Source: Candidatus Oscillochloris fontis
GTDB lineage: Bacteria; Chloroflexota; Chloroflexia; Chloroflexales; Chloroflexaceae
Direction of reading: 5' to 3'
DNA: 64,000 nucleotides
NCBI RefSeq assembly: GCF_004138135.1
Contig: NZ_RYFD01000009.1
Location: 43,158-107,157, forward strand
In this document: piece by piece, positions 1-64,000 of the stretch
How the letters are laid out: each line of letters begins with the position of its first letter
Position numbering within the stretch: the stretch's first letter is position 1
The notes under the pieces: generated by a model
What the model was told of the DNA's origin: nothing
The model's database searches: none
What the model saw: only the letters and a program-made list of their open reading frames with translations
Made by a program: the position numbers and the translations under genes

Positions 1-49
1 ATTTCAGCCATCAAGAAGCGCCAAACCAGCATAGCCCTCGGACAATGCG
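1..49. other. Sequence left of first CRISPR repeat
   Basis: These 49 bases precede the first visible repeat. With spacers of 34-41 nt, the end of an earlier repeat (TTTGAAAC) should appear within about the first 15 bases if the array simply continued, and it does not. The stretch is therefore either an unusually long spacer or the edge of the array on the side where the leader is expected. It is not AT-rich, so I cannot call it a leader. Confidence 0.4.
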
Positions 50-3000
50 GTGCTTAGATCCGCCCCGAAATGAAGGGGTTTGAAACCTTATTGATTTTTG
101 TAAACAGGGCGAGGGGGATTTACGTGCTTAGATCCGCCCCGAAATGAAGGGGTTTGAAACTCCGAGCTCGGGTCAGGGGGTGAAACCCTCACAAGTGCTT
201 AGATCCGCCCCGAAATGAAGGGGTTTGAAACGCCTGCGAAACGGGGAGGCCTTAGCTTTTTTTGCCAGGTGCTTAGATCCGCCCCGAAATGAAGGGGTTT
301 GAAACAAAAAGAAATGCCACCACCAACAAGTATACCAATTTGTGCTTAGATCCGCCCCGAAATGAAGGGGTTTGAAACCAGGTTATGGCGCCTGATACCT
401 CGGCACCTGAGGCCGTGCTTAGATCCGCCCCGAAATGAAGGGGTTTGAAACGAGCACCTGTATGAATTGTCCGCGCGGCTCCTCAAATGGTGCTTAGATC
501 CGCCCCGAAATGAAGGGGTTTGAAACGTTTTCCAATAAATTTGGAAACGATGCTTAAAACCTCGTGCTTAGATCCGCCCCGAAATGAAGGGGTTTGAAAC
601 AAACAATGGACCACGCTCGGCAATTTTCGCAGTACTTGTGCTTAGATCCGCCCCGAAATGAAGGGGTTTGAAACAAGAAGAGGCACCCAGGCTGGGCGCT
701 CTCGCGGGGCAGGTGCTTAGATCCGCCCCGAAATGAAGGGGTTTGAAACAATCCTGTCCGCATGTCATACACCACACCCCTGAATTGTGTGCTTAGATCC
801 GCCCCGAAATGAAGGGGTTTGAAACATGGAAAGGATAAAAGCCTTTACGTAACGCATGATAACGTGCTTAGATCCGCCCCGAAATGAAGGGGTTTGAAAC
901 TTGACAGGGCGAAGACAGCGATCAGGGCAATGAGCGTGCTTAGATCCGCCCCGAAATGAAGGGGTTTGAAACAAAAATTACAACCGGAACCTGCCATTAT
1001 CGGCAGGTAGTGCTTAGATCCGCCCCGAAATGAAGGGGTTTGAAACCCACAAAGCGTATGCTCGGTGCTGAAGAACTGGCATCGTGCTTAGATCCGCCCC
1101 GAAATGAAGGGGTTTGAAACATAGATGTAATCATGGTATTCACTGGACCAGGAACAAGTGCTTAGATCCGCCCCGAAATGAAGGGGTTTGAAACTGGGTG
1201 GTTCTAACCCACACGCCGACAAAACGAGCAGTGCTTAGATCCGCCCCGAAATGAAGGGGTTTGAAACGCATTCAGTCTTTACTACCCCTGCAGAGTCACA
1301 TGTCGTGCTTAGATCCGCCCCGAAATGAAGGGGTTTGAAACATCGCCGTCGGACCTTCGCGGTCAAGGTGATCTGTAGTGCTTAGATCCGCCCCGAAATG
1401 AAGGGGTTTGAAACTTCCGCCCGACGGAGCCGCCGACGGGCATGACAAATTGTGCTTAGATCCGCCCCGAAATGAAGGGGTTTGAAACAATTCATCGCCG
1501 GCCGCGGGCCATTGGCAGTAGCCGGTGCTTAGATCCGCCCCGAAATGAAGGGGTTTGAAACCATCGCCGGCAGGCGGGACAGGAATCGAACCTGCAACCG
1601 TGCTTAGATCCGCCCCGAAATGAAGGGGTTTGAAACTTTTGTGGTGACGGTTGCCCGCCATTCGAGAGGTGTTGTGCTTAGATCCGCCCCGAAATGAAGG
1701 GGTTTGAAACTCGGACTCTCTCTCCCCTTGTGCGAGGTTTGGGGGGAGTGCTTAGATCCGCCCCGAAATGAAGGGGTTTGAAACCCGGGGCCACCGGCGG
1801 ACCTGGCTCCACCCACCAATGTGCTTAGATCCGCCCCGAAATGAAGGGGTTTGAAACTCGTACCCTATGCCCCCGCACTGGAGGCATATAGGATAGTGCT
1901 TAGATCCGCCCCGAAATGAAGGGGTTTGAAACTGTCGCAACTCATACACACGATCATTACCTTTGCCTCGTGCTTAGATCCGCCCCGAAATGAAGGGGTT
2001 TGAAACGGACTCTCTCTCCCCTTGTGCGAGGTTTGGGGGGAGAGTGCTTAGATCCGCCCCGAAATGAAGGGGTTTGAAACACCCGCAGAACCCTACCTAT
2101 CGCCGATCTTTATTTTTTGTGCTTAGATCCGCCCCGAAATGAAGGGGTTTGAAACTCAAGATCCGCCTGAACGGCGGCATCATCGCAAGCCACGTGCTTA
2201 GATCCGCCCCGAAATGAAGGGGTTTGAAACAAGTAGCTTCAAGAAACAGGGCGGTCAGGCAGGAAAAAAGTGCTTAGATCCGCCCCGAAATGAAGGGGTT
2301 TGAAACTTCAACTTATCGGCCAATCCAGTTAAGGAAACTGGGGTGCTTAGATCCGCCCCGAAATGAAGGGGTTTGAAACCTGAGGGGGCAGGCCTTGGGC
2401 GAACTGGTCGTTGAAAGCCGTGCTTAGATCCGCCCCGAAATGAAGGGGTTTGAAACTTGCCGCGGCGGCGGCAACACAGAGGCCAAGGAACAGGTGCTTA
2501 GATCCGCCCCGAAATGAAGGGGTTTGAAACTTGAACACAGCGAACAGCATCTGGGGGTTATTGCCGGGTGCTTAGATCCGCCCCGAAATGAAGGGGTTTG
2601 AAACACCGCTCGAGACCTCCACGGGTTTCCCAGTAGCGGCGGGTGCTTAGATCCGCCCCGAAATGAAGGGGTTTGAAACGAGATCCGCGAGCTGCCAACC
2701 ACCACCGCCCACCTCGTGCTTAGATCCGCCCCGAAATGAAGGGGTTTGAAACTAGAAACCGGTTGCCAGCCCCCTCTTAGCCTCCCGGTGCTTAGATCCG
2801 CCCCGAAATGAAGGGGTTTGAAACAGGTGTACCTACGACCCCCGACCACCACCACGATGTGCTTAGATCCGCCCCGAAATGAAGGGGTTTGAAACGCTTG
2901 GGGAAGTCCTGCCAGTTGCGGCCTTGGCGCGTGCTTAGATCCGCCCCGAAATGAAGGGGTTTGAAACTCACCCCCCTAATTAAGGGGGACTAAAGGTTTC

Positions 3001-6000
3001 GGCGGTGCTTAGATCCGCCCCGAAATGAAGGGGTTTGAAACTCGACTGAGGGTTTGGGTTGTTAATGGGCGTGACGTGCTTAGATCCGCCCCGAAATGAA
3101 GGGGTTTGAAACCTGGTACGGTGGGCAGGGAACTTCGGGTGGACAAGCAGTGCTTAGATCCGCCCCGAAATGAAGGGGTTTGAAACTCGGTGGGGGTATT
3201 GAACACCCCGCCAGCACCATCAGTGCTTAGATCCGCCCCGAAATGAAGGGGTTTGAAACTGACCCGATCAATACTTCCTAGGTTCATCCCTTTCTCGTGC
3301 TTAGATCCGCCCCGAAATGAAGGGGTTTGAAACCCGTTGGGCCCAGCTGAACAGATGCGGACGCGGTGGTGCTTAGATCCGCCCCGAAATGAAGGGGTTT
3401 GAAACGCGAACTATCTCTCCCCTTATGCGAGGTTTGGGGGGGGTGCTTAGATCCGCCCCGAAATGAAGGGGTTTGAAACTTAAAGGTACCGGGGTAACGA
3501 GCGCCGGCTCCACCCAGTGCTTAGATCCGCCCCGAAATGAAGGGGTTTGAAACTGTTACCCCGTCCACCCCCTTCGCGGGGGCCCCGCACGCCGTGCTTA
3601 GATCCGCCCCGAAATGAAGGGGTTTGAAACGCTTTTTTTATTTTGTCGTTGCCCATCTTTCTACAAAACGTGCTTAGATCCGCCCCGAAATGAAGGGGTT
3701 TGAAACATTATGAGGGAGATACACTCCCCAAAATTGGGGAGCCCGTGCTTAGATCCGCCCCGAAATGAAGGGGTTTGAAACAATTTTGTCCAAATCTGAA
3801 CGGGTAAAATTGTTGACGTGCTTAGATCCGCCCCGAAATGAAGGGGTTTGAAACTTTGTTTGGTTCTTGCACTAAAAGTTGAGTCAAAGCGTGCTTAGAT
3901 CCGCCCCGAAATGAAGGGGTTTGAAACCATTTGGAAAGAATCAAACCAAACAGCAATTTTGGATGTGCTTAGATCCGCCCCGAAATGAAGGGGTTTGAAA
4001 CTAAAAGAGATTATTTTGGACAAACCAAAAAGCCACTCGTGCTTAGATCCGCCCCGAAATGAAGGGGTTTGAAACAAAAATCTCCGACCCTCGTACGAAA
4101 AATCGCCCAATGGTGCTTAGATCCGCCCCGAAATGAAGGGGTTTGAAACTTGATGGCGGAGGTGAGTTCGGCTTCAGGTGCGGGTTTGTGCTTAGATCCG
4201 CCCCGAAATGAAGGGGTTTGAAACTCTCTACGAGAGACCCACTCCGCACGAACCGAGTCAAGTGCTTAGATCCGCCCCGAAATGAAGGGGTTTGAAACGA
4301 GGCAGGTATCACCCACTGGACTTTCCAGTGAGCAAGTGCTTAGATCCGCCCCGAAATGAAGGGGTTTGAAACGAAACAAACTACCCGCAAATGGTACATA
4401 TCCATGTAGTGCTTAGATCCGCCCCGAAATGAAGGGGTTTGAAACAAGTTGAAAGTCAAGTAAGCAAAAGCGGAACCAAACCGTGCTTAGATCCGCCCCG
4501 AAATGAAGGGGTTTGAAACTCCCCTAGCTACTCGTTAGGGATGAACCTCCATTTCGTGCTTAGATCCGCCCCGAAATGAAGGGGTTTGAAACGAACTTGG
4601 TTTGGACAGGGTGTTGCACCCCATCCCTGTGCTTAGATCCGCCCCGAAATGAAGGGGTTTGAAACGAATTACAGCGAACAGTCTCCCCTCTGTGCGAGGT
4701 TTGTGCTTAGATCCGCCCCGAAATGAAGGGGTTTGAAACTTGGTGACCTGGAATCGGGTCACTGTATTGGGGTCCGTGCTTAGATCCGCCCCGAAATGAA
4801 GGGGTTTGAAACCATAAAGACACTGGCCTCGGTGTCGTCGTTTGACCAGTGCTTAGATCCGCCCCGAAATGAAGGGGTTTGAAACAGCGACGCATCTGGA
4901 AAACTCCTTACATTAAAGTATGTGCTTAGATCCGCCCCGAAATGAAGGGGTTTGAAACTCGTCGAGATGCCACAACCGGTTAGAACGACCAGCATGTGCT
5001 TAGATCCGCCCCGAAATGAAGGGGTTTGAAACAGCGGTCCCGGCTCGGCCCACCAATTGGCGGGTGCCGGGTGCTTAGATCCGCCCCGAAATGAAGGGGT
5101 TTGAAACCCGATTGCGGAAACGGATTATTTAGTGGGGTGACAGTGTGCTTAGATCCGCCCCGAAATGAAGGGGTTTGAAACGGCGAAAATTTGAGGATAT
5201 TCCAGAAAATCTTCGTTCGTGCTTAGATCCGCCCCGAAATGAAGGGGTTTGAAACATCTTTATACATGTAGGCGTACACGACCACGCCCACGTGTGCTTA
5301 GATCCGCCCCGAAATGAAGGGGTTTGAAACACGCGGATGCGGATGCGGATGTGGTCACGGGGGCAACTAAGGTGCTTAGATCCGCCCCGAAATGAAGGGG
5401 TTTGAAACGGTAAGCCGCAGCCGGCGCTGATGAGCTCAGCGCAAGCGTGCTTAGATCCGCCCCGAAATGAAGGGGTTTGAAACGAGACTGGCGGAGGGTT
5501 TTTAAGGCCCTCCGCTATCAAGTGCTTAGATCCGCCCCGAAATGAAGGGGTTTGAAACACCGAGCCGCAGCCACCCGTGAGGGGGTTGCCGCAGCGTGCT
5601 TAGATCCGCCCCGAAATGAAGGGGTTTGAAACAACATCGCGTCGGTCAGCGTCACCACGAGGTTCAACTGGTGCTTAGATCCGCCCCGAAATGAAGGGGT
5701 TTGAAACCTCAACGCGTGGGCGTACGCCCGCGCCGAAGGGCGCGTGCTTAGATCCGCCCCGAAATGAAGGGGTTTGAAACCTTCAACTGGCCGTCCCAGC
5801 GATAGAGGCTCTGGCTCGTGCTTAGATCCGCCCCGAAATGAAGGGGTTTGAAACTTGAATTTGCCACCCATCATAGGGTGGTTGTACCTCTGTGCTTAGA
5901 TCCGCCCCGAAATGAAGGGGTTTGAAACACGGTTGCCCGCCATTGTGGCGGGGTCGGTCCGTCGAGTGCTTAGATCCGCCCCGAAATGAAGGGGTTTGAA

Positions 6001-9000
6001 ACAGGTCTAAGTAAGCAAAAAAACGGAACCAAACCTTGTGCTTAGATCCGCCCCGAAATGAAGGGGTTTGAAACGAAAACATCATAACCACGACCACAAA
6101 AACCAGGACAAAGTGCTTAGATCCGCCCCGAAATGAAGGGGTTTGAAACATTTCCTCCGGGCAAACTAGGCTTAACACGGTCTGGTCGTGCTTAGATCCG
6201 CCCCGAAATGAAGGGGTTTGAAACCGCCGGAGGGTGCCCATGCCTCACCGCGGCAACTTAGTGCTTAGATCCGCCCCGAAATGAAGGGGTTTGAAACACG
6301 TTTTATTTTCAAGCTGAACCGGAGTCTCGACCGGGGGGTGCTTAGATCCGCCCCGAAATGAAGGGGTTTGAAACGACGATAACTATAGCCAGCGTCAGCC
6401 ACGCCCTGACCGTGCTTAGATCCGCCCCGAAATGAAGGGGTTTGAAACATGGTTAACTCCTTCCCGGCACACTGCCGGGGTGTAGTGCTTAGATCCGCCC
6501 CGAAATGAAGGGGTTTGAAACTAGTGCGGCTACCAGCACGACTGATCTTCCTGCGGGTGTGCTTAGATCCGCCCCGAAATGAAGGGGTTTGAAACGCTCA
6601 GGCTCTGGATGGCCATGTTGCGGGGGTCGTTGACGTGCTTAGATCCGCCCCGAAATGAAGGGGTTTGAAACACACCCACCAATTTGGCGTCGACGGCGTC
6701 GACTGGGGGTGCTTAGATCCGCCCCGAAATGAAGGGGTTTGAAACCTCTCTCTCTCCCCTTGTGCGAGGTTTGGGGGGAGAGTGTGCTTAGATCCGCCCC
6801 GAAATGAAGGGGTTTGAAACACTTACCCCCGCATGAACAAGGCTTCTCGCCCATGGTGTGCTTAGATCCGCCCCGAAATGAAGGGGTTTGAAACAAGGGC
6901 GGGTAGAGCTCGATAAGCACGGTTGTGGTAAGTGCTTAGATCCGCCCCGAAATGAAGGGGTTTGAAACACGGTGTTTTCACCATTGGGGCCGACGGCTCC
7001 GTGTGCTTAGATCCGCCCCGAAATGAAGGGGTTTGAAACAGCGACTACACCAGCCGGCCCCGGCCCGAGCAGTGTGCTTAGATCCGCCCCGAAATGAAGG
7101 GGTTTGAAACCGACTGGTGGGGGCGGAGCCTCCGGGTTGTGTGATCAGTGCTTAGATCCGCCCCGAAATGAAGGGGTTTGAAACTTGCGGCGGCGGCCCC
7201 AAAGCCAGGGCCGGCGCCACTTGTGCTTAGATCCGCCCCGAAATGAAGGGGTTTGAAACCTCCTCGCCGTCAAATATGATGTTGGTAAATCCCAGATGTG
7301 CTTAGATCCGCCCCGAAATGAAGGGGTTTGAAACTCCACATCCCGTTGTGTTGGACAACGCCGCTCACGGTGCTTAGATCCGCCCCGAAATGAAGGGGTT
7401 TGAAACTCGGCCTTGTGGCCGGTGGGAGTGAAGTTGTGAAACTCGTGCTTAGATCCGCCCCGAAATGAAGGGGTTTGAAACCGTGTCGCTGGTGGGGTTC
7501 AACACCCCACGATCGAAGGTGCTTAGATCCGCCCCGAAATGAAGGGGTTTGAAACGCGGGTCATAGTCTTGCTCCTTTCGAGAGCTTTTTTGTGCTTAGA
7601 TCCGCCCCGAAATGAAGGGGTTTGAAACTACAGCGACGGTCGTACGAGGCGCCATCCGCCACGAGTGCTTAGATCCGCCCCGAAATGAAGGGGTTTGAAA
7701 CAACCGGAACCTCCCTCATTATGAGGGAGATACACTGTGCTTAGATCCGCCCCGAAATGAAGGGGTTTGAAACCTCCTTTTGCCGTTTGGCTCTCTCCAA
7801 CATTTGGAAGTGCTTAGATCCGCCCCGAAATGAAGGGGTTTGAAACTTCGTCCCTATAGCGGATCTCGCTTCCGCTCCCAAGTGCTTAGATCCGCCCCGA
7901 AATGAAGGGGTTTGAAACTATATAGCGGATCTCGCTTCCGCTCCCACGATTAGTGTGCTTAGATCCGCCCCGAAATGAAGGGGTTTGAAACAGGCCCGTG
8001 GTCTGGAACCGGGTGACGCGGTTCGGGTGCTTAGATCCGCCCCGAAATGAAGGGGTTTGAAACCTTTTCATAGCAAGCTCCTTCAAGCTAAAGCATAGGT
8101 CGTGCTTAGATCCGCCCCGAAATGAAGGGGTTTGAAACACCGTCAGACACCCGTTACCCGACGAGCAGTTAGGGTGCTTAGATCCGCCCCGAAATGAAGG
8201 GGTTTGAAACTTCTTGCCCGTCTCGGGGAAGAACTGACAGCCGGGCTGGTGCTTAGATCCGCCCCGAAATGAAGGGGTTTGAAACTGTTGGCTCCGTCCA
8301 CCAGTTCGGTGGGGCGGGAGTGGGTGCTTAGATCCGCTGCTCAGTGAGCGGGTAGCCAAAGACCGGGAGGCGTGCTTAGATCCGCCCCGAAATGAAGGGG
8401 TTTGAAACCCTCGTGCTGAGGCCCGATCGGATAGCCAAACACAGTGCTTAGATCCGCCCCGAAATGAAGGGGTTTGAAACCTCAAGCCATCCGCCGTTTC
8501 AGGCGGGATTGGGCCATGTGCTTAGATCCGCCCCGAAATGAAGGGGTTTGAAACTCAACGGTGTCGATCGCCAATGTGGGGGCAGATACGCGTGCTTAGA
8601 TCCGCCCCGAAATGAAGGGGTTTGAAACAGATACGCGCTGACCGTCACAGATGAGTGACCCCCACGTGCTTAGATCCGCCCCGAAATGAAGGGGTTTGAA
8701 ACCGCTCAAACCACACGGGGTCAGCCTGGGCATAGCGAAGTGCTTAGATCCGCCCCGAAATGAAGGGGTTTGAAACCGACAGGTTGGGACAGGGTTGTGC
8801 ACCCCATCCCTGTCACAGTGCTTAGATCCGCCCCGAAATGAAGGGGTTTGAAACTAGAGTTCTGGGACGCCGGCACACCAGAGTTTGAGGTGTGCTTAGA
8901 TCCGCCCCGAAATGAAGGGGTTTGAAACGTACTGGGAGCGCAACGGCGGAATGGAGCGCTTCGGTTGTGCTTAGATCCGCCCCGAAATGAAGGGGTTTGA

Positions 9001-11435
9001 AACGCGATTTATGGAATAATCGCCGTGCTATCGGTAATGTGTGCTTAGATCCGCCCCGAAATGAAGGGGTTTGAAACCTCTTCCAGCTCGCGCTGGAAGG
9101 TCCGCCTCATGGCGTGCTTAGATCCGCCCCGAAATGAAGGGGTTTGAAACTCGGAGGCCGCTCTGCTATCTCCGTAATGAGGGAGAGTGCTTAGATCCGC
9201 CCCGAAATGAAGGGGTTTGAAACGCGAACCCTACCGTGAGCCCCTGCAGTAGCCGTCGAAGTGCTTAGATCCGCCCCGAAATGAAGGGGTTTGAAACGAT
9301 GCTGTGGCCCGTCTCGGGGAAGTAGCGCTGATCGTGCTTAGATCCGCCCCGAAATGAAGGGGTTTGAAACAGCAAGCCCTCCTCCTCAGCGATCTGCTGG
9401 GCACGGAGTGCTTAGATCCGCCCCGAAATGAAGGGGTTTGAGACTTTTATAAGGTCTTCGGGTAGTTTCGTAATAAACCCCGTGCTTAGATCCGCCCCGA
9501 AATGAAGGGGTTTGAAACAAAACTTTAGTCAGTGGCCCTCCTGCCAACGGCAAGGTGCTTAGATCCGCCCCGAAATGAAGGGGTTTGAAACTAAAAGATG
9601 TTGCTGAACAGGTTCTTCAAGACAAGCCGTGCTTAGATCCGCCCCGAAATGAAGGGGTTTGAAACAAACAACAGACCATGTCCGACATTTCTCGCAATAT
9701 TTGTGCTTAGATCCGCCCCGAAATGAAGGGGTTTGAAACCCCGGTCTCCGCGAAGCAGAGCTTCGAGGATGCCTGCGTGCTTAGATCCGCCCCGAAATGA
9801 AGGGGTTTGAAACGGGCCGGATCGCGGGTCTCGGCCGCGGCGGCCCTGAGTGCTTAGATCCGCCCCGAAATGAAGGGGTTTGAAACCATAGCGCCGCCTA
9901 TGACCAAGTCACTCTCGAACGCCAGTGCTTAGATCCGCCCCGAAATGAAGGGGTTTGAAACGGGCGACGAGTGTGTAGGCCGCGCGCTGGGCGGCCAGTG
10001 CTTAGATCCGCCCCGAAATGAAGGGGTTTGAAACGCGAATTGCCACTCACCAAGGTGGTGAGTGGGCCCCCCGGTGCTTAGATCCGCCCCGAAATGAAGG
10101 GGTTTGAAACTTTCACCTACGCCGGATGCTCATTACCACCACGGGTTGTGCTTAGATCCGCCCCGAAATGAAGGGGTTTGAAACTCCTTTAGTGTAGCTA
10201 TGGACGACGACGTCCAGCAGTGCTTAGATCCGCCCCGAAATGAAGGGGTTTGAAACTTGCGGGCCAGCTTGTCAAAGCTCACGGTCGTTCTCCGTGCTTA
10301 GATCCGCCCCGAAATGAAGGGGTTTGAAACCGACAGGTTGGGACAGGGTTGTGCACCCCATCCCTGTCACAGTGCTTAGATCCGCCCCGAAATGAAGGGG
10401 TTTGAAACAAGCCCTGATCACTGCGAGCGACGAGGTCGCGCGCAAGTGCTTAGATCCGCCCCGAAATGAAGGGGTTTGAAACGCCTGCCCCGTCGTGCAG
10501 GACCTGACACTTATGGGCGAGTGCTTAGATCCGCCCCGAAATGAAGGGGTTTGAAACCAGAGCCCGCAAGGCGAACAGGAGCGCGAAACCGGTGCTTAGA
10601 TCCGCCCCGAAATGAAGGGGTTTGAAACGATCGGGGTGACGGTTGCCCGCCACTCTTGCGGGGTGTGCTTAGATCCGCCCCGAAATGAAGGGGTTTGAAA
10701 CGTGACGGTTGCCCGCCACTCTTGCGGGGTTGCCCGGTGTGCTTAGATCCGCCCCGAAATGAAGGGGTTTGAAACATTGGGTCCCCGGCCGCGGCGACGG
10801 CAGACTTAGTCTGTGCTTAGATCCGCCCCGAAATGAAGGGGTTTGAAACTCGGGTGGAGATGTGGGTGACATTGGGTCACCCACAGTGCTTAGATCCGCC
10901 CCGAAATGAAGGGGTTTGAAAGCAGGTTGAGCTCGAGCCCGTCGCCGACCGCCTCACTCGTGCTTAGATCCGCCCCGAAATGAAGGGGTTTGAAAGCTGC
11001 ACAGCCAGCGTCTGCCCTGGCACGTACTTTTTGTGCTTAGATCCGCCCCGAAATGAAGGGGTTTGAAACGGGTTCTCAGGGTGGAGCTCGAAGCGGTTCC
11101 GCTCGAGTGCTTAGATCCGCCCCGAAATGAAGGGGTTTGAAACCCTACCAACTGAGCTACAACCGCCGGAGGGACTTGAGTGCTTAGATCCGCCCCGAAA
11201 TGAAGGGGTTTGAAACATCCATCACAGAACTTGCATTCTGTGTTGGAGCAGCGTGCTTAGATCCGCCCCGAAATGAAGGGGTTTGAAACCGGAGCCATGC
11301 CGCGTGCAGGATGAATGTTTCTTGGTGTGCTTAGATCCGCCCCGAAATGAAGGGGTTTGAAACCTGAGAAACAAAGCCGGCACTCAAAAAATAGAGAGGT
11401 GCTTAGATCCGCCCCGAAATGAAGGGGTTTGAAAC
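50..11435 (+). CRISPR. Giant CRISPR array, about 155 repeats of 37 nt
   Basis: By hand count about 155 direct repeats of 37 nt start at 50, 124, 195, 269 and so on, up to 11,399, separated by spacers of about 34-41 nt. Each repeat begins GTGCTTAGATCCGC, contains CCCC-(8 nt)-GGGG able to form a short stem, and ends GGGGTTTGAAAC. Almost all copies look identical. Visible exceptions are GAGAC at the end of the copy at 9,408, GAAAG ends at 10,886 and 10,960, and a truncated copy at 8,324. A 3' end of (A/T)TTGAAAC is the usual crRNA 5' handle of many type I and III systems, so transcription is inferred to run rightward with the leader left of the window and the oldest spacers on the right. Variant repeats near the right end agree. 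No cas gene is present between the array and base 64,000, so the subtype cannot be assigned. Reading frames crossing the repeats are artefacts. Confidence 0.99.
8324..8337 (+). repeat. Truncated CRISPR repeat inside the array
   Basis: Only the first 14 nt of the repeat (GTGCTTAGATCCGC) remain. The next 34 nt (8,338-8,371) are spacer-like and run straight into a full repeat at 8,372. The missing 23 nt include the stem and the TTTGAAAC handle, so this unit should not be processed into a normal crRNA. A simple internal deletion explains it. Confidence 0.9.
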
Positions 11436-11697
11436 ACTGATCGAGGGCGTATACCCCCATAGGCAGTCGGTTAAGCATCCTCTTGCGCCTCGGTTGTTGA
11501 CCGCTGAGGACGCCGAGGAGCGCAGAGGAAAAACCAGAGGTCGTACCCACAGGGAGCGCGAAACCCATCCCTCTGCGTACCTCTGTGTCCTCTGCGGTTG
11601 ATAGGTTTTACTCCCAAGGAGGCGGTGGGGATTCATCACAACGAAGCCCCTCTTTAACCGAACGCCTATGAGTATACCTCCCCGTTAAAGGACACGG
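11436..11697. mobile_element. MITE-like insertion splitting the terminal spacer
   Basis: About 230 bp flanked by imperfect inverted repeats of about 26 bp (11,449-11,475, starting GTATAC, and 11,652-11,677, ending GTATAC) separate the last contiguous repeat from an orphan repeat. The bases outside the inverted repeats (about 13 on the left and 20 on the right) add up to one normal spacer, so the element probably landed inside the last spacer. The interior contains an internally inverted ACCGC..AGGACGC..GAGG motif near 11,500-11,528 and 11,570-11,602 that recurs at 25,306-25,558. It encodes nothing recognisable. Confidence 0.7.
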
Positions 11698-11734
11698 GTG
11701 CTTAGATCCGCCCCGAAATGAAGGGGTTTGAAAC
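11698..11734 (+). CRISPR. Orphan terminal CRISPR repeat
   Basis: A full-length 37-nt repeat identical to the array consensus, separated from the array by the insertion at 11,436-11,697. It is most simply the original last repeat of the array. The sequence after it is not followed by another repeat. Confidence 0.95.
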
Positions 11735-12050
11735 GCCGGAAGGGGCGTCCCCATAGGCGGAGCACAGGCTTCCATCTGGTCACGATGCACCAACGACCGA
11801 CTGAGATCTGGGACTCCCCTGTGCGGATGTAGGGGCGCGTCGTGACGCGCCCACGGGATGCGCCGATACGGTGGGCAACCACGGGATAGGTTGGGGCACA
11901 CGGGCTGGGCGCGTCGCGACGCGCCCCTACCCGTATCCCTTTCCCCAGGCAACAATAACGAGCGCGAAATCTGCGTCATCTGCGGACACGCCACAACACC
12001 GCCCCGTTACGCATGGGATGATGACGCCCCGCACCATGAAAAACATCTAC
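11735..12050. repeat. Non-coding flank with REP palindromes
   Basis: No convincing gene is seen here. Two GC-rich palindromes of the form GGGCGCGTCGYGACGCGCCC sit near 11,832-11,852 and 11,907-11,929. The same palindrome occurs inside the coding sequence at 61,801-61,826. A further CCCCGTTACGCATGGG-type hairpin lies near 12,002. The open frames across this stretch follow the palindromes and have no ribosome-binding site or family resemblance. Confidence 0.6.
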
Positions 12051-12054
12051 GAGC

Positions 12055-12063
12055 ATGCTACAA
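12055..12063 (+). promoter_or_regulatory. Extended -10 promoter for the DUF433 gene
   Basis: TGC-TACAAT lies 52 bases before the start codon. The TGN preceding the hexamer marks an extended -10, and no good -35 is visible. The same TGCTACAAT motif precedes gatB on the other strand. Confidence 0.5.
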
Positions 12064-12114
12064 TAGTGGGCGAGGGAAGAGTGTGGAAGTGTCATCTATA
12101 TGATGGAGTAAACA

Positions 12115-12345
12115 ATGCATAAAAATTATCATGACCTAATCACAATCAACCCCAATGTGCGCAGCGGGAAGCCAACAATCCGTGGTCTGCGCTATACGGT
12201 CTATGATATCTTGTCCTATCTCGCGGCAGGAATGACAATCCCAGAGATCCTTGACGATTTTCCTGATCTCACCACAGATGATATTCGTGCGTGCTTGAGT
12301 TTTGCTGCTAACCGTGAAGCACAGGTTTTGGTGGTTCGTGTATGA
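12115..12345 (+). CDS. DUF433 antitoxin-like protein
   Basis: This 76-residue protein matches the DUF433 family: a short helix-turn-helix-like fold with the hallmark RSGKPTIRGLR near residues 19-29, followed by a winged-helix-like stretch (YDILSYLAAGMTIPEIL). DUF433 genes usually sit directly before a DUF5615 PIN-like gene and are proposed antitoxins. GGAG precedes the ATG by about 7 nt. The stop codon overlaps by ATGA with the start of a broken toxin-like frame, so the pair was probably once translationally coupled. With the toxin collapsed, this gene may be a solitary antitoxin. DNA binding is inferred from the family. Confidence 0.85.
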   Translation: MHKNYHDLITINPNVRSGKPTIRGLRYTVYDILSYLAAGMTIPEILDDFPDLTTDDIRACLSFAANREAQVLVVRV

Positions 12346-12472
12346 AGTTATTATTTGACCATCATCTGTCACGGTTGAGCAGGTAATCCGTACCTATGCT
12401 ATGGAGATTGAGCAATTCGTTACGCTCTCCTCAGATAGCCTGCTCGAAATCATCCCGCAACCAGAGAAGTAG
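12342..12472 (+). pseudogene. Collapsed DUF5615 PIN-like toxin remnant
   Basis: The frame starting with the ATGA overlap reads MKLLFDHHLS, the typical opening of DUF5615 PIN-like proteins, but hits a stop after 14 codons. In another frame the sequence continues VEQVIRTYAMEIEQF.. to a TAG at 12,470-12,472, which looks like the C-terminal helix of the same family. About 60-70 central codons are missing, consistent with one internal deletion. The identification of the C-terminal part is inference from position and character. Confidence 0.65.
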
Positions 12473-12560
12473 CCCGCCCCACCGCCACCCCGTGACACAG
12501 GGGATGATCCGTGGGCTGAGCCTGTCGAAGCCCGCCCCACCACCGCCCCGTGACGCAGGG
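12473..12560. repeat. Short palindromic repeats downstream of toxin remnant
   Basis: Two near-identical direct copies of a CCCGCCCCACC-..-CCCCGTGACRCAGGGG unit (hairpin CCCC/GGGG) flank GGGCTGAGCCTGTCGAAGCC (12,513 onward), a perfect-stem palindrome of a kind widely seen as an intergenic repeat in bacterial genomes. No gene is seen here. Confidence 0.6.
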
Positions 12561-12573
12561 GATGAGAGAACCA

Positions 12574-13641
12574 CTACACCACCTCGCGCACCACATCCAA
12601 CACATGCGCCACATCCTCAGCACTGACCCCATAGTGGGTCACGGCGCGCACCGTGCGCCCCCCCATGCCCCCCATCAATACCCCGCGCTGGCGTAGCCGC
12701 CCCAAGAACTCCTCGACCCGCAGATCGGTAACGTCCAACTCAAAGCGCACGAGGTTGGTCTGTACCCGCTCCAGATCAATACGCAGACCCGGCACCTTCG
12801 CAAGGCCCAGCGCCAACATCCGCGCATTGGCATGATCCTCCGCCAACCGATCCACCATCTGATCAAGGGCCACGATCCCCGCCGCCGCGATCACCCCGGC
12901 TTGGCGCATCCCACCACCTAACATCTTGCGCATCCGCCGCACCCGTGCGATAAAGCGTTCTGTCCCCAACACTAACGAGCCAACCGGAGCCGCTAACCCC
13001 TTCGAGAGACAGATCTGCACGCTATCCACATGGCGCGTGATCTCACGCACATGCACCCCCAATGCAATCGCCGCGTTGAAGATGCGCGCCCCATCCAGAT
13101 GCACCGGCAGCATGGCATCCTGGGCCAGCGCATGCACCTCGGCCAGATAGCTCAACGGCAACACCACACCCCCGCAGCGGTTGTGCGTATTCTCCAAGCA
13201 GATCAGACTCGCGGGTGCTTCATGCTGATCATCGCCCAAGCAGACCACGTCACGCAACTGATCAAGATCAAGCGTGCCATCCGTAGCAGTAGCGAGAGGA
13301 TGGTAGGCCATGCCCCCCAAGGCTGAAGCACCACCCGCCTCGTACCAGTAGATGTGGCACTGATCCCCCATAATCACCCGGTCGCCACGCCCACAGTGGG
13401 CCAGCAGTGTGCTCAGGTTGCCCATCGTGCCGCTCGGTACCAGCACCGCCGCCTCTTTGTCCAACAGCGCCGCCGCCATCTCCTCCAAGCGGTTGATGGT
13501 CGGGTCTTCACCATAGACATCGTCGCCCACTTCGGCACGCGCCATCGCCTCGCGCATGGCCGGGCTTGGCAGCGTCACCGTATCGCTCCGCAGGTCAATC
13601 GCGCCGTGGTGGCGGTGGACAATATGTAAACCCTCGTACAT
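12574..13641 (-). CDS. ltaE: Low-specificity L-threonine aldolase
   Basis: PLP enzyme that cleaves L-threonine or L-allo-threonine to glycine and acetaldehyde. The protein is 355 residues, normal for the family. Fold-type I landmarks are visible: IDLRSDTVTLP near residue 15, VPSGTMGN (68-75) at the cofactor phosphate site, HLDGAR (181-186), and SKGL with the Schiff-base Lys at 214. I chose the ATG at 13,641 because AGGGAGAG lies 8 nt upstream; an in-frame ATG 12 codons earlier has no comparable site. The ribosome-binding site overlaps the end of the upstream SH3-protein gene (5 bp gap), so the three leftward genes gatB, SH3 protein and ltaE look like one operon. Confidence 0.93.
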   Translation of the reverse strand: MYEGLHIVHRHHGAIDLRSDTVTLPSPAMREAMARAEVGDDVYGEDPTINRLEEMAAALLDKEAAVLVPSGTMGNLSTLLAHCGRGDRVIMGDQCHIYWYEAGGASALGGMAYHPLATATDGTLDLDQLRDVVCLGDDQHEAPASLICLENTHNRCGGVVLPLSYLAEVHALAQDAMLPVHLDGARIFNAAIALGVHVREITRHVDSVQICLSKGLAAPVGSLVLGTERFIARVRRMRKMLGGGMRQAGVIAAAGIVALDQMVDRLAEDHANARMLALGLAKVPGLRIDLERVQTNLVRFELDVTDLRVEEFLGRLRQRGVLMGGMGGRTVRAVTHYGVSAEDVAHVLDVVREVV

Positions 13642-13646
13642 GCTCG

Positions 13647-14798
13647 CTACTCTCCCTGAAGATAATCCCCGGCACACCAGCCCTCAATATTCGCCACCCG
13701 CACCTTCCACCAATTCAGGCCATCAGCAACAGTGGGGCCTTCAACCAACAGCACCTGCGTGCCAGGATCTATCGCCAACAAGACCGCGCTCTGATTGAGG
13801 CCGGGTTGAGCACGAATATTGAGCGGCTCTTGGATCGCCACCCGCGCATTCCGACCAAGTACCAACGTCCCCGGTTCAACCGGAGCCTCTGGGGTGGGCG
13901 AAACGATCACCACCGGCGAAACCGGGGGTGGAATAAGCGCCGGATCTGCGGTGGCCCCGGTCTCGATCCGCGAGGCCACCGTGGGCGTACTGAAGGCCGG
14001 AGCCATACTGGTCGGGATGGGCGTCGGCAGGCTGCGCACAGCGCGGATCTGCTGGAAACTGATTGCCACTGCCGCCACGATCAACGCCAGACTAACCACA
14101 ATCAGCACCGGTAAGACCCATGGCTGTTGTTGGAAGCTGCGCTGCCACCTATTCCCGCCCACCTGCCCCAGCCGGTCGTAGTCGGTCTGAGCACGCCGGG
14201 GTGGGCGGGCGACATAGCGCGCCAGTTCATCATCGGGGTAGGCGGTGCGCTCACGCGGCGGCGGGCGTACCATGCGGGTAGTTGTGCGCCCCGAGTCGGC
14301 ATCGTGGCGCGGTGGGATGGCCGGGACATCATCGTAGCGCCGCCGGGGTTGGGTCGGCGCTTCAGCCGGACGCGCCAGCGGGATGGTCGCCCCGGCATCT
14401 TCGGGGCCAACCACCAATACATCGAACAACGGCAACAAGCGGGCGATCAGGCGATGGTAAGCGTCGAGCGTCTCCGCCGCCAAGGTGATCTGTTCGCCAT
14501 GCGCCACCCGCGCCCGTAGGCGGTGCATCCGGCGAATAATGTTCGCCTCGGTCGGATCAAGCCGCGCCTGCGGGTCGGCGGCGAGAACCTCAACCAATTG
14601 CGGGAACGGCTCGGCAATAGCGGGCAAGCGGTGGCGCATCGCATACGAGCGCAAGGCATCCTCGATGCTGCCATGCAGGCTGAGCAACGCCAATTCGGGC
14701 GGGCCACGCCGCAAGCGCCCCAACGCCAGCGAATATTTGGCGCGCGCCGATTCGAGCAAATCAATCGGACTGGGTTGGGTCTCGTCGCTGCGTGTCAT
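13647..14798 (-). CDS. Membrane protein with C-terminal SH3b domain
   Basis: A 383-residue protein of unassigned function. Residues 1-130 are helical and resemble no catalytic family I can name. Residues 130-225 are low-complexity, rich in Pro and Arg. A single hydrophobic segment (about 232-255, LPVLIVVSLALIVAAVAI) is followed by a Pro/Thr-rich linker and a C-terminal bacterial SH3 domain (about 308-383, LNIRAQPG..EGPTVADGLNWWKVR..GWCAGDYL). This suggests a cytoplasmic helical part and an extracellular SH3b module that may bind cell-wall peptides. The start overlaps the gatB stop by ATGA, indicating translational coupling. The topology is a prediction. Confidence 0.8.
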   Translation of the reverse strand: MTRSDETQPSPIDLLESARAKYSLALGRLRRGPPELALLSLHGSIEDALRSYAMRHRLPAIAEPFPQLVEVLAADPQARLDPTEANIIRRMHRLRARVAHGEQITLAAETLDAYHRLIARLLPLFDVLVVGPEDAGATIPLARPAEAPTQPRRRYDDVPAIPPRHDADSGRTTTRMVRPPPRERTAYPDDELARYVARPPRRAQTDYDRLGQVGGNRWQRSFQQQPWVLPVLIVVSLALIVAAVAISFQQIRAVRSLPTPIPTSMAPAFSTPTVASRIETGATADPALIPPPVSPVVIVSPTPEAPVEPGTLVLGRNARVAIQEPLNIRAQPGLNQSAVLLAIDPGTQVLLVEGPTVADGLNWWKVRVANIEGWCAGDYLQGE

Positions 14799-16258
14799 TG
14801 GGCTGCCAATTCCTCCTCAAGCAGGCTGCGCACCACCTGGGCGTTGGCCTGACCCTTGGAGGCGCGCATCACCATCCCCAGCAAGAACTGAATGGCCGTG
14901 GCCTTCCCACCGCGATACTCGCCAATCGCCTTGGCCGCCTTAGGATCAGCCAGTGCCTCGCGCACCGCCACCCGCAACGCATCACTATCGCTGATCTGCG
15001 TCAGGCCGCGCTCGGTCACCAGTTGCACCGGATCAGCGCCACGGTCGAAACACTCCTCAAAGAGCTGCTTGGCCACGCCACGGGTAATTGCGCCCTTCAC
15101 CACCAACCCAATCAGGCCAGAGAGACTCGCCACTGGCATGCGGGTAGCCAGCGCTGTCGCCGGTTCACCGCGCTCCTTGAGCAAGCGGAAGCCCTCATTC
15201 AATACCCAATTCGCAACCTCTTTGGCACTACTCCCAGCCACCGCCGCCGCATCCACCGCCTGCTCGAAGTAGTCGGCCACCGGACGCTCCAGCGTCAACA
15301 GATCGGCATCCTGGAGGCTCAGCCCGTACTCGCTCTCGAAGCGCGCCCGCCGCGCATCGGGCAGTTCGGGCAGTTCCGCCTTACGCTCGGCGATCCAAGC
15401 AGCGCTCAGTTCAAGCGGCGGAATGTCGGGTTCGGGGAAGTAGCGATAATCGTGGGCAAACTCCTTCGAGCGTTGCCCCTCGGTGCGCCCTAGATCCTCG
15501 CGCCAGCCACGGGTCTCCTGCACCACGCTGCCCCCGGCATTCAGTGTCTCGATCTGGCGCTGGATCTCATAGGTAAGCGCCCGCTCCACAAAGCGGAACG
15601 AGTTGATATTCTTAATCTCGACCTTGGCCCCATACTCAACCTGACCTTCAGGACGCACACTCACATTCGCATCACAGCGCACCGCCCCCTCATCCAGATT
15701 GCCACTACTCGCCCCGATCCAGACCAGAATCTGGCGGATCTTCTCAAAGACCAAGCGCGCCTCTTCGGGCGTACTCACATCGGGACGGCTGACAATCTCC
15801 ATCAGTGGCGTACCACTACGGTTATAGTCAATCAGCGACGAATCATCATCGGCATGCACGAGCCGCCCGGTATCTTCCTCGATATGCAGGCGTTCAATCC
15901 CGATCCGGCGTGTCTCACCCGCCGCAGTCCGAATCTCAACCCAACCATCACTACAGATCGGCTCATCATACTGCGTAATCTGGAACCCCTTGGGCAGATC
16001 GGGGTAGAGGTACAACTTGCGGCTAAAGACCGAACGCTGGTTGACCCGGCAGTTGAGCGCCATCCCTGCGCACGCCGCCAACTCGACGGCGCGCTGGTTC
16101 AGGACCGGCAATGTTCCGGGCAACCCCAGGCTCACCGCCGAGACATAACTATTCGGCGGGGCACCGGCATAATCGGCGGGGCAGCCGTCAAACATCTTCG
16201 AGGCGGTCTTAATATGGGCGTGGATCTCCAAGCCGATAGTCACCAGATACGCAGTCAT
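14795..16258 (-). CDS. gatB: Asp/Glu-tRNA amidotransferase subunit B
   Basis: A 487-residue GatB, the subunit that binds the mischarged tRNA and activates it by phosphorylation before amidation by GatA within GatCAB. The N-terminus IGLEIHAHIKTASKMF is the family signature. LYLYPDLPKGFQITQYDEP and the DYNRSGTPLMEIVS block follow, and the C-terminal GatB/YqeY tail domain (about 340-487) contains GMVMRASKGQAN. Length is normal. gatA and gatC are not in the window. It heads a leftward operon with the SH3 protein (4-bp overlap) and ltaE. Confidence 0.96.
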   Translation of the reverse strand: MTAYLVTIGLEIHAHIKTASKMFDGCPADYAGAPPNSYVSAVSLGLPGTLPVLNQRAVELAACAGMALNCRVNQRSVFSRKLYLYPDLPKGFQITQYDEPICSDGWVEIRTAAGETRRIGIERLHIEEDTGRLVHADDDSSLIDYNRSGTPLMEIVSRPDVSTPEEARLVFEKIRQILVWIGASSGNLDEGAVRCDANVSVRPEGQVEYGAKVEIKNINSFRFVERALTYEIQRQIETLNAGGSVVQETRGWREDLGRTEGQRSKEFAHDYRYFPEPDIPPLELSAAWIAERKAELPELPDARRARFESEYGLSLQDADLLTLERPVADYFEQAVDAAAVAGSSAKEVANWVLNEGFRLLKERGEPATALATRMPVASLSGLIGLVVKGAITRGVAKQLFEECFDRGADPVQLVTERGLTQISDSDALRVAVREALADPKAAKAIGEYRGGKATAIQFLLGMVMRASKGQANAQVVRSLLEEELAAQ

Positions 16259-16308
16259 GCAGGCTCCCTATGGATACTGAAGGTTCAGATCAGTGCAATC
16301 GTGTCCAT

Positions 16309-16317
16309 ATTGTAGCA
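16309..16317 (-). promoter_or_regulatory. Extended -10 promoter for gatB operon
   Basis: Read leftward, TGC-TACAAT lies about 50 bases upstream of the gatB start. A TTGCCC further upstream has a short 15-bp spacing, so the extended -10 is probably the main element. Confidence 0.5.
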
Positions 16318-16564
16318 TAGGGTTAGGGCGGGCAAACGTGGGGTGGGGGCGGCTGGGCCGCCGCGATACGCCTAGCCCACGAATAACTTATTTTTTTATA
16401 AGGTTAGGAATCTACTATTCTCAACATGATTACCGTATAATAGGTGAGAAATGAAAAATAATATCACTGAAATCCAGTTAAAAAATGTCTATTTAAAATG
16501 TGATTTATTACACACATAATTAGCGTGTCGCATACTTATTCGCAAACGGAGAACGGATAACAGG
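16318..16564. promoter_or_regulatory. AT-rich intergenic region before the protease gene
   Basis: Between gatB and the protease gene, bases 16,335-16,380 hold a GGGGGCGGC-GGCCGCC palindrome fragment related to the window's repeat family. Bases about 16,381-16,555 are strikingly AT-rich compared with the surroundings. TATAAT at 16,436-16,441 is a plausible -10 leaving a 5' leader of about 120 nt. The ATG at 16,565 is preceded closely by ACAGG, with GGAG further out. Confidence 0.45.
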
Positions 16565-19500
16565 ATGAAGAGCATCAAACCCCTCCTCACGCTCCTAATC
16601 GTCATGTCGTTCCTATTCGGTTATCCAGATCGTAGAGTGCCCTCGATCCAAGCCCAAGAGGCTGCCCCGCCAGAAGTACCGCAGCGTATTTTTCAGGATG
16701 AGCTTATTGCCCCCCATCCGAGCTTAGGTCAATCCGTTGCTGCCCAGTTAGATGCCCAACAAGGGCCGGTCAATCCCAAGGATGTTGCGTTGACTTTTGT
16801 CAATACAACCACCATGGGCGAGTTAGCGAGTATTGAAGATCTCGGTTGGAAGGTCGTTTCGAGTGAACCACTCGATGCGTCACTCCATGTGGTGCGGCTT
16901 GGGCAAGTGAAAGGCGAGATACCAGTATTTAGTGCTGGATTGACTCTACAAGTCGAGGGAGATGAGGTACGTAGCATCAGTGGTACCTATCTCACATCCA
17001 TTGCGGCAGATAGTAAGCCAAGCCTCAGTGTCGAGGAGGCATACAAAATTGCGCAGGAGGCAGTACGCCTTGCCGCACAACGTGAAGTTCAGGCAGCAAC
17101 ACCAGAAGAGGATGCCGAATCCATCACAGCGGCAATTGAGGCCCAGTGGAACAAACCAACCCTCACCCAGAGCGAGTTGGTCTTTTTCAACCCGGATCTA
17201 TTTGCTTTAACCCCTGGCCCTACCGCACTAGCCTACCATCTGGTTCTCACCACCGCCGATGAGAGTAACAGCGCAATAGTGATCATTGATGCCGAAACGG
17301 GCAAGCCATGGATTACCTACTCGAACCACCAAGAAGGGCTTAATCGGGCCATCTATGATGGAAATAACACCACGAGTGGCTCCAGCCCCTGTTACCGTGA
17401 GTCTGGTGCAGTAGGCACACCAAGTAGTGATTGTGTCGCTGCCTTCGTCAATACAGGTGACACCTACAACTATTTCTTCAACACCCATGGACGGGATAGT
17501 TTTGATAATCGTGGCGCACAAATGGTCGCGATTGTGCGCTACGGCACCATGGCCAATGCATTTTGGAATGGATCATATACCGCATACGGCCCCGGATGGG
17601 CCAAGCGCGATATCATAGCCCATGAATGGACGCACGGAGTCACCCAATATACGGCCAACTTAGCCTATCTCAATCAGTCAGGTGCCATCAATGAAGCCAT
17701 GTCGGATATTTTTGCCGCCATGGTTGATCGTGACGATTGGCTGATCGGTGAAGATGCCAACGGCGGGCCGATCCGCAGTATGGCCAACCCGACACTATAC
17801 AACCAGCCGGATCGCGTCAGTAACTATGTCTGTACCACCCAAGACAACGGTGGGGTACATATCAATAGTGGTATTCCGAATAAACTCGCCTATTTAATGT
17901 CGGATGGTGGTACCTTCAATGGGCGCACCATCACTGCGATTGGGCGTAATGCAACTGAGCGCATCTTCTATCGAACGCTAGTCGGTGGTTTGAATCAGCA
18001 AGCCAGTTTCAATGATCTGTATAATGCGCTGCTCAGTGCGGCGGCGGCGCTGTATGGTACGGGATCAAGCCAGTACAACACAACCATGCTTGCCGCGCAG
18101 GCGGTTGAACTCAATCAAGCAATACCGTGTGGGGGAACAGTAACTGCCGATACGTTTGAGGTTGACAATAGTAGCAGTCAAGCTAAGACCATCCTGACCG
18201 ATGGTACGTCTCATGGGCCACATAACTTCCACCAGAATGGGGATCAGGATTGGCTACGCTTCAGCGCCATAGCCGGAACAACCTACCAGATTGAGACCTT
18301 CAATCTCGGTACAGCCGCTGATACCATGCTGACCCTGTATAGCAGTAATGCGACTACGGTGATTGCGATGAACGATGATATAGCATCGGGCAATCTTGCC
18401 TCGCGCATCACCTGGCAGTCAACAAGTAGTGGCACCTTCTATATACGTGTCAACAATTTTGGAAATCAAGGCGGCGCAAACCGCACCTATTCGGTACGCA
18501 TCATTGCAAATACGCCTCAGACACCTGCTGACGCCTACGAGACCGATAATACCCGCAGTACCGCAAAGCCGATCACTGTTGGTGGAGCCAGTCAAACACA
18601 CAACTTCCACATACGTGGTGATGAGGACTGGGTCTCCTTCAGTGCCTCAGCAGGCAATACCTATGTCATTGAGACGTTCAATCTTGGCTCAACCAGTGAT
18701 ACCGTTCTCGAACTCTACAACAATGCCGGTACACGCTTAGCCTACAATGATGACTCTTCCGGCAGCTTCGCATCACGGATCTCGTGGGTAACACCGAGCA
18801 GCGGAACCTATTATGCGCGGGTCTTTCACTATCGTAATGAAGCAGGGGTTAATACCACCTATTCGCTACGTGTGATCAATACTGGGGTTGTGGGTGATGC
18901 CTATGAAGCCGATAATAGCCAAGGCTCCGCTCGCCCCATTAGTGTAGGCGCTACGCCCCAGAGTCACACCTTCCATATACCCGGCGATCAAGATTGGGTC
19001 TATTTTGATGCGAGTGCCAATATGGCCTATGATATCAGAACACTCAATCTTGCGGCTTCCAACGATACAGTACTCGAACTGTATAGTAACCTCGGCACAC
19101 TCATCAGTACGAATGATGATTACAGTGAATTTGCCTCGCGAATAAGTATCAATATCTATAGTGCGCAACGCTTCTACATCAAGGTACGCCACTATAGTCC
19201 TACGGCTGGCAATCCAAGCCTCATTTATGATCTCCAAATCAGTGTGGTGCCAATCGTTGCCCCTGATTCCTACGAATCAGACAATACGACCAGCCAGGCA
19301 CTTGTCGTGGTACCAGGCACTTCTGAGGCACCCGTTGTCCAGAGTCGTAACTTCCATGCATCTGATGATACCGATTGGGTACGCTTCACTGCAATCGCCG
19401 GGAATCGCTATACCTTCGAGACTGCACTGCTAGATACTCGTGCTGATACCGTGCTCGATCTCTTTGTCGCGAATGCCACGGTTCCCTTGGTGAGCAATGA

Positions 19501-21937
19501 CGATGGGGCCGGTTCGCTCGCCTCACGGATTGTCTGGACTGCACCTGATAACGGGCAGTATTTCCTGCGGGTACGCCCCTTCTCGGCCTCTAATACCGGC
19601 AGCAATTCCGGCTATACCCTGCGCCTCTTTGCGTATGGCACTCCCGCCAATCCCGATAGTTATGAGTCTGATAACAGCGCCGGAACTGCACGAACCATCG
19701 GCAATGGCGCGGCTGGACAGCGCCATAACTTCCATAGCCAGGGCGATCAGGATTGGGTGGTCTTTACGGCAACACGCGGGGTATCGTATATTCTTGCGAC
19801 ATCCCAACTTGCCACCCGTGCCGATACGGTGCTGGAGTTGTTCGATAACAGCGGAACAACCCTCCTCGCCTTCAATGATGACACTGATGGCTACGCCTCA
19901 CGCATTGTCTGGGTCGCACCGAGTGATGGAACATATCGTGCGCGTGTGCGCCAATTCAACGCTAGTATCTTTGGGGCGAATACCGACTATACCTTGACTC
20001 TGATGGGCAGTAGTGATGCGTATGAGCCGGATAATGCGATCACACAGGCACGCTCAATCAGCGTGAATAGCGCCACCAACCAGATACATAACTTCCATGT
20101 CGCTGGTGATTATGACTGGGTCGGCTTCACAACTCAACCAGATACAACCTATACCATCGAGACCCTCAATCTGGGTGCATGTAGCGATACCGTGCTCGAT
20201 CTCTACAATTCCAGTGGAACCTTCCTGGCCAACAACGATGACTATAATGGCCTAGCCTCACGTGTTGTCTGGAATTCGAGTAGTAGTACAACCCTGTATG
20301 CACGGGTACGTCACTATTCCTCAACAAGTTCTGGCTCATGTTCATCCTATGAACTACGGGTAACGAGTATCAGCAGTACGACCATTGACACCTTCGAGCC
20401 TGATAATGCTATCACGACTGCTCGCTCGATACAGATCAATACGAGTGCGCAGAATCATAATTTCCACATCCCTGGCGATCAGGATTGGGGCTACTTCTAC
20501 CCAACAAGTGGTTGGATCTATATGATCGCAACCACGAATCTTGGGACATGTGGCGATACAACCCTCCAACTCATGGATCGCTATGGCAATTCGTTGGTCT
20601 ACAACGATGACTATGGCAGCTTGGCCTCACGGATTGTCTGGACGGCAACATCAAGCGATCCGCTCTTTGTGCGGGTCGCTCATTACTCAAGTTCCACATC
20701 CGGGAACTGTACGAGTTATGACCTCTCGGTGACGGGTACCGCAGGAATTCCGATTGATGCCTATGAACCCGATGATATGTCATCTCAAGCCCGCACTATC
20801 ATGATTGGATCGGGTGCTCAAACGCACAACTTCCATACTACTAGCGATGTTGATTGGGTCTATTTCGATGCAGTCGCTGGGACAACCTATACGCTATATA
20901 CGTCCAATCTGGGAAATAACGCCGATACGTACCTCTGGCTCTACAGTAGTAGTGGTACACTTCTGGCCTCCAATGATGATTACCTGACTTGGGCGTCACA
21001 GATCGTTTGGACAGCCCCCGCTACTGGGAGGTACTACGCAGCGGTCAATGCCTTTAACTCAACTGGCGGCACGCTGACTAGTACCTATGACCTTAGCGTG
21101 GTGGTGGGGACAATGATGGGGGTTGATGAGCCTGCGGCCCAAATCGTCACCAAGCCTGTTCAGTTCGCTACTGATAGCGATCTTCCCGTCGCTTCAGATG
21201 ATCAGTTGCGTCTGACTGAGATCGAAGTGAATGGTACGGTTGCAGTAGGATCTGAGTTCACGACCATTATCCATGCGACTGGTCAGGCTGATGAGTACAA
21301 GCTCTTGATTGGAGCTAAATCCAACTACCTGGAATTGGTGGAGATTCAGCCACTTAACCCGGATGGTCAGCCGATTAGCTTTAGCAGTAATCCTGATGGC
21401 CTCTCATGGGTTGCCCAGGGCAATGGATCCTATGATCTGGCGGTCTATACGGCATGGAGTAGCAGTGAGTCACATCCGCTGGTTGCACTCCGCTGGCGTG
21501 TATTGGCTCAACCAGAAGGGAAGAGCTTCGAGATGCCAGTCTCATTACTGGGACACGCATCTGATAACACACTCTGGCAGGGTGGTATGATCTCGCTCCA
21601 GGCAGGCGTGGATAGTACCTTGAAGATCGAGTCGTTCACCCCCACCCAGTTACTACTCACTGGGATCAATACCTTCAATATTCGGACTGCGGGGCTAGGC
21701 GGCGAGTTACCCAAGGTCTATCTGGTTGATGTAACAACCAGCGAGATGCAGTCGGTCGGTTCAGTCAGTTATGCGCCAGGATCGGATACGGATCTCATTG
21801 CAACGATAGATACCTCGATCAAGGCTGGGATCTATAAGGTTCGCATCCAAACCGCCGGTGGATTAAGTGCAGTCTCGGATGGTACGATAGAGATTGTAGA
21901 ACCCTACAATGTCTATCTACCACTGGTTGTTCGTTAA
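16565..21937 (+). CDS. Secreted M4 (thermolysin-like) metalloprotease with eight PPC repeats
   Basis: A 1,790-residue exported zinc endopeptidase. Residues 1-30 are a signal peptide (KPLLTLLIVMSFLFGY). Residues about 60-250 form the FTP/PepSY propeptide. The catalytic domain (about 260-525) has HEWTH at 353-357 and the third zinc ligand in NEAMSD at Glu377, the thermolysin spacing of 24. DNGGVHINSG carries the transition-state His. Eight tandem pre-peptidase C-terminal (PPC) beta-sandwich repeats follow, starting with D(A/T/S)(Y/F)E(x)D(N/D) near residues 528, 656, 777, 900, 1,028, 1,150, 1,275 and 1,398. A cohesin-like module (about 1,530-1,670) and an Ig-like module end in NVYLPLVVR. Most M4 proteases have zero to two such C-terminal modules. 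The tail motif resembles a C-terminal signal common in Chloroflexota secreted proteins (recalled pattern, unverified). A strong hairpin terminator follows. Confidence 0.95.
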   Translation: MKSIKPLLTLLIVMSFLFGYPDRRVPSIQAQEAAPPEVPQRIFQDELIAPHPSLGQSVAAQLDAQQGPVNPKDVALTFVNTTTMGELASIEDLGWKVVSSEPLDASLHVVRLGQVKGEIPVFSAGLTLQVEGDEVRSISGTYLTSIAADSKPSLSVEEAYKIAQEAVRLAAQREVQAATPEEDAESITAAIEAQWNKPTLTQSELVFFNPDLFALTPGPTALAYHLVLTTADESNSAIVIIDAETGKPWITYSNHQEGLNRAIYDGNNTTSGSSPCYRESGAVGTPSSDCVAAFVNTGDTYNYFFNTHGRDSFDNRGAQMVAIVRYGTMANAFWNGSYTAYGPGWAKRDIIAHEWTHGVTQYTANLAYLNQSGAINEAMSDIFAAMVDRDDWLIGEDANGGPIRSMANPTLYNQPDRVSNYVCTTQDNGGVHINSGIPNKLAYLMSDGGTFNGRTITAIGRNATERIFYRTLVGGLNQQASFNDLYNALLSAAAALYGTGSSQYNTTMLAAQAVELNQAIPCGGTVTADTFEVDNSSSQAKTILTDGTSHGPHNFHQNGDQDWLRFSAIAGTTYQIETFNLGTAADTMLTLYSSNATTVIAMNDDIASGNLASRITWQSTSSGTFYIRVNNFGNQGGANRTYSVRIIANTPQTPADAYETDNTRSTAKPITVGGASQTHNFHIRGDEDWVSFSASAGNTYVIETFNLGSTSDTVLELYNNAGTRLAYNDDSSGSFASRISWVTPSSGTYYARVFHYRNEAGVNTTYSLRVINTGVVGDAYEADNSQGSARPISVGATPQSHTFHIPGDQDWVYFDASANMAYDIRTLNLAASNDTVLELYSNLGTLISTNDDYSEFASRISINIYSAQRFYIKVRHYSPTAGNPSLIYDLQISVVPIVAPDSYESDNTTSQALVVVPGTSEAPVVQSRNFHASDDTDWVRFTAIAGNRYTFETALLDTRADTVLDLFVANATVPLVSNDDGAGSLASRIVWTAPDNGQYFLRVRPFSASNTGSNSGYTLRLFAYGTPANPDSYESDNSAGTARTIGNGAAGQRHNFHSQGDQDWVVFTATRGVSYILATSQLATRADTVLELFDNSGTTLLAFNDDTDGYASRIVWVAPSDGTYRARVRQFNASIFGANTDYTLTLMGSSDAYEPDNAITQARSISVNSATNQIHNFHVAGDYDWVGFTTQPDTTYTIETLNLGACSDTVLDLYNSSGTFLANNDDYNGLASRVVWNSSSSTTLYARVRHYSSTSSGSCSSYELRVTSISSTTIDTFEPDNAITTARSIQINTSAQNHNFHIPGDQDWGYFYPTSGWIYMIATTNLGTCGDTTLQLMDRYGNSLVYNDDYGSLASRIVWTATSSDPLFVRVAHYSSSTSGNCTSYDLSVTGTAGIPIDAYEPDDMSSQARTIMIGSGAQTHNFHTTSDVDWVYFDAVAGTTYTLYTSNLGNNADTYLWLYSSSGTLLASNDDYLTWASQIVWTAPATGRYYAAVNAFNSTGGTLTSTYDLSVVVGTMMGVDEPAAQIVTKPVQFATDSDLPVASDDQLRLTEIEVNGTVAVGSEFTTIIHATGQADEYKLLIGAKSNYLELVEIQPLNPDGQPISFSSNPDGLSWVAQGNGSYDLAVYTAWSSSESHPLVALRWRVLAQPEGKSFEMPVSLLGHASDNTLWQGGMISLQAGVDSTLKIESFTPTQLLLTGINTFNIRTAGLGGELPKVYLVDVTTSEMQSVGSVSYAPGSDTDLIATIDTSIKAGIYKVRIQTAGGLSAVSDGTIEIVEPYNVYLPLVVR

Positions 21938-21943
21938 CTTTGA

Positions 21944-21973
21944 GAAGGGGGAGCAGGAACCTGCTCCCCCTTC
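21944..21973 (+). terminator. Terminator after the protease gene
   Basis: GAAGGGGGAGCAGG pairs perfectly with CCTGCTCCCCCTTC across a tiny loop. The following T-run is weak (TTCTTCG). Confidence 0.75.
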
Positions 21974-21990
21974 TTCGTACCCGCCTGCGG

Positions 21991-21996
21991 TATAAT
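21991..21996 (+). promoter_or_regulatory. Candidate -10 for the acyl-CoA dehydrogenase gene
   Basis: A perfect TATAAT lies 43 bases before the ATG at 22,039. No convincing -35 is seen at 16-18 bp. Confidence 0.4.
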
Positions 21997-22038
21997 GCCC
22001 ACATCCGAATACAAGCGCTACAAAGGAGTATCTGCGCA

Positions 22039-23292
22039 ATGCTCGATCTAACTGCCGGGTACGGCATGTTCCTCAGCGACGAACACGAAATGCTACGCCG
22101 CACGGTGCGTGATTTTGCTGAACGTGAAGTGGCTCCGCATATTCGTACCTGGGATCGGAGTGGCGGCGAACATACCGAGGGGCCAGAGGATCGCCCGCAT
22201 ATTCGCCCCATCCTCAAGCGTATGGGCGAGTTGGGTCTGCTGGGGATCTGTATCCCCCAGAAGTATGGCGGCGCAGGCATGGATTACCTCGCCCTCGCGG
22301 TGGTGTGTGAGGAGCTAGAACGGGTAGATAGCTTCCTGCGCGTGGTGATCAGCGTTCATACCGGCCTCAATTCGCTCTCGCTCTTCCAGTGGGGTAGCGC
22401 GGAGCAGAAACAGCGCTACCTCATTCCCCAGGCCAAGGGCGAACTACTCGCCGGGTACTGCCTCACCGAACCCAACTCTGGCACCGATGCCGTCGCCATG
22501 CAGGCCACCGCCCGCCGCGATGGCGATGACTACATCCTCAATGGCGAGAAGATCTGGATCAGCCTCGCCGATATTGCCGACACCTTCCTCGTGATTGCCA
22601 AGACCGACCCCACCAAGGGCGCACGCGGCATCTCGGCCTTTATTGTCGAGCGCACCATGCCGGGGGTCGCCTCCTACCCGCTGCACGGCAAACTCGGCAT
22701 GCGTGCGGGCAATACCGGCGGCTTGGTCTTGCAGGATGTGCGCGTACCCCTCGCCAACCGCCTAGGTGAAGAGGGCGAGGGATTCAAGATCGCCATGGCC
22801 GCACTCGACAACGGTCGCTACACCGTCGCCGCCGGAGCCACCGGGCTGATCCAGGCCAGCCTCGAAGCCAGCCTGAAGTATGCCGAAGAGCGCCACAGCT
22901 TCGGTGGCCCCATCGCCGATCATCAACTAGTGAAGCGTATGATCAGCCACATGGTGCGCAAACTTGACACCTCGCGCCTGCTGGTCTACCGCGCCGGTTG
23001 GATGAAGAACCAGGGCCAGCGCAACACCCGCGAGACCACCCTGGCCAAGTGGCATGCGACAGTGAGTAGCTTCGAGTGCGCCGACGACGCCATCCAGATT
23101 CACGGAGCCTACGGCTACTCGGATGAGTACCCGGTGGAGCGCTACCTGCGCAATGCACGCGGCGGCATCATCTATGAGGGCACCCGCGAGCTACAGGAAC
23201 TCTTGCAGGCCGATTTTGCCCTGGGGCGACGTATCAGTCCGCCGCTGCGCTGCGAGTTGCCGGCTTATGATCCCACCGAGTGGGGTGCATAG
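22039..23292 (+). CDS. Acyl-CoA dehydrogenase
   Basis: An FAD enzyme of 417 residues catalysing alpha,beta-dehydrogenation of an acyl-CoA and passing electrons to ETF, whose genes follow 200 bp downstream. Landmarks are the N-terminal helical domain, the YCLTEPNSGTDA FAD/substrate segment, GEKIWIS, RHSFGGPIADHQ, QIHGAYGYSDEYPVERYLRNAR and the C-terminal IIYEGTRELQ with the catalytic Glu. The start at 22,039 is set by AAAGGAG 10 nt upstream; in-frame upstream codons overlap the terminator and promoter. Substrate chain length cannot be read from sequence, but the arrangement is compatible with short-chain, branched-chain or glutaryl-type members. Confidence 0.94.
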   Translation: MLDLTAGYGMFLSDEHEMLRRTVRDFAEREVAPHIRTWDRSGGEHTEGPEDRPHIRPILKRMGELGLLGICIPQKYGGAGMDYLALAVVCEELERVDSFLRVVISVHTGLNSLSLFQWGSAEQKQRYLIPQAKGELLAGYCLTEPNSGTDAVAMQATARRDGDDYILNGEKIWISLADIADTFLVIAKTDPTKGARGISAFIVERTMPGVASYPLHGKLGMRAGNTGGLVLQDVRVPLANRLGEEGEGFKIAMAALDNGRYTVAAGATGLIQASLEASLKYAEERHSFGGPIADHQLVKRMISHMVRKLDTSRLLVYRAGWMKNQGQRNTRETTLAKWHATVSSFECADDAIQIHGAYGYSDEYPVERYLRNARGGIIYEGTRELQELLQADFALGRRISPPLRCELPAYDPTEWGA

Positions 23293-23410
23293 CGTCTTGG
23301 GGCGTAGCCCCAAACCCTATTTTTTTGTGTTTTTTGGCGGCTTCGCCGCCAAAAAACACAAAAAAAGATCTTCGGGGGCGGTGTAGCCACCCCAAACCCC
23401 CACCGAATGT
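23293..23410. repeat. Palindromic repeat element, copy A
   Basis: Three hairpins in a row: CTTGGGGC-GTA-GCCCCAA near 23,297-23,314, the long hairpin 23,320-23,366, and GGGGCGG..CCACCCC near 23,375-23,394. The long hairpin has a 22-bp perfect stem with the core GGCGGC-TTC-GCCGCC and outer arm TTTTTTTGTGTTTTTT. It ends in a run of A on the top strand, so it could act as a terminator on either strand. See copies at 27,892, 33,771, 57,210, 60,603 and 63,366. Confidence 0.9.
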
Positions 23411-23446
23411 AGTGAAGGACAACATACCCTCCCTTCAGACAAAAAA

Positions 23447-23455
23447 TGATATAAT
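23447..23455 (+). promoter_or_regulatory. Extended -10 promoter for etfBA
   Basis: TGA-TATAAT, a textbook extended -10, lies 41 bases upstream of the etfB start and just after the repeat element. No matching -35 is seen. Confidence 0.55.
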
Positions 23456-23495
23456 GCACCGCGTCGGAGCAGGAGCAATCTAAGGAGATCACAGA

Positions 23496-24278
23496 ATGCA
23501 CATCGTTGTGTGTATGAAGCAGGTTCCCCGTGACAACTCGGTCAAGCTCAATGCTGACCTGAGCATCAATGCGGACGGCATCGAGAAGATTATCAACCTC
23601 TTTGATGAATATGCCGTCGAAGAGGGCATCACCTGGAACGAGAAGCATGGTGGGAAGTTGACGGTGCTCTCACTGGGCAACGCCGGCTGGACAGAACAGA
23701 TCCGTCGCGCCCTGGCGATGGGGGCCACCGATTCGCTGCTGCTCAGTGATCCGGCCTTCACCAATACCGATACGCTGGGTGCTGCGCGTGCCGTCGCTGC
23801 GGCGATTACCAAACTGGGCGATGTCGATCTCGTCATCACCGGGCGCAACAGCACCGATGATGAGAGCGGTGCCTTCGCCCCGGCGCTCGCCCGTCACCTC
23901 GGCTGGCCCCAGATCACCTATGTGGGGAAAATCCAAGATGTTGACCCGGCGGCCAAGTCCATCACTGCCGAGCGCAACCTAGAGACGGTGATCGAGACCG
24001 TGCAAAGCCCGCTACCCGCCGTCGTGAGTGTGATCAAGGATATTAACAGCCCGCGTTACCCCTCCCTCTTGAAGATCAAGCGCGTCGCCAAGATCGAGCC
24101 GCCCGTCTGGAGCGCCGCTGATCTGGGCCTCAGCGCTGCCGATCTCGCCCCGACTGCCGCCCTGAGCGCCCGCACCCCCGCCCCCGCTCGCCCCAATGGC
24201 GAGATGATTACCGGGGCCGATGCTGCCGCCAAGGTTGCCGCGCTGGTCAATAAGCTCCTGGAGAACCAGGTTATTTAG
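23496..24278 (+). CDS. etfB: Electron transfer flavoprotein beta subunit
   Basis: A 260-residue EtfB, the AMP-binding subunit of the ETF heterodimer that accepts electrons from acyl-CoA dehydrogenases. It begins MHIVVCMKQVPRDNSVKL, has the LSLGNAGW..RRALAMGATDSLLL stretch, the TGRNSTDDESGAFAPALARHLGWPQ signature and the DINSPRYPSLLKIKRVAK loop. AAGGAGA lies upstream of the ATG. It is followed by etfA after 30 bp with its own ribosome-binding site, so they are co-transcribed. The upstream acyl-CoA dehydrogenase is a likely partner. Confidence 0.96.
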   Translation: MHIVVCMKQVPRDNSVKLNADLSINADGIEKIINLFDEYAVEEGITWNEKHGGKLTVLSLGNAGWTEQIRRALAMGATDSLLLSDPAFTNTDTLGAARAVAAAITKLGDVDLVITGRNSTDDESGAFAPALARHLGWPQITYVGKIQDVDPAAKSITAERNLETVIETVQSPLPAVVSVIKDINSPRYPSLLKIKRVAKIEPPVWSAADLGLSAADLAPTAALSARTPAPARPNGEMITGADAAAKVAALVNKLLENQVI

Positions 24279-24308
24279 GACGCTGCGTGCGATCCAAGGG
24301 AGGATAGA

Positions 24309-25289
24309 ATGTCAGGCGTACTCGTATGTGTCGAGCAGGTAGGCGGCAAGATTGCCGCGATTACCCGTGAGTTACTCGGTAAGGGAAAGAGCCTCGCCGA
24401 TGCCCTGGGTGGCCCCCTCGCTGCGGTGGTGGTCGGTGGCGATACCGGTGATCTGGCGGCGCAGGCCGTCGCCCTGGGTGCCGATACGGTCTATGTCGTC
24501 AGTGATGCGTCCCTGGCCAGTTACACCACCGATGGCTATGTCGCAGCGGCGAAAGCCGTCGCCGCACAGGCTCAGCCCGCAGTGGTACTGGCCGGTGCCA
24601 GCTTCCAGATGCGCGACTTCGGTGCCGCCCTGGCTACCGATCTAAACGCGGGCCTCGCGGTTGATGCCACCGATATTACGGTTTCCGGTGGTCAGATCAG
24701 CGCCGTGCGCCCCTCGCACGGTGGTAATGTGATCAACACCCTCGCCTTCGCCGCCGGACGCCCGGTGGTGGTGCTGGCGCGCAAGCAGAGCTTCCCCGAA
24801 GCTGCCGAGCAAGCTGGGCGCAGCGGCAACATCCAGAATGTCGCCATGCCCGCCACCAGCATCCGCACCAAGGTGGTGAGTGTGGCCCCCAAGAGCGGCG
24901 CGGTCAACCTCGCCGACGCCACGATCATCGTCAGCGGCGGGCGCGGCCTGGGCAACAAGGACAACTACTTCAAGCTCATTCCGCCCCTCGCCGAAGCGCT
25001 CGGTGCCGCCTATGGTGCCTCGCGTGCCGTGGTTGATGATCACTGGGTGCCCTACGAGCATCAGGTCGGCCAGACGGGCAAGACGGTTAGCCCGAAGCTC
25101 TATGTAGCCTGCGGGATTAGCGGGGCCATTCAGCACCTCGCCGGGATGCGCACCTCGCGCTCGATTGTGGCGATCAACAAAGATCCCGACGCCCCGATCT
25201 TCCGCGTTGCCACGTATGGCCTCGTTGGGGACGTGAATGAGGTGTTGCCGTTGCTGACCGAGCAGCTCAAGGCGCGCCTGGGGCGGTAG
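24309..25289 (+). CDS. etfA: Electron transfer flavoprotein alpha subunit
   Basis: A 326-residue EtfA carrying the FAD. The N-terminal domain (1-190) has the family's Rossmann-like fold. The C-terminal FAD domain shows IIVSGGRGLGNKDNY, the YEHQVGQTGKTVSPKLYVACG block and GISGAIQHLAGMRTS. GGGAGGA precedes the ATG. It delivers electrons onward, usually to ETF:quinone oxidoreductase, which is not in the window. Imperfect palindromic tandem repeats begin about 17 bp after the stop. Confidence 0.96.
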   Translation: MSGVLVCVEQVGGKIAAITRELLGKGKSLADALGGPLAAVVVGGDTGDLAAQAVALGADTVYVVSDASLASYTTDGYVAAAKAVAAQAQPAVVLAGASFQMRDFGAALATDLNAGLAVDATDITVSGGQISAVRPSHGGNVINTLAFAAGRPVVVLARKQSFPEAAEQAGRSGNIQNVAMPATSIRTKVVSVAPKSGAVNLADATIIVSGGRGLGNKDNYFKLIPPLAEALGAAYGASRAVVDDHWVPYEHQVGQTGKTVSPKLYVACGISGAIQHLAGMRTSRSIVAINKDPDAPIFRVATYGLVGDVNEVLPLLTEQLKARLGR

Positions 25290-25305
25290 ATCTGCCCCGT
25301 TCTTT

Positions 25306-25558
25306 TCACCGCAAAGGACGCAGAGGGGCGCAGAGGATCGGATAAAACACCATCCTCTGCGCCCCTCCGCGTCCTCGGCGGTTAAACCTCGACCTCTGCG
25401 CCCCTCCGCGTCCTTTGCGGTTATATACCATCTACCACCGAGGAGACGACAGAAAAAGAATCCTCTGCGCCCCTCCGCGTCCTCGGCGGTTATATACCAT
25501 CTACCACCGAGGAGACGACAGAAAAAGAATCCTCTGCGCCCCTCCGCGTCCTCGGCGG
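25306..25558. repeat. ACCGC-GAGG repeat cluster with 69-bp tandem units
   Basis: The cluster opens with an inverted pair: ACCGCAAAGGACGCAGAGG.. near 25,308 and its near-complement ..CCTCCGCGTCCTCGGCGGT near 25,352-25,382. It continues with a unit that recurs exactly every 69 bp (starts 25,421 and 25,490, each opening TTATATACCATCTACCACCG). The tandem ends exactly at the stop codon of the glycosyltransferase gene. The motif is shared with the insertion at 11,436-11,697. No coding function is seen. Confidence 0.9.
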
Positions 25559-26812
25559 TTAACCCCCATACACCCCCTCCAAACGCGGGATGATCGCCTG
25601 CCAATCATACTGCGAGACCACATGCGCCCGCCCCGCCGCCCCCAACCTGCGCCCCAACTCCCGATCTGCGATCAGGCGTAGCGTGGCCGCCGCGAACGCC
25701 GCCGGGGTTGCCCCCAACAACAGGTGTTTCCCATCCTCTAGCCCGATGATGCCCTCGGCCCCCATCGGCGTACTCACCACCGGCGCAGCCAGTGCGAGCG
25801 CCTCCAACAGCTTGAGCCGCGAGCCACCCCCGATGCGCATCGGTACCACGTAGGCCGCCGCCGCCCCAATGGAGGGCCGCACGTCATCCACTTCACCCAC
25901 CACCACCACCGCGTCGCCATCGTGCAGCGCCCGCACCGCCGGCCCCGCCGCCCGCCCCACCACCACAAAACGCGCCGCTGGTTGCACGGCCCGAATGCGC
26001 GGGAGTACCTGCTGCACAAACCAGACCAGCGCGTCAATGTTGGGCCGGTAATCCAGCGTGGCCGTAAAGACCAGATCGCTTCCCCCCTCGCCTGTTCGCG
26101 CAGCGAACGGGCGAGGGAGGCCAGGGGGGGGAGGGTCATGCGGCGCAAAGTAACTCGTGTCCACCCCGTTGGGGATGACGTGCAGACTCGCCTGCGGTGC
26201 CAGCCGCGCCAGCGCCGCCTGATCCTCCGCCGACACCACCAACACCCGGTCATAGTCGCGCACCACGCGCCGCTCGTAGGCCACCAGTTTACGCCACTGC
26301 ACCAGCGAGTAGACTCCGCCCAGCAACGCCCGTGGCGTGCCCGCCACACCGCGCCGTAGGTCACTCAGCGCCGCCCGCCGCTGCAACAGGTACTCGGCAT
26401 TAAACTGATCCAGGCTGATCAGCGGCACCCCGAATTGGCGCGCCAACAGACCATAATCGGCCATCTCCAGGCTGGCCGCGTGAACCAGATCGAAACGCTC
26501 GGCGGCCAACAACCGACTCAGCGCCTCGCGGTAGGCCGGGGCGGCGTTGCGCAACGCCAGATCGGGCAGTCGGCTGGTAAGCGTCGCCCTAGCGCGCTGC
26601 GCGAGGCTGCGCGGCGGCGGTCCGATCACCGTTGCGAGGCGGCAATGCGCCCGCATGGGGGCCAGCGCCACCACCGCCGCCGCGTCGGAGGCAAAACTGA
26701 GACACGTGATGTCATGATGCTGAGCCAAGCCCCGCAGCAGGTTCCAGATACGCAACGCCCCGCCACCCCGTGGCGGATAGGCCGGGTAGGGCGAGAGAAA
26801 GAGGATCTTCAT
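25559..26812 (-). CDS. Glycosyltransferase family 4-like protein
   Basis: A 417-residue GT-B enzyme. The N-terminal acceptor domain opens MKILFLSPYPAYPPRGGGALR with the Gly-rich loop. The donor domain has FTATLDYRPNIDAL and the nucleotide-sugar motif GGGSRLKLLEALALAAPVVSTPMGAEGI with the E-x7-E-like arrangement. It transfers a sugar from a nucleotide donor to an unknown acceptor, plausibly in exopolysaccharide or cell-surface glycan synthesis. It follows the C39-like peptidase gene by 9 bp on the same strand, so the two are probably co-transcribed. Confidence 0.9.
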   Translation of the reverse strand: MKILFLSPYPAYPPRGGGALRIWNLLRGLAQHHDITCLSFASDAAAVVALAPMRAHCRLATVIGPPPRSLAQRARATLTSRLPDLALRNAAPAYREALSRLLAAERFDLVHAASLEMADYGLLARQFGVPLISLDQFNAEYLLQRRAALSDLRRGVAGTPRALLGGVYSLVQWRKLVAYERRVVRDYDRVLVVSAEDQAALARLAPQASLHVIPNGVDTSYFAPHDPPPPGLPRPFAARTGEGGSDLVFTATLDYRPNIDALVWFVQQVLPRIRAVQPAARFVVVGRAAGPAVRALHDGDAVVVVGEVDDVRPSIGAAAAYVVPMRIGGGSRLKLLEALALAAPVVSTPMGAEGIIGLEDGKHLLLGATPAAFAAATLRLIADRELGRRLGAAGRAHVVSQYDWQAIIPRLEGVYGG

Positions 26813-26821
26813 ACGGCACTT

Positions 26822-27877
26822 TCAAAACCAAGCATCATCCGCGCCAGGGGCAGGTCGGGGATGATCGGGCGGATAGACCAGATAGACTGCTCCCGCCGAG
26901 TTGTTCTGCCAACAGGCCACAAACTGATCCGCTGGGTAGCGCCAGATGCTCTGCGCCATATCCCGGCTGGCCGGTTCTGCCACCGTGACCGCATCAGCAT
27001 CCACGCCGATCAGCAGCGTGAGATGCCCGGCAGTCGCTCCCACCGCTCCTTCAAGCTCACCCTCCCGCCACGCAACGCTACAGACCACCGGAACCCCCGC
27101 CTGTACCCAGCGCGCCACTTGGTTCAGGCTGTGCAGTCGGGTGACATAGGCAAACAGCCCCAGGCTGGCCGCATAGGCGGTGTTGAAGACCCAGTTGCCG
27201 GTGCCCTCCCAGGCCGGATCATAGATCATCGGCACAAGCAGATCGGGTACACACGCAGGGGTGGTGAAGGCGGCCAAGCGCGGATCATCCAGGTGTGTGC
27301 GCCAATAGGCCAGACACATCCCCAGCGCCGTTGGGCTACACCAGCCCTCACCGTCGGGGAAACTGAGATACTGCGAGATGAGCAGCGGCATGGCGAGGGG
27401 CGACGGCCACACCTCCGGGGCCGGTGCTGCCGCCGCTGCGTCGCTGTTACAACTCACACACAAGGTCAGCAGATCGAGGTGCGGCAGCGCAACACCCGTC
27501 GGCGCACACAGCAATACCCGCACCTGGAGCGCATCAGCGGGAATGTTGAGCAAGAGCGTATCGGTCGCTATACACCCGATCTCATCCTGCTGGCTAGCAA
27601 AACTAGTCCGGCGGCTCGCTTCGGGTGCGGCATCCCAAGTGGCCACCCGATAGAACTTCGACCAGCCCTGCACCGTATGGGCGCGAAGCTGAATTTCGAT
27701 CCAACTCCCAGTGGGTGTCGTGGCCCCCCAAGATGGAACGACCTCAGTCACCGCCGCAAGCGCCTCAACCGGCCCCAGCAAGGCTTGCTGGCACGCCGGG
27801 TCATCACCAGCCAGCACCGCTTCATGCTGCCAGGTAGCCATTTGGGGAACCGTATAGGCGATCAGGCAATGGTTCAT
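26822..27877 (-). CDS. C39-like cysteine peptidase family protein
   Basis: A 351-residue protein. Residues 1-145 form an N-terminal beta-rich domain of unknown role. Residues about 165-340 match the peptidase C39-like fold: GEGWCSPTALGMCLAYW supplies Cys180, ATAGHLTLLIGVD supplies His285, followed by EPAS. No signal peptide is evident. I chose the ATG at 27,877; upstream in-frame codons simply translate the palindromic repeat in the leader. The ribosome-binding site is weak (AAAGAA). A perfect 21-bp hairpin (27,892-27,936) sits only 14 nt upstream of the start and would be part of the mRNA leader if transcription begins before it. Substrate unknown. Confidence 0.8.
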   Translation of the reverse strand: MNHCLIAYTVPQMATWQHEAVLAGDDPACQQALLGPVEALAAVTEVVPSWGATTPTGSWIEIQLRAHTVQGWSKFYRVATWDAAPEASRRTSFASQQDEIGCIATDTLLLNIPADALQVRVLLCAPTGVALPHLDLLTLCVSCNSDAAAAAPAPEVWPSPLAMPLLISQYLSFPDGEGWCSPTALGMCLAYWRTHLDDPRLAAFTTPACVPDLLVPMIYDPAWEGTGNWVFNTAYAASLGLFAYVTRLHSLNQVARWVQAGVPVVCSVAWREGELEGAVGATAGHLTLLIGVDADAVTVAEPASRDMAQSIWRYPADQFVACWQNNSAGAVYLVYPPDHPRPAPGADDAWF

Positions 27878-27891
27878 GGTTCTTTTTGTGG

Positions 27892-27972
27892 TTTTTGTGG
27901 TGTTTTGGCGGCTTCGCCGCCAAAACACCACAAAAAAAGATCTCGGGGGCGGCTGTGCCGCCCCCGAACGCC
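27892..27972. repeat. Palindromic repeat element, copy B
   Basis: The long hairpin has arms 27,892-27,912 and 27,916-27,936, core GGCGGC-TTC-GCCGCC and outer arm TTTTTGTGGTGTTTT, all paired. It is followed by GATCTCGGGGGCGGC-TGT-GCCGCCCCCGA. Compared with copy A, the GTG of the outer arm is GTGGTG here, compensated on the other arm. It lies between glnA and the C39-like gene. Confidence 0.9.
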
Positions 27973-29310
27973 CTAAAAGATCGGCAAATAGCGCTCTAAC
28001 TCCCACTGCGACACATAGGAACGGTAACTCTCCCACTCCAACTGCTTCGCATCCACAAAACGCTCATAGACATTCGGCCCAATCGCGGCCTGAATGACCT
28101 CATCTTCGCGCAGCGCATCCAGCGCCGCACCGAGCGAACTGGGCAACATCGCCAGCCCCCGCGCCCGTGGATCGATGTGAAAGAGATCCTCTTCGGCTGC
28201 TTCACGCAGCGACAACTTGCGCTTGATGCCATCAAGCCCCGCCGCCAGCATCACCGCATAGGCCAAGTAGGGGTTACACGAAGGATCGGGGCAGCGCAAC
28301 TCAATCCGGGTACTCTGGTTGCGCCCGTTGGTGATCCGTGGCACCCGCACCAACGCCGAACGGTTCGTGCGTCCCCACGAGATATAGATCGGTGCCTCAA
28401 ACCCCGGCACCAGCCGCTTGTAGGAGTTGACCAGCGGTGCCAGAATGACACACATCCCGCGTGCATGCGCCAGCAACCCGGCGATAAAGTGGCGCGCAAT
28501 CGGAGACAGCCCATATGGATCGTCAGGGTCGAAAAAGACATTCTGCCCCGTCGCCAGATCGACCAGACTCTGATGGACATGCATACCATTCCCATTCACC
28601 GTCGCCAACGGCTTGGGCATAAAGGTCGCATACAGGCCATTAATCTGCGCGATAGCCTTCAGCGCCACCCGCGCCGTAACGGTATGATCGGCAGCCCGCA
28701 GCGCCTCGGTCACCCGCAGATCAATCTCGTGCTGCCCGGCGGCCACTTCGTGGTGCGCCGCCTCAGTGACGATCCCCATCCCGCGTAGTGCCCGCACCAT
28801 CTGGCGTCGAATGAGCGTTGCTTGATCAGTCGAGACATCAAAATAGCTCGCGTTATCATGCGGCAACGGCGTCGTCTGCTGCACACCATCACGGTGGAAG
28901 AGAAAGAACTCCAACTCCGGTGCCACATGAAAGCCATAGCCCAACTCCGCCGCCTGCCCCAATACCGAGGTGAGCACATGGCGCGGATCAGCCGTAAAGG
29001 GCGTCCCATCAGGGGTGTAGATATTACAGATGAACCGGGCGGTCGAAAGCCCGGCATGCTGATCCCAAGGAATGAGCGAATAGGTGCTCGGATCGGGCAC
29101 CAGATACATATCGCTCTCGACCATCCGCGCAAAACCCTCAATCGAGGACCCATCAAACCAGACCCCATGATCAAGCGCATCGGGCAACTCCTCAATCGGA
29201 ATCGTCACAGTCTTGACCATACCAAGAATATCGGTGAACTGGAGGTTGATAAACGCAACACTCTGTTCTTTTACTCGCTCAAGCAGTTCCTGGCGGGTAG
29301 TATCGCTCAT
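27973..29310 (-). CDS. glnA: Glutamine synthetase type I
   Basis: A 445-residue ATP-dependent enzyme joining ammonia to glutamate. It shows the N-terminal beta-grasp (NLQFTDILGMVKTV), WFDGSSIEGFARM, the metal-site strand APELEFFLF, NGNGMHVHQS and PGFEAPIYISWGRTNRSALVRVP. Length and organisation fit the GSI-alpha type of about 445 residues, as in Firmicutes. GSI-alpha enzymes normally lack the adenylylation tyrosine and are regulated by feedback or partner proteins. AGAGGAG lies about 10 nt before the ATG. Confidence 0.96.
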   Translation of the reverse strand: MSDTTRQELLERVKEQSVAFINLQFTDILGMVKTVTIPIEELPDALDHGVWFDGSSIEGFARMVESDMYLVPDPSTYSLIPWDQHAGLSTARFICNIYTPDGTPFTADPRHVLTSVLGQAAELGYGFHVAPELEFFLFHRDGVQQTTPLPHDNASYFDVSTDQATLIRRQMVRALRGMGIVTEAAHHEVAAGQHEIDLRVTEALRAADHTVTARVALKAIAQINGLYATFMPKPLATVNGNGMHVHQSLVDLATGQNVFFDPDDPYGLSPIARHFIAGLLAHARGMCVILAPLVNSYKRLVPGFEAPIYISWGRTNRSALVRVPRITNGRNQSTRIELRCPDPSCNPYLAYAVMLAAGLDGIKRKLSLREAAEEDLFHIDPRARGLAMLPSSLGAALDALREDEVIQAAIGPNVYERFVDAKQLEWESYRSYVSQWELERYLPIF

Positions 29311-29358
29311 GAGGTGGCACTCCTCTGGGTAAGTGGTTTTCTGGGTATTTCAGCCAGT

Positions 29359-30930
29359 TTAGCGTTTAGGCTTCGCAATCGAAACCCGCACCTGCTTGCC
29401 GCGCATGCTCACCCCATTCAGGATGTGCAGCACCTTCTGGGCATGTTCGTTAGGCACCTCCACGAAGGAGAAGCGGTCATAGATATCAATACTGCCAATG
29501 CTCTTACCCGAGAGGCCCACTTCATTGGCAATCGCGCCCACAATATCGGAGGGACGGATCCGGTCGAAGCGGCCCACATCAAGGAAGAGGCGCTGCATGC
29601 CCGGCTCAGAGCCAGCCGCGTCACCCTCAACACTGGTAATCGTATCATCCTGTTCCACCTCGTTGAGCAACAACTTAAAGGCCGCAGCGGCCAGATCAAC
29701 CGCATCATGCTCCTCAGACATCTCCTCAACCATGAGGAGGTACGGGTCAAGATCGCCCTGTTCCAACACCTCACGCAGCGCATCGCGGAACGCCTCACGG
29801 CGGCGCGCCGCCACATCGGCCAGCGAGGGCAACTTCTGGCGCTGAATGCGGGATCGGCTGGCACGCTCAATAATCTGGAGCATACGCCGCTCACGCGGGG
29901 TGATCAGCGTGATCGCCAACCCAGTGCGCCCAGCCCGCCCGGTACGCCCGATGCGATGCACATACGCCTCTGGGTCGTTGGGCACATCATAGTTGATCAC
30001 ATGGGTGACATCGGGAATATCCAACCCACGCGCCGCAACATCGGTAGCCACCAACAACTCGGCCTGGCCCTCGCGGAAGCGCTTCATCACCCGGTCACGC
30101 TGGGCTTGGCTCAAATCGCCGTGCAGCACCTCAGAAAGATAGCCACGCCCTTGCAGGCTCTCACCAAGTGCATCAGCCTCGCTGCGGGTACGGCAGAAGA
30201 TGATCGCCGAACTGGGCGTCTCCACATCCAGAATGCGGCACAAGGCATCAAGCTTCTCACGCGGCATCACTTCGTAGTAGGTCTGCCGAGTACGCGGTGT
30301 CGCAAGTTGTTCAGCCGCAATACTGATGCGCTTGGCATCCCTGGTATAACGCTGCACCAAGCCCTGCACCGCCTCCGGCATCGTCGCCGAAAAGAGCGCT
30401 GTCTGCCGTGTCTGAGGGGTCTGTTGTAAGATAAACTCAATATCCTCAACAAAACCCATATCGAGCATCTCATCGGCTTCGTCCAGCACCACCGTCGAGA
30501 TCTGATCCAGCACCAACGTACCACGCCGCATATGATCCATAATCCGACCCGGCGTGCCAACGACCACCTGCACGCCCTGTTCGAGCGCTCGGAGCTGACG
30601 ATAGATCGGCTGTCCACCATACACTGGCGCGACACTAATCCGCCGACCCTTGCCATATTTATAGATTGCCTCGGCCACCTGCATCGCCAACTCGCGGGTC
30701 GGAGCCAGAATCAGCGCCTGCGGCACCCGCTCATCACGCAACCGTTGGACAATCGGCAGCGCAAAGGCCGCCGTCTTACCGGTGCCGGTCTGCGCTTGAG
30801 CAATCACATCACTATTCAAGAGCATTACCGGAATGGCCTGCTCCTGAATAGGGGTCGGTTCATCATAGCCAAGATCCTTAAGTACATTCAGGATGGGTTC
30901 ACTTAGGCCAAGTTCACTAAAGGTGGGCAT
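29359..30930 (-). CDS. deaD: DEAD-box RNA helicase
   Basis: A 523-residue ATP-dependent RNA helicase of the CsdA/DeaD type. Motifs in order: Q motif (EPTPIQEQAIP), AQTGTGKT (I), PTRELA (Ia), TPGR (Ib), DEAD (II), SAT (III), then ATDVAARGLDIPDV and HRIGRTGRAGRTG (IV-VI). After a helical region (about 370-440), residues about 445-520 form a DbpA-like RNA-binding domain (RLFLDVGRFDRIRPSDIVGAIANE). The role is likely rRNA maturation or mRNA unwinding at low temperature. Its 5' leader is about 65-70 nt long if the extended -10 at 31,000 is used. Confidence 0.94.
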   Translation of the reverse strand: MPTFSELGLSEPILNVLKDLGYDEPTPIQEQAIPVMLLNSDVIAQAQTGTGKTAAFALPIVQRLRDERVPQALILAPTRELAMQVAEAIYKYGKGRRISVAPVYGGQPIYRQLRALEQGVQVVVGTPGRIMDHMRRGTLVLDQISTVVLDEADEMLDMGFVEDIEFILQQTPQTRQTALFSATMPEAVQGLVQRYTRDAKRISIAAEQLATPRTRQTYYEVMPREKLDALCRILDVETPSSAIIFCRTRSEADALGESLQGRGYLSEVLHGDLSQAQRDRVMKRFREGQAELLVATDVAARGLDIPDVTHVINYDVPNDPEAYVHRIGRTGRAGRTGLAITLITPRERRMLQIIERASRSRIQRQKLPSLADVAARRREAFRDALREVLEQGDLDPYLLMVEEMSEEHDAVDLAAAAFKLLLNEVEQDDTITSVEGDAAGSEPGMQRLFLDVGRFDRIRPSDIVGAIANEVGLSGKSIGSIDIYDRFSFVEVPNEHAQKVLHILNGVSMRGKQVRVSIAKPKR

Positions 30931-30999
30931 CGAAGTTGTCTCATTTCTGTATCATCAACACGATCTCGCGTGATGCTATTGAAGCGTTAAGTTACTCGG

Positions 31000-31008
31000 A
31001 TTATACCA
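31000..31008 (-). promoter_or_regulatory. Extended -10 promoter for the helicase gene
   Basis: Read leftward, TGG-TATAAT lies about 70 bases upstream of the helicase start. No good -35 is seen. Confidence 0.5.
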
Positions 31009-31048
31009 CTTGCGGTTAGCGCAGCCGCTAGGGTACGGCACGATAGTC

Positions 31049-31152
31049 AGGGCATGTGCAACCTTCGGTGGAGGTTCGAGGGCGACTTCACCGCCAAAAC
31101 ACAACAAAAATTGGGGTTTGAGGCGAAGCCCCAACAACGTTGCCCATGCCCT
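31049..31152. mobile_element. About 100-bp MITE-like element with 13-bp terminal inverted repeats
   Basis: The ends AGGGCATGTGCAA and TTGCCCATGCCCT are inverted copies with one mismatch. Inside are a decayed form of the core hairpin (GGCGACTTCACCGCC), one arm of the outer stem (AAAACACAACAAAAA) and TTGGGG..GCCCCAA. A second element with perfect ends lies at 46,283-46,383. The rest of the gap 30,931-31,270 holds only the promoter candidates described separately. Confidence 0.7.
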
Positions 31153-31226
31153 CGCACATGCACAAGAAGAATCAACAGAGCATAATATCTTGTGGTATGC
31201 TTGATGACAGTATAAAGGAACCCGCT

Positions 31227-31274
31227 ATGTCGGATCGATCGCCAAGTTCGTCAATGATCCAGGGTTGGCAATGA
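31227..31274 (+). CDS. Possible 15-codon leader peptide
   Basis: AAAGGAA followed by ATG starts a 15-codon frame ([15 protein letters not shown]) whose TGA overlaps the ATG of the next gene as ATGA. The downstream gene has only a weak site of its own, so coupled translation is plausible. Short frames arise by chance, so this is tentative. Confidence 0.3.
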   Translation: MSDRSPSSSMIQGWQ

Positions 31275-33142
31275 CGGTACACGAACAAATCCTTGTTGCC
31301 GATGATGATCCGGCCCTGTGCCTCTTGCTCCGCGAGACGCTTCAGGATGTTGGCTATGAGGTGCGTATCGCCAGTAATGGCGATGAATTGGTACGGATGG
31401 CCCAAGATCAACCACCCGATCTGCTGTTGGTTGATCTAATGATGCCCTTGATGGACGGATTTGAGGCCATCCGCCAGTTGCGCAATGATACCCGCACGGC
31501 GCATCTGCCGATGATCATTCTCACTGCACGCAGCACCTCATCGGATGTTGTTACTGGCTTTGATAGTGGGGCCGATGACTATATCATCAAGCCCTATGAT
31601 ATTGATGTATTGCTGGCACGCATCCGTAGCCACCTGCGGCGCGCAGCCCAACTCCCGGTGCGCAATCCGCTCACCGGCATGCCCGGCAATGTGCTACTCC
31701 AAGCCGAACTTGAACGTCAACTCGGTCTTGGCCATGCCTTCTCGTTGCTCTGGATTGACCTCGATAACTTTAAGGCATTTAACGATGCCTATGGCTTTGC
31801 ACGTGGGGATCGTGCCATCCATCTCTTGGCCCATGTGATCACGGAGATCACCGCCCACGATGATTTTATTGGCCATATCGGTGGTGATGATTTTGCGATC
31901 ATTCACTTTGGCAATGATCCAGAGGCTTTGTGTAAGCGCTTGATTGCTCGCTTTGATGAAAAAATGCGCACCCTCTATGATCCCGCCGATCTGGAGCGTG
32001 GGTACCTGCGCGGGATTGATCGCCATGGCGTCGCTCGCCAGTTTGGTCTGCTCAGCCTCTCAATTGCGGTGGTGAGTACCAATATCCGCTCCTTCACTAG
32101 TGTCGATCATCTCAGTCAGGTCTCAGCCGAGTTGAAGCAGGCCGCGAAACATATCTCTGGCAATAGCTATGTGCTCGACCGTCGCCACAATGTGGTACAA
32201 GTCCCCGAAATTCCGCAGGATCGGCGCGGCCAACAACGCCCCGAAGCCCTCCTGATCGAACCCAACGAAGCACTACGGGCCACTATCGCAACGACCGTGC
32301 GCCTCCAAGGCTACCGCCCAATGGTCGCGACCAATGTCGTGTCCGCCCAGGGTCTGCTGGCCCGCCATCCTAGCCCCGCCCTGCTGATCGCCAATAGCTC
32401 CGACCCCGGTGTCTGGGGGCTATGGAATTCGCTCCAGACCACAACACAGTTTATCGCTCTCGTTCCCAATAAGGAGGCCATCGAGGCTGCCTCTAAACGT
32501 GGGGCAAAAGCGGTCGTGATCATCCAGCATAACCTCGGTGATGTTACCGACCAACTCTTACTCCATGTTCCGCACGCAACGATCAGCGAGGCACTCGATG
32601 AATCCGAGCAGCATGAGGTGATCCGCGAGCTTGAGGCCCGTACCCGGATTCTTGAACGTGAGGCCAACGAAGATAGCCTCACCGGCCTCTTCAACCGCCG
32701 TTATGTAGATGCCCATATCGAAGAACTGGCCGCGACCTCAGTGCAACTACGTCATACGCTGTGTGCGATCATGGGTGATATTGATAATTTTAAGCAGGTG
32801 AATGATCAATTTAGCCATATGCTCGGCAATGATGTGCTGCGCACGGTGGCCAAACTCATGCGCCAGCAGACCCGCGAGAGCGACCTCGTCGCACGCTATG
32901 GTGGCGAGGAGTTTCTGATTCTACTCCCCAATACGCTCTTTGATGAAGCCGTGCTGATTGCTGAAGCGATCCGCAATGCGGTGGAGAGCTATTGCTGGTA
33001 TGCCCTCGAACCGCGCCTACGGGTAACACTCAGCCTAGGGGTGGCGGTGTTGCGCAATGGTAATATCGAACAAATGATCGCTACCGCCGATCAGCAACTC
33101 TATGTCGCTAAACGCACCGGCAAGAACCGCGTCGCCTACTAA
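31271..33142 (+). CDS. Response regulator with two GGDEF domains
   Basis: A 623-residue signalling protein. Domains in order: receiver (1-122) with phospho-acceptor Asp55 in LLLVDLMMP; a first GGDEF-like domain (about 135-300) with GGDDF at 204-208; a second, receiver-like but degenerate domain (about 325-430); and a C-terminal GGDEF domain (about 455-620) with GGEEF at 544-548. RESD at 535-538, five residues before GGEEF, is the allosteric I-site. The last domain is therefore probably an active, product-inhibited diguanylate cyclase. The first domain carries an insert ([14 protein letters not shown]) shared with the regulator at 43,509. The ATG start overlaps a small leader frame; a TTG two codons earlier is possible. 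The stop overlaps that of cobO on the other strand. Confidence 0.92.
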
Positions 33143-33705
33143 AATTCAATCCCCTTCTGGCCACGTATGCCCTGCTCGCGGTAGGGGTGCTTCACCTCGC
33201 GCATCTCAGTGACGAGATCAGCAAATTCCACTAGGCTCTCTGGTGCGCCACGCCCAGTAATGATCAGATGCAACATCGGTGGTTTATGCTCACGTAACCA
33301 AGCAATCACATCCTCAACATCAATCCAACCATACTGCAATGGGTAGGTGAATTCATCCAACAGCAAAACATCATAGCCGCCCTCGCGAATCATCTGCTGG
33401 GCCACCTCCCACCCATGCCGCGCCCTAGCTTGGCTCTCGTCTATATCACGGCTCTTCCAGGTAAAGCCATCACCCATTGGGGTTAGCTCAATTCCCATCC
33501 GCGCTAGGGCGCGCAGTTCACCATAGTTGGCATGCTCGTTCTTGATAAACTGCACCCCACCTACCCGCATCTCCCGCCCCCACGCACGCAGCAGAATACC
33601 GAGGGCGGCGGTGGTCTTACCCTTACCGTTGCCGGTATTCACGATCACGAGACCCTTGGTGTTGCGCTGCACTGCCTCTTGAGGGGCATCCGATGGTTCG
33701 GTCAT
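33139..33705 (-). CDS. cobO: Cob(I)alamin adenosyltransferase
   Basis: A 188-residue CobO/BtuR-type enzyme that transfers the adenosyl group of ATP to cob(I)alamin or corrinoid precursors. The P-loop [14 protein letters not shown] lies at about 23-36; [25 protein letters not shown] and IITGRGAP are family hallmarks. Supply of adenosylcobalamin is the established role; the B12-dependent metH at 53,403 uses methylcobalamin instead. The 3' ends of this gene and the rightward regulator gene overlap by 4 bp. No cobalamin riboswitch is apparent upstream, where a palindromic repeat lies instead. Confidence 0.95.
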
Positions 33706-33732
33706 ATGTCTATCTCCCTATCCAAGCAACAT

Positions 33733-33857
33733 CACCTCCGGTGGAGTTTGAGACTACGCCCCAGAGCCTCTTTTCTCTGATGTTGGCGGCGAAGCCGCCA
33801 ACATCAGAGAAAAAAAGTTCTTCGGGGGCGGCTTCGCATCTCCCCAACCCCCGCCGG
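33733..33857. repeat. Palindromic repeat element, copy D
   Basis: Starts CACCTCCGGTGGAG. The long hairpin has arms 33,771-33,790 and 33,794-33,813, core GGCGGC-GAA-GCCGCC and outer arm TTTTCTCTGATGTT, perfectly paired though unrelated to copy A's outer arm. It is followed by TTCTTCGGGGGCGGC. The loop GAA is the complement of the TTC seen in copies A and B. Confidence 0.9.
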
Positions 33858-33896
33858 GAAACTCACAGCAATGAATGAACGAAAGCGAGCCACCTA

Positions 33897-34109
33897 ATGC
33901 CCCGCCAAATCCTCCGCATTCATACCATGTGCCAGCAGCATGACCGCCGCATCCTGCTTGCAGTGCTCAACGATCTGCCCGGTGTCACCCATGTGCGCGC
34001 CAACCTCGCCGAGCACATCCTCTACATCGAACACACCGAGGCGCTCAGTTTGGCCACCATCCTACACACAATCCGCGATGCTGGGTATACGGCGAATGTG
34101 CTGGTCTGA
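33897..34109 (+). CDS. Small HMA-like protein with CxxH instead of CxxC
   Basis: A 70-residue protein whose pattern fits the heavy-metal-associated ferredoxin-like fold: strand ILRIHTM, helix after CQQHDRRILLAVLNDLPGVTHV, strand, helix, and closing AGYTANVLV. The canonical metal loop MxCxxC is replaced by M-C-Q-Q-H, so only one Cys remains, with His in the second position. It may bind metal differently or not at all. The ribosome-binding site is weak. It converges with the hydrolase gene, leaving 5 bp between stops. Confidence 0.65.
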   Translation: MPRQILRIHTMCQQHDRRILLAVLNDLPGVTHVRANLAEHILYIEHTEALSLATILHTIRDAGYTANVLV

Positions 34110-34114
34110 TGCAA

Positions 34115-34951
34115 TTATAGATACTCGCGCTGATTGACCCGGCGCCGCCACTCCTCTTTGATCTCCACTGGCGAACCTTGGGAGACCAGAAAATCCAACA
34201 ACAGCCGCGAGAAGGTGTTTGACTGTTCCAAGAAGGGGAAGTGGTTGGCTTTCGGCAAGGTGATCAACTGGGTTGGCCGGTCGCTCAGTTCGTTGAGGAA
34301 TTGGGCATGTTCGTCATTCACGATCACATCCTTGCCACCATAGACTGCCAAGAGTGGTACATCCAGGGTGGCCAGCGTTGAACGTAGATCGGTATCAAAT
34401 AACGACTCTTGCACACTCCCCAAGACCGTCTCACTCAGGCTTTCGGTATCTTCGTAGAGTTCCTTCTGCACATCACTATCGGCGATGGGAATGGAGCGAA
34501 TGATCTTCGTCCAAACATTGGTGGGATTGCTGCGCCCAAGTAACTTGGAGAAGGTACCCGGCTTGACGTGGTTACTCAACACTTGGCCATAGAGCGGTGT
34601 ACATACACTCATCACCTTGGTGAAGCGTTCTGGGTTCTCACGTGCGGCCCGAATCGCCACCATCCCGCCCATCCCGTGGCCAACGAGATAAGCATGGGGG
34701 ATCCCCATCTGGCCTATAAAGCGATTGAGCATATCCACATAGCTAGAGATCGTGAACTGTGTCCCGCGCCGGTCACTCTCCCCATAGCCCCAGAAGTCGA
34801 GCGCATACGCACGATACCGCTCAGAGGCCAGATCCATCGTGGGCACCCAATAGCGCCACGAACCGAGCCAACTGTGAAGGAAGATTATTGGCTGGCCGCG
34901 TCCGAAGACCTCGTAGTGAACCAGTCGGTTGTCGAGATGAATGGCACTCAC
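34115..34951 (-). CDS. Alpha/beta-hydrolase fold protein lacking the nucleophilic Ser
   Basis: A 278-residue alpha/beta-hydrolase. It has the oxyanion-hole region FLHSWLGSWRYW (24-35), LDFWGYGESD, the nucleophile elbow LVGHGMGG (89-96), the acid Asp208 in YGGKDVIV and His237 in KANHFPF. The elbow normally reads GHSMGG; here residue 93 is Gly (codon GGG), so the Ser nucleophile is absent while the other triad positions remain. The protein may be non-catalytic, or a sequencing error is possible. The GTG start overlaps the TGA of the giant kinase gene (GTGA), so it is translationally coupled to that gene. Confidence 0.85.
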   Translation of the reverse strand: MSAIHLDNRLVHYEVFGRGQPIIFLHSWLGSWRYWVPTMDLASERYRAYALDFWGYGESDRRGTQFTISSYVDMLNRFIGQMGIPHAYLVGHGMGGMVAIRAARENPERFTKVMSVCTPLYGQVLSNHVKPGTFSKLLGRSNPTNVWTKIIRSIPIADSDVQKELYEDTESLSETVLGSVQESLFDTDLRSTLATLDVPLLAVYGGKDVIVNDEHAQFLNELSDRPTQLITLPKANHFPFLEQSNTFSRLLLDFLVSQGSPVEIKEEWRRRVNQREYL

Positions 34952-37900
34952 GCGGCGTCCTCTTCCTGGTTCACGTCCGTCTGCTCGAGCGGAAGGATGA
35001 AACTAAAGGTGCTACCTTTACCGATCTCACTGGTGACCCACATTTCGCCACCGTGCTGCTCGATCAACGCCTTGGCAATCGAGAGGCCCAACCCGGTACC
35101 ACCTGCCACATCACGCAAGGGGTTGTCGGCGCGGTAGAAGGGCCGGAAGAGCTTTTTACGCTGCTCAGGCGACATCCCCACACCCGTGTCTTCGACATCA
35201 ACCTGGAACATGTTAGCCCGATTGAGGTAAGCACGGACATGAATGCGACCGCCCTCGAAGGTGTATTTTACCGCGTTTGAGAAGAGGTTGAACACCACTT
35301 GGGTGATCCGTTTCTGATCGGCCATCACGGTCGGCAGATCATGGGGCGCATCCACCTCAACCGTCATATCTTTGCGCTGATACTCCAGCCGCAACGAACT
35401 GACCACCTCGTCAATCACATCAGGGATCGCAAGCCGGGCAAAGTTGAGCTTCTTCGAGGCATCGGGGCGCGAGAATTCCAGAATATCTTCGATCAGTGCC
35501 TTCAGCCGATTGGTATTGTTCTTGATGATCCCTAGGTAGCTCACCTGATCACTGGTCAGTGTCTGGGTACCACTCAGCAACAAGACATCCACATAGCCCT
35601 TGATTGCGGTGAGCGGGGTACGTAGCTCGTGGCTCACGTCGGAGATGAACTGCCGCTTGGCCTCGTCGGCCTCAATCTCGCGGGTGATGTCGCGCAAGAC
35701 CATCACATTGCCGTAGCCCTGGCCATCCGGCCCGATCACCGGCGCAATATTGAGCGCAATCACCTGATTAGGGTTGGTCAGATCGAGTGATGAACTGTAG
35801 ATCTTCTCGGTCTGCTGCACCTGATTCAAGCCATTCACGAGGCCAGTATAGAGGGTCTGCGCCCGCTTACGTTGATCTTCATCCTCGCCATGGTCGTGGA
35901 GCCGACTGAGCGGTTGATGCAACAAGCGCTCCGCCGGGATCTCCAACACCTGCTCAGCCGCCGGGTTGAAGAGTGTCACCTGACCCTGCGGGTCGAGCAC
36001 GATCACACCTTCGGTCACCGAACGGAAGACTGCCGCACTCTTCGAACTCTCTTCGCGTTGCTCTTCGAGCAGGATCGAGTTGCGCGTAGCGAGTTCAGTA
36101 ATGAAGTTGTAGAGTTGGGCATTGCTGACTGCCGAAGCAACCACGCTGGCAATCGTCCCCAACAGATTCATCTGCGAGTCGGTGAAGTAGTGCTCCATCG
36201 GGCTAGAAAGCACCAGCACGCCTAGTGCCGCGTCGTTGGTCTTAATCGGTACCGCCGCTACCGAACGTACATCATCGGCGCGCCCCGCCTCCTGTACCCA
36301 CCGCGCATCTTGCCGCACATCCCCGATATTGACCGGTTCCTGGGTGCGCATGACCCACCCAGATAGCCCCTCGCTGCCCTGGAAGGTGAGCGGAATGTTG
36401 GCCCCGCGCACATCACCCCGGTTGTAGAGTACCGCCCGACATAACAACGAGCCATTCTCGGTGTCACGCAACATGATCGAACCACGGGCAACCCCCAGGT
36501 TCTCCGAGATCAACTCTAATGCACGCTGGATGATACTATCCAGATCGAGTTGGGTGGTCAACTCCAGTGTAATTGCGTGGACGGCTTCGAGGCGATCCTT
36601 CTCTTCACTCAACTGATCGGTTGCCCGCGCCAGATCCGCAGTGCGCTCCAATACCCGCCGCTCCAGATCTGCCGCCAGTTTGGAGATCTGATCGAAGAGT
36701 CGCGCATTTTGAATCGCCTGGCTCGCTTGGCTGGCAAGGGCAAAGGTACCTTCAACTGCCTCGTCATCGTAACTATCAGGCGCATCGGCACCGATGGTGA
36801 GCAACCCCACCAATTCATTATCCACCAACAGCGGCGCACCAATCCAGGAACGCGCATGCCAACCCAACTCATGCATCATCGCAAAGCGCGGATCATTGAG
36901 GGTGTCAGCGCACATCAATGGTTTGCGCTCAATGGCCATATTTTGGAAGAGCGCAATCGCATCCATCGCAAAGGTCGCTTCACGCAGAGGTACCGCACCA
37001 ATCCCACGTGTTTCAGTAATCTGGAACCGGTCGGTCGTACCAACCCGCAACAGCACCGCCGCACTATCATAGTTTACCACACGCTTGAGTTGGTCAAAGA
37101 TCAAGGTCTGGATTTCGGGCAGCGCCAGAGTACTGGTAAAGGACTGCGCCACATCACGCAGCGTATCGGCCAGCCGCCGCCGTTGCTGCTCCAACTGGTA
37201 GAGTTGGGCGCTCTTCAGTGCCTGCCCAGCTTGGTTGGCCAAGATCGAGATGAGCGCAATCTGGCGCTTGTTCCACTCCTGCGACATGCGCGAGGCCACC
37301 CAGAGTACGCCCAGACGCTCATCATGCGAGGTAATCACCACCCCAAGAGCACTGCGTACTCCATGCTGGCGGATCTGGTCACTCGTGATCTCCCGATCCA
37401 GGTTGGGGAAATCGCGGATAGCTAAGGGCTGATCGCGCTTGAGCAATTGGCCCGTTAGCCCATCCAGACGAAAGCCCAGATCATTGGCATTGATGATCTC
37501 ACCGCGATCCAACACCAACGGCTTCGTCATCTCTCCCGCCTCGATCAACAAGACCGCACACATCTCAACCCCCAGCATCCGCACCGCCGAATCGGCGATC
37601 AGGTGCTGGGTCTCGTCCAGATCGAGTGTACCAGAGAGATTCTGCGTCACCTCGAAGAGTGTCGTCATCTCCTGCGCATTCTGGCGCGTCTCGGTAAAGA
37701 GCGTCGCGTTGTTAAGTGCTACCGCCGCTTGGTTAGTGACGGTGGTCAGGAAGCGCAGATCATGCTGGTTAAAGGCATATTGCTCATAGCTCTGGATGTT
37801 GATCACACCCAAAACTTGATTGCCAAAGATAATCGGGCAGACCAGATAGGATTGTTCGATCTGATCATCGGCCCCAATATGACCATCTTCAACCACCAAG

Positions 37901-40900
37901 CCCATGGTGCGCACTTCATCAATCGTGTGCAGCAAGAGCGATTGACGATTGCGCACCACCCAGGCATTGGTACCATTCGCCAATGGAGAGGGATCGAGCA
38001 TCTGACGCACACCGCGATCATAGACCACCGGGTAGCTCAAGAGATCATTGGCTGGGTCGTAGATAGCAATGATCGAGGTACTCACATCAAGAATCTCGCC
38101 AACACCCCGGTGCAGGCGTTCGAGCAGATCCTGTGGTTCGGTGGTCGAATTGACTGCCGCGCTAATCGCGTTGATCGTCGAGAGTTCCTTGATCTGACGT
38201 TCGCGCTCTTGGAAGAGGCGCGCATTCTCCAGCGCGGTGGCGGCTTGGTCGGACAGCCCCGCCATGAGCATCATCTCATCATCACTGAAGAAGCGCACAT
38301 AGTTGGTCATCACACTAAGCACACCAATCGTGCGCTCACGATAGATCACTGGCACGCCCATATACGAGACGAGGTTGTTGTCACGCTCATAGCGCGGGTA
38401 GATCGAACCACCATGCTTGCTCACGTCGTCAATGATCAACGGGAGGCCGGTTTGGGCAACCCGCCCGGTATGCCCCTGGCCCACTGGCACGCGCATGCGC
38501 CCGGCCCGCTCACTGGGGATACCATCGAGCGCGGCGGGAACCAGCATATTGCCTTCGGTGATCGTCCAGAGTGCCACGGTGGTGACATTGAGTTGGCGCG
38601 AGACCAACTCCATCAGTTTGTTCAACACCTCTTCGGGCTTGAGCAACGAGGAGAGAATCCGCGCTGCATCCAGCAGGGTACTTAGTTCGCTGACCTTTTC
38701 ACCCAGCGCCTCGGCACTATTACGCGCTGCGGCAAAGGCTTGGCTACGCGAGATCGCCGCCGTGACCTGGTTGGCAATCGTCTGGCAGAGTTCAATCGCC
38801 TGCGGGCGGAAGTCGCCGAGATGGCCAATTGTCTCGAGGGTCACAACACCAATCACGTCGTGATCCACCACGAGCGGAACGAGTGCTAACGAGCGGATGT
38901 CGAGCGCAATAAACGCCTGATGTGAACGCTCCAAGTCTGGTTCATGGCGCGCATCTTCAGTCACCAGCGGCATCTTATGTTCATCGAGCCAATCCACCGC
39001 AGGATTATTGATCAGTGGCAGCACCAGCGCGGTATGTTCCTTCTCTGGAACGAGCGTCGCCACACTGCGCGCATACCCGGTACGGCGGTTGTAGAGCAAC
39101 AAACGGGCCTGATTTGCCCCGGTAGCCTCAGACATCGCCGTGACAATTGTCTGGTAGATCTGGTGGACATCGGTCTCAGTGGCTGCCATCAGCGAGACCC
39201 GATTGAGCAGATCGAGCTGCTGCACCTGCTCATGCGCCTGCGCCAGCAGGCGCGCATTCTGCACCCCTAGTGCCACCTGATTGGCCACTGTGGTGAGGAA
39301 GGAACGTTCACGCTCGCCATACACATTGGGGGTATAGCTCATTACCGCCATCACCCCAACCACACGTCCATCACCAACCAAGAGTGGCACCCCCAGCCAA
39401 GCCGCCGAAAGGCGCTCACTCCCAAAGGGCATCGGGGTCAACCCATGATCGTTCGCCTCCACGCGCAGATCTTGGAACTGGAGGGGCTGGCGCGTCAGAA
39501 TAATCTGCTCGGTCAGGCTCCCCGGACTCGGTTTGCGTGATATGTGATCAACAACCTGCTTGCCATCATCCACCTCAAAAGAGAGCAAGATCTCCTGTAC
39601 TTCATCCTGATAGACCAAGATGGAGAAGGAATCCATGGTGAGTGAACTGGCAAGTTGGGTATAGACACGATGCAACATCAACGGCAGATCGAGGGTCGAA
39701 CTGGTAATCCGCCCAATCTGGTTGATCACATCCAACTCTGCAATCCGTCGTTCACGCTCGGCAAAGAGGCGCGCATTCTCCAAGGCAATCGCCAACTGGC
39801 TTGAGAGCGCATTGAGGAACTGTTGATCGCGCTCCGAGAAGGCGTTGGGCTTAAAGTCCTGCACACTGAGCAGCCCAATGACGTGGCCCTGGCTGATCAA
39901 GGGCAAGCCCAGCCACGAGCGCACCAACTCGCCCTGTTCGGCACGTAAGATCCGCTTACCAGCCATTTCGGTATCGGAATGCAGATCATGGATCAGCAGC
40001 GACTTCGCAGTATCAATGACAATCTCACTCAGCCCGCTCTTAGCGAAGGTTGCCTGTTCATATTCGGGCAATACCTCGCCCTGGCGCAAAAACTGTTTGA
40101 AGCATAGCTGCTCGCGTTCCGCATCATAACGCGCAATGTAATAGAAACTGGGCGTGCCCAGGTAGCTCACAATCTCCTGGTAGACCCGATCAAGCAGAGT
40201 CTCCAGATCAGTCGTGCTGGTAGCCGCACTACCCACCTGGAAGAGCGCCGCCATCAACTCGGCCCGTGCGCGCGCATCACGCAGCAGGTAGTAGTTCTCA
40301 ATCGCAATCGCGGATTGATCGGCAAAGACCTCTAGCGCCTCAACGGTGCGAGCCGTAGGCCGCTGACGATCCTGCGGGTCACTCGCAAACATCAGGCCGA
40401 GCAGGTTACCTTCAGCGGAATAGAGCGGGACACACAAACGATCATTGCACTGCCACTCGTCGGGCAGACGATCATCATCAAACGGGGTATAGTTGAAGAC
40501 CGTGGTACGAACATCGGCCTCCAGCGCCAACGCCTCTTCCGCTGGAATAAAGTAGCAATGGCCCAGTTGGAAGCGTGAATCGAGGTAGCGGATGGCCAAC
40601 GCCTCCGGCAATGGCTCCTCACCCAGATGATCCAACTCATTCAGCGGAATACCCGCCGCCGCCACCGGGCGTAACACCTGCGGATTGTCGGGATCAGCCA
40701 GACAGAAGAGAATGGTGCGGAAGTTGGCCGACTCGACGACGCTATAGCCAACCTGTTCCAACAGGCTTTCGAGCGAATCATCAGTACGCAACGACTGACC
40801 AATCTCCAACACATCATTCAGCATTGAAGCACGGCGCTGGAAGATGCGCGAGAGGTGTTCGAGTTCGGCGTAGCGTTGCGCATTGCCAATACCTACCGCC

Positions 40901-43296
40901 GCCTGGTGGGTCAGGGCGCGCAGGAACTCGACCGAGTCGTGATCAAAACCACGTGGGCGTGGCGAGAGTAGCAGCAACACCCCCGCCACCCCCGCCTCAT
41001 AGAAGATCGGGGCGGCCAAAGCCGAAGCCGCATCGGGCAGATAGACCGCAATCCGTTCACTTGGCCCGATCTGATCACTCAACTCCGGCTCACCCTGTTG
41101 GATGGCGGTATGCGCCGTCGCCGCGACACTATCCAACACCGAGCCGATGATCGCGTCTTGGGTCGCCTCATCATAGCCCACCGTTTCAACAATCAAGCAT
41201 GTGTGGCTACCGTCAAGGACGAGATTGTGCATACTGCGGTGGTAGATCGCGGAGGCCAACGCACCACCCAAGGCACGTAGCGCCAACTGCCCATCGCTGC
41301 CATCATCCTCATTGGCCTTCAATGCGATCAAGCCATGGGTTGCTCCGGTTGCTTTGATCGCCTGCTCCAGCACATAGGACAGGATCTCCTTCTGGTTGAG
41401 GGTGATCGCCAACTGGCTCGATACCCGTTGCAAGGCCCGCAGTTGCTCCAAACGGATACGCAGGCTCGTATCGGCCTGCTCGTAGCGAGTTGCATTCACC
41501 AGCGCCTGCGCCGACTGCCCAGCCACAATGCTCATCAGGTGTTCATTCTCAGATGAGAAAGCACCCGGTTGACGCGCAAAGAGTTCCAGAATCCCGGCCA
41601 ATGTATCGCCGGTGCGTAGTGGTACCCCCAGATAGGAGTGGGCGAGGGTGCCATCCTCTAAGGGGATGTGGACATACTGCTGCCCAGCCGGTGCCTGGCG
41701 CGCATTGGCCTCCAGATCGGCAATCACCCGTGAGCGTTGATGGCGGGCCAGCCACGTGCTTAAACCATCTGGCGTGCTCCTGGCTGGTTCGCGCAAGCCC
41801 GTCGTCGCCACGACCGTCAACTCATGTGTTGGTGCATCCCACAGGCTCACCCGCACGGCCTGACAATCAATCAGCGAATGCACCCCTTCGAGGATCGCTT
41901 CGAGGGTCTCATCAAGCGAGAGTCCTGCACTCAGACGTTGGCCAATCCGTTGGAGTTGCTCTAGCTCCGCCGCCCGCTGCTGCTCAACCAAGTAGAGCCG
42001 CCGGTTGGCAATCGCCGTCGCCACCTGGGCCGCCAAGACCTGCGCCAAGTTACGATCCGCCTGCGAAACCGGACGCCGCTCACGCACATAGCCGATGGTC
42101 AAGAGGCCGATCAGTTGGTCTTTGGCGCGCAAGGGTAACAAGAACGCAGTACCCAACTTCTCGGCAGCGAACATCGTTGCCAGTGGCGTACTAGGTTCTA
42201 AACTGGCAACCGTATCAACCAGCATGATATCGTTGCGACCCAACTCGGCCAACATGGTCACAGCATGCACCGTCGGCATGTGCTCTTCACGGCCATGTTC
42301 GGCATAACAGCCAACGATGGCGAGGGTATCGGGGTGCTGGGGATCGATCAACCGCACTGCGCAATAGTCGGCACTCAACGCCAGCGCAATATTCTCACTC
42401 GCCCGATCAAGCATACTCTCGATCTGGGTACCAGTCGTGATCTCTTTACTATTCTCGTACAGAACAAACAACTCACGGGCGCGTTGCTGATGTTGGCTAA
42501 AGAGGCGTGCATTGCGCAACAATAACGTCACCTGCTCGGCAAAGAAGGTGACGAGGCGCATCTGGATCGGAGTACGATCAGCCTCACCCAGACCAACCAT
42601 CAACACCCCCACCAACGTCTCGTGGGTCCACAAAGGAAAGACCCAAACCGAGAGCGCTGCTGGATGGCCAAGCTGCATCTGGCGTGGTGCGCGTTCTGCC
42701 ACAAAGTGCGCCACATCATCAATCAACAACGGATAGGATGCCTGATCCGGCACCGAAGCATAGAGCAACAGATGCGCCGCATCCTGACTGTAGATCGCCG
42801 CACTCGTCACATGCAACAGCGGCAAGGCCGCCATCAAGACCGCATCAAACAAAGCGCGGCTATCCAGCGTGCCCACCTGCTCCAAATACTCGGCCACCAT
42901 TGCTCGCAACTGGTTCGTAATTTGTACTTCGGCCTGCTGGCGCTGATTCTGCAAAAGCAAGGCCAACTGCGCGGTCAACACGCGCAAGAAGTTAGCATCG
43001 AGCGTAGCCTGCCCCACCAGCCATAAGCGCCCGATCTCCTCACCATGCGCACTCAGGCTTAGCGGCAGTGTATCCGCTGCAACCGGATGGCCCCATGCAC
43101 CAGCAGCAAGAACATGCCCCTGTTCGACAATTTCCACCCGCCCACCAGGTACCTGGAAGTAACGAGCCAGCAGTCCTGCCAGATCACCCACGCAAGTGTG
43201 CGGATCAGGATTGGGAGTCCTCTGCTGCCCCCAGGCGGCCAACTGAGCAAGCAGTTCCCAGCCATAGGTCGGAGTTGAGGCGATCAAAGAGTCCAT
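34948..43296 (-). CDS. Giant multi-GAF sensor histidine kinase
   Basis: About 2,782 residues with no membrane segment seen. After an N-terminal GAF-like region, about 13 GAF domains follow in tandem. Each is preceded by a short signalling helix with a recurring L..L..I...L(S/A)(S/T).L.L.. pattern, such as ELSTINAISAAVNSTTEPQD and ELDVINQIGRITSSTLDLP. Near the C-terminus lie a PAS domain (VFRSVTEGVIVLDPQGQVTLF), a HisKA domain with phospho-acceptor His2556 in SDVSHELRTPLTAIKG, and a HATPase_c domain with N box NLFSNAVKY, DTGVGM and GGTGLGLSIAK. No receiver is fused, so the REC protein just upstream (43,509-44,456) is the likely partner. I prefer the ATG at 43,296, which has AGGAG 13 nt upstream; a GTG at 43,317 is also possible. 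Ligands of the GAF domains are unknown. Confidence 0.93.
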   Translation of the reverse strand: MDSLIASTPTYGWELLAQLAAWGQQRTPNPDPHTCVGDLAGLLARYFQVPGGRVEIVEQGHVLAAGAWGHPVAADTLPLSLSAHGEEIGRLWLVGQATLDANFLRVLTAQLALLLQNQRQQAEVQITNQLRAMVAEYLEQVGTLDSRALFDAVLMAALPLLHVTSAAIYSQDAAHLLLYASVPDQASYPLLIDDVAHFVAERAPRQMQLGHPAALSVWVFPLWTHETLVGVLMVGLGEADRTPIQMRLVTFFAEQVTLLLRNARLFSQHQQRARELFVLYENSKEITTGTQIESMLDRASENIALALSADYCAVRLIDPQHPDTLAIVGCYAEHGREEHMPTVHAVTMLAELGRNDIMLVDTVASLEPSTPLATMFAAEKLGTAFLLPLRAKDQLIGLLTIGYVRERRPVSQADRNLAQVLAAQVATAIANRRLYLVEQQRAAELEQLQRIGQRLSAGLSLDETLEAILEGVHSLIDCQAVRVSLWDAPTHELTVVATTGLREPARSTPDGLSTWLARHQRSRVIADLEANARQAPAGQQYVHIPLEDGTLAHSYLGVPLRTGDTLAGILELFARQPGAFSSENEHLMSIVAGQSAQALVNATRYEQADTSLRIRLEQLRALQRVSSQLAITLNQKEILSYVLEQAIKATGATHGLIALKANEDDGSDGQLALRALGGALASAIYHRSMHNLVLDGSHTCLIVETVGYDEATQDAIIGSVLDSVAATAHTAIQQGEPELSDQIGPSERIAVYLPDAASALAAPIFYEAGVAGVLLLLSPRPRGFDHDSVEFLRALTHQAAVGIGNAQRYAELEHLSRIFQRRASMLNDVLEIGQSLRTDDSLESLLEQVGYSVVESANFRTILFCLADPDNPQVLRPVAAAGIPLNELDHLGEEPLPEALAIRYLDSRFQLGHCYFIPAEEALALEADVRTTVFNYTPFDDDRLPDEWQCNDRLCVPLYSAEGNLLGLMFASDPQDRQRPTARTVEALEVFADQSAIAIENYYLLRDARARAELMAALFQVGSAATSTTDLETLLDRVYQEIVSYLGTPSFYYIARYDAEREQLCFKQFLRQGEVLPEYEQATFAKSGLSEIVIDTAKSLLIHDLHSDTEMAGKRILRAEQGELVRSWLGLPLISQGHVIGLLSVQDFKPNAFSERDQQFLNALSSQLAIALENARLFAERERRIAELDVINQIGRITSSTLDLPLMLHRVYTQLASSLTMDSFSILVYQDEVQEILLSFEVDDGKQVVDHISRKPSPGSLTEQIILTRQPLQFQDLRVEANDHGLTPMPFGSERLSAAWLGVPLLVGDGRVVGVMAVMSYTPNVYGERERSFLTTVANQVALGVQNARLLAQAHEQVQQLDLLNRVSLMAATETDVHQIYQTIVTAMSEATGANQARLLLYNRRTGYARSVATLVPEKEHTALVLPLINNPAVDWLDEHKMPLVTEDARHEPDLERSHQAFIALDIRSLALVPLVVDHDVIGVVTLETIGHLGDFRPQAIELCQTIANQVTAAISRSQAFAAARNSAEALGEKVSELSTLLDAARILSSLLKPEEVLNKLMELVSRQLNVTTVALWTITEGNMLVPAALDGIPSERAGRMRVPVGQGHTGRVAQTGLPLIIDDVSKHGGSIYPRYERDNNLVSYMGVPVIYRERTIGVLSVMTNYVRFFSDDEMMLMAGLSDQAATALENARLFQERERQIKELSTINAISAAVNSTTEPQDLLERLHRGVGEILDVSTSIIAIYDPANDLLSYPVVYDRGVRQMLDPSPLANGTNAWVVRNRQSLLLHTIDEVRTMGLVVEDGHIGADDQIEQSYLVCPIIFGNQVLGVINIQSYEQYAFNQHDLRFLTTVTNQAAVALNNATLFTETRQNAQEMTTLFEVTQNLSGTLDLDETQHLIADSAVRMLGVEMCAVLLIEAGEMTKPLVLDRGEIINANDLGFRLDGLTGQLLKRDQPLAIRDFPNLDREITSDQIRQHGVRSALGVVITSHDERLGVLWVASRMSQEWNKRQIALISILANQAGQALKSAQLYQLEQQRRRLADTLRDVAQSFTSTLALPEIQTLIFDQLKRVVNYDSAAVLLRVGTTDRFQITETRGIGAVPLREATFAMDAIALFQNMAIERKPLMCADTLNDPRFAMMHELGWHARSWIGAPLLVDNELVGLLTIGADAPDSYDDEAVEGTFALASQASQAIQNARLFDQISKLAADLERRVLERTADLARATDQLSEEKDRLEAVHAITLELTTQLDLDSIIQRALELISENLGVARGSIMLRDTENGSLLCRAVLYNRGDVRGANIPLTFQGSEGLSGWVMRTQEPVNIGDVRQDARWVQEAGRADDVRSVAAVPIKTNDAALGVLVLSSPMEHYFTDSQMNLLGTIASVVASAVSNAQLYNFITELATRNSILLEEQREESSKSAAVFRSVTEGVIVLDPQGQVTLFNPAAEQVLEIPAERLLHQPLSRLHDHGEDEDQRKRAQTLYTGLVNGLNQVQQTEKIYSSSLDLTNPNQVIALNIAPVIGPDGQGYGNVMVLRDITREIEADEAKRQFISDVSHELRTPLTAIKGYVDVLLLSGTQTLTSDQVSYLGIIKNNTNRLKALIEDILEFSRPDASKKLNFARLAIPDVIDEVVSSLRLEYQRKDMTVEVDAPHDLPTVMADQKRITQVVFNLFSNAVKYTFEGGRIHVRAYLNRANMFQVDVEDTGVGMSPEQRKKLFRPFYRADNPLRDVAGGTGLGLSIAKALIEQHGGEMWVTSEIGKGSTFSFILPLEQTDVNQEEDAA

Positions 43297-43508
43297 GGTA
43301 TCTGGAATGCTCCTCACAGAGTCCGCAGGGGCGGCACGGGCGGTTGGTCAGCGGAGCATTGGTCAGATAGAACAACGATTGACCAAGCTCTTTCACAATA
43401 AACGCGGGCGATACTGGTTTCCGCTGCCATATTAAGATACCAAAGGGGAGTGTAGCGCATATTGGCGACCACAACTCCCCTCTGACCGCCGGTCATTCTT
43501 TGGTGACG
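43297..43508. other. Gap between regulator and kinase genes
   Basis: About 210 bp with no gene. An inverted pair AGGGGAGT / ACTCCCCT (about 43,443-43,451 and 43,472-43,480) could form a weak hairpin just after the regulator's stop and may attenuate read-through into the kinase gene. Confidence 0.35.
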
Positions 43509-44456
43509 CTAATGCGCCCGCCCGAAGGTTACCCAACTCTTCTTACCCAACTCACGTGCCTGCTGAACAGTACGCTGACGGGTCTCTTCGGCCATTTCGC
43601 TCAGTTCGCGAATATCGTAGAAGGGGCCATCTTGGCTGGTGAGCACACCGATTGAGAGCGACATAAGTGGAACCTGGCGCATCTCACCCTGATCGTCCGG
43701 CACCTCAATATAGCCCTGTTTCCGGTGCTTGTAGTTGTAATGCAGGCCGATCTCTTCATCGAAGCGGGCGATCAGCCGTTCACAGATCGCCTTGAGGCGA
43801 TCTGGTGCCGAAGTGGCCACAAAGGTTGGCCCCACCACCATATGCCCCACAAAGTCTTCGGTACTACCGAGATCGTTCACCACTTCGTTCATCAGCAGGG
43901 CGCTAAATTTCAAGACATCCTCACCCACCACCGAGCCATAGGACTGGGTAAACGTCTCGAAGCCATTGATATGCACCAGGGCCATCGCCCAACCCTGGGT
44001 TGAGAGCAACTGGCGCAACTGATCATTGATCAGATCGGCCGTCGGCAGATTCGTCACCGGATGGAGTTGATTCTTACGGCGGGCATCATCAAGCTGATTC
44101 TTGACAATCGTATGCACCTCTTCGATATCGAAGGGCTTGACGATATAGTACTGGGCTTGCACCTCACCCAAGCCAATCAGCCGGTCACGCCGTTCACCAC
44201 GTGCAGTGAGGAAGATGATCGGGATGTGGCGCGTGCGCGGGCTGGCCCGGAGTGCCTTACCAATATCATAACCCTCCATATCGGGCAGGTTTACATCAAG
44301 CAGCGCTAGGTTGGGCGGCGTCTTACTACAGATCTCCAGCGCCACCTGGCCACGCATCGCCGTAAAAACCTCATAGCCCTGAGAGGTAAAGTAGATCTTG
44401 AGCAGACTTGAAATGTCTGGTTGGTCTTCAACGACCAGGATGCGCTCTTTACTCAC
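43509..44456 (-). CDS. Response regulator with degenerate GGDEF domain
   Basis: A 315-residue protein. Residues 1-122 are a receiver with Asp54 in LALLDVNLP and Lys in IVKPFD. Residues about 135-305 have GGDEF-domain character (LHPVTNLPTADLIN, ALVHINGFETFTQSYG, PLMSLSIGVL), but the catalytic GG(D/E)EF is replaced by VVGPTF, so it should not make c-di-GMP. It shares [12 protein letters not shown] and the GYIEV..D..GEMRQ insert with the first GGDEF domain of the protein at 31,271. The GTG start is 3 bp after the stop of the upstream beta-helix gene; AGGA precedes it. It probably receives phosphate from the giant kinase encoded next. Confidence 0.9.
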   Translation of the reverse strand: MSKERILVVEDQPDISSLLKIYFTSQGYEVFTAMRGQVALEICSKTPPNLALLDVNLPDMEGYDIGKALRASPRTRHIPIIFLTARGERRDRLIGLGEVQAQYYIVKPFDIEEVHTIVKNQLDDARRKNQLHPVTNLPTADLINDQLRQLLSTQGWAMALVHINGFETFTQSYGSVVGEDVLKFSALLMNEVVNDLGSTEDFVGHMVVGPTFVATSAPDRLKAICERLIARFDEEIGLHYNYKHRKQGYIEVPDDQGEMRQVPLMSLSIGVLTSQDGPFYDIRELSEMAEETRQRTVQQARELGKKSWVTFGRAH

Positions 44457-44459
44457 CGC

Positions 44460-46070
44460 CTATCCTCCTCGCCTTGCAGAGACGCCGACGGCTACTGGCA
44501 GACTCATCACCGAATGATTGACCGAACTACCCACCTCAGCATCGGCGGGCAAACTGAGCAGTTGGTCATCCGAACGTTCACGATAGTGCTCACCAGCAAC
44601 CCCGTTGCCAGTATACAAGGCACGTGTATCGGGCGGTTCCACTTGGTCGCGATCATCCGCTGGATCAATATAGACATTCGGCCAATGATAGACGATGCGG
44701 CGAGGTTCACCTCGCACATCAACATCATCAACATTATGACCGGGAACCGTCTTGCGGATCAGGTTCTTCTCATTGTCAAAGATTATAACAGCATTTGACT
44801 CGATCATGCGCCCCGGATAGACCACAAAGCCGCTCCCGATCTTGCAATTGTGCCCCACCGCCGAGCCGAGCACCGGCAGGTTGATCTCAACCACCCGCCC
44901 CTGATGGGCAACTTTGATCGGCTCACCTTGTAAGTTGAAGTCGGTGAAGACGTTATTCGCGCCAATAAACGTATTACGGCCCACAACGCAGAGTTGCAAG
45001 GTGCTATTCTGGGCCACCATACTATTTTCCATCAGCGCGGTCATAAAGAGCCCGGCATTAAAGGGCATGAAACAGCGATCACTGACCACACTGAGCATGA
45101 TCTGCGAGCCTTGCATTACATTGACATTGTTGCCGATAATGCTGTTGGCAATCACTACCCCCGGCCCAATATAGACATCATCGCCAATGATCGTTGGCCC
45201 GTGGATGATCGCAGTTGGATCGATTGAACAGCGCTTCCCGACTGTCACAAGGCTGCGCGAGGACAAAAAGTGGTTGCGCCAAGGTTCTTCGAGTGGGTTC
45301 AACTTCTCCCACAAGGCATTGAGCGAGAAGGCGATCTTACTGGGGAAGAGTTGCCAGTCTTCTTGGGTCCAATTGCGAATATTGATCAGTCGGGCCTTCT
45401 CCATGCGCGAATCTTGCTGCGCCGCCAAAGAGAAGACCCCCATGAGCACATTTGCCATCAAGACATGCAGCCAACTCTCAATCGACAAGAAGGCCCGCAA
45501 CGGGATCTGGTAGGTCAGATCGCCCTGGTTGGTGGCCATATAGCTCGGAATGTGGTAGTAGCCCATCTCGCGGCTGATCGTCTCTACAATCAGCGGCACC
45601 GGCGCCACACGCTGCCCTGCCGGGTAGTAGAAGATATCGGCCAGATGCACCGCACCCTGAGCTTCGCGCCCATTGGCGTGATAGGTGGCATGATCGTGGC
45701 GAACGATGTTGGTACAGAGTTGCAGTGCGTGCTTCTCAATACTCGCATCACCCTTGATCCCACGCGCCTCGTCAGTAGCCCAAAAGGCAATCTGGCAGGG
45801 CCGCCCCAAGGTTTTAGCCCGTGCTATAAAGGTCTCGATCAACTCAGCATTGAAAAAGAGATTATCACGGTAAATGATCAGTTCTTCATCGCTCTGGTCA
45901 ATCAGATTATATAACTCCTCGAACGAGTCAACCTCACTCGTGTGCGCATAATGGGCCTTTAGCAGATCACGCTGCATCAACCAGAGGGGTTTGTTCAAAA
46001 TGCGCAGATCACGAGCGGGCTCAGCGAAGGGTTCAATCCGAGATGTGTCGCGAATGATGATACGCCGCAT
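44460..46070 (-). CDS. Left-handed beta-helix (hexapeptide) sugar-nucleotide transferase-like protein
   Basis: A 536-residue protein. The N-terminal half (about 1-240) is a mixed alpha/beta region in the position of a GlmU-type nucleotidyltransferase domain, but I see no clear LxxGxGTR signature. Residues about 265-430 are hexapeptide repeats ([LIV]GxxxxI-type turns): IDPTAIIHGPTIIGDDVYIG, NSIIGNNVNVMQGSQI, VVGRNTFIGANNVF and AVGHNCKIGSG. The last about 90 residues are polar. The ATG at 46,070 has AAAGGGG about 7 nt upstream, which favours it over a start 12 codons earlier. It heads the leftward signalling operon, but how it relates to the kinase genes is unclear. Confidence 0.75.
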   Translation of the reverse strand: MRRIIIRDTSRIEPFAEPARDLRILNKPLWLMQRDLLKAHYAHTSEVDSFEELYNLIDQSDEELIIYRDNLFFNAELIETFIARAKTLGRPCQIAFWATDEARGIKGDASIEKHALQLCTNIVRHDHATYHANGREAQGAVHLADIFYYPAGQRVAPVPLIVETISREMGYYHIPSYMATNQGDLTYQIPLRAFLSIESWLHVLMANVLMGVFSLAAQQDSRMEKARLINIRNWTQEDWQLFPSKIAFSLNALWEKLNPLEEPWRNHFLSSRSLVTVGKRCSIDPTAIIHGPTIIGDDVYIGPGVVIANSIIGNNVNVMQGSQIMLSVVSDRCFMPFNAGLFMTALMENSMVAQNSTLQLCVVGRNTFIGANNVFTDFNLQGEPIKVAHQGRVVEINLPVLGSAVGHNCKIGSGFVVYPGRMIESNAVIIFDNEKNLIRKTVPGHNVDDVDVRGEPRRIVYHWPNVYIDPADDRDQVEPPDTRALYTGNGVAGEHYRERSDDQLLSLPADAEVGSSVNHSVMSLPVAVGVSARRGG

Positions 46071-46282
46071 GAGCGACCCCTTTCTGCGAGCCAGTGTAGG
46101 AGACACCTAAGTAATGACGTTTCCCGTTTGATCACGCTACTACTATAGACGGTAGATAGGCGTAATCTCAAGGTTGTAAGATTACAGTCGGATTACACGG
46201 GAAACAGGGGGTTATGAGGTGTCTACGTTTAGGCATTGTACACCGTGCCCTATTCTGAGTCAACGTAGGTGCGCAGCCGCCC

Positions 46283-46383
46283 AGGGCATGGGCAACGTCA
46301 CCTCCGGTGGAGGGTTGGGGGCGGCTGCGCCGCCTCCGAAAATCATTTTTGGTGCGCAGCCCCAAGGGCTTTGCCCATGCCCT
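46283..46383. mobile_element. 101-bp MITE-like element with perfect 13-bp ends
   Basis: The terminal inverted repeats AGGGCATGGGCAA and TTGCCCATGCCCT are perfect. The interior holds CACCTCCGGTGGAGG, GGGGGCGGC-TGC-GCCGCCTCCGA and CAGCCCCAAGGGC. It lies in the divergent gap between the beta-helix gene and the hybrid kinase gene. Its partner is at 31,049-31,152. The remaining sequence of the gap 46,071-46,463 shows only the promoter below. Confidence 0.75.
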
Positions 46384-46422
46384 ACGCAACCGCCGTTTGC
46401 GTCTCGACCCCGTTGGATAACG

Positions 46423-46431
46423 TGCTATACT
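46423..46431 (+). promoter_or_regulatory. Extended -10 promoter for the hybrid kinase gene
   Basis: TGC-TATACT lies 33 bases before the ATG at 46,464. AAGGA sits at a normal distance from the start. No -35 is seen at 16-18 bp. Confidence 0.55.
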
Positions 46432-46463
46432 AGCAGCACCCGACCTTCAAGGACACATACACC

Positions 46464-49235
46464 ATGAGCAACATCTCCCCCACCAATGTGGGGCCGTTTG
46501 ATGCTGATCCCCTCCTTGTCTGGCGTCAACAAATCGTTGCGCTACTCTTACGCCTTTTTTTTGTATTGATCATCCCGATGATGCTGATCAATATGATGGT
46601 CAGTATTTGGATCGGATACTGGATCTTTGGACTTTGCCAAGTCAGTATGACCCTGATCGTGTTTACGGTCGTTCTTGCGCGTCGAACAAACTATCGGCTG
46701 CGCGGAATGGTTTTGGTTGGCTATTTTCTCCTCTTAACGCTGATTGGTCTCTACTTTTTTGGCCTGTTCGGAATGGTTCCCGGCCTCCTCGTTGTCACCG
46801 CCGTGTTAACGGTGCTGTTACTCGGCCAACGTGCAGCATATGTCGTTATTGGCATCGGATTGGTCGGTTTCTTGGTCATCCCAGCGAGCATTAGGCTTGG
46901 AATACGCCCCTACCCGTTCGACCCGATCCGCCATGTGGTGCTCACATGGCCGCTGATTTTCAACAACCTCGTCCTTATTGGTGGTACTTCAATCCTGATG
47001 GTGATCATCGTCGGTTCACTCTTACGCGCCTACCAGACAAGCCTCGAAACCACCCGCAGTGCCCTACACCAACTCGAACAGACCAACGTCCAACTTCAGG
47101 CCAGCCTCAGTACAAACAACGAACTCAACCAGCTTAATGCCGCGATGCGCAGCCGCCAAGCGGCGGAGGAGGCGCTCTCCGAACAGCTTCGCTATGCCGA
47201 AGCGCTGGCGCGTTGTTCACGCATCCTCTTGGTGCAAGGTGCCGATGCCCTGGCGTGGCAACCAGTAGTTCAACAGGCCGTTACGACGCTGTACAGTGCG
47301 CTCAATTGTAGCCACTTGGCCCTACATATCTTTCCGCGCCCTGATGCGGCGGTTGAACAGGTGGGGATTGTGATCGAGGGCCACGCGCCCGCTACGGTTC
47401 CCGTTCGTCAGTTTCGGATACACCGTGAACATCTGCCTCCCATTCTGTTAGCCACGATTGAGCAAGGCGTGATTGTGGTCGGCCCGATTGATCAACTCTT
47501 TGCCCCTGGCACCCGTGCACATACCCTACTCAGTTCCAATGGAATCCGATCAATGCTGGGCCTGGGCCTCCAGATCGATCCCCACTGGCAGGGTGCCCTC
47601 GCCGCAGGCGATGGTCAAGCGGATCGGATATGGAACGATGCGATATTGCGGATGCTGCGCACCGGTCTTGAGATGATCAAAGCCTTCATCCAGCAGTGGG
47701 AGATGGCGAATACCTTGCGCACCCGCAATGATGCCGCCGAGGCTGCGACGCGGGCAAAATCGGCCTTCTTGGCCAATATGAGCCACGAGATCCGTACCCC
47801 ACTCAATGCGGTGCTCGGTATGTCTGCGATGCTGCAAGAGAGTGATCTTAACCACGAACAGCGCATTTTTGTGGATACGATCCGCACCGGGGGCGAGGCG
47901 CTTCTGGCGGTGATTAGCGATATTCTTGACTTTTCACGCATCGAGTCGGGCCAGCTTGAATTGGAATTGGCCGTCTTCGATCTGCATCATCATTTAAAGA
48001 CCACCATTGATCTTGTTGCCCACACCATCCAAACCAAGAACCTCGCTATCAATTGCTACATCGCCCCGGATGTTCCCCAGACGGTGCAGGGTGATGCGGC
48101 CCGCTTACGCCAGATTCTGCTTAATCTGCTTGGTAATGCGGTGAAGTTCACCAGCCAAGGTGAGGTCGCCCTAGAGGTCACGCGGCTCGATCAACCCAGC
48201 CCGGAGTGTTCGCAGATCAGCTTCCAGGTGCGCGATACGGGTATCGGGATGACTGAGGAGCAACTCGAACGGATCTTTGCGCCGTTTGTGCAGGCCGATA
48301 GCAGTACCGCCCGCCGTTATGGTGGCACTGGCCTGGGTTTAGCCATTAGCCAGCAACTGGCGCACCTCATGGGTGGAACGATTGGGGCGACGAGCAGATT
48401 CGGTCATGGTTCGATCTTCAGTGTGAACCTGCCCTTCGCCCATGCCAATCCCGTCGATCTTCCCCGCCCCAACAAACCCCTGTGCGCCGCCGAGCATCCA
48501 CTCGATATTCTCGTCGCCGAGGACAATCTGGTCAATCAAGAAGTCGTGCGGCGCATGGTGACGCGGCTTGGCCACCACGTCACCATCGTGGATGATGGTC
48601 AAGCTGCGGTTGATGCGCTACACGAACATGCCTATGATGTGGTGTTGATGGATATTCAGATGCCACGGCTGGATGGTGCCCAAGCCATCCTGGCGATCCG
48701 CGCCTACGGTGACAGCATTGTACAACCCCGGATCATTGCACTTACCGCCAATGCGTTAGATAGTGAACGGGAGCGGCTACTGAACATGGGTGCTGATGGC
48801 TATCTCAGTAAGCCGGTACAGCCGAATGACCTGCAACAGGCTCTCGCATGCCAGAATCCCGCTGCTGATGACCCAATGCCTCCAACCGCTGAACCCACAC
48901 TGATTGACTGGAACCACCTTGAATTGCTTGCCCAATCTCTCGACTTAGATGGTGCCGCCACCGATTTTAATCTGGCCCAACTCTTTGAAGAGGCACTTCT
49001 GCCCCAACTTGATGCGCTTGATGCAGCCATCGTGCATACCGATTGGGACGCGGCCCGCCGGATTGCCCACCGCCTCCGTGGTGGTAGCCTCCAGCTTGGT
49101 GCGCATGCCCTCGCTACCCTGTGTAACCAACTCGAACAGACCTCTAGCCTCCAAGATGCCCACGATCTCGCCGAGCAATTGCGGCCCTGCTACCAGGCTA
49201 CGGCGGTAATGTTATATCAACGGTTCCCTCGGTGA
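46464..49235 (+). CDS. Membrane-bound hybrid histidine kinase with REC and HPt
   Basis: A 923-residue multi-step phosphorelay protein. About six hydrophobic segments fill residues 20-190. A coiled coil (about 195-240) and a GAF-like sensor region (about 245-415) follow. The HisKA domain has His441 in [16 protein letters not shown], and the HATPase_c domain shows [15 protein letters not shown] and [10 protein letters not shown]. The receiver (about 675-795) has Asp730 in [13 protein letters not shown]. The C-terminal HPt domain has His869 in [16 protein letters not shown]. The full relay His-Asp-His is present and needs an external response regulator; candidates are the nearby REC proteins. 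It is transcribed away from the leftward signalling operon. Confidence 0.94.
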
Positions 49236-49240
49236 CGGCC

Positions 49241-49475
49241 CACCTCCGGTGGGGTTCCAAGGGCGAATGTATTCGGTGGGGGGGGCTGCGCCCCAAGGGC
49301 GAAGGTGGGGGGCTGCGCCCCAAGGGCGAAGCATCGCCTGCGGATGTATTCGATGGGTGGGGGCTGCGCCCCAAGGGCGAAGCATCGCCTGCGGATGTAT
49401 TCGGTGGGGGGGGGCTATGGTGGGCGATGCTTCGCCCCTACGGGATGGGGGCTGCGCCCCAACCACCGGAGGTGA
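49241..49475. repeat. Tandem palindromic repeat cluster
   Basis: Bounded by CACCTCCGGTGG (49,241-49,252) and its complement CCACCGGAGGTG (near 49,463-49,474). Inside are four copies of GGGGCTGCGCCCC, three copies of a GGATGTATTCGRTGGG-type unit, and GGGCGAAGCATCGCC with its complement GGGCGATGCTTCGCCCCTA. Open frames that run through this region only translate the repeat. Confidence 0.85.
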
Positions 49476-49482
49476 CATTCCC

Positions 49483-49511
49483 TTGCCACAACCCTTTAAG
49501 GGTGATATACT
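49483..49511 (+). promoter_or_regulatory. Sigma-70-type promoter of marR
   Basis: -35 TTGCCA (49,483-49,488), a 17-bp spacer and -10 TATACT (49,506-49,511) make the best canonical promoter on the top strand of this window. The -10 overlaps the palindromic operator. Confidence 0.75.
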
Positions 49512-49527
49512 CAACAGTGTTGAATAT
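49507..49527. promoter_or_regulatory. Palindromic operator over the marR -10
   Basis: TCAACA-G-TGTTGA is a perfect inverted repeat extended on both sides to a 21-bp palindrome (ATA..TAT) with one mismatched pair. Its size, symmetry and position over the -10 and start site are typical of an autoregulatory MarR site. Confidence 0.7.
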
Positions 49528-49549
49528 CTACATCCGTGAGGATAGCCGT

Positions 49550-50047
49550 ATGGCCTCAGTCCGTCGCGAACTACAAACCGAACGCGGCACGCTTGAGGAG
49601 ATCGAGCAAGCGATCATGCAGATTAGCTGGCTCGCTCAGCGCCAATTCATGCAACTGCTTGATGATGAGCGCTTTCGCCTCACCTTGCCTCAGTTCTACA
49701 CGCTCATTCACCTGCACCAGGTGAGCGAAGAGTGTAAGATGTCCGATCTTGCCGATGCGACCCATCAGTCCGCCGCATCGCTCACGGGTATTGTTGATCG
49801 ACTAGTGGAAAAACAGTTGATTGAACGTACTCGTCATAAGCATGACCGTCGCCAAGTGATGGTCTATATCACGGCGCGGGGCATTGCTCTCATCTCAGAA
49901 ATCCGCCAAGCACGCCGTGAACAGATGCAGATGGCCCTCGGCCAGTTGAGTGAAGACGAGGTTGATACCTTCCAGCAGATTCTTGAGCAGGTACTCGCTG
50001 GGATGCAGCGCGTCACGGATTATGGTGAAAATAGACGTTTAGCCTAA
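49550..50047 (+). CDS. MarR-family transcriptional regulator
   Basis: A 165-residue winged-helix repressor. The HTH lies at about 68-100 (CKMSDLADATHQSAASLTGIVDRLVEKQLIER), followed by the wing with the family's DRRQVMVYIT, and dimerisation helices at both ends. The ATG at 49,550 has GAGGAT 7 nt upstream; longer frames to the left translate repeats. It probably represses itself through the palindrome at 49,507. lon begins 54 bp downstream, so it may also be controlled from this promoter. The effector is unknown. Confidence 0.9.
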   Translation: MASVRRELQTERGTLEEIEQAIMQISWLAQRQFMQLLDDERFRLTLPQFYTLIHLHQVSEECKMSDLADATHQSAASLTGIVDRLVEKQLIERTRHKHDRRQVMVYITARGIALISEIRQARREQMQMALGQLSEDEVDTFQQILEQVLAGMQRVTDYGENRRLA

Positions 50048-50054
50048 GTCGGTT

Positions 50055-50084
50055 TTGTCCCCTGTTGTCTTGGTTTGATATGAT
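50055..50084 (+). promoter_or_regulatory. Candidate internal promoter for lon
   Basis: TTGTCC, an 18-bp spacer, then TATGAT preceded by TGA (an extended -10) lie in the 54-bp gap before lon. lon could therefore be transcribed independently of marR. Confidence 0.5.
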
Positions 50085-50101
50085 AGTGAGGATACAGTTG
50101 C

Positions 50102-52549
50102 ATGAGCGATGAGTTGCGCCCTACGCATGAACCCGCAATGCTGAATGATAGCGATCTTGAGCCTGCAACCAAGGATGCACGCCTGTTGCCGCTGGTGGTG
50201 TTGGGCGAGATGGTGATCATGCCCCATATGACCATCCCCCTCCAAGTGCCGCAGGGGAAATCCTACCGGGCCATGGAGCGCGCCTGGGACGAAGACCACG
50301 AGGTGTTGCTCATCTTTGTGCGCGAGAATGAGTTGGAGGGCTATAAGAGTGCCCAGTCCCAGCAACTCCCTCCGACTGGGGTCATCGCTCGCCTGGAGGA
50401 GTTTGCCAAACTCCCCGATGGGACTGCGCGGGTCATCCTTGAGGGCTTGCACCGCGCCGTGATCCAGAGTGCAATCCAAATCCAACCCTTCTACCGTGTC
50501 AGTTGTCTGCCGGTCTTTGACACTGATGTGGATAGCATGGAGATCCAGGCGCTCATGGATACGGTGAAGCAGCAGGTGGATGAGTTTGTGGATCATCTGG
50601 GTGAAGTGCCCCAAGAGGCGATCCAGTTTGTCCACCGCATCGAGCGCCCCGGTCATCTGGCCGATATTGTCACCTGGGGGCCAGCCTTCGACTTCCGCGA
50701 CCGCCTCGATATTCTCAATACGCTCGATCCGATGGCCCGCTTGCGCAAGGCGAATATGGTGTTGGCACGCCAACTGGAACTGCTCAAACTGCGTGCGAAG
50801 ATCCAGCAGGATACCAAAGAGGTGCTCGATCAGAGCCAGCGTGAGTATTTCTTGCGCGAGCAGATGCGCGTCATCCGCCGTGAACTCGGCGAGGATGATG
50901 ATAGCGATGATCCGATTGATGAACTGCGGCGTAAGGTTGCTGAACTCACCGCTCCTGATTATGTCAAAAACCAGGCGCTGCACGAGATTAAGCGCCTCGC
51001 CCAGCAGGGAATGAATAGCCCCGAAGCCGGGGTCATTCGCACCTACCTGGATTGGCTGCTCAATCTGCCTTGGGCCGAAGAGGATCACGGCGAGATCAGT
51101 ATTGTCGAGGCGCAGAAAGTGCTCGATCAGGATCACTTTGGCCTCGAACGGGTCAAGGAGCGCATCCTGGAGTTCCTCGCGGTGCGTAAGCTGGCCGGGA
51201 ATAAGATGCGTAGCCCGATCCTCTGCTTCGTTGGCCCACCCGGTGTGGGCAAGACGAGCCTGGGGCGCAGTATTGCGCGTTCGCTCAATCGCCAGTTCAT
51301 CCGCACCAGCCTGGGTGGCGTGCGCGATGAGGCCGAGATTCGCGGCCACCGCCGTACCTACATCGGTGCGATGCCGGGTCGTGTCATCCAGGGTATGAAG
51401 AGTTTCAAGTCGAATAGCCCGGTCTATATTCTGGATGAGGTGGATAAGGTTGGTACCGACTTCCGGGGTGATCCGACCTCGGCACTGCTCGAAGTGCTCG
51501 ATCCTGAGCAGAACAACACCTTCAGCGATCACTACCTGGAGATTCCCTTCGATCTCAGTAAGGTGATCTTTATCGCCACGGCCAACCAGCTCGAACCGAT
51601 CCCCGGCCCGCTGCGCGACCGCATGGAGATCATCGAGATTGGTGGCTATACTGAAGATGAGAAGCTCGGTATCGCACGTGGCTTCCTGGTGCCCAAGCAG
51701 CGCGAGTTCCACGGCCTCCACCCCGAACAGTTGGAGATTACCGATGGTGCCGTGCTCAAGTTGGTGCGTGAGTATACCCGCGAGGCTGGGGTGCGTAACC
51801 TCGAACGCGAACTGGCGACCCTCTGCCGTAAGGTGGCGCGTAAGGTTGCTGCTTCCACCGAACCCGGCGCGGAAGATAGCCCCGCCAGCTATCTGATTGA
51901 TACCGATGATGTGCCGACCTACCTCGGCCCCGAACGCTTCACCTTCGGCCTCGCCGAAGAGCGCGATGAGATTGGGGTTGCCACCGGCGTGGCTTGGACA
52001 AGCACCGGCGGTGACATTCTCAGCATTGAGGTCTTGCCGGTCAAGGGGAAGGGCGGGCTGCTCCTGACTGGACACCTCGGTGATGTGATGAAGGAGAGCG
52101 CCCAGGCTGCCGTCTCGTATGTGCGTTCCAAGGCCGATCAGCTCGGCATTGCGACCAACTACTTCGAGGAGCACAACATCCACATCCACATCCCCGAAGG
52201 TGCGGTGCCCAAGGATGGCCCCTCGGCAGGTATTACGCTCACTACCGCGCTGATCAGCGCCATGACGGGCCAGCCGGTACGCCGCGATGTGGCCATGACT
52301 GGTGAAGTGACGCTGCGCGGGAAGGTGCTCGCCATCGGTGGACTCAAGGAGAAGACCCTTGCCGCCCACCGCGCTGGTATCCGTACCTTCATCCTACCCA
52401 AGGAGAACGCCAAGGATATTGTCGAACTCCCCGAAAAGGTGCGTCAGGATCTCAATCTGATCCCGGTCACATCTATGGATGAGGTGTTACAGATTGCCCT
52501 TACCGCCGCCCCGATAGTTGAGGTCATCAAACCCGTTGTAACGGTGTAA
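50102..52549 (+). CDS. lon: ATP-dependent protease Lon
   Basis: An 815-residue LonA. The N-terminal substrate-binding domain (about 25-225) and coiled-coil region precede an AAA+ module with Walker [10 protein letters not shown] near 377 and Walker [10 protein letters not shown]. The C-terminal protease domain has the Ser-Lys dyad: Ser708 in KDGPSAGIT and Lys751 in [11 protein letters not shown], 43 residues apart as in E. coli. It degrades misfolded and regulatory proteins in the cytoplasm. GAGGAT precedes the ATG. No transmembrane segment is present, so it is not the LonB type. Confidence 0.97.
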
Positions 52550-52550
52550 A

Positions 52551-52630
52551 GCCACCTCTGGTGGGGTTTGGGGGCGGCTGCGCCGCCTCCGAAGATCGTT
52601 TTTGTTGGTGTTTGGCGGCATCAGCCCCAA
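52551..52630. repeat. Palindromic repeat element, partial copy G
   Basis: In reverse order relative to copy A: CACCTCTGGTGGGG, GGGGGCGGC-TGC-GCCGCCTCCGAAGATC, then only the left arm of a long hairpin (TTTTTGTTGGTGTTTGGCGGC-type) and CAGCCCC. The complementary arm is missing, so this copy is broken. Confidence 0.75.
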
Positions 52631-52646
52631 GAACATTGCAGCAAAG

Positions 52647-52688
52647 CCAAAAGGGAGGAGGCGGTACATACCGCCTCCTCCCTTTTGG
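52647..52688. terminator. Bidirectional terminator between lon and dedA
   Basis: A perfect 20-bp stem: CCAAAAGGGAGGAGGCGGTA pairs with its complement across a 2-nt centre. It lies between the convergent lon and dedA genes and has A-rich and T-rich flanks suited to both directions. Confidence 0.8.
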
Positions 52689-52701
52689 TGCGGGTAACAA
52701 T

Positions 52702-53340
52702 TTAATGTTTCCGCCCGCGCACAAACTCGATCACCATCGGGAGTACCGAGACCAGCACGATCCCGATGGCGACCCACTCGAAGTTGTGCTTCACAAAGGG
52801 CACGTTGCCGAAGAGGTAGCCCGCGCCGAGGAAGAGAATCACCCATGCTATACCACCGACGATATTGTAGGTGAGGAAGTAGCGGTAGGACATCTTGCCC
52901 ATACCGGCAACGAAGGGGGCGAAGGTGCGCACAATCGGCACGAAGCGCGCCATGATGATCGTCTTGCCACCATGCTTCTCGAAGAAGGCGTGGGTGCGAT
53001 CAATATACTCGCGCTTGATCAGCGGCTTGGGGCGGTTCATCAGCCAGTGGCCCAAGGATGAGCCGATCCAGTAGTTGACGGTGTCGCCCAGGATGGCAGC
53101 GGTGATCAACAGGATCAGCATGAAGCCGAAGGGCAGCGCGTCGGGGTATTGGGCTGAGATCGCGCCTGCCGCAAAGAGCAGTGAGTCGCCGGGGAGGAAG
53201 GGCGTAAAGACGAGGCCGGTTTCGCAGAAGATGATCACAAACAGGATACCGAGGGTCCACGCACCATAGTCGGTAACGAAACGTCCGAGATGCTCGTCAA
53301 TATGCAGGATGAAGTCAATGATGCCGGTGATGAACTCCAT
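52702..53340 (-). CDS. DedA/VTT-domain membrane protein
   Basis: A 212-residue integral membrane protein of the DedA family. It has about five hydrophobic stretches, the FTPFLPGDSLLFAAG motif (about 46-60) with the conserved acidic residue, and the ARFVPIVRTFAPFVAGMGKM block (about 128-147) with the conserved Arg residues. Members act in lipid scrambling or recycling (undecaprenyl phosphate, phosphatidylethanolamine) and proton-motive-force homeostasis; which applies here is unknown. GGAG sits 5 nt before the ATG. Confidence 0.92.
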   Translation of the reverse strand: MEFITGIIDFILHIDEHLGRFVTDYGAWTLGILFVIIFCETGLVFTPFLPGDSLLFAAGAISAQYPDALPFGFMLILLITAAILGDTVNYWIGSSLGHWLMNRPKPLIKREYIDRTHAFFEKHGGKTIIMARFVPIVRTFAPFVAGMGKMSYRYFLTYNIVGGIAWVILFLGAGYLFGNVPFVKHNFEWVAIGIVLVSVLPMVIEFVRGRKH

Positions 53341-53351
53341 GGTGTCTCCAC

Positions 53352-53392
53352 ACAGATGGGGTTGCGTAGCCTAGCTACGCAACCCCATCTGT
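53352..53392. terminator. Terminator downstream of metH
   Basis: An 18-bp perfect stem (ACAGATGGGGTTGCGTAG and its complement) with the 5-nt loop CCTAG lies between the metH stop and the dedA start. Both genes run leftward, so this separates their transcription. Confidence 0.8.
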
Positions 53393-53402
53393 ATAGGCAG
53401 CC

Positions 53403-56400
53403 CTATTCGGCGCTGCCGATGCTAAAGTACTTGGCTTCGGGGTGGTGTACCACCAGCGCGGCGGTGCTCTGCTCCGGCACCAGTTGGTATGCCTCGGTGA
53501 GGCTCATGCCGATCTGCTCGGCGGGGAGGATGGCGAAGAGCTTGGTGTGCTCGGCCAGATCCGGGCATGCCGGGTAGCCCCACGAGTAGCGCTTGCCCCG
53601 GCCTTCGCCGAGTCCTAGCCCCTGGCGCACGATCTGGTTGGTGTACTCGGCGAGTGCCTCGGCCATACTCACGGCAAGCCCGTGGATGTAGTAGCCCTGG
53701 CTGTAATCGCCTTGGGCCTGGAGTTGGTTGCTCAGTTCGTTAGCGCGTGGCCCCACCGTTACCAACTGGAAGACGCCCAGATCGTAGCTGCCGCTCGCCA
53801 CACTGCGGAAGTAGTCGGCGAGGCAGAGATGCTCGCGCCCAATCTGGCGCGGGAAGGCGAAGCGGGTCAGTTCGCGGGGCGTGCCGCTCTGTACCGAGGC
53901 GGGATCGTAGACCACCAACTCCTGATCCGCGCTCTGCACGGGGAAGTAGCCATACACCACCTGGGGCTCCAACCAACCGTCACGCTCGGCACTGCGCAAC
54001 ATGTCGCGCAGGCGCTGTTCAAACTCGGCCTTGATCGTCTCCCACTCGGCCCCCTTGGCGTTCTTCGCGCCCCATTGCAGGCGGAAGAGCGCGTTGTGGT
54101 CGAGGTGCGCGGCGACATCTTCGAGCCGGATGCGCTTGGTGGCCTTGGCGCCCCAGAAGGGTGGGGTGGGCACGGGCACATCGCTGCGCACCTGCGAGCG
54201 TGGCCCGCTGGCCCCGACACTATTCAGCGCGGCGGCCCCAACGCTGCGCTTGCCAAGCCCCTCGGTGGCCTCGCGCAGACTGGCCGCGATGTAGTCGGCG
54301 CGCCCCGCCGGGTCGCTCAGGCGATCCATCGCCTCTAGCCCCTCAAAGGCGTCTTTGCAGTAGAAGACGCCGCCCGCGTAGGCGGTGTCTGTGGCGACAA
54401 AGCTGGTACGCTGGCCAAACTGCTTGTTGATCGCCGCGCCGCCCACCAGCACCGGCAGGTTCATGCCGCGCTGGTGGAGTTCCTGCACCACCAGCGGCAT
54501 CTGCTTGCTGGTGCTAACCAGCAGTGCCGAGAGGCCGATGGCATCCACCTCTAACGCGATGGCCTGCTCGATGATCGTGTTGACCGGCACCTGCTTGCCT
54601 AGGTCGTAGATGGTGTAGCCGTTATTGGCGAGGATGGTGTTGACCAGGTTCTTGCCGATGTCGTGAACATCGCCGAGGACGGTGGCGAGCAGCACCTTGC
54701 CCTTGGTCGAGCCTTCCATCTTCTCCAGGTAGGTTTCGAGGCGCGCCACGGCCTTCTTCATCACCTCGGCGCTCTGGAGGACGAAGGGCAGAATAAGTTG
54801 CCCGGTGCCGAAGAGATCGCCCACCTGCTTCATGGCGGGTAGCAGGACGCTGTTGAGCACCTCGACGGCTGCGACGCCTCGCGCTGCCCCGGCGGCCTCG
54901 CGGTTGGCGACCGCCTCTTCAATATCGGCCTCGACGCCCTCTTTCTTACGGTGCAGAATCTTCCAGTGCAGGCGCTCGTCCACCGCTAAGCCAGCGGTGG
55001 GGTCGCTGGCCCCGTCTTGTTCGGGCGTTGCCTGATGCTGCTCGAAGTAGCCGATGAAGTGCGCCAGCGCGTCTTCGCGGCGGTTGAAGATCAGGTCTTC
55101 GCAGATCTCGCGCTGCTCATTGGGGATTTCGGTGTAGGGGGTGATGTGGGCCGGATTGATGATCGCGGTGTCCAACCCGGCAGCCATGGCGTGGAAGAGG
55201 AAGACCGAGTTGAGCGCGGCGCGGGCATGCGCGGCGACGCCGAAGCTCAGGTTGCTCACCCCTAGCGTGGTGAAGCAGCCGGGGATGCGCTCCTTGACCA
55301 GCCGGATGCCCTCGATGGTCTCGACCGCTGCGTTGCGCAACTCCTCCTGCCCGGTGGTAATCGGGAAGGTGAGCACATCGAAGATCAGCGCCTCGGCGGG
55401 GACGCCATACTCGTCACGGGCGATCTGGGTGATGCGCTCGGCTACCGCCAACTTGCGCTCGCGGGTGTGGCACATACCCTCTTCATCAATCGTCATGGCC
55501 ATAGTGGCCGCACCGTAGCGCGCCACCAGCGGCAGCACCTTATCAATCTTGCCGCCGCGCCCACCCTCCAGCGAGAGCGAGTTGACCACGGCGCGACCGG
55601 GGTACATCGCCAGTGCCTGTTCGAGCACATCGGTCTCGGTTGTATCAATCACCAGCGGCAACTCGATGTTCATGGTCAGCTTCTTGAGCAGCGCATTCAT
55701 CTGCACCGACTCGTCGCTGCGCTCGGTCATGGCCACACAGACATCGAGCAGGTGGGCACCACTATCCACCTGTTCACGCGCCACCTCGACCACCCCATCA
55801 TAATTGTCACTGATCAGTAGGCGCTTCACCTTGCGCGAACCAAGCGTATTGACCCGCTCGCCGATCAGGGTCAGCGTGCCCTCCTGGCGCAACGCCGCAG
55901 CGCGGATACCCGACGAGACGCTGGGGATGTAGTCTATCTCGCGCTGCTTGAGCGGGCATGCGAGGCCGAGCGTCTCGCGCACGGCGGCGATGTGGCCGGG
56001 GCGCGTGCCACAGCAGCCACCCACCACCGCCACACCGTAGTCGCGCACAAACTCGCCCAGAATGCGCGAGAACTCATCAGGGAGCATGGGGTAGACCGTC
56101 TCGCCGTCCACCTCGAGTGGCAAGCCAGCGTTGGGAATACAGGAGATCGGCTTCCGCGAATGGGCGGTGAGATACTGGATCGCCTCGCGCATATGCTCCG
56201 GGCCAGTCGAGCAATTCAGGCCGATCACATCCACCGGCATGGCTTCGAGCGTAGCGATCAGGGCGGGGACATCGGTACCAAGCAGCATACGCCCAGAGAG
56301 ATCGAGGAAGACCTGGGCTTGGACAGCAATATCGGGGCGGTTGAGGTCGGCCTTTGCGCGGCGAATCCCGTCGAGGGCGGCCTTCACCTCCAACACATCC

Positions 56401-56909
56401 ACACTCGTCTCGATGAGCAGCAGATCAACCCCACCCTGGATCAGGCCGGTAGCCTGCTCGCGGTAGATGTCGCTCAGTTGCGCAAAAGTAATGTCGGAGA
56501 GCGCGGGATCATCGGAAGAGGGCAGTTTACCGGTTGGCCCCAGCGAGCCAGCCACAAAGCGCGGGCGACCATCCTGGGCCGCGAAGCGGTCGGCGACCGA
56601 GCGGGCGAGCGCAGCGGCGGTCTGGTTCAGTTCGATAGTCCGCTCGCCCAGCCCCCACTCTTCAAGCCGGAGGCGGGAACTCTGGAACGTACACGTCTCG
56701 ACCACATCAGCACCGGCTTCAAGGTAGGAGGCATGGATCTGGCCGATCACATCGGGGCGCGTCATGACGAGATAATCACGGTTGCCATTGGTGGCTTCGC
56801 CACCATAATCCTCAACCGTAAGATTGAAGGTATCAATACTCGTCCCCATCGCGCCATCGAAAATCAGCACACGCTCAGCGAGCGCTTGGAGGTAGGTTGG
56901 CTTCGTCAC
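53403..56909 (-). CDS. metH: Cobalamin-dependent methionine synthase
   Basis: About 1,168 residues; transfers the methyl group of methyltetrahydrofolate to homocysteine via cobalamin. Domains in order: homocysteine-binding (about 1-320) with zinc ligands in GLNCSTGPE and GGCCGTRPGH; pterin-binding (about 335-600; LIGERVNTLGSRKVKRL); cobalamin cap and Rossmann domain (about 640-880) with DVHDIGKN carrying the lower-ligand His; and a C-terminal activation domain (about 960-1,165) with RYSWGYPACPDL. The GTG at 56,909 is the likely start because AGAGG lies 6 nt upstream and longer frames run into the riboswitch terminator. Expression is controlled by the SAM riboswitch upstream. Confidence 0.96.
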   Translation of the reverse strand: MTKPTYLQALAERVLIFDGAMGTSIDTFNLTVEDYGGEATNGNRDYLVMTRPDVIGQIHASYLEAGADVVETCTFQSSRLRLEEWGLGERTIELNQTAAALARSVADRFAAQDGRPRFVAGSLGPTGKLPSSDDPALSDITFAQLSDIYREQATGLIQGGVDLLLIETSVDVLEVKAALDGIRRAKADLNRPDIAVQAQVFLDLSGRMLLGTDVPALIATLEAMPVDVIGLNCSTGPEHMREAIQYLTAHSRKPISCIPNAGLPLEVDGETVYPMLPDEFSRILGEFVRDYGVAVVGGCCGTRPGHIAAVRETLGLACPLKQREIDYIPSVSSGIRAAALRQEGTLTLIGERVNTLGSRKVKRLLISDNYDGVVEVAREQVDSGAHLLDVCVAMTERSDESVQMNALLKKLTMNIELPLVIDTTETDVLEQALAMYPGRAVVNSLSLEGGRGGKIDKVLPLVARYGAATMAMTIDEEGMCHTRERKLAVAERITQIARDEYGVPAEALIFDVLTFPITTGQEELRNAAVETIEGIRLVKERIPGCFTTLGVSNLSFGVAAHARAALNSVFLFHAMAAGLDTAIINPAHITPYTEIPNEQREICEDLIFNRREDALAHFIGYFEQHQATPEQDGASDPTAGLAVDERLHWKILHRKKEGVEADIEEAVANREAAGAARGVAAVEVLNSVLLPAMKQVGDLFGTGQLILPFVLQSAEVMKKAVARLETYLEKMEGSTKGKVLLATVLGDVHDIGKNLVNTILANNGYTIYDLGKQVPVNTIIEQAIALEVDAIGLSALLVSTSKQMPLVVQELHQRGMNLPVLVGGAAINKQFGQRTSFVATDTAYAGGVFYCKDAFEGLEAMDRLSDPAGRADYIAASLREATEGLGKRSVGAAALNSVGASGPRSQVRSDVPVPTPPFWGAKATKRIRLEDVAAHLDHNALFRLQWGAKNAKGAEWETIKAEFEQRLRDMLRSAERDGWLEPQVVYGYFPVQSADQELVVYDPASVQSGTPRELTRFAFPRQIGREHLCLADYFRSVASGSYDLGVFQLVTVGPRANELSNQLQAQGDYSQGYYIHGLAVSMAEALAEYTNQIVRQGLGLGEGRGKRYSWGYPACPDLAEHTKLFAILPAEQIGMSLTEAYQLVPEQSTAALVVHHPEAKYFSIGSAE

Positions 56910-56956
56910 ATCAACCTCTATGGGTGCAATACAGAGCGCTGGAGGCGCAGCGCAAC

Positions 56957-56986
56957 AAAAAAGCCCCCACATGCTGGCGTGAAGGC
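56957..56986 (-). terminator. Riboswitch expression-platform terminator
   Basis: Read leftward, GCCTTCAC pairs with GTGGGGGC (two G-U pairs) across an 8-nt loop, followed by six U. It lies between the SAM aptamer and metH, the arrangement of a transcription-terminating riboswitch. Confidence 0.8.
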
Positions 56987-56995
56987 ATAGGAGAC

Positions 56996-57119
56996 CTCAT
57001 CTTCCAGCTTGCGCTGACGGAGTTTGCACCGTTCGGATCAATGCATAACTTCGACACGTGGCATTGATACGTGGTTGCCGGGGCTTCGCTGGGCCGTTCC
57101 CTCCGCCCCTCTGGATGAG
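56996..57119 (-). ncRNA. SAM-I riboswitch aptamer upstream of metH
   Basis: Read leftward from 57,119: CTCATC (P1 5' strand), AGAGGGGCGGAGGGAACGGC, CCAGCGAAGCCCCGGCAACC, a P3 stem (ATCAATGC with GCATTGAT), then GGTGC..CTCC, and GATGAG closing P1 at 56,996. These are the conserved core segments of the SAM-I (S-box) aptamer. With the downstream terminator, high SAM should stop transcription before metH. Confidence 0.92.
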
Positions 57120-57155
57120 CACTATCCATTGTTAGCAGCCATTTCTGGCGGGCAG

Positions 57156-57184
57156 AGTATAGCATAGGCGCACGGGGTGTGCAA
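57156..57184 (-). promoter_or_regulatory. Promoter of the metH riboswitch transcript
   Basis: Read leftward: -35 TTGCAC, 17-bp spacer, -10 TATACT preceded by TGC. It is about 37 bases upstream of the aptamer. Confidence 0.75.
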
Positions 57185-57189
57185 CGTTA

Positions 57190-57198
57190 TGCGATAAT
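57190..57198 (+). promoter_or_regulatory. Extended -10 promoter for the crotonase gene
   Basis: TGC-GATAAT lies just beyond the metH -35 on the opposite strand, so the two promoters are divergent and closely packed. Transcripts from here would contain the palindromic element before the crotonase start. Confidence 0.4.
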
Positions 57199-57209
57199 AG
57201 GAGGGATAA

Positions 57210-57300
57210 TTTTGTTGATGTTTGGCGGCTACGCCGCCAAACATCAACAAAAAAAGATCTTTGGGGGCGGCTTCGCCGCCCCCAACCCCCCATTGGAGAT
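57210..57300. repeat. Palindromic repeat element, copy H
   Basis: The long hairpin has arms 57,210-57,229 and 57,233-57,252, core GGCGGC-TAC-GCCGCC and outer arm TTTTGTTGATGTTT, fully paired. GATCTTTGGGGGCGGC-TTC-GCCGCCCCCAA follows. The element lies in the 5' leader of the crotonase gene. Confidence 0.9.
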
Positions 57301-57338
57301 GGGATTGGTACCGCTTCATCTACAAGGAAGTACTATCA

Positions 57339-58115
57339 ATGAGCGAAGAACCACTGGTATTGGTTGACGTGCGTGGCGCCGTGGCCACCCTCACCCTGAA
57401 CCGCCCCAAGGCGCTGAACGCCCTGAGTCCAGAACTGATGGATGAGTTGGTGGCGGCGATTGCCCAGTGTGATGCCGATGAGGCGATCCGGGTGCTGATT
57501 CTGACCGGCGGGCCGAAGGCATTTGCGGCGGGTGCTGACATCAAGGCGATGAGCCAATCAACACCGATGAAGATGTTGACCAGTGAAATTATCGCCAAGT
57601 GGGATCGGGTACGCGATTGCCGTAAGCCGATCATTGCGGCGGTATCAGGTTATGCGCTGGGCGGCGGCTGTGAGTTGGCGATGATGTGCGACATCATTAT
57701 TGCCAGTGACACGGCCAAGTTCGGGCAGCCAGAGATCACCATCGGGGTCATTCCGGGGGCGGGCGGCACCCAGCGCCTGACGCGGGCCATCGGGCCATAC
57801 CGAGCGATGGAACTGATCCTCACCGGCGATATGATCTCGGCCCAGGAGGCGGCCAGTTATGGTCTGGTAAGCCGCGTCTACCCGGCGGAAGAACTGATGG
57901 CGGCGGCGCAGGCGATGGCCGAGAAGATCGCCGCGAGGCCGCCGCTGGCGGTGCGGATGGCCAAGGATGCCGTGCGCTATGCTGCCGAGACGACCGTGCG
58001 TGAGGGGTTGGAGATCGAGAAGCGCAACTTCTACCTGCTCTTCGATACCTACGATCAGAAAGAGGGCATGGCCGCCTTTGCCGAGAAGCGCAAGCCGGAG
58101 TTTCGCGGCGAATAG
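57339..58115 (+). CDS. Enoyl-CoA hydratase (crotonase family)
   Basis: A 258-residue crotonase, the usual length. The oxyanion-hole segment KAFAAGADIKAM and the YALGGGCELAMMCD block are present. The two catalytic Glu residues of hydratases are seen in GGCELAMMCD and FGQPEITIGVIPGAGGTQRL, so true 2-enoyl-CoA hydration is likely. AAGGAAG precedes the ATG at 57,339 by 8 nt; longer frames translate the palindromic repeat. It could act with the acyl-CoA dehydrogenase and ETF encoded at 22,039-25,289, though it is not linked to them. Confidence 0.93.
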   Translation: MSEEPLVLVDVRGAVATLTLNRPKALNALSPELMDELVAAIAQCDADEAIRVLILTGGPKAFAAGADIKAMSQSTPMKMLTSEIIAKWDRVRDCRKPIIAAVSGYALGGGCELAMMCDIIIASDTAKFGQPEITIGVIPGAGGTQRLTRAIGPYRAMELILTGDMISAQEAASYGLVSRVYPAEELMAAAQAMAEKIAARPPLAVRMAKDAVRYAAETTVREGLEIEKRNFYLLFDTYDQKEGMAAFAEKRKPEFRGE

Positions 58116-58172
58116 AGACGCCATCAAGTAGAGACGCAAAATATTGCGTCTCTACTTGATGGCGTCTCTATT
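58111..58172. terminator. 29-bp perfect hairpin shared by two convergent genes
   Basis: The arms 58,111-58,139 and 58,144-58,172 are perfectly complementary with loop AATA. The hairpin contains both stop codons: GAATAG ends the crotonase gene on the top strand and the YqhA-like gene on the bottom strand. Each arm holds TAGAGACGC twice. It can serve as a bidirectional terminator. Confidence 0.85.
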
Positions 58173-58638
58173 CTTTGGCCTTCTTCTTCAAACTGAGGAA
58201 ATAGGACAAGGCCGCGATCACCAGCGCCGCCGCACCGCCGTGGTTGAGCAGATCGCGGGTGCCATCCCAGGCGATCACCTGGCCCAAGAAGAGAACCCCC
58301 AAAACCACGATCACCACCCCGATCAGTTTCTCCTTGAGATCGTCAAGGTCGTGGATGATGAGCCACGGTGGAAGTGGGAGGTCATCATCAATAAAGAGTT
58401 CGTAGAGGCCAATCGCGATCACATAGAGGACGGTGGCGAGGAGGAAGAGGTCTACCAATTCGATGGCCGAGAGCAGCAGCGTCTTGGCACCTTTGGAACT
58501 GACCTCTTCTTCAAAGGCATGCATGATGATCTGGAAGGACTCGATGGCTCCATAGACCATGAGCGCGGTACCAGCGATAAAGATGCAGATACTAGGGATG
58601 AGGGCGATGTAGCGTGTGGCCGCTAGAAAGCGCCGCAT
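58168..58638 (-). CDS. YqhA/UPF0114 family membrane protein
   Basis: A 156-residue protein with about four hydrophobic segments (IALIPSICIFIAGTALMVYG, LVDLFLLATVLYVIAIGLYE, LIGVVIVVLGVLFLGQVIAW and AALVIAALSYFLSL) and the conserved LPPWLIIHDLDDLKEKL between the second and third. This matches the UPF0114 (YqhA) family, whose function is not established. The start at 58,638 is chosen because AAAGGAA lies 7 nt upstream. The stop is embedded in the shared hairpin. Confidence 0.85.
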   Translation of the reverse strand: MRRFLAATRYIALIPSICIFIAGTALMVYGAIESFQIIMHAFEEEVSSKGAKTLLLSAIELVDLFLLATVLYVIAIGLYELFIDDDLPLPPWLIIHDLDDLKEKLIGVVIVVLGVLFLGQVIAWDGTRDLLNHGGAAALVIAALSYFLSLKKKAKE

Positions 58639-58705
58639 AGGTTGTTCCTTTTGATAAAGAGATGATGCGCGGGTGAGTCTACGCAAACGTGGGCGGATTG
58701 TCAAC

Positions 58706-59545
58706 CTACCCCAACCCCACCAACTGGCTACTCACCTCCCACAACTTCTGCTGCACCGCCACATTATTGGCCTCGTTCAAGGCGCGTTGGGGGCGCTGAT
58801 CCGCAAAGTACTTGCCACTGATCCCCTCCACTTCGGGCGAACTCGCCAGGTAGATCGAGGTCTGTGCGCCCTGTTCGGGGGTGATGAAGAAGGGCCGTGC
58901 CAGATTGAAGATAAACTGGAAGATACCCTCCGAACCAGTCGCAAAGTTGGTGTTTACCACCCCAGGGTGCAGGCTGTTCGAGGTGATGCCGCTGCCCGCC
59001 ATGCGCCGCGCCAACTCGTTGCTGAAGAGGATATTGGCCAGCTTCGAGTCGCTGTAGGCGCGGAAGCCGATATAGCCACGGGTGGCCTGAAGATCGTTGA
59101 AGCGGATATGTCCGGGTATGTGCGCTGACGAAGAGACATTCACGACCCGCGCCGGAGCAGCCGCACGCAGGGCATCGAGCAGCAGGTTGGTGAGCAGGAA
59201 CGGGGCCAGGTGGTTGACCGCGAAGGTCAGTTCGTAGCCGTCATGGCTGAGGGTGCGCTGATCAACAAACAGCCCGGCATTGTTGACTAGGACGTGCAGC
59301 CGATCATGGCGGGCGAGGAACTCGGCTACGCCGCGCCGTACCGAGTCGAGCGCGGCAAAATCGGCGATAATCAACTCGACCTGATTGTTGCCACTCTGGG
59401 CGATGATCTCGGCGCGGGCGGCCTCGGCCTTGCTGCGGTTGCGACACATCATCACCACCGTCGCACCTTTACGTGCCAGTTCGAGCGCCGTTACCTTGCC
59501 GATCCCTGAATTTGCACCCGTGACCATGACAATCTTACCGATCAC
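58706..59545 (-). CDS. Short-chain dehydrogenase/reductase
   Basis: A 279-residue NAD(P)-dependent SDR of the retinol-dehydrogenase/protochlorophyllide-reductase-like branch. TGANSGIG (9-16) binds the cofactor; CRNRSK after the second strand suggests NADP(H). NNAG, the NVSSSAH strand with the catalytic Ser and YSDSKLAN with the catalytic Tyr-x3-Lys are intact. The start is GTG with AAAGGAC upstream. The substrate is unknown. Proximity to the chlorophyll-synthase-like gene is suggestive, but the genes are divergent. Confidence 0.9.
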   Translation of the reverse strand: MIGKIVMVTGANSGIGKVTALELARKGATVVMMCRNRSKAEAARAEIIAQSGNNQVELIIADFAALDSVRRGVAEFLARHDRLHVLVNNAGLFVDQRTLSHDGYELTFAVNHLAPFLLTNLLLDALRAAAPARVVNVSSSAHIPGHIRFNDLQATRGYIGFRAYSDSKLANILFSNELARRMAGSGITSNSLHPGVVNTNFATGSEGIFQFIFNLARPFFITPEQGAQTSIYLASSPEVEGISGKYFADQRPQRALNEANNVAVQQKLWEVSSQLVGLG

Positions 59546-59576
59546 TGTGGGGCGTCCTTTCGTTTATTATGACCCA

Positions 59577-59648
59577 GTAGGGGCGAAGCATCGCTCCTAG
59601 CCTTGTTACTAATCCCTGACCACATCGCGGGCGATGCTTCGCCCCTAC
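59577..59648. repeat. Inverted repeat in divergent promoter region
   Basis: GTAGGGGCGAAGCATCGC (59,577-59,594) and its exact complement (59,631-59,648) are 36 bp apart between the divergent SDR and UbiA genes. The same GGGCGAAGCATCGC sequence occurs in the cluster at 49,241-49,475, so this is a dispersed palindrome rather than a gene-specific operator. Confidence 0.8.
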
Positions 59649-59668
59649 GTGTTGGAAGAAAAACCGCT

Positions 59669-60598
59669 ATGCAGCACACAGCCACATCCAAGCCCGCGTT
59701 CAGCACCCAACTCCAGGCCCATTTAGAACTGGCCGACCCGATTACCTGGGTGGCCGCAATTGCCATGGTCTTTTGTGGTGCCCTGGCCTCTAGCCAAGGC
59801 ACGCCGGGTTTTGATCCCACCAACCTCAACCACCTGCTCTTGGCCGGGTTGGCCGCGCTGATGTGTGGGCCACTCGGAACCGGGTTTAGCCAGAGTATTA
59901 ACGACTACTACGACTATGAGCTGGATGCGATCAATGATCCGGGCCGCCCCATCCCCTCTGGGCGCTTGAGTCTGGCAGCCGCTCGCGCCAACTGGATCAT
60001 CTTGGGCCTGAGCACCATGCTGATCGGGATCTTCTTGGCACGTTACAGCCTCTGGATTCCCATCTTCGCCCTGATCAGCCTGATTCTCTCCGTCCTCTAC
60101 AGTATGCCACCGATTAAGCTCAAACAGAACTTCTGGTTTGGCCCACCGGCGGTGGGGGTAGGCTACATCCTGCTGACCTGGCTGGTGGGACATATGCTCT
60201 TTGGGCCCCTCACATGGCCGAGTGTGATTTTGGCGCTGATCAATAGTGCGCTGGCGGCGGGGTTGCTCTTCCTCAATGATATTAAGAGTGTTGAGGGGGA
60301 TCGTCAACTGGGCTTGAAGTCGTTGACAGTGGCGTTGGGGGTACGCCAAACCTTGGTGGTAGCGTATACGATTATTGATCTCTGCTTGGTGGCGATGCTG
60401 GTGCTGGCATTGATCGGCGGCTACGTGTGGGCGGCTGGCTTTGTGGCCTTGGCGTTAGTCGCGCCCATCCCGTTCCAGATCCGGCTCTTCCGTGAACCCA
60501 ATCACACCAACTTCAAGTATTTTCTGTTGGTCAATAATCCGTTTGTGTTACTGCTGGAGATCTTTTCGGCCTTTATTGTGGGGGGGTATTTTGGGTAG
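59669..60598 (+). CDS. UbiA-family (bacterio)chlorophyll synthase-like prenyltransferase
   Basis: A 309-residue polytopic membrane protein with 8-9 hydrophobic segments. The first Asp-rich motif is NDYYDYELDAINDPGRPIPS, very close to the NDxxDxxxDAINEPxRPIPSGR of chlorophyll and bacteriochlorophyll synthases. The second conserved site is LLFLNDIKSVEGDRQLGLKS, also diagnostic for the ChlG/BchG/BchK branch. It attaches a polyprenyl alcohol to a (bacterio)chlorophyllide. I cannot decide from sequence whether it is BchG (BChl a) or BchK (BChl c). The ATG at 59,669 has GGAAGAAA upstream; earlier in-frame codons lie in the repeat. Confidence 0.88.
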   Translation: MQHTATSKPAFSTQLQAHLELADPITWVAAIAMVFCGALASSQGTPGFDPTNLNHLLLAGLAALMCGPLGTGFSQSINDYYDYELDAINDPGRPIPSGRLSLAAARANWIILGLSTMLIGIFLARYSLWIPIFALISLILSVLYSMPPIKLKQNFWFGPPAVGVGYILLTWLVGHMLFGPLTWPSVILALINSALAAGLLFLNDIKSVEGDRQLGLKSLTVALGVRQTLVVAYTIIDLCLVAMLVLALIGGYVWAAGFVALALVAPIPFQIRLFREPNHTNFKYFLLVNNPFVLLLEIFSAFIVGGYFG

Positions 60599-60602
60599 GG
60601 TA

Positions 60603-60690
60603 TGTTGCGGTATTTTTGGCGGCTACGCCGCCAAAAATACCGCAACAAGAGAGATTCTTGTGGGGGCCTGCGGCCCCCGCAGCCCCCGCT
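60603..60690. repeat. Palindromic repeat element, copy I
   Basis: The long hairpin has arms 60,603-60,623 and 60,627-60,647, core GGCGGC-TAC-GCCGCC and outer arm TGTTGCGGTATTTTT, perfectly paired. A second hairpin GGGGGCC-TGC-GGCCCCC follows. Lying between convergent genes, it can act as terminator for both. Confidence 0.9.
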
Positions 60691-60694
60691 AGGG

Positions 60695-61051
60695 TTAATT
60701 ACGCTCAGGAATCTTGGGCATGAGCGGGCCACGGCGACGATGGCACGTCAGATAGACCAGTGGCCCCATGGTGCAGCGCAGGGCGCGCACCCGTCCGGCG
60801 GGCACCACAGCCGCCATACCAGTGCGCAGGACGGTGGTCTGGTTATCCACAAACAGCTTACAGGTTCCCTGAATGACGACAAACAACACATCCAATTCTT
60901 CATTGGTGTGTTGAGGAATGCTCGCACCTTCGCTGAGGTGGAGCAGATTGACATTTAACTGCTCGCTATTGATACTCGTTGCCGGCCCGTTGTGCTGAAC
61001 TCGTTGCAGCACATCTCCGATGTTAATGATCAATTCTGCCGGAAGACCCAT
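60695..61051 (-). CDS. Small cupin-domain protein
   Basis: A 118-residue single-domain cupin. Motif 1 resembles G..IPQHTNEELDVLFVVIQG and motif 2 GMAAVVPAGRVRALRC. The usual metal-binding set is only partly present (one His and Glu in motif 1, none clear in motif 2), so a catalytic role is doubtful; a sensor or binding role is possible. GAGGTG sits about 6 nt before the ATG at 61,051. Function unknown. Confidence 0.8.
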   Translation of the reverse strand: MGLPAELIINIGDVLQRVQHNGPATSINSEQLNVNLLHLSEGASIPQHTNEELDVLFVVIQGTCKLFVDNQTTVLRTGMAAVVPAGRVRALRCTMGPLVYLTCHRRRGPLMPKIPERN

Positions 61052-61158
61052 GGCTCGCACCTCGTCATTCTTGCATCTACGCACAGACTGGCCTGGACAT
61101 ATTCGCGTTATCCGTCACAACTCCAGGATGATACTGATTGTAGCATGATTGGGGCGGT

Positions 61159-63303
61159 TCACATTCCACGGACGACCAAAATCCGCTTGCCCGCCTCTTC
61201 CCACTCCTGGATCACAAACCCCTGGCATCCCGTTGTTCCTGGTACCGCTGCCAGCGTGGGGAGATTGACGGGTAAGTCGTGGGTGTCCACAAAAAGGTAG
61301 GGACCAACACGGGTGATCGCATTGAATCGCCCTGGGCGCCGATCCACCTGGATCAGGCGTTGCGCTTCAGCGGGTGGCATGGGTTGGGCGGCGAGAACGA
61401 AGAGGTAAGGGATGGCAATCGTATCATAACTAACCCACACCTCGTCGTAGTTTGCGGCCAGATTGACCGCCCGTTGCAGCGTTTCTGCTAACCCATCTTG
61501 GTTAAGTTGGGCCTGGATGCGCGGGTACTCCTGGGTGTAGGCATTCCACCAGATGCCCCACTGCCACAGCAACCCGACGGCCAACACGAGGCTTACCCCG
61601 TACTGAAGCAGCGGGCGGCGCTGCTGCCAGAGCCACGCCGCCCCATAGCCGACCAGTAGGGCATAGATCGGGGCCATCGGTGCGCCCCGGTAGCTGTGCG
61701 GGCTGGGTGTGGTGACGCTGGAGGGGAACGGGGCGATCAGGATGGTGCCCAGGATGAAGAGGGGGATGAATCTATATGTATCCAGGTAAGGAATATCGCG
61801 TAGGGGCGCGTCGCGACGCACCCCTACCCATGCCACATTGCGCTTCATTACCATCACCAGACCGATCAACACGAGGGGCAGACCCGCCCAGAGTTCCGCG
61901 CCAAACCCTGGGACGCTCATCAACGAGCTTCCATCGCTGGTACGGTAGTAGAAATCGGGCTGGAAGTAGACCACATACCCCGCCCACCATGCCCGAATCC
62001 ATTCGCTGGCTGAATCGGCGCGTAGCGCAGCTTGACCGAGGCGCGTGGAACTGGCCGGGTTGAAGAGCGTGACGTGGATAAAGGGTGCCCAGAGGAGCGC
62101 CAAGAGGAACCCCGCCGGGAGCCATGCGCGGATTACCTGGCCTAGATGGGGGCGTGCGGGGCTGCGCCACCATGCGAAGAGCGCCAGCAGGATCACCAGC
62201 GCCACCAAAAATGGCGCGGCCATCTTGAGGGTGGGGTAGGTGTAGAGCGCGAACCCGGCGGCAAGGGCCAACCATATGGCGGTGCGGCGGTCGCGAACAT
62301 GGATGAAGTGAACCCCGGCGAGCATGGTAAGCGTCCAGAAGGTCGGCACGAGCGCAGGCGGCAAGGCGGTGCGACTGATCGTGATCTGCCAGGGCGAGAG
62401 CGCCATCATCAAGCCAGTGGTGATCGCCCCGGCCCGCCCCATGCCCAGCCGCTGCGCCAGCGCATAGCCGAGGGGGGCGGCGAGCGCCCCCACGACCGCC
62501 GTCACCCCACGCCCAACGAGGCGCTGTGGGCCAAAGAGCGCCACAAAGGGCAACTCCAGGTAGGTCAACAGCGGCGCGATCCAGTCGCCCAGCGCCTCGA
62601 AGGCTCCCAACGGCCAGGCGTGGCCCAAATGATCGCGCCCGGTTTGGGCGAGGCTCCAGGCATCCACCAGACTCACGACTTCATCAATCCGCCAGCCGGG
62701 GGGGGTGTGGCCGAGGCCGATGATGCGCGGCAGCAAGGCAAGGCCGGTGAGCAGCAGCGGGGCCGCCCAACCACACCGGATGCTCCAATCGAGGATGAGG
62801 GCCGCCGCGAAGACCACGGGGAACAGGAGGAGACCTAGGCGAATAGAATCGAGTGGCAGGCCACTAGGGATCGCCCACAGATCGTAGAGTACCACCCCCA
62901 ACCAGCGCGGGTCGTTGCCGGGGGGACGAGCCACGCTGGTGTGAAGATACAGCGCACTGGTGTCTGGGGGGAGCAGCAGGTGATAGTGGCGCATCTCGGC
63001 GGGTGGGCTGAGGTGCGCCAAGGTGCTACTGGTTGCCAGTAGCAGTTCGGGGGCAGGTCGCTCCGGCCAACGCGGGGCGGCCAAGCGTAGATGCAGTTGG
63101 GTCGGGCCGCTGTGGCGGGTGATGGGGATGATGATTTGATCGCCACTCCAACGGTAGGTGCTGGTAGCTACCTGTTCAGCCGCATACAGCCCGCTCACGG
63201 TATCGAAGCTCACGGCGGGACGGTTCAGCATGAAGCCGCAACCAATCAGCCAGAGGCAGAGGGCGAGGATGAGCAGAACGGAGCGTTGGTATGTCTGTCG
63301 CAT
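61159..63303 (-). CDS. ArnT/PMT-like membrane glycosyltransferase (GT-C fold)
   Basis: A 714-residue polytopic protein. A signal-anchor (about 8-28), an extracytoplasmic beta-rich region (30-150) and about ten further hydrophobic segments (160-610) precede a soluble C-terminal tail. PPGWRIDEVVSLVDAW near residue 205 contains the luminal Asp-Glu typical of GT39/GT83 transferases that use lipid-linked sugars, and ALSPWQITISRTALPPAL is another family-like block. Residues VGVRRDAPLR in the middle are encoded by an intergenic-type palindrome (61,801-61,826) inserted in frame. The ATG at 63,303 has a weak ribosome-binding site. Substrate unknown. Confidence 0.8.
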   Translation of the reverse strand: MRQTYQRSVLLILALCLWLIGCGFMLNRPAVSFDTVSGLYAAEQVATSTYRWSGDQIIIPITRHSGPTQLHLRLAAPRWPERPAPELLLATSSTLAHLSPPAEMRHYHLLLPPDTSALYLHTSVARPPGNDPRWLGVVLYDLWAIPSGLPLDSIRLGLLLFPVVFAAALILDWSIRCGWAAPLLLTGLALLPRIIGLGHTPPGWRIDEVVSLVDAWSLAQTGRDHLGHAWPLGAFEALGDWIAPLLTYLELPFVALFGPQRLVGRGVTAVVGALAAPLGYALAQRLGMGRAGAITTGLMMALSPWQITISRTALPPALVPTFWTLTMLAGVHFIHVRDRRTAIWLALAAGFALYTYPTLKMAAPFLVALVILLALFAWWRSPARPHLGQVIRAWLPAGFLLALLWAPFIHVTLFNPASSTRLGQAALRADSASEWIRAWWAGYVVYFQPDFYYRTSDGSSLMSVPGFGAELWAGLPLVLIGLVMVMKRNVAWVGVRRDAPLRDIPYLDTYRFIPLFILGTILIAPFPSSVTTPSPHSYRGAPMAPIYALLVGYGAAWLWQQRRPLLQYGVSLVLAVGLLWQWGIWWNAYTQEYPRIQAQLNQDGLAETLQRAVNLAANYDEVWVSYDTIAIPYLFVLAAQPMPPAEAQRLIQVDRRPGRFNAITRVGPYLFVDTHDLPVNLPTLAAVPGTTGCQGFVIQEWEEAGKRILVVRGM
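61801..61826. repeat. REP palindrome inside a coding sequence
   Basis: TAGGGG-GCGTCGCGACGC-CCCCTA type palindrome (one mismatched pair), nearly identical to the intergenic ones at 11,830-11,929. It is read through in frame by the membrane glycosyltransferase gene. Confidence 0.85.
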
Positions 63304-63338
63304 TGGGTAGTGTTGGGTGCTTGTCGCGGTTGATGAGT

Positions 63339-63457
63339 CCTTGGGGCTGAAGCCCCAAACCCCAGTTTTTTGTGTTTTTTGGCGGCTACGCCGCCAAAAA
63401 ACACAAAAAAAGATCTTCGGGGGCGGCGCAGCCGCCCCCAAACCCCCACCGGAGGTG
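63339..63457. repeat. Palindromic repeat element, copy J
   Basis: The fullest copy: CTTGGGGC-TGA-AGCCCCAA, the long hairpin with arms 63,366-63,386 and 63,390-63,410 (core GGCGGC-TAC-GCCGCC, outer arm TTTTTTGTGTTTTTT), GGGGGCGGC-GCA-GCCGCCCCC, and closing CCCCCACCGGAGGTGG. The outer arm matches copy A, but the loop is TAC rather than TTC. Confidence 0.9.
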
Positions 63458-63503
63458 GATCGCAGCGCTCATTGTAGCACGAGTGTCGGTAATACCAATC
63501 CGC

Positions 63504-63509
63504 TATACT
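63504..63509 (+). promoter_or_regulatory. Candidate -10 for the last gene
   Basis: TATACT in CGCTATACTACG lies 34 bases before the ATG at 63,543. No good -35 and no TGN extension are seen. Confidence 0.35.
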
Positions 63510-63542
63510 ACGAGTAACTCGCTCCTAGCCGCGAGGTCTGCT

Positions 63543-64000
63543 ATGAACTCTCCCACATCCACTCCGCAGCGCACCGGGATTCTACTCACCCTGTTGCTCA
63601 CCATTGTCTTGCTGGCCGGGCTACCCACTGCCCCGGCGCAAGCGTGGGGTAATCTCTACGCCCACCCGCGCATCAATGTACACGCCTTTCAGCAGTTTGA
63701 GGCGACCTATGGCCAGGGCGAGAAGTATACGCGGTCACCCATCGATCACAGCCTGTTGCTGCGCGGTATGGGGATTGTGGTACCGGGCAGCCTCAATGTG
63801 GATGAGGAAGCGATCACCCTCGATGTCCCAGGCTGGATCGAGCATGGCGGGTTCTCCGCCGATGAACCCGAAGCCTATGCCGCCCTGCGCCACTTCTATG
63901 ATCCGCTGGGGCTGAATGATGGAGCCTACCACCTCACCGATCAGGTGCCGGATAGCCCGGTCGTCAATCCGCAGATTGATGCGCGAACCTGGGCCATGAG
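63543..64000 (+). CDS. Secreted protein, N-terminal part (window ends inside gene)
   Basis: The open frame from ATG at 63,543 (GAGG 6-9 nt upstream) runs to the window end without a stop, giving at least 152 residues. Residues 1-34 are a Sec signal peptide (ILLTLLLTIVLLAGLPTAPAQA). The mature protein starts W-G-N-L-Y-A-H-P-R-I-N, reminiscent of zinc-dependent phospholipase C / S1-P1-like proteins, whose N-terminal Trp and nearby His bind zinc. It continues with GWIEHGGFSADEPEAYAALR. The family assignment is a guess from this N-terminus; the export prediction is firmer. Confidence 0.75.
   Translation, partial: MNSPTSTPQRTGILLTLLLTIVLLAGLPTAPAQAWGNLYAHPRINVHAFQQFEATYGQGEKYTRSPIDHSLLLRGMGIVVPGSLNVDEEAITLDVPGWIEHGGFSADEPEAYAALRHFYDPLGLNDGAYHLTDQVPDSPVVNPQIDARTWAM

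Follow-up and report, generated by a model that had tools for sequence, protein, structure and literature searches.

The window, a stretch of 64,000 nucleotides of the Candidatus Oscillochloris fontis genome, contains copies of a dispersed palindromic repeat family that is mostly intergenic. The arms of these hairpins are probably kept complementary by template switching in DNA replication, with the loop sometimes flipped. Through such switching the polymerase would take one arm, or the opposite strand, as the template for the other arm; the two arms would then change together and the loop would be inverted at times. A point change in one arm would be either erased or copied onto the other. 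Intermolecular switches would produce the loop flips, and intramolecular switches the double changes in which the loop stays unflipped.

Arm pairing and loop orientation within the genome

The six hairpins of the window reported in the earlier note are all present where it placed them (Table 1), each a perfect inverted repeat with a 3 nt loop. Matches to the core GGCGGC-NNN-GCCGCC with up to 2 mismatches number 41 in the window, against a shuffle mean of 10.8. Several of the six are part of a composite with a small hairpin, h0, or an adjoining hairpin B, although the linker usual for hairpin B is absent alongside copy 5. In 20 stretches around orthologous genes in relatives G001 to G005, 3 hairpins with the core or a one-base variant were found, all in G002.

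Table 1. Hairpins and related elements in the window
Feature	Position	Strand	Description
Hairpin h0, flanks copy 1	23297..23313	.	small hairpin of composite; TTGGGGC-GTA-GCCCCAA
Hairpin A copy 1	23320..23366	.	stem 22 bp, no mismatch; TTC loop
Hairpin B, adjoins copy 1	23374..23394	.	degenerate
Hairpin A copy 2	27892..27936	.	stem 21 bp, no mismatch; TTC loop
Hairpin B, adjoins copy 2	27942..27968	.	GGGGGCGGC-TGT-GCCGCCCCC
TIR pair, same family	31048..31153	.	106 bp; no duplication found
Hairpin A copy 3	33771..33813	.	stem 20 bp, no mismatch; GAA loop
TIR-bounded element relative	46282..46384	.	103 bp; no perfect hairpin A; flanking duplication matches 9/10
Hairpin A copy 4	57210..57252	.	stem 20 bp, no mismatch; TAC loop
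Hairpin B, adjoins copy 4	57261..57285	.	TTC loop
Hairpin A copy 5	60603..60647	.	stem 21 bp, no mismatch; TAC loop
Hairpin h0, left of copy 6	63341..63358	.	TTGGGGC-TGAA-GCCCCAA
Hairpin A copy 6	63366..63410	.	stem 21 bp, no mismatch; TAC loop
Hairpin B, right of copy 6	63419..63439	.	GCA loop

The whole genome contains 399 exact cores, compared with 9 for the reversed control. Arm pairing was assessed in a sample of 847,679 bases (19% of the genome) holding 142 exact cores, which were picked on the core alone, ignoring arm pairing, and excluding those less than 40 bases from the end of a stretch. The stretches are a non-random sample, since those outside contig C1 were picked for the cores or element matches already located in them. 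These cores comprise 96 of type A and 46 of a G-rich type B, which usually adjoins a type A hairpin. A majority of copies with unpaired outer arms, which by the earlier note would refute the pattern, is not seen in the sample: 84 of the 96 type A cores have at least 12 mismatch-free outer pairs, and 47 distinct arms are represented. The other 12, whose paired runs span 0–11, seem to be a mixture of cores arising by chance, half-hairpins left by truncation and a small number of hairpins whose arms mismatch. When the left arm of one copy is compared with the right arm of another, 36% of positions mismatch. Within copies there are 6 mismatches in 1,140 cells, as counted over 95 members from a tolerant search that required at least 9 of 12 pairs in each. 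Changes in the core are compensated doubles in 6 members and single in 3. A claim that the arms are hypervariable was dropped because, in the 37 of 57 oriented copies in which both flanking hairpins are kept, the diversity of the arms (0.20 and 0.18) barely exceeds the 0.17 scored for the left backbone.

Loops in the sample are GNA or its complement TNC in 80 of 86 cases. The set of TTC, GAA and TAC loops given in the earlier note is thus correct for the six copies but incomplete for the family. Relative to the fixed backbone of the element, both loop orientations are seen. The 57 copies that can be oriented by hairpin B have TTC in 16 and GAA in 13, TAC in 13 and GTA in 4, TGC in 5 and GCA in 3, with 3 others. 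Likewise, 12 copies sharing one 12 nt arm have the loops TTC (4), GAA (5), TGC (2) and GTA (1). GNA triloops in DNA are specially stable. Strand-specific stability of these loops was considered and rejected, the DNA energy model giving an equal value for both strands.

Orthologous hairpins in two sister species

Three syntenic blocks of the sister species G003 and G005 were compared, covering 760,000 and 754,395 bases, about an eighth of each genome. Spanning alignments include 59 hairpins, of which 31 are alignable and 28 are not; the changes in them are differences between the two assembled genomes. Across the 31 hairpins, 44 of 669 counted pairs have changed on both sides to another Watson-Crick pair, where 4.4 would be expected if the sides were independent. 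A further 11 pairs are altered on both sides and do not pair. The count of compensatory against single changes that the earlier note called for is therefore 44 to 79, compensated changes being well above expectation but fewer than those on one side. Both sides have changed in register in 60 of 685 pairs, compared with 13–22 of 564–657 when the register is slid by 1–4. The two arms therefore change together in register, which is a footprint of template switching, alongside the 79 one-sided changes. Single changes give 25 G.T and 19 A.C mismatches, counts that are little informative as the strands are not resolved.

The loops have the second footprint, replacement by the exact reverse complement. 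Among 15 alignable orthologous triloops, 5 are exact reverse complements, 5 are the same and 5 are otherwise different. If changed loops were random, at least 5 exact inversions among 10 would have P = 2.4e-7. These 15 triloop hairpins have 42 single changes, 31 compensated changes and 6 changes of both sides that do not pair. Tetraloops are inverted in 1 of 8 cases among the 31 hairpins. In two added blocks only 1 of 7 hairpins is alignable; its loop is inverted, and it has 4 single-sided changes and 1 non-pairing double change. In the hairpin at G003:C95:243824, orthologous to G005:C40:246086, both arm changes are compensated (2 of 2) and the loops are TTT against AAA. At G003:C95:240391, perfect but unrelated stems occupy the same orthologous site.

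The 151 bp element

Twenty-three of the 84 paired hairpins, none of them among the six in the window, sit in an element of about 151 bp with terminal inverted repeats (TIRs). The ends of the complete element are CAGGGCATG(T/G)GCAAAGT. The TIR AGGGCATGNGCAAAGT occurs 65 + 72 times in the genome, and its reversed control 0 times. The sample yields 34 TIR pairs; 24 measure 150–153 bp, and 23 of that group enclose a hairpin from the set of 84. In the search for flanking duplications any length from 5 to 12 was accepted and the ends could shift by 1; the duplications are exact over 9–12 bp in 9 of the 34 pairs and have one mismatch in 10 more.

Bacterial miniature elements of the MITE type are short, with TIRs and flanking duplications. 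The 151 bp element shares these features, its flanking duplications being probable target-site duplications, and has no visible coding capacity. The complete form is a candidate non-autonomous transposon (MITE) that may have spread the hairpins by means of a transposase. Its CAGGG end is presumably similar to the ends of ISAs1. Unlike in known MITEs, no autonomous partner was found: the ISAs1 marker domain PF13808, the sole transposase domain sought as a partner, has 0 matches in this genome.

One position in the TIR is variable, its two sides lying some 50–180 bases apart, and here 10 of 31 pairs are unmatched. When three over-long pairings are kept this becomes 13 of 34, against about 18 of 34 estimated under independent sides. 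This position contrasts with the hairpin arms, and the contrast counts in favour of template switching.

Alternative explanations and wider meaning

The earlier note had offered two readings, strong selection on the structure or the regeneration of an arm from its partner, the latter through hairpin-templated repair or a REP-type transposase. The paired arm changes and the flipped orthologous loops favour copying, with replication template switching as its probable agent, and selection alone leaves the flipped loops unexplained. Counting against template switching are the excess of one-sided over compensated changes, the 11 pairs altered on both sides that do not pair, the 28 of 59 hairpins that could not be aligned, and the hairpin with mismatched arms at the site of copy 1 in G002. 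Compensatory evolution under selection for an RNA hairpin, such as a terminator, a processing site or a stability element, would proceed through a mutation in one arm and then a matching one. It would account for the perfect stems and for the double changes in core and arms; the 79 one-sided differences could be its intermediates, and the unrelated stems at G003:C95:240391 suggest that hairpins are wanted at some sites. However, matched point changes in the arms do not lead to an exact reverse complement of the loop, and selection on RNA is not easily the source of the flips. With only 6 of 86 loops in this genome outside GNA and TNC, intermediates between TTC and GAA must also be rare. Nor is there a preference for gene ends, with 0.56 hairpins per intergenic kb in tandem, 0.84 in divergent and 0.46 in convergent contexts. 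Of 39 family A contexts determined with our own gene caller, 16 are tandem, 13 divergent, 8 convergent and 2 at an edge; a cruder ORF scan of all 84 placed 13 in tandem, 10 in divergent and 10 in convergent contexts, 32 in gaps over 800, 12 at an edge and 7 inside ORFs. A T-rich stretch, here at least 4 T within 7 nt, follows the stem on one strand or the other in just 20 of 84. An intrinsic terminator is not supported by this shortage of T-runs, nor by location, since the hairpins are not concentrated at 3' gene ends and are densest in divergent contexts (13 of 39). Selection for an RNA structure is therefore an unlikely explanation, although selection may act as an additional force beside copying.

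Ectopic gene conversion, in which a dispersed copy overwrites a whole hairpin in either orientation, would swap the arms and flip the loop in one step. Conversion is possible in either orientation, as the hairpin is a palindrome and the core is present in 399 copies; where a hairpin is multi-copy, an oppositely oriented copy could be the source of a flipped loop and of altered arms as well. However, a search with the 35-base centre of the G003:C95:243824 hairpin, allowing up to 3 mismatches, gave no second copy in the G003 or the G005 genome, and 5 of 6 other orthologous hairpins tested (the exception being 57043) have no second exact arm copy in the 760 + 754 kb. Conversion also spreads perfect arms and does not create their perfection, and as the general explanation it is improbable. 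Movement of REP elements by a TnpA(REP)/RAYT Y1 transposase acting on single-stranded hairpins is very improbable. The palindromes are high-copy and mainly outside genes, and a search for the Y1 transposase suggested by the earlier note did find one RAYT-like ORF in the genome. This ORF is, however, flanked by a different repeat (of GGGGCGCGATGCTTCGCCCC type, the flank being partly masked) rather than by a cognate one. The tags are at chance: within 8 nt of the hairpin foot GTAG is present in 3 of 84 (2.8% expected from random draws) and CGTC in 1 of 84 (2.7% expected). Across 61 genomes Y1 counts do not track core counts, G003 having 226 cores and no Y1 match and G012 having 24 cores and 11 Y1 matches. 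Single-strand Y1 transposition is also not expected to leave the TIRs and duplications of about 10 bp seen in the complete element, and REP/RAYT was rejected. Inverted repeats can make polymerases and assemblers switch template, which is a known source of PCR errors, and an assembly or amplification artefact could fake perfect arms and flipped loops. Such an artefact is scarcely credible here: arms are distinct at different sites, it does not explain differing arms at orthologous sites of two species, and the hairpins, at 43–53 bases, are shorter than ordinary reads.

Template switching of this kind is already known. Monttinen and Loytynoja (2022) describe it as a mutation that creates and maintains hairpins in RNA genes (PMC8794818). 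Their hairpins likewise have perfect stems, several simultaneous compensatory changes and loop inversion, but are in RNA genes, whereas those studied here are a DNA repeat family, mostly intergenic, in which no RNA function was found from sequence. In yeast inverted repeats, Abraham and Hazkani-Covo (2021) report arm homogenisation and spacer inversion, attributing the spacer flips to intermolecular template switching, and repeated switching is inferred there for non-coding inverted repeats of proteobacteria (PMC8604942). The footprint is alike down to the ttc and gaa spacers, although the yeast cases described are short repeats in single genes and these are stems of about 20 bp in a high-copy bacterial family. 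Quasipalindrome correction in E. coli also improves an imperfect inverted repeat through a template switch (PMC7202029), as described for a one-site laboratory reporter rather than for many natural sites across species divergence. REP/BIME sequences with TnpA(REP) are likewise extragenic palindromes present in many copies, and composite arrays of them are common (PMC3733652, PMC8266576); the present family differs from these accounts in its chance-level GTAG and CGTC, long variable stems, both loop orientations, and TIRs with duplications in the complete form. A literature search of limited coverage found no paper on such a hairpin family in this bacterial group. The mechanism is known in kind, and the dispersed bacterial family displaying it appears to be new.

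Compensatory change is the best evidence used for real RNA structures. In the dozens of stems sampled here from a natural bacterial family, covariation is accompanied by flipped loops, and therefore replication, not selection, may be what makes it. More tentatively, the hairpins may be self-healing: once formed they would need no selection, as template switching would erase or mirror mutations, flip the loop and preserve the hairpins after the surrounding transposon has decayed, with intergenic covariation a by-product of DNA copying. Under template switching the loop would be a built-in recorder in which each flip marks one switch. The rate and strand of template switching would then be measurable in natural genomes, and a check for loop inversions should come first as a filter in covariation-based RNA discovery.

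Arm pairing in an abundant hairpin family

The six hairpins on which the earlier note was based have the coordinates it gave, and each is a perfect inverted repeat with a 3 nt loop. Their core, GGCGGC-NNN-GCCGCC (type A), occurs 399 times in the 4.46 Mb genome of the window (G000), against 9 occurrences of the reversed pattern. This is one of four genomes, of the six in the genus, in which the core is common (G002, 132; G003, 226; G005, 242), and it is also common in another genus of the family (G016, 298; G027, 472). It is scarcer in the genus members G001 (27) and G004 (16), and ranges from 0 to 109 in the remaining 53 of the 61 genomes compared.

Pairing was assessed in the window and further stretches, 847,679 bases of the genome in all, with contig C1 taken whole and the other stretches picked since cores or element matches were already listed there. 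Of the 142 exact cores in this sample, 96 belong to type A; the other 46 are of another, G-rich kind (type B), which usually adjoins a type A hairpin across a AGATCTTC-like linker. The possibility raised by the earlier note, that outer arms might mostly be unpaired, was not borne out: 84 of the 96 type A hairpins have at least 12 outer pairs with no mismatches. These 84 have 47 different 12 nt arms, and pairing the arm of one copy with the opposite arm of a different copy gives mismatches at 36% of positions. Members were picked through the core rather than the arms, except in a tolerant scan demanding 9 of 12 pairs, which gave 95 members; of their 1,140 outer cells, 6 are mismatched.

Loops in G000 are GNA or its complement TNC in 80 of 86 type A and 41 of 46 type B hairpins, as are the triloops of 46 of 85 long hairpins in G003 and 33 of 69 in G005; 12.5% is expected if loops are random. 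Both loop orientations are common once copies are oriented by their type B hairpin, even among copies with the same arms. Type B is out of reach for some, copy 5 among them, and 27 of the 84 were not orientable. Point mutation from TTC to GAA would need to pass through loops that are rare in G000, where 6 of 86 type A loops lie outside GNA/TNC.

The larger unit and its surroundings

Alignment of the copies reveals three small hairpins in a row, bounded in complete copies by a 17 bp terminal inverted repeat (TIR), CAGGGCATG(T/G)GCAAAGT. The sample contains 34 TIR pairs, 24 of them 150–153 bp long; exact flanking duplications of 9–12 bp accompany 9 of the 34, with 10 more one base off. The complete unit has the anatomy of a MITE. 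A transposase search, covering the ISAs1 type only, found none for it. Since 23 of the 24 TIR pairs of 150–153 bp contain one of the 84 hairpins, 23 of these 84 sit in a complete element. The six window copies have no TIRs. Matching is poorer between the distant sides of the TIRs, with 10 of 31 unmatched at the one variable site considered, as a short-range copying process predicts.

Copy 4 sits between a SAM riboswitch and the next gene. The very large CRISPR array has 152 exact repeats and 3 with one mismatch, mostly spaced near 74 bp, and no cas gene among the four neighbouring proteins searched. A second palindrome family is in one case, in the window, extended to a perfect 30 bp stem. The genome's only Y1 transposase match adjoins copies of a different REP-like repeat; part of its flank is masked.

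Features of the window and, where a handle (L) is given, of further stretches
Feature	Position	Strand	Remark
CRISPR array	50–11734		155 copies of 37 bp repeat GTGCTTAGATCCGCCCCGAAATGAAGGGGTTTGAAAC
Type A hairpin, copy 1	23320
Type A hairpin, copy 2	27892
TIR-bounded relative	31048–31153		no perfect type A hairpin
Type A hairpin, copy 3	33771
TIR-bounded relative	46282–46384		no perfect type A hairpin
SAM riboswitch RF00162	56994–57121	-	69.9 bits; upstream of methionine synthase gene
Type A hairpin, copy 4	57210
Palindrome GTAGAGACGCAA-NNNN-TTGCGTCTCTAC	58110–58173; L023, L025, L029, L034, L036
Type A hairpin, copy 5	60603
Type A hairpin, copy 6	63366
Y1 transposase match	L031:11234–11755 and upstream		173 aa, RAYT-like

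Hairpin changes between sister species

The sister species G003 and G005 are syntenic, and most of the sequence in the blocks compared is roughly 80–90% identical. Spanning alignments contain 59 near-perfect hairpins. Of these, 31 are comparable; the other 28 are below 62% identity, because the hairpin has been replaced in the other species or is missing from it, or because the alignment is poor. The 31 provide 669 pairs, excluding 20 with gaps and 16 that do not pair in the first species. Of the 669, 535 are unchanged and 79 have changed on one side. In 44, both bases have been exchanged for those of another Watson-Crick pair (4.4 expected), and in 11 both have changed to a non-pair. Pairs changed on both sides number 60 of 685 in register and 13–22 of 564–657 when one arm is slid 1–4 positions.

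Comparison of 15 orthologous triloops gives 5 inverted to the exact reverse complement, 5 unaltered and 5 with some other difference; one of 8 tetraloops is inverted. The 15 triloop hairpins include 31 compensated pairs, 42 one-sided changes and 6 two-sided changes without pairing. In two added blocks, one of seven hairpins could be aligned; its loop is flipped, but its arm changes are unmatched. The cleanest case, G003:C95:243824 and G005:C40:246086 (genome:contig:position), has two compensated changes, no uncompensated ones and a loop changed from TTT to AAA; the 60 bases flanking it on either side are 93% identical.

Tandem heptamer-like units (e.g. GATTGCA, GAATGCT) build the hairpins at G003:C95:240391, 302527 and 71741 and G003:C106:296151 and 84816. 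At several of these sites the two species have different units, in both arms; both arms change in concert at G003:C106:296151 and G003:C95:71741. Next to the cobalamin adenosyltransferase gene, the location of copy 3 in the window, both sister species (G003:C24:48223–48350 and its counterpart on G005:C44) carry two other long hairpins, with cores GCGAGC-GAA and GCCAGC-GAA and coupled arm changes.

Origin of the matched arms

The arms of these hairpins are paired, arm changes are coupled and some of the loops are flipped. The earlier note saw something real, and of its two alternatives, selection on the structure or copying of one arm from the other, copying is the better one. Template switching during replication is probably the agent, although one-sided changes outnumber compensated ones in the triloop hairpins (42 to 31), which lowers confidence in it slightly. 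In an intramolecular switch, one arm would serve as template for the other and the loop would stay as it is; in an intermolecular one, synthesis across the hairpin would follow the opposite strand, turning the loop round. Passages in PMC8604942, PMC8794818 and PMC7202029 describe both kinds of switch in other systems.

Selection on an RNA, with compensatory mutation, is a poorer account than copying, as it does not invert loops and the hairpins have no preference for gene ends, as called by a simple custom gene caller. Ectopic conversion could act on multi-copy hairpins, but is not likely for the one at G003:C95:243824: neither genome has a close second copy of it or of its G005 counterpart. 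Artefacts of reads or assembly are possible but improbable, and leave the different perfect arms at orthologous sites unexplained. A REP/RAYT reading failed the tag, neighbour and count tests alike.

The process is known in kind. What is new, as far as literature searches show, is to meet it in a bacterial family with many copies, mostly between genes, where pairing of the arms and inversion of the loops can both be followed across diverged species.
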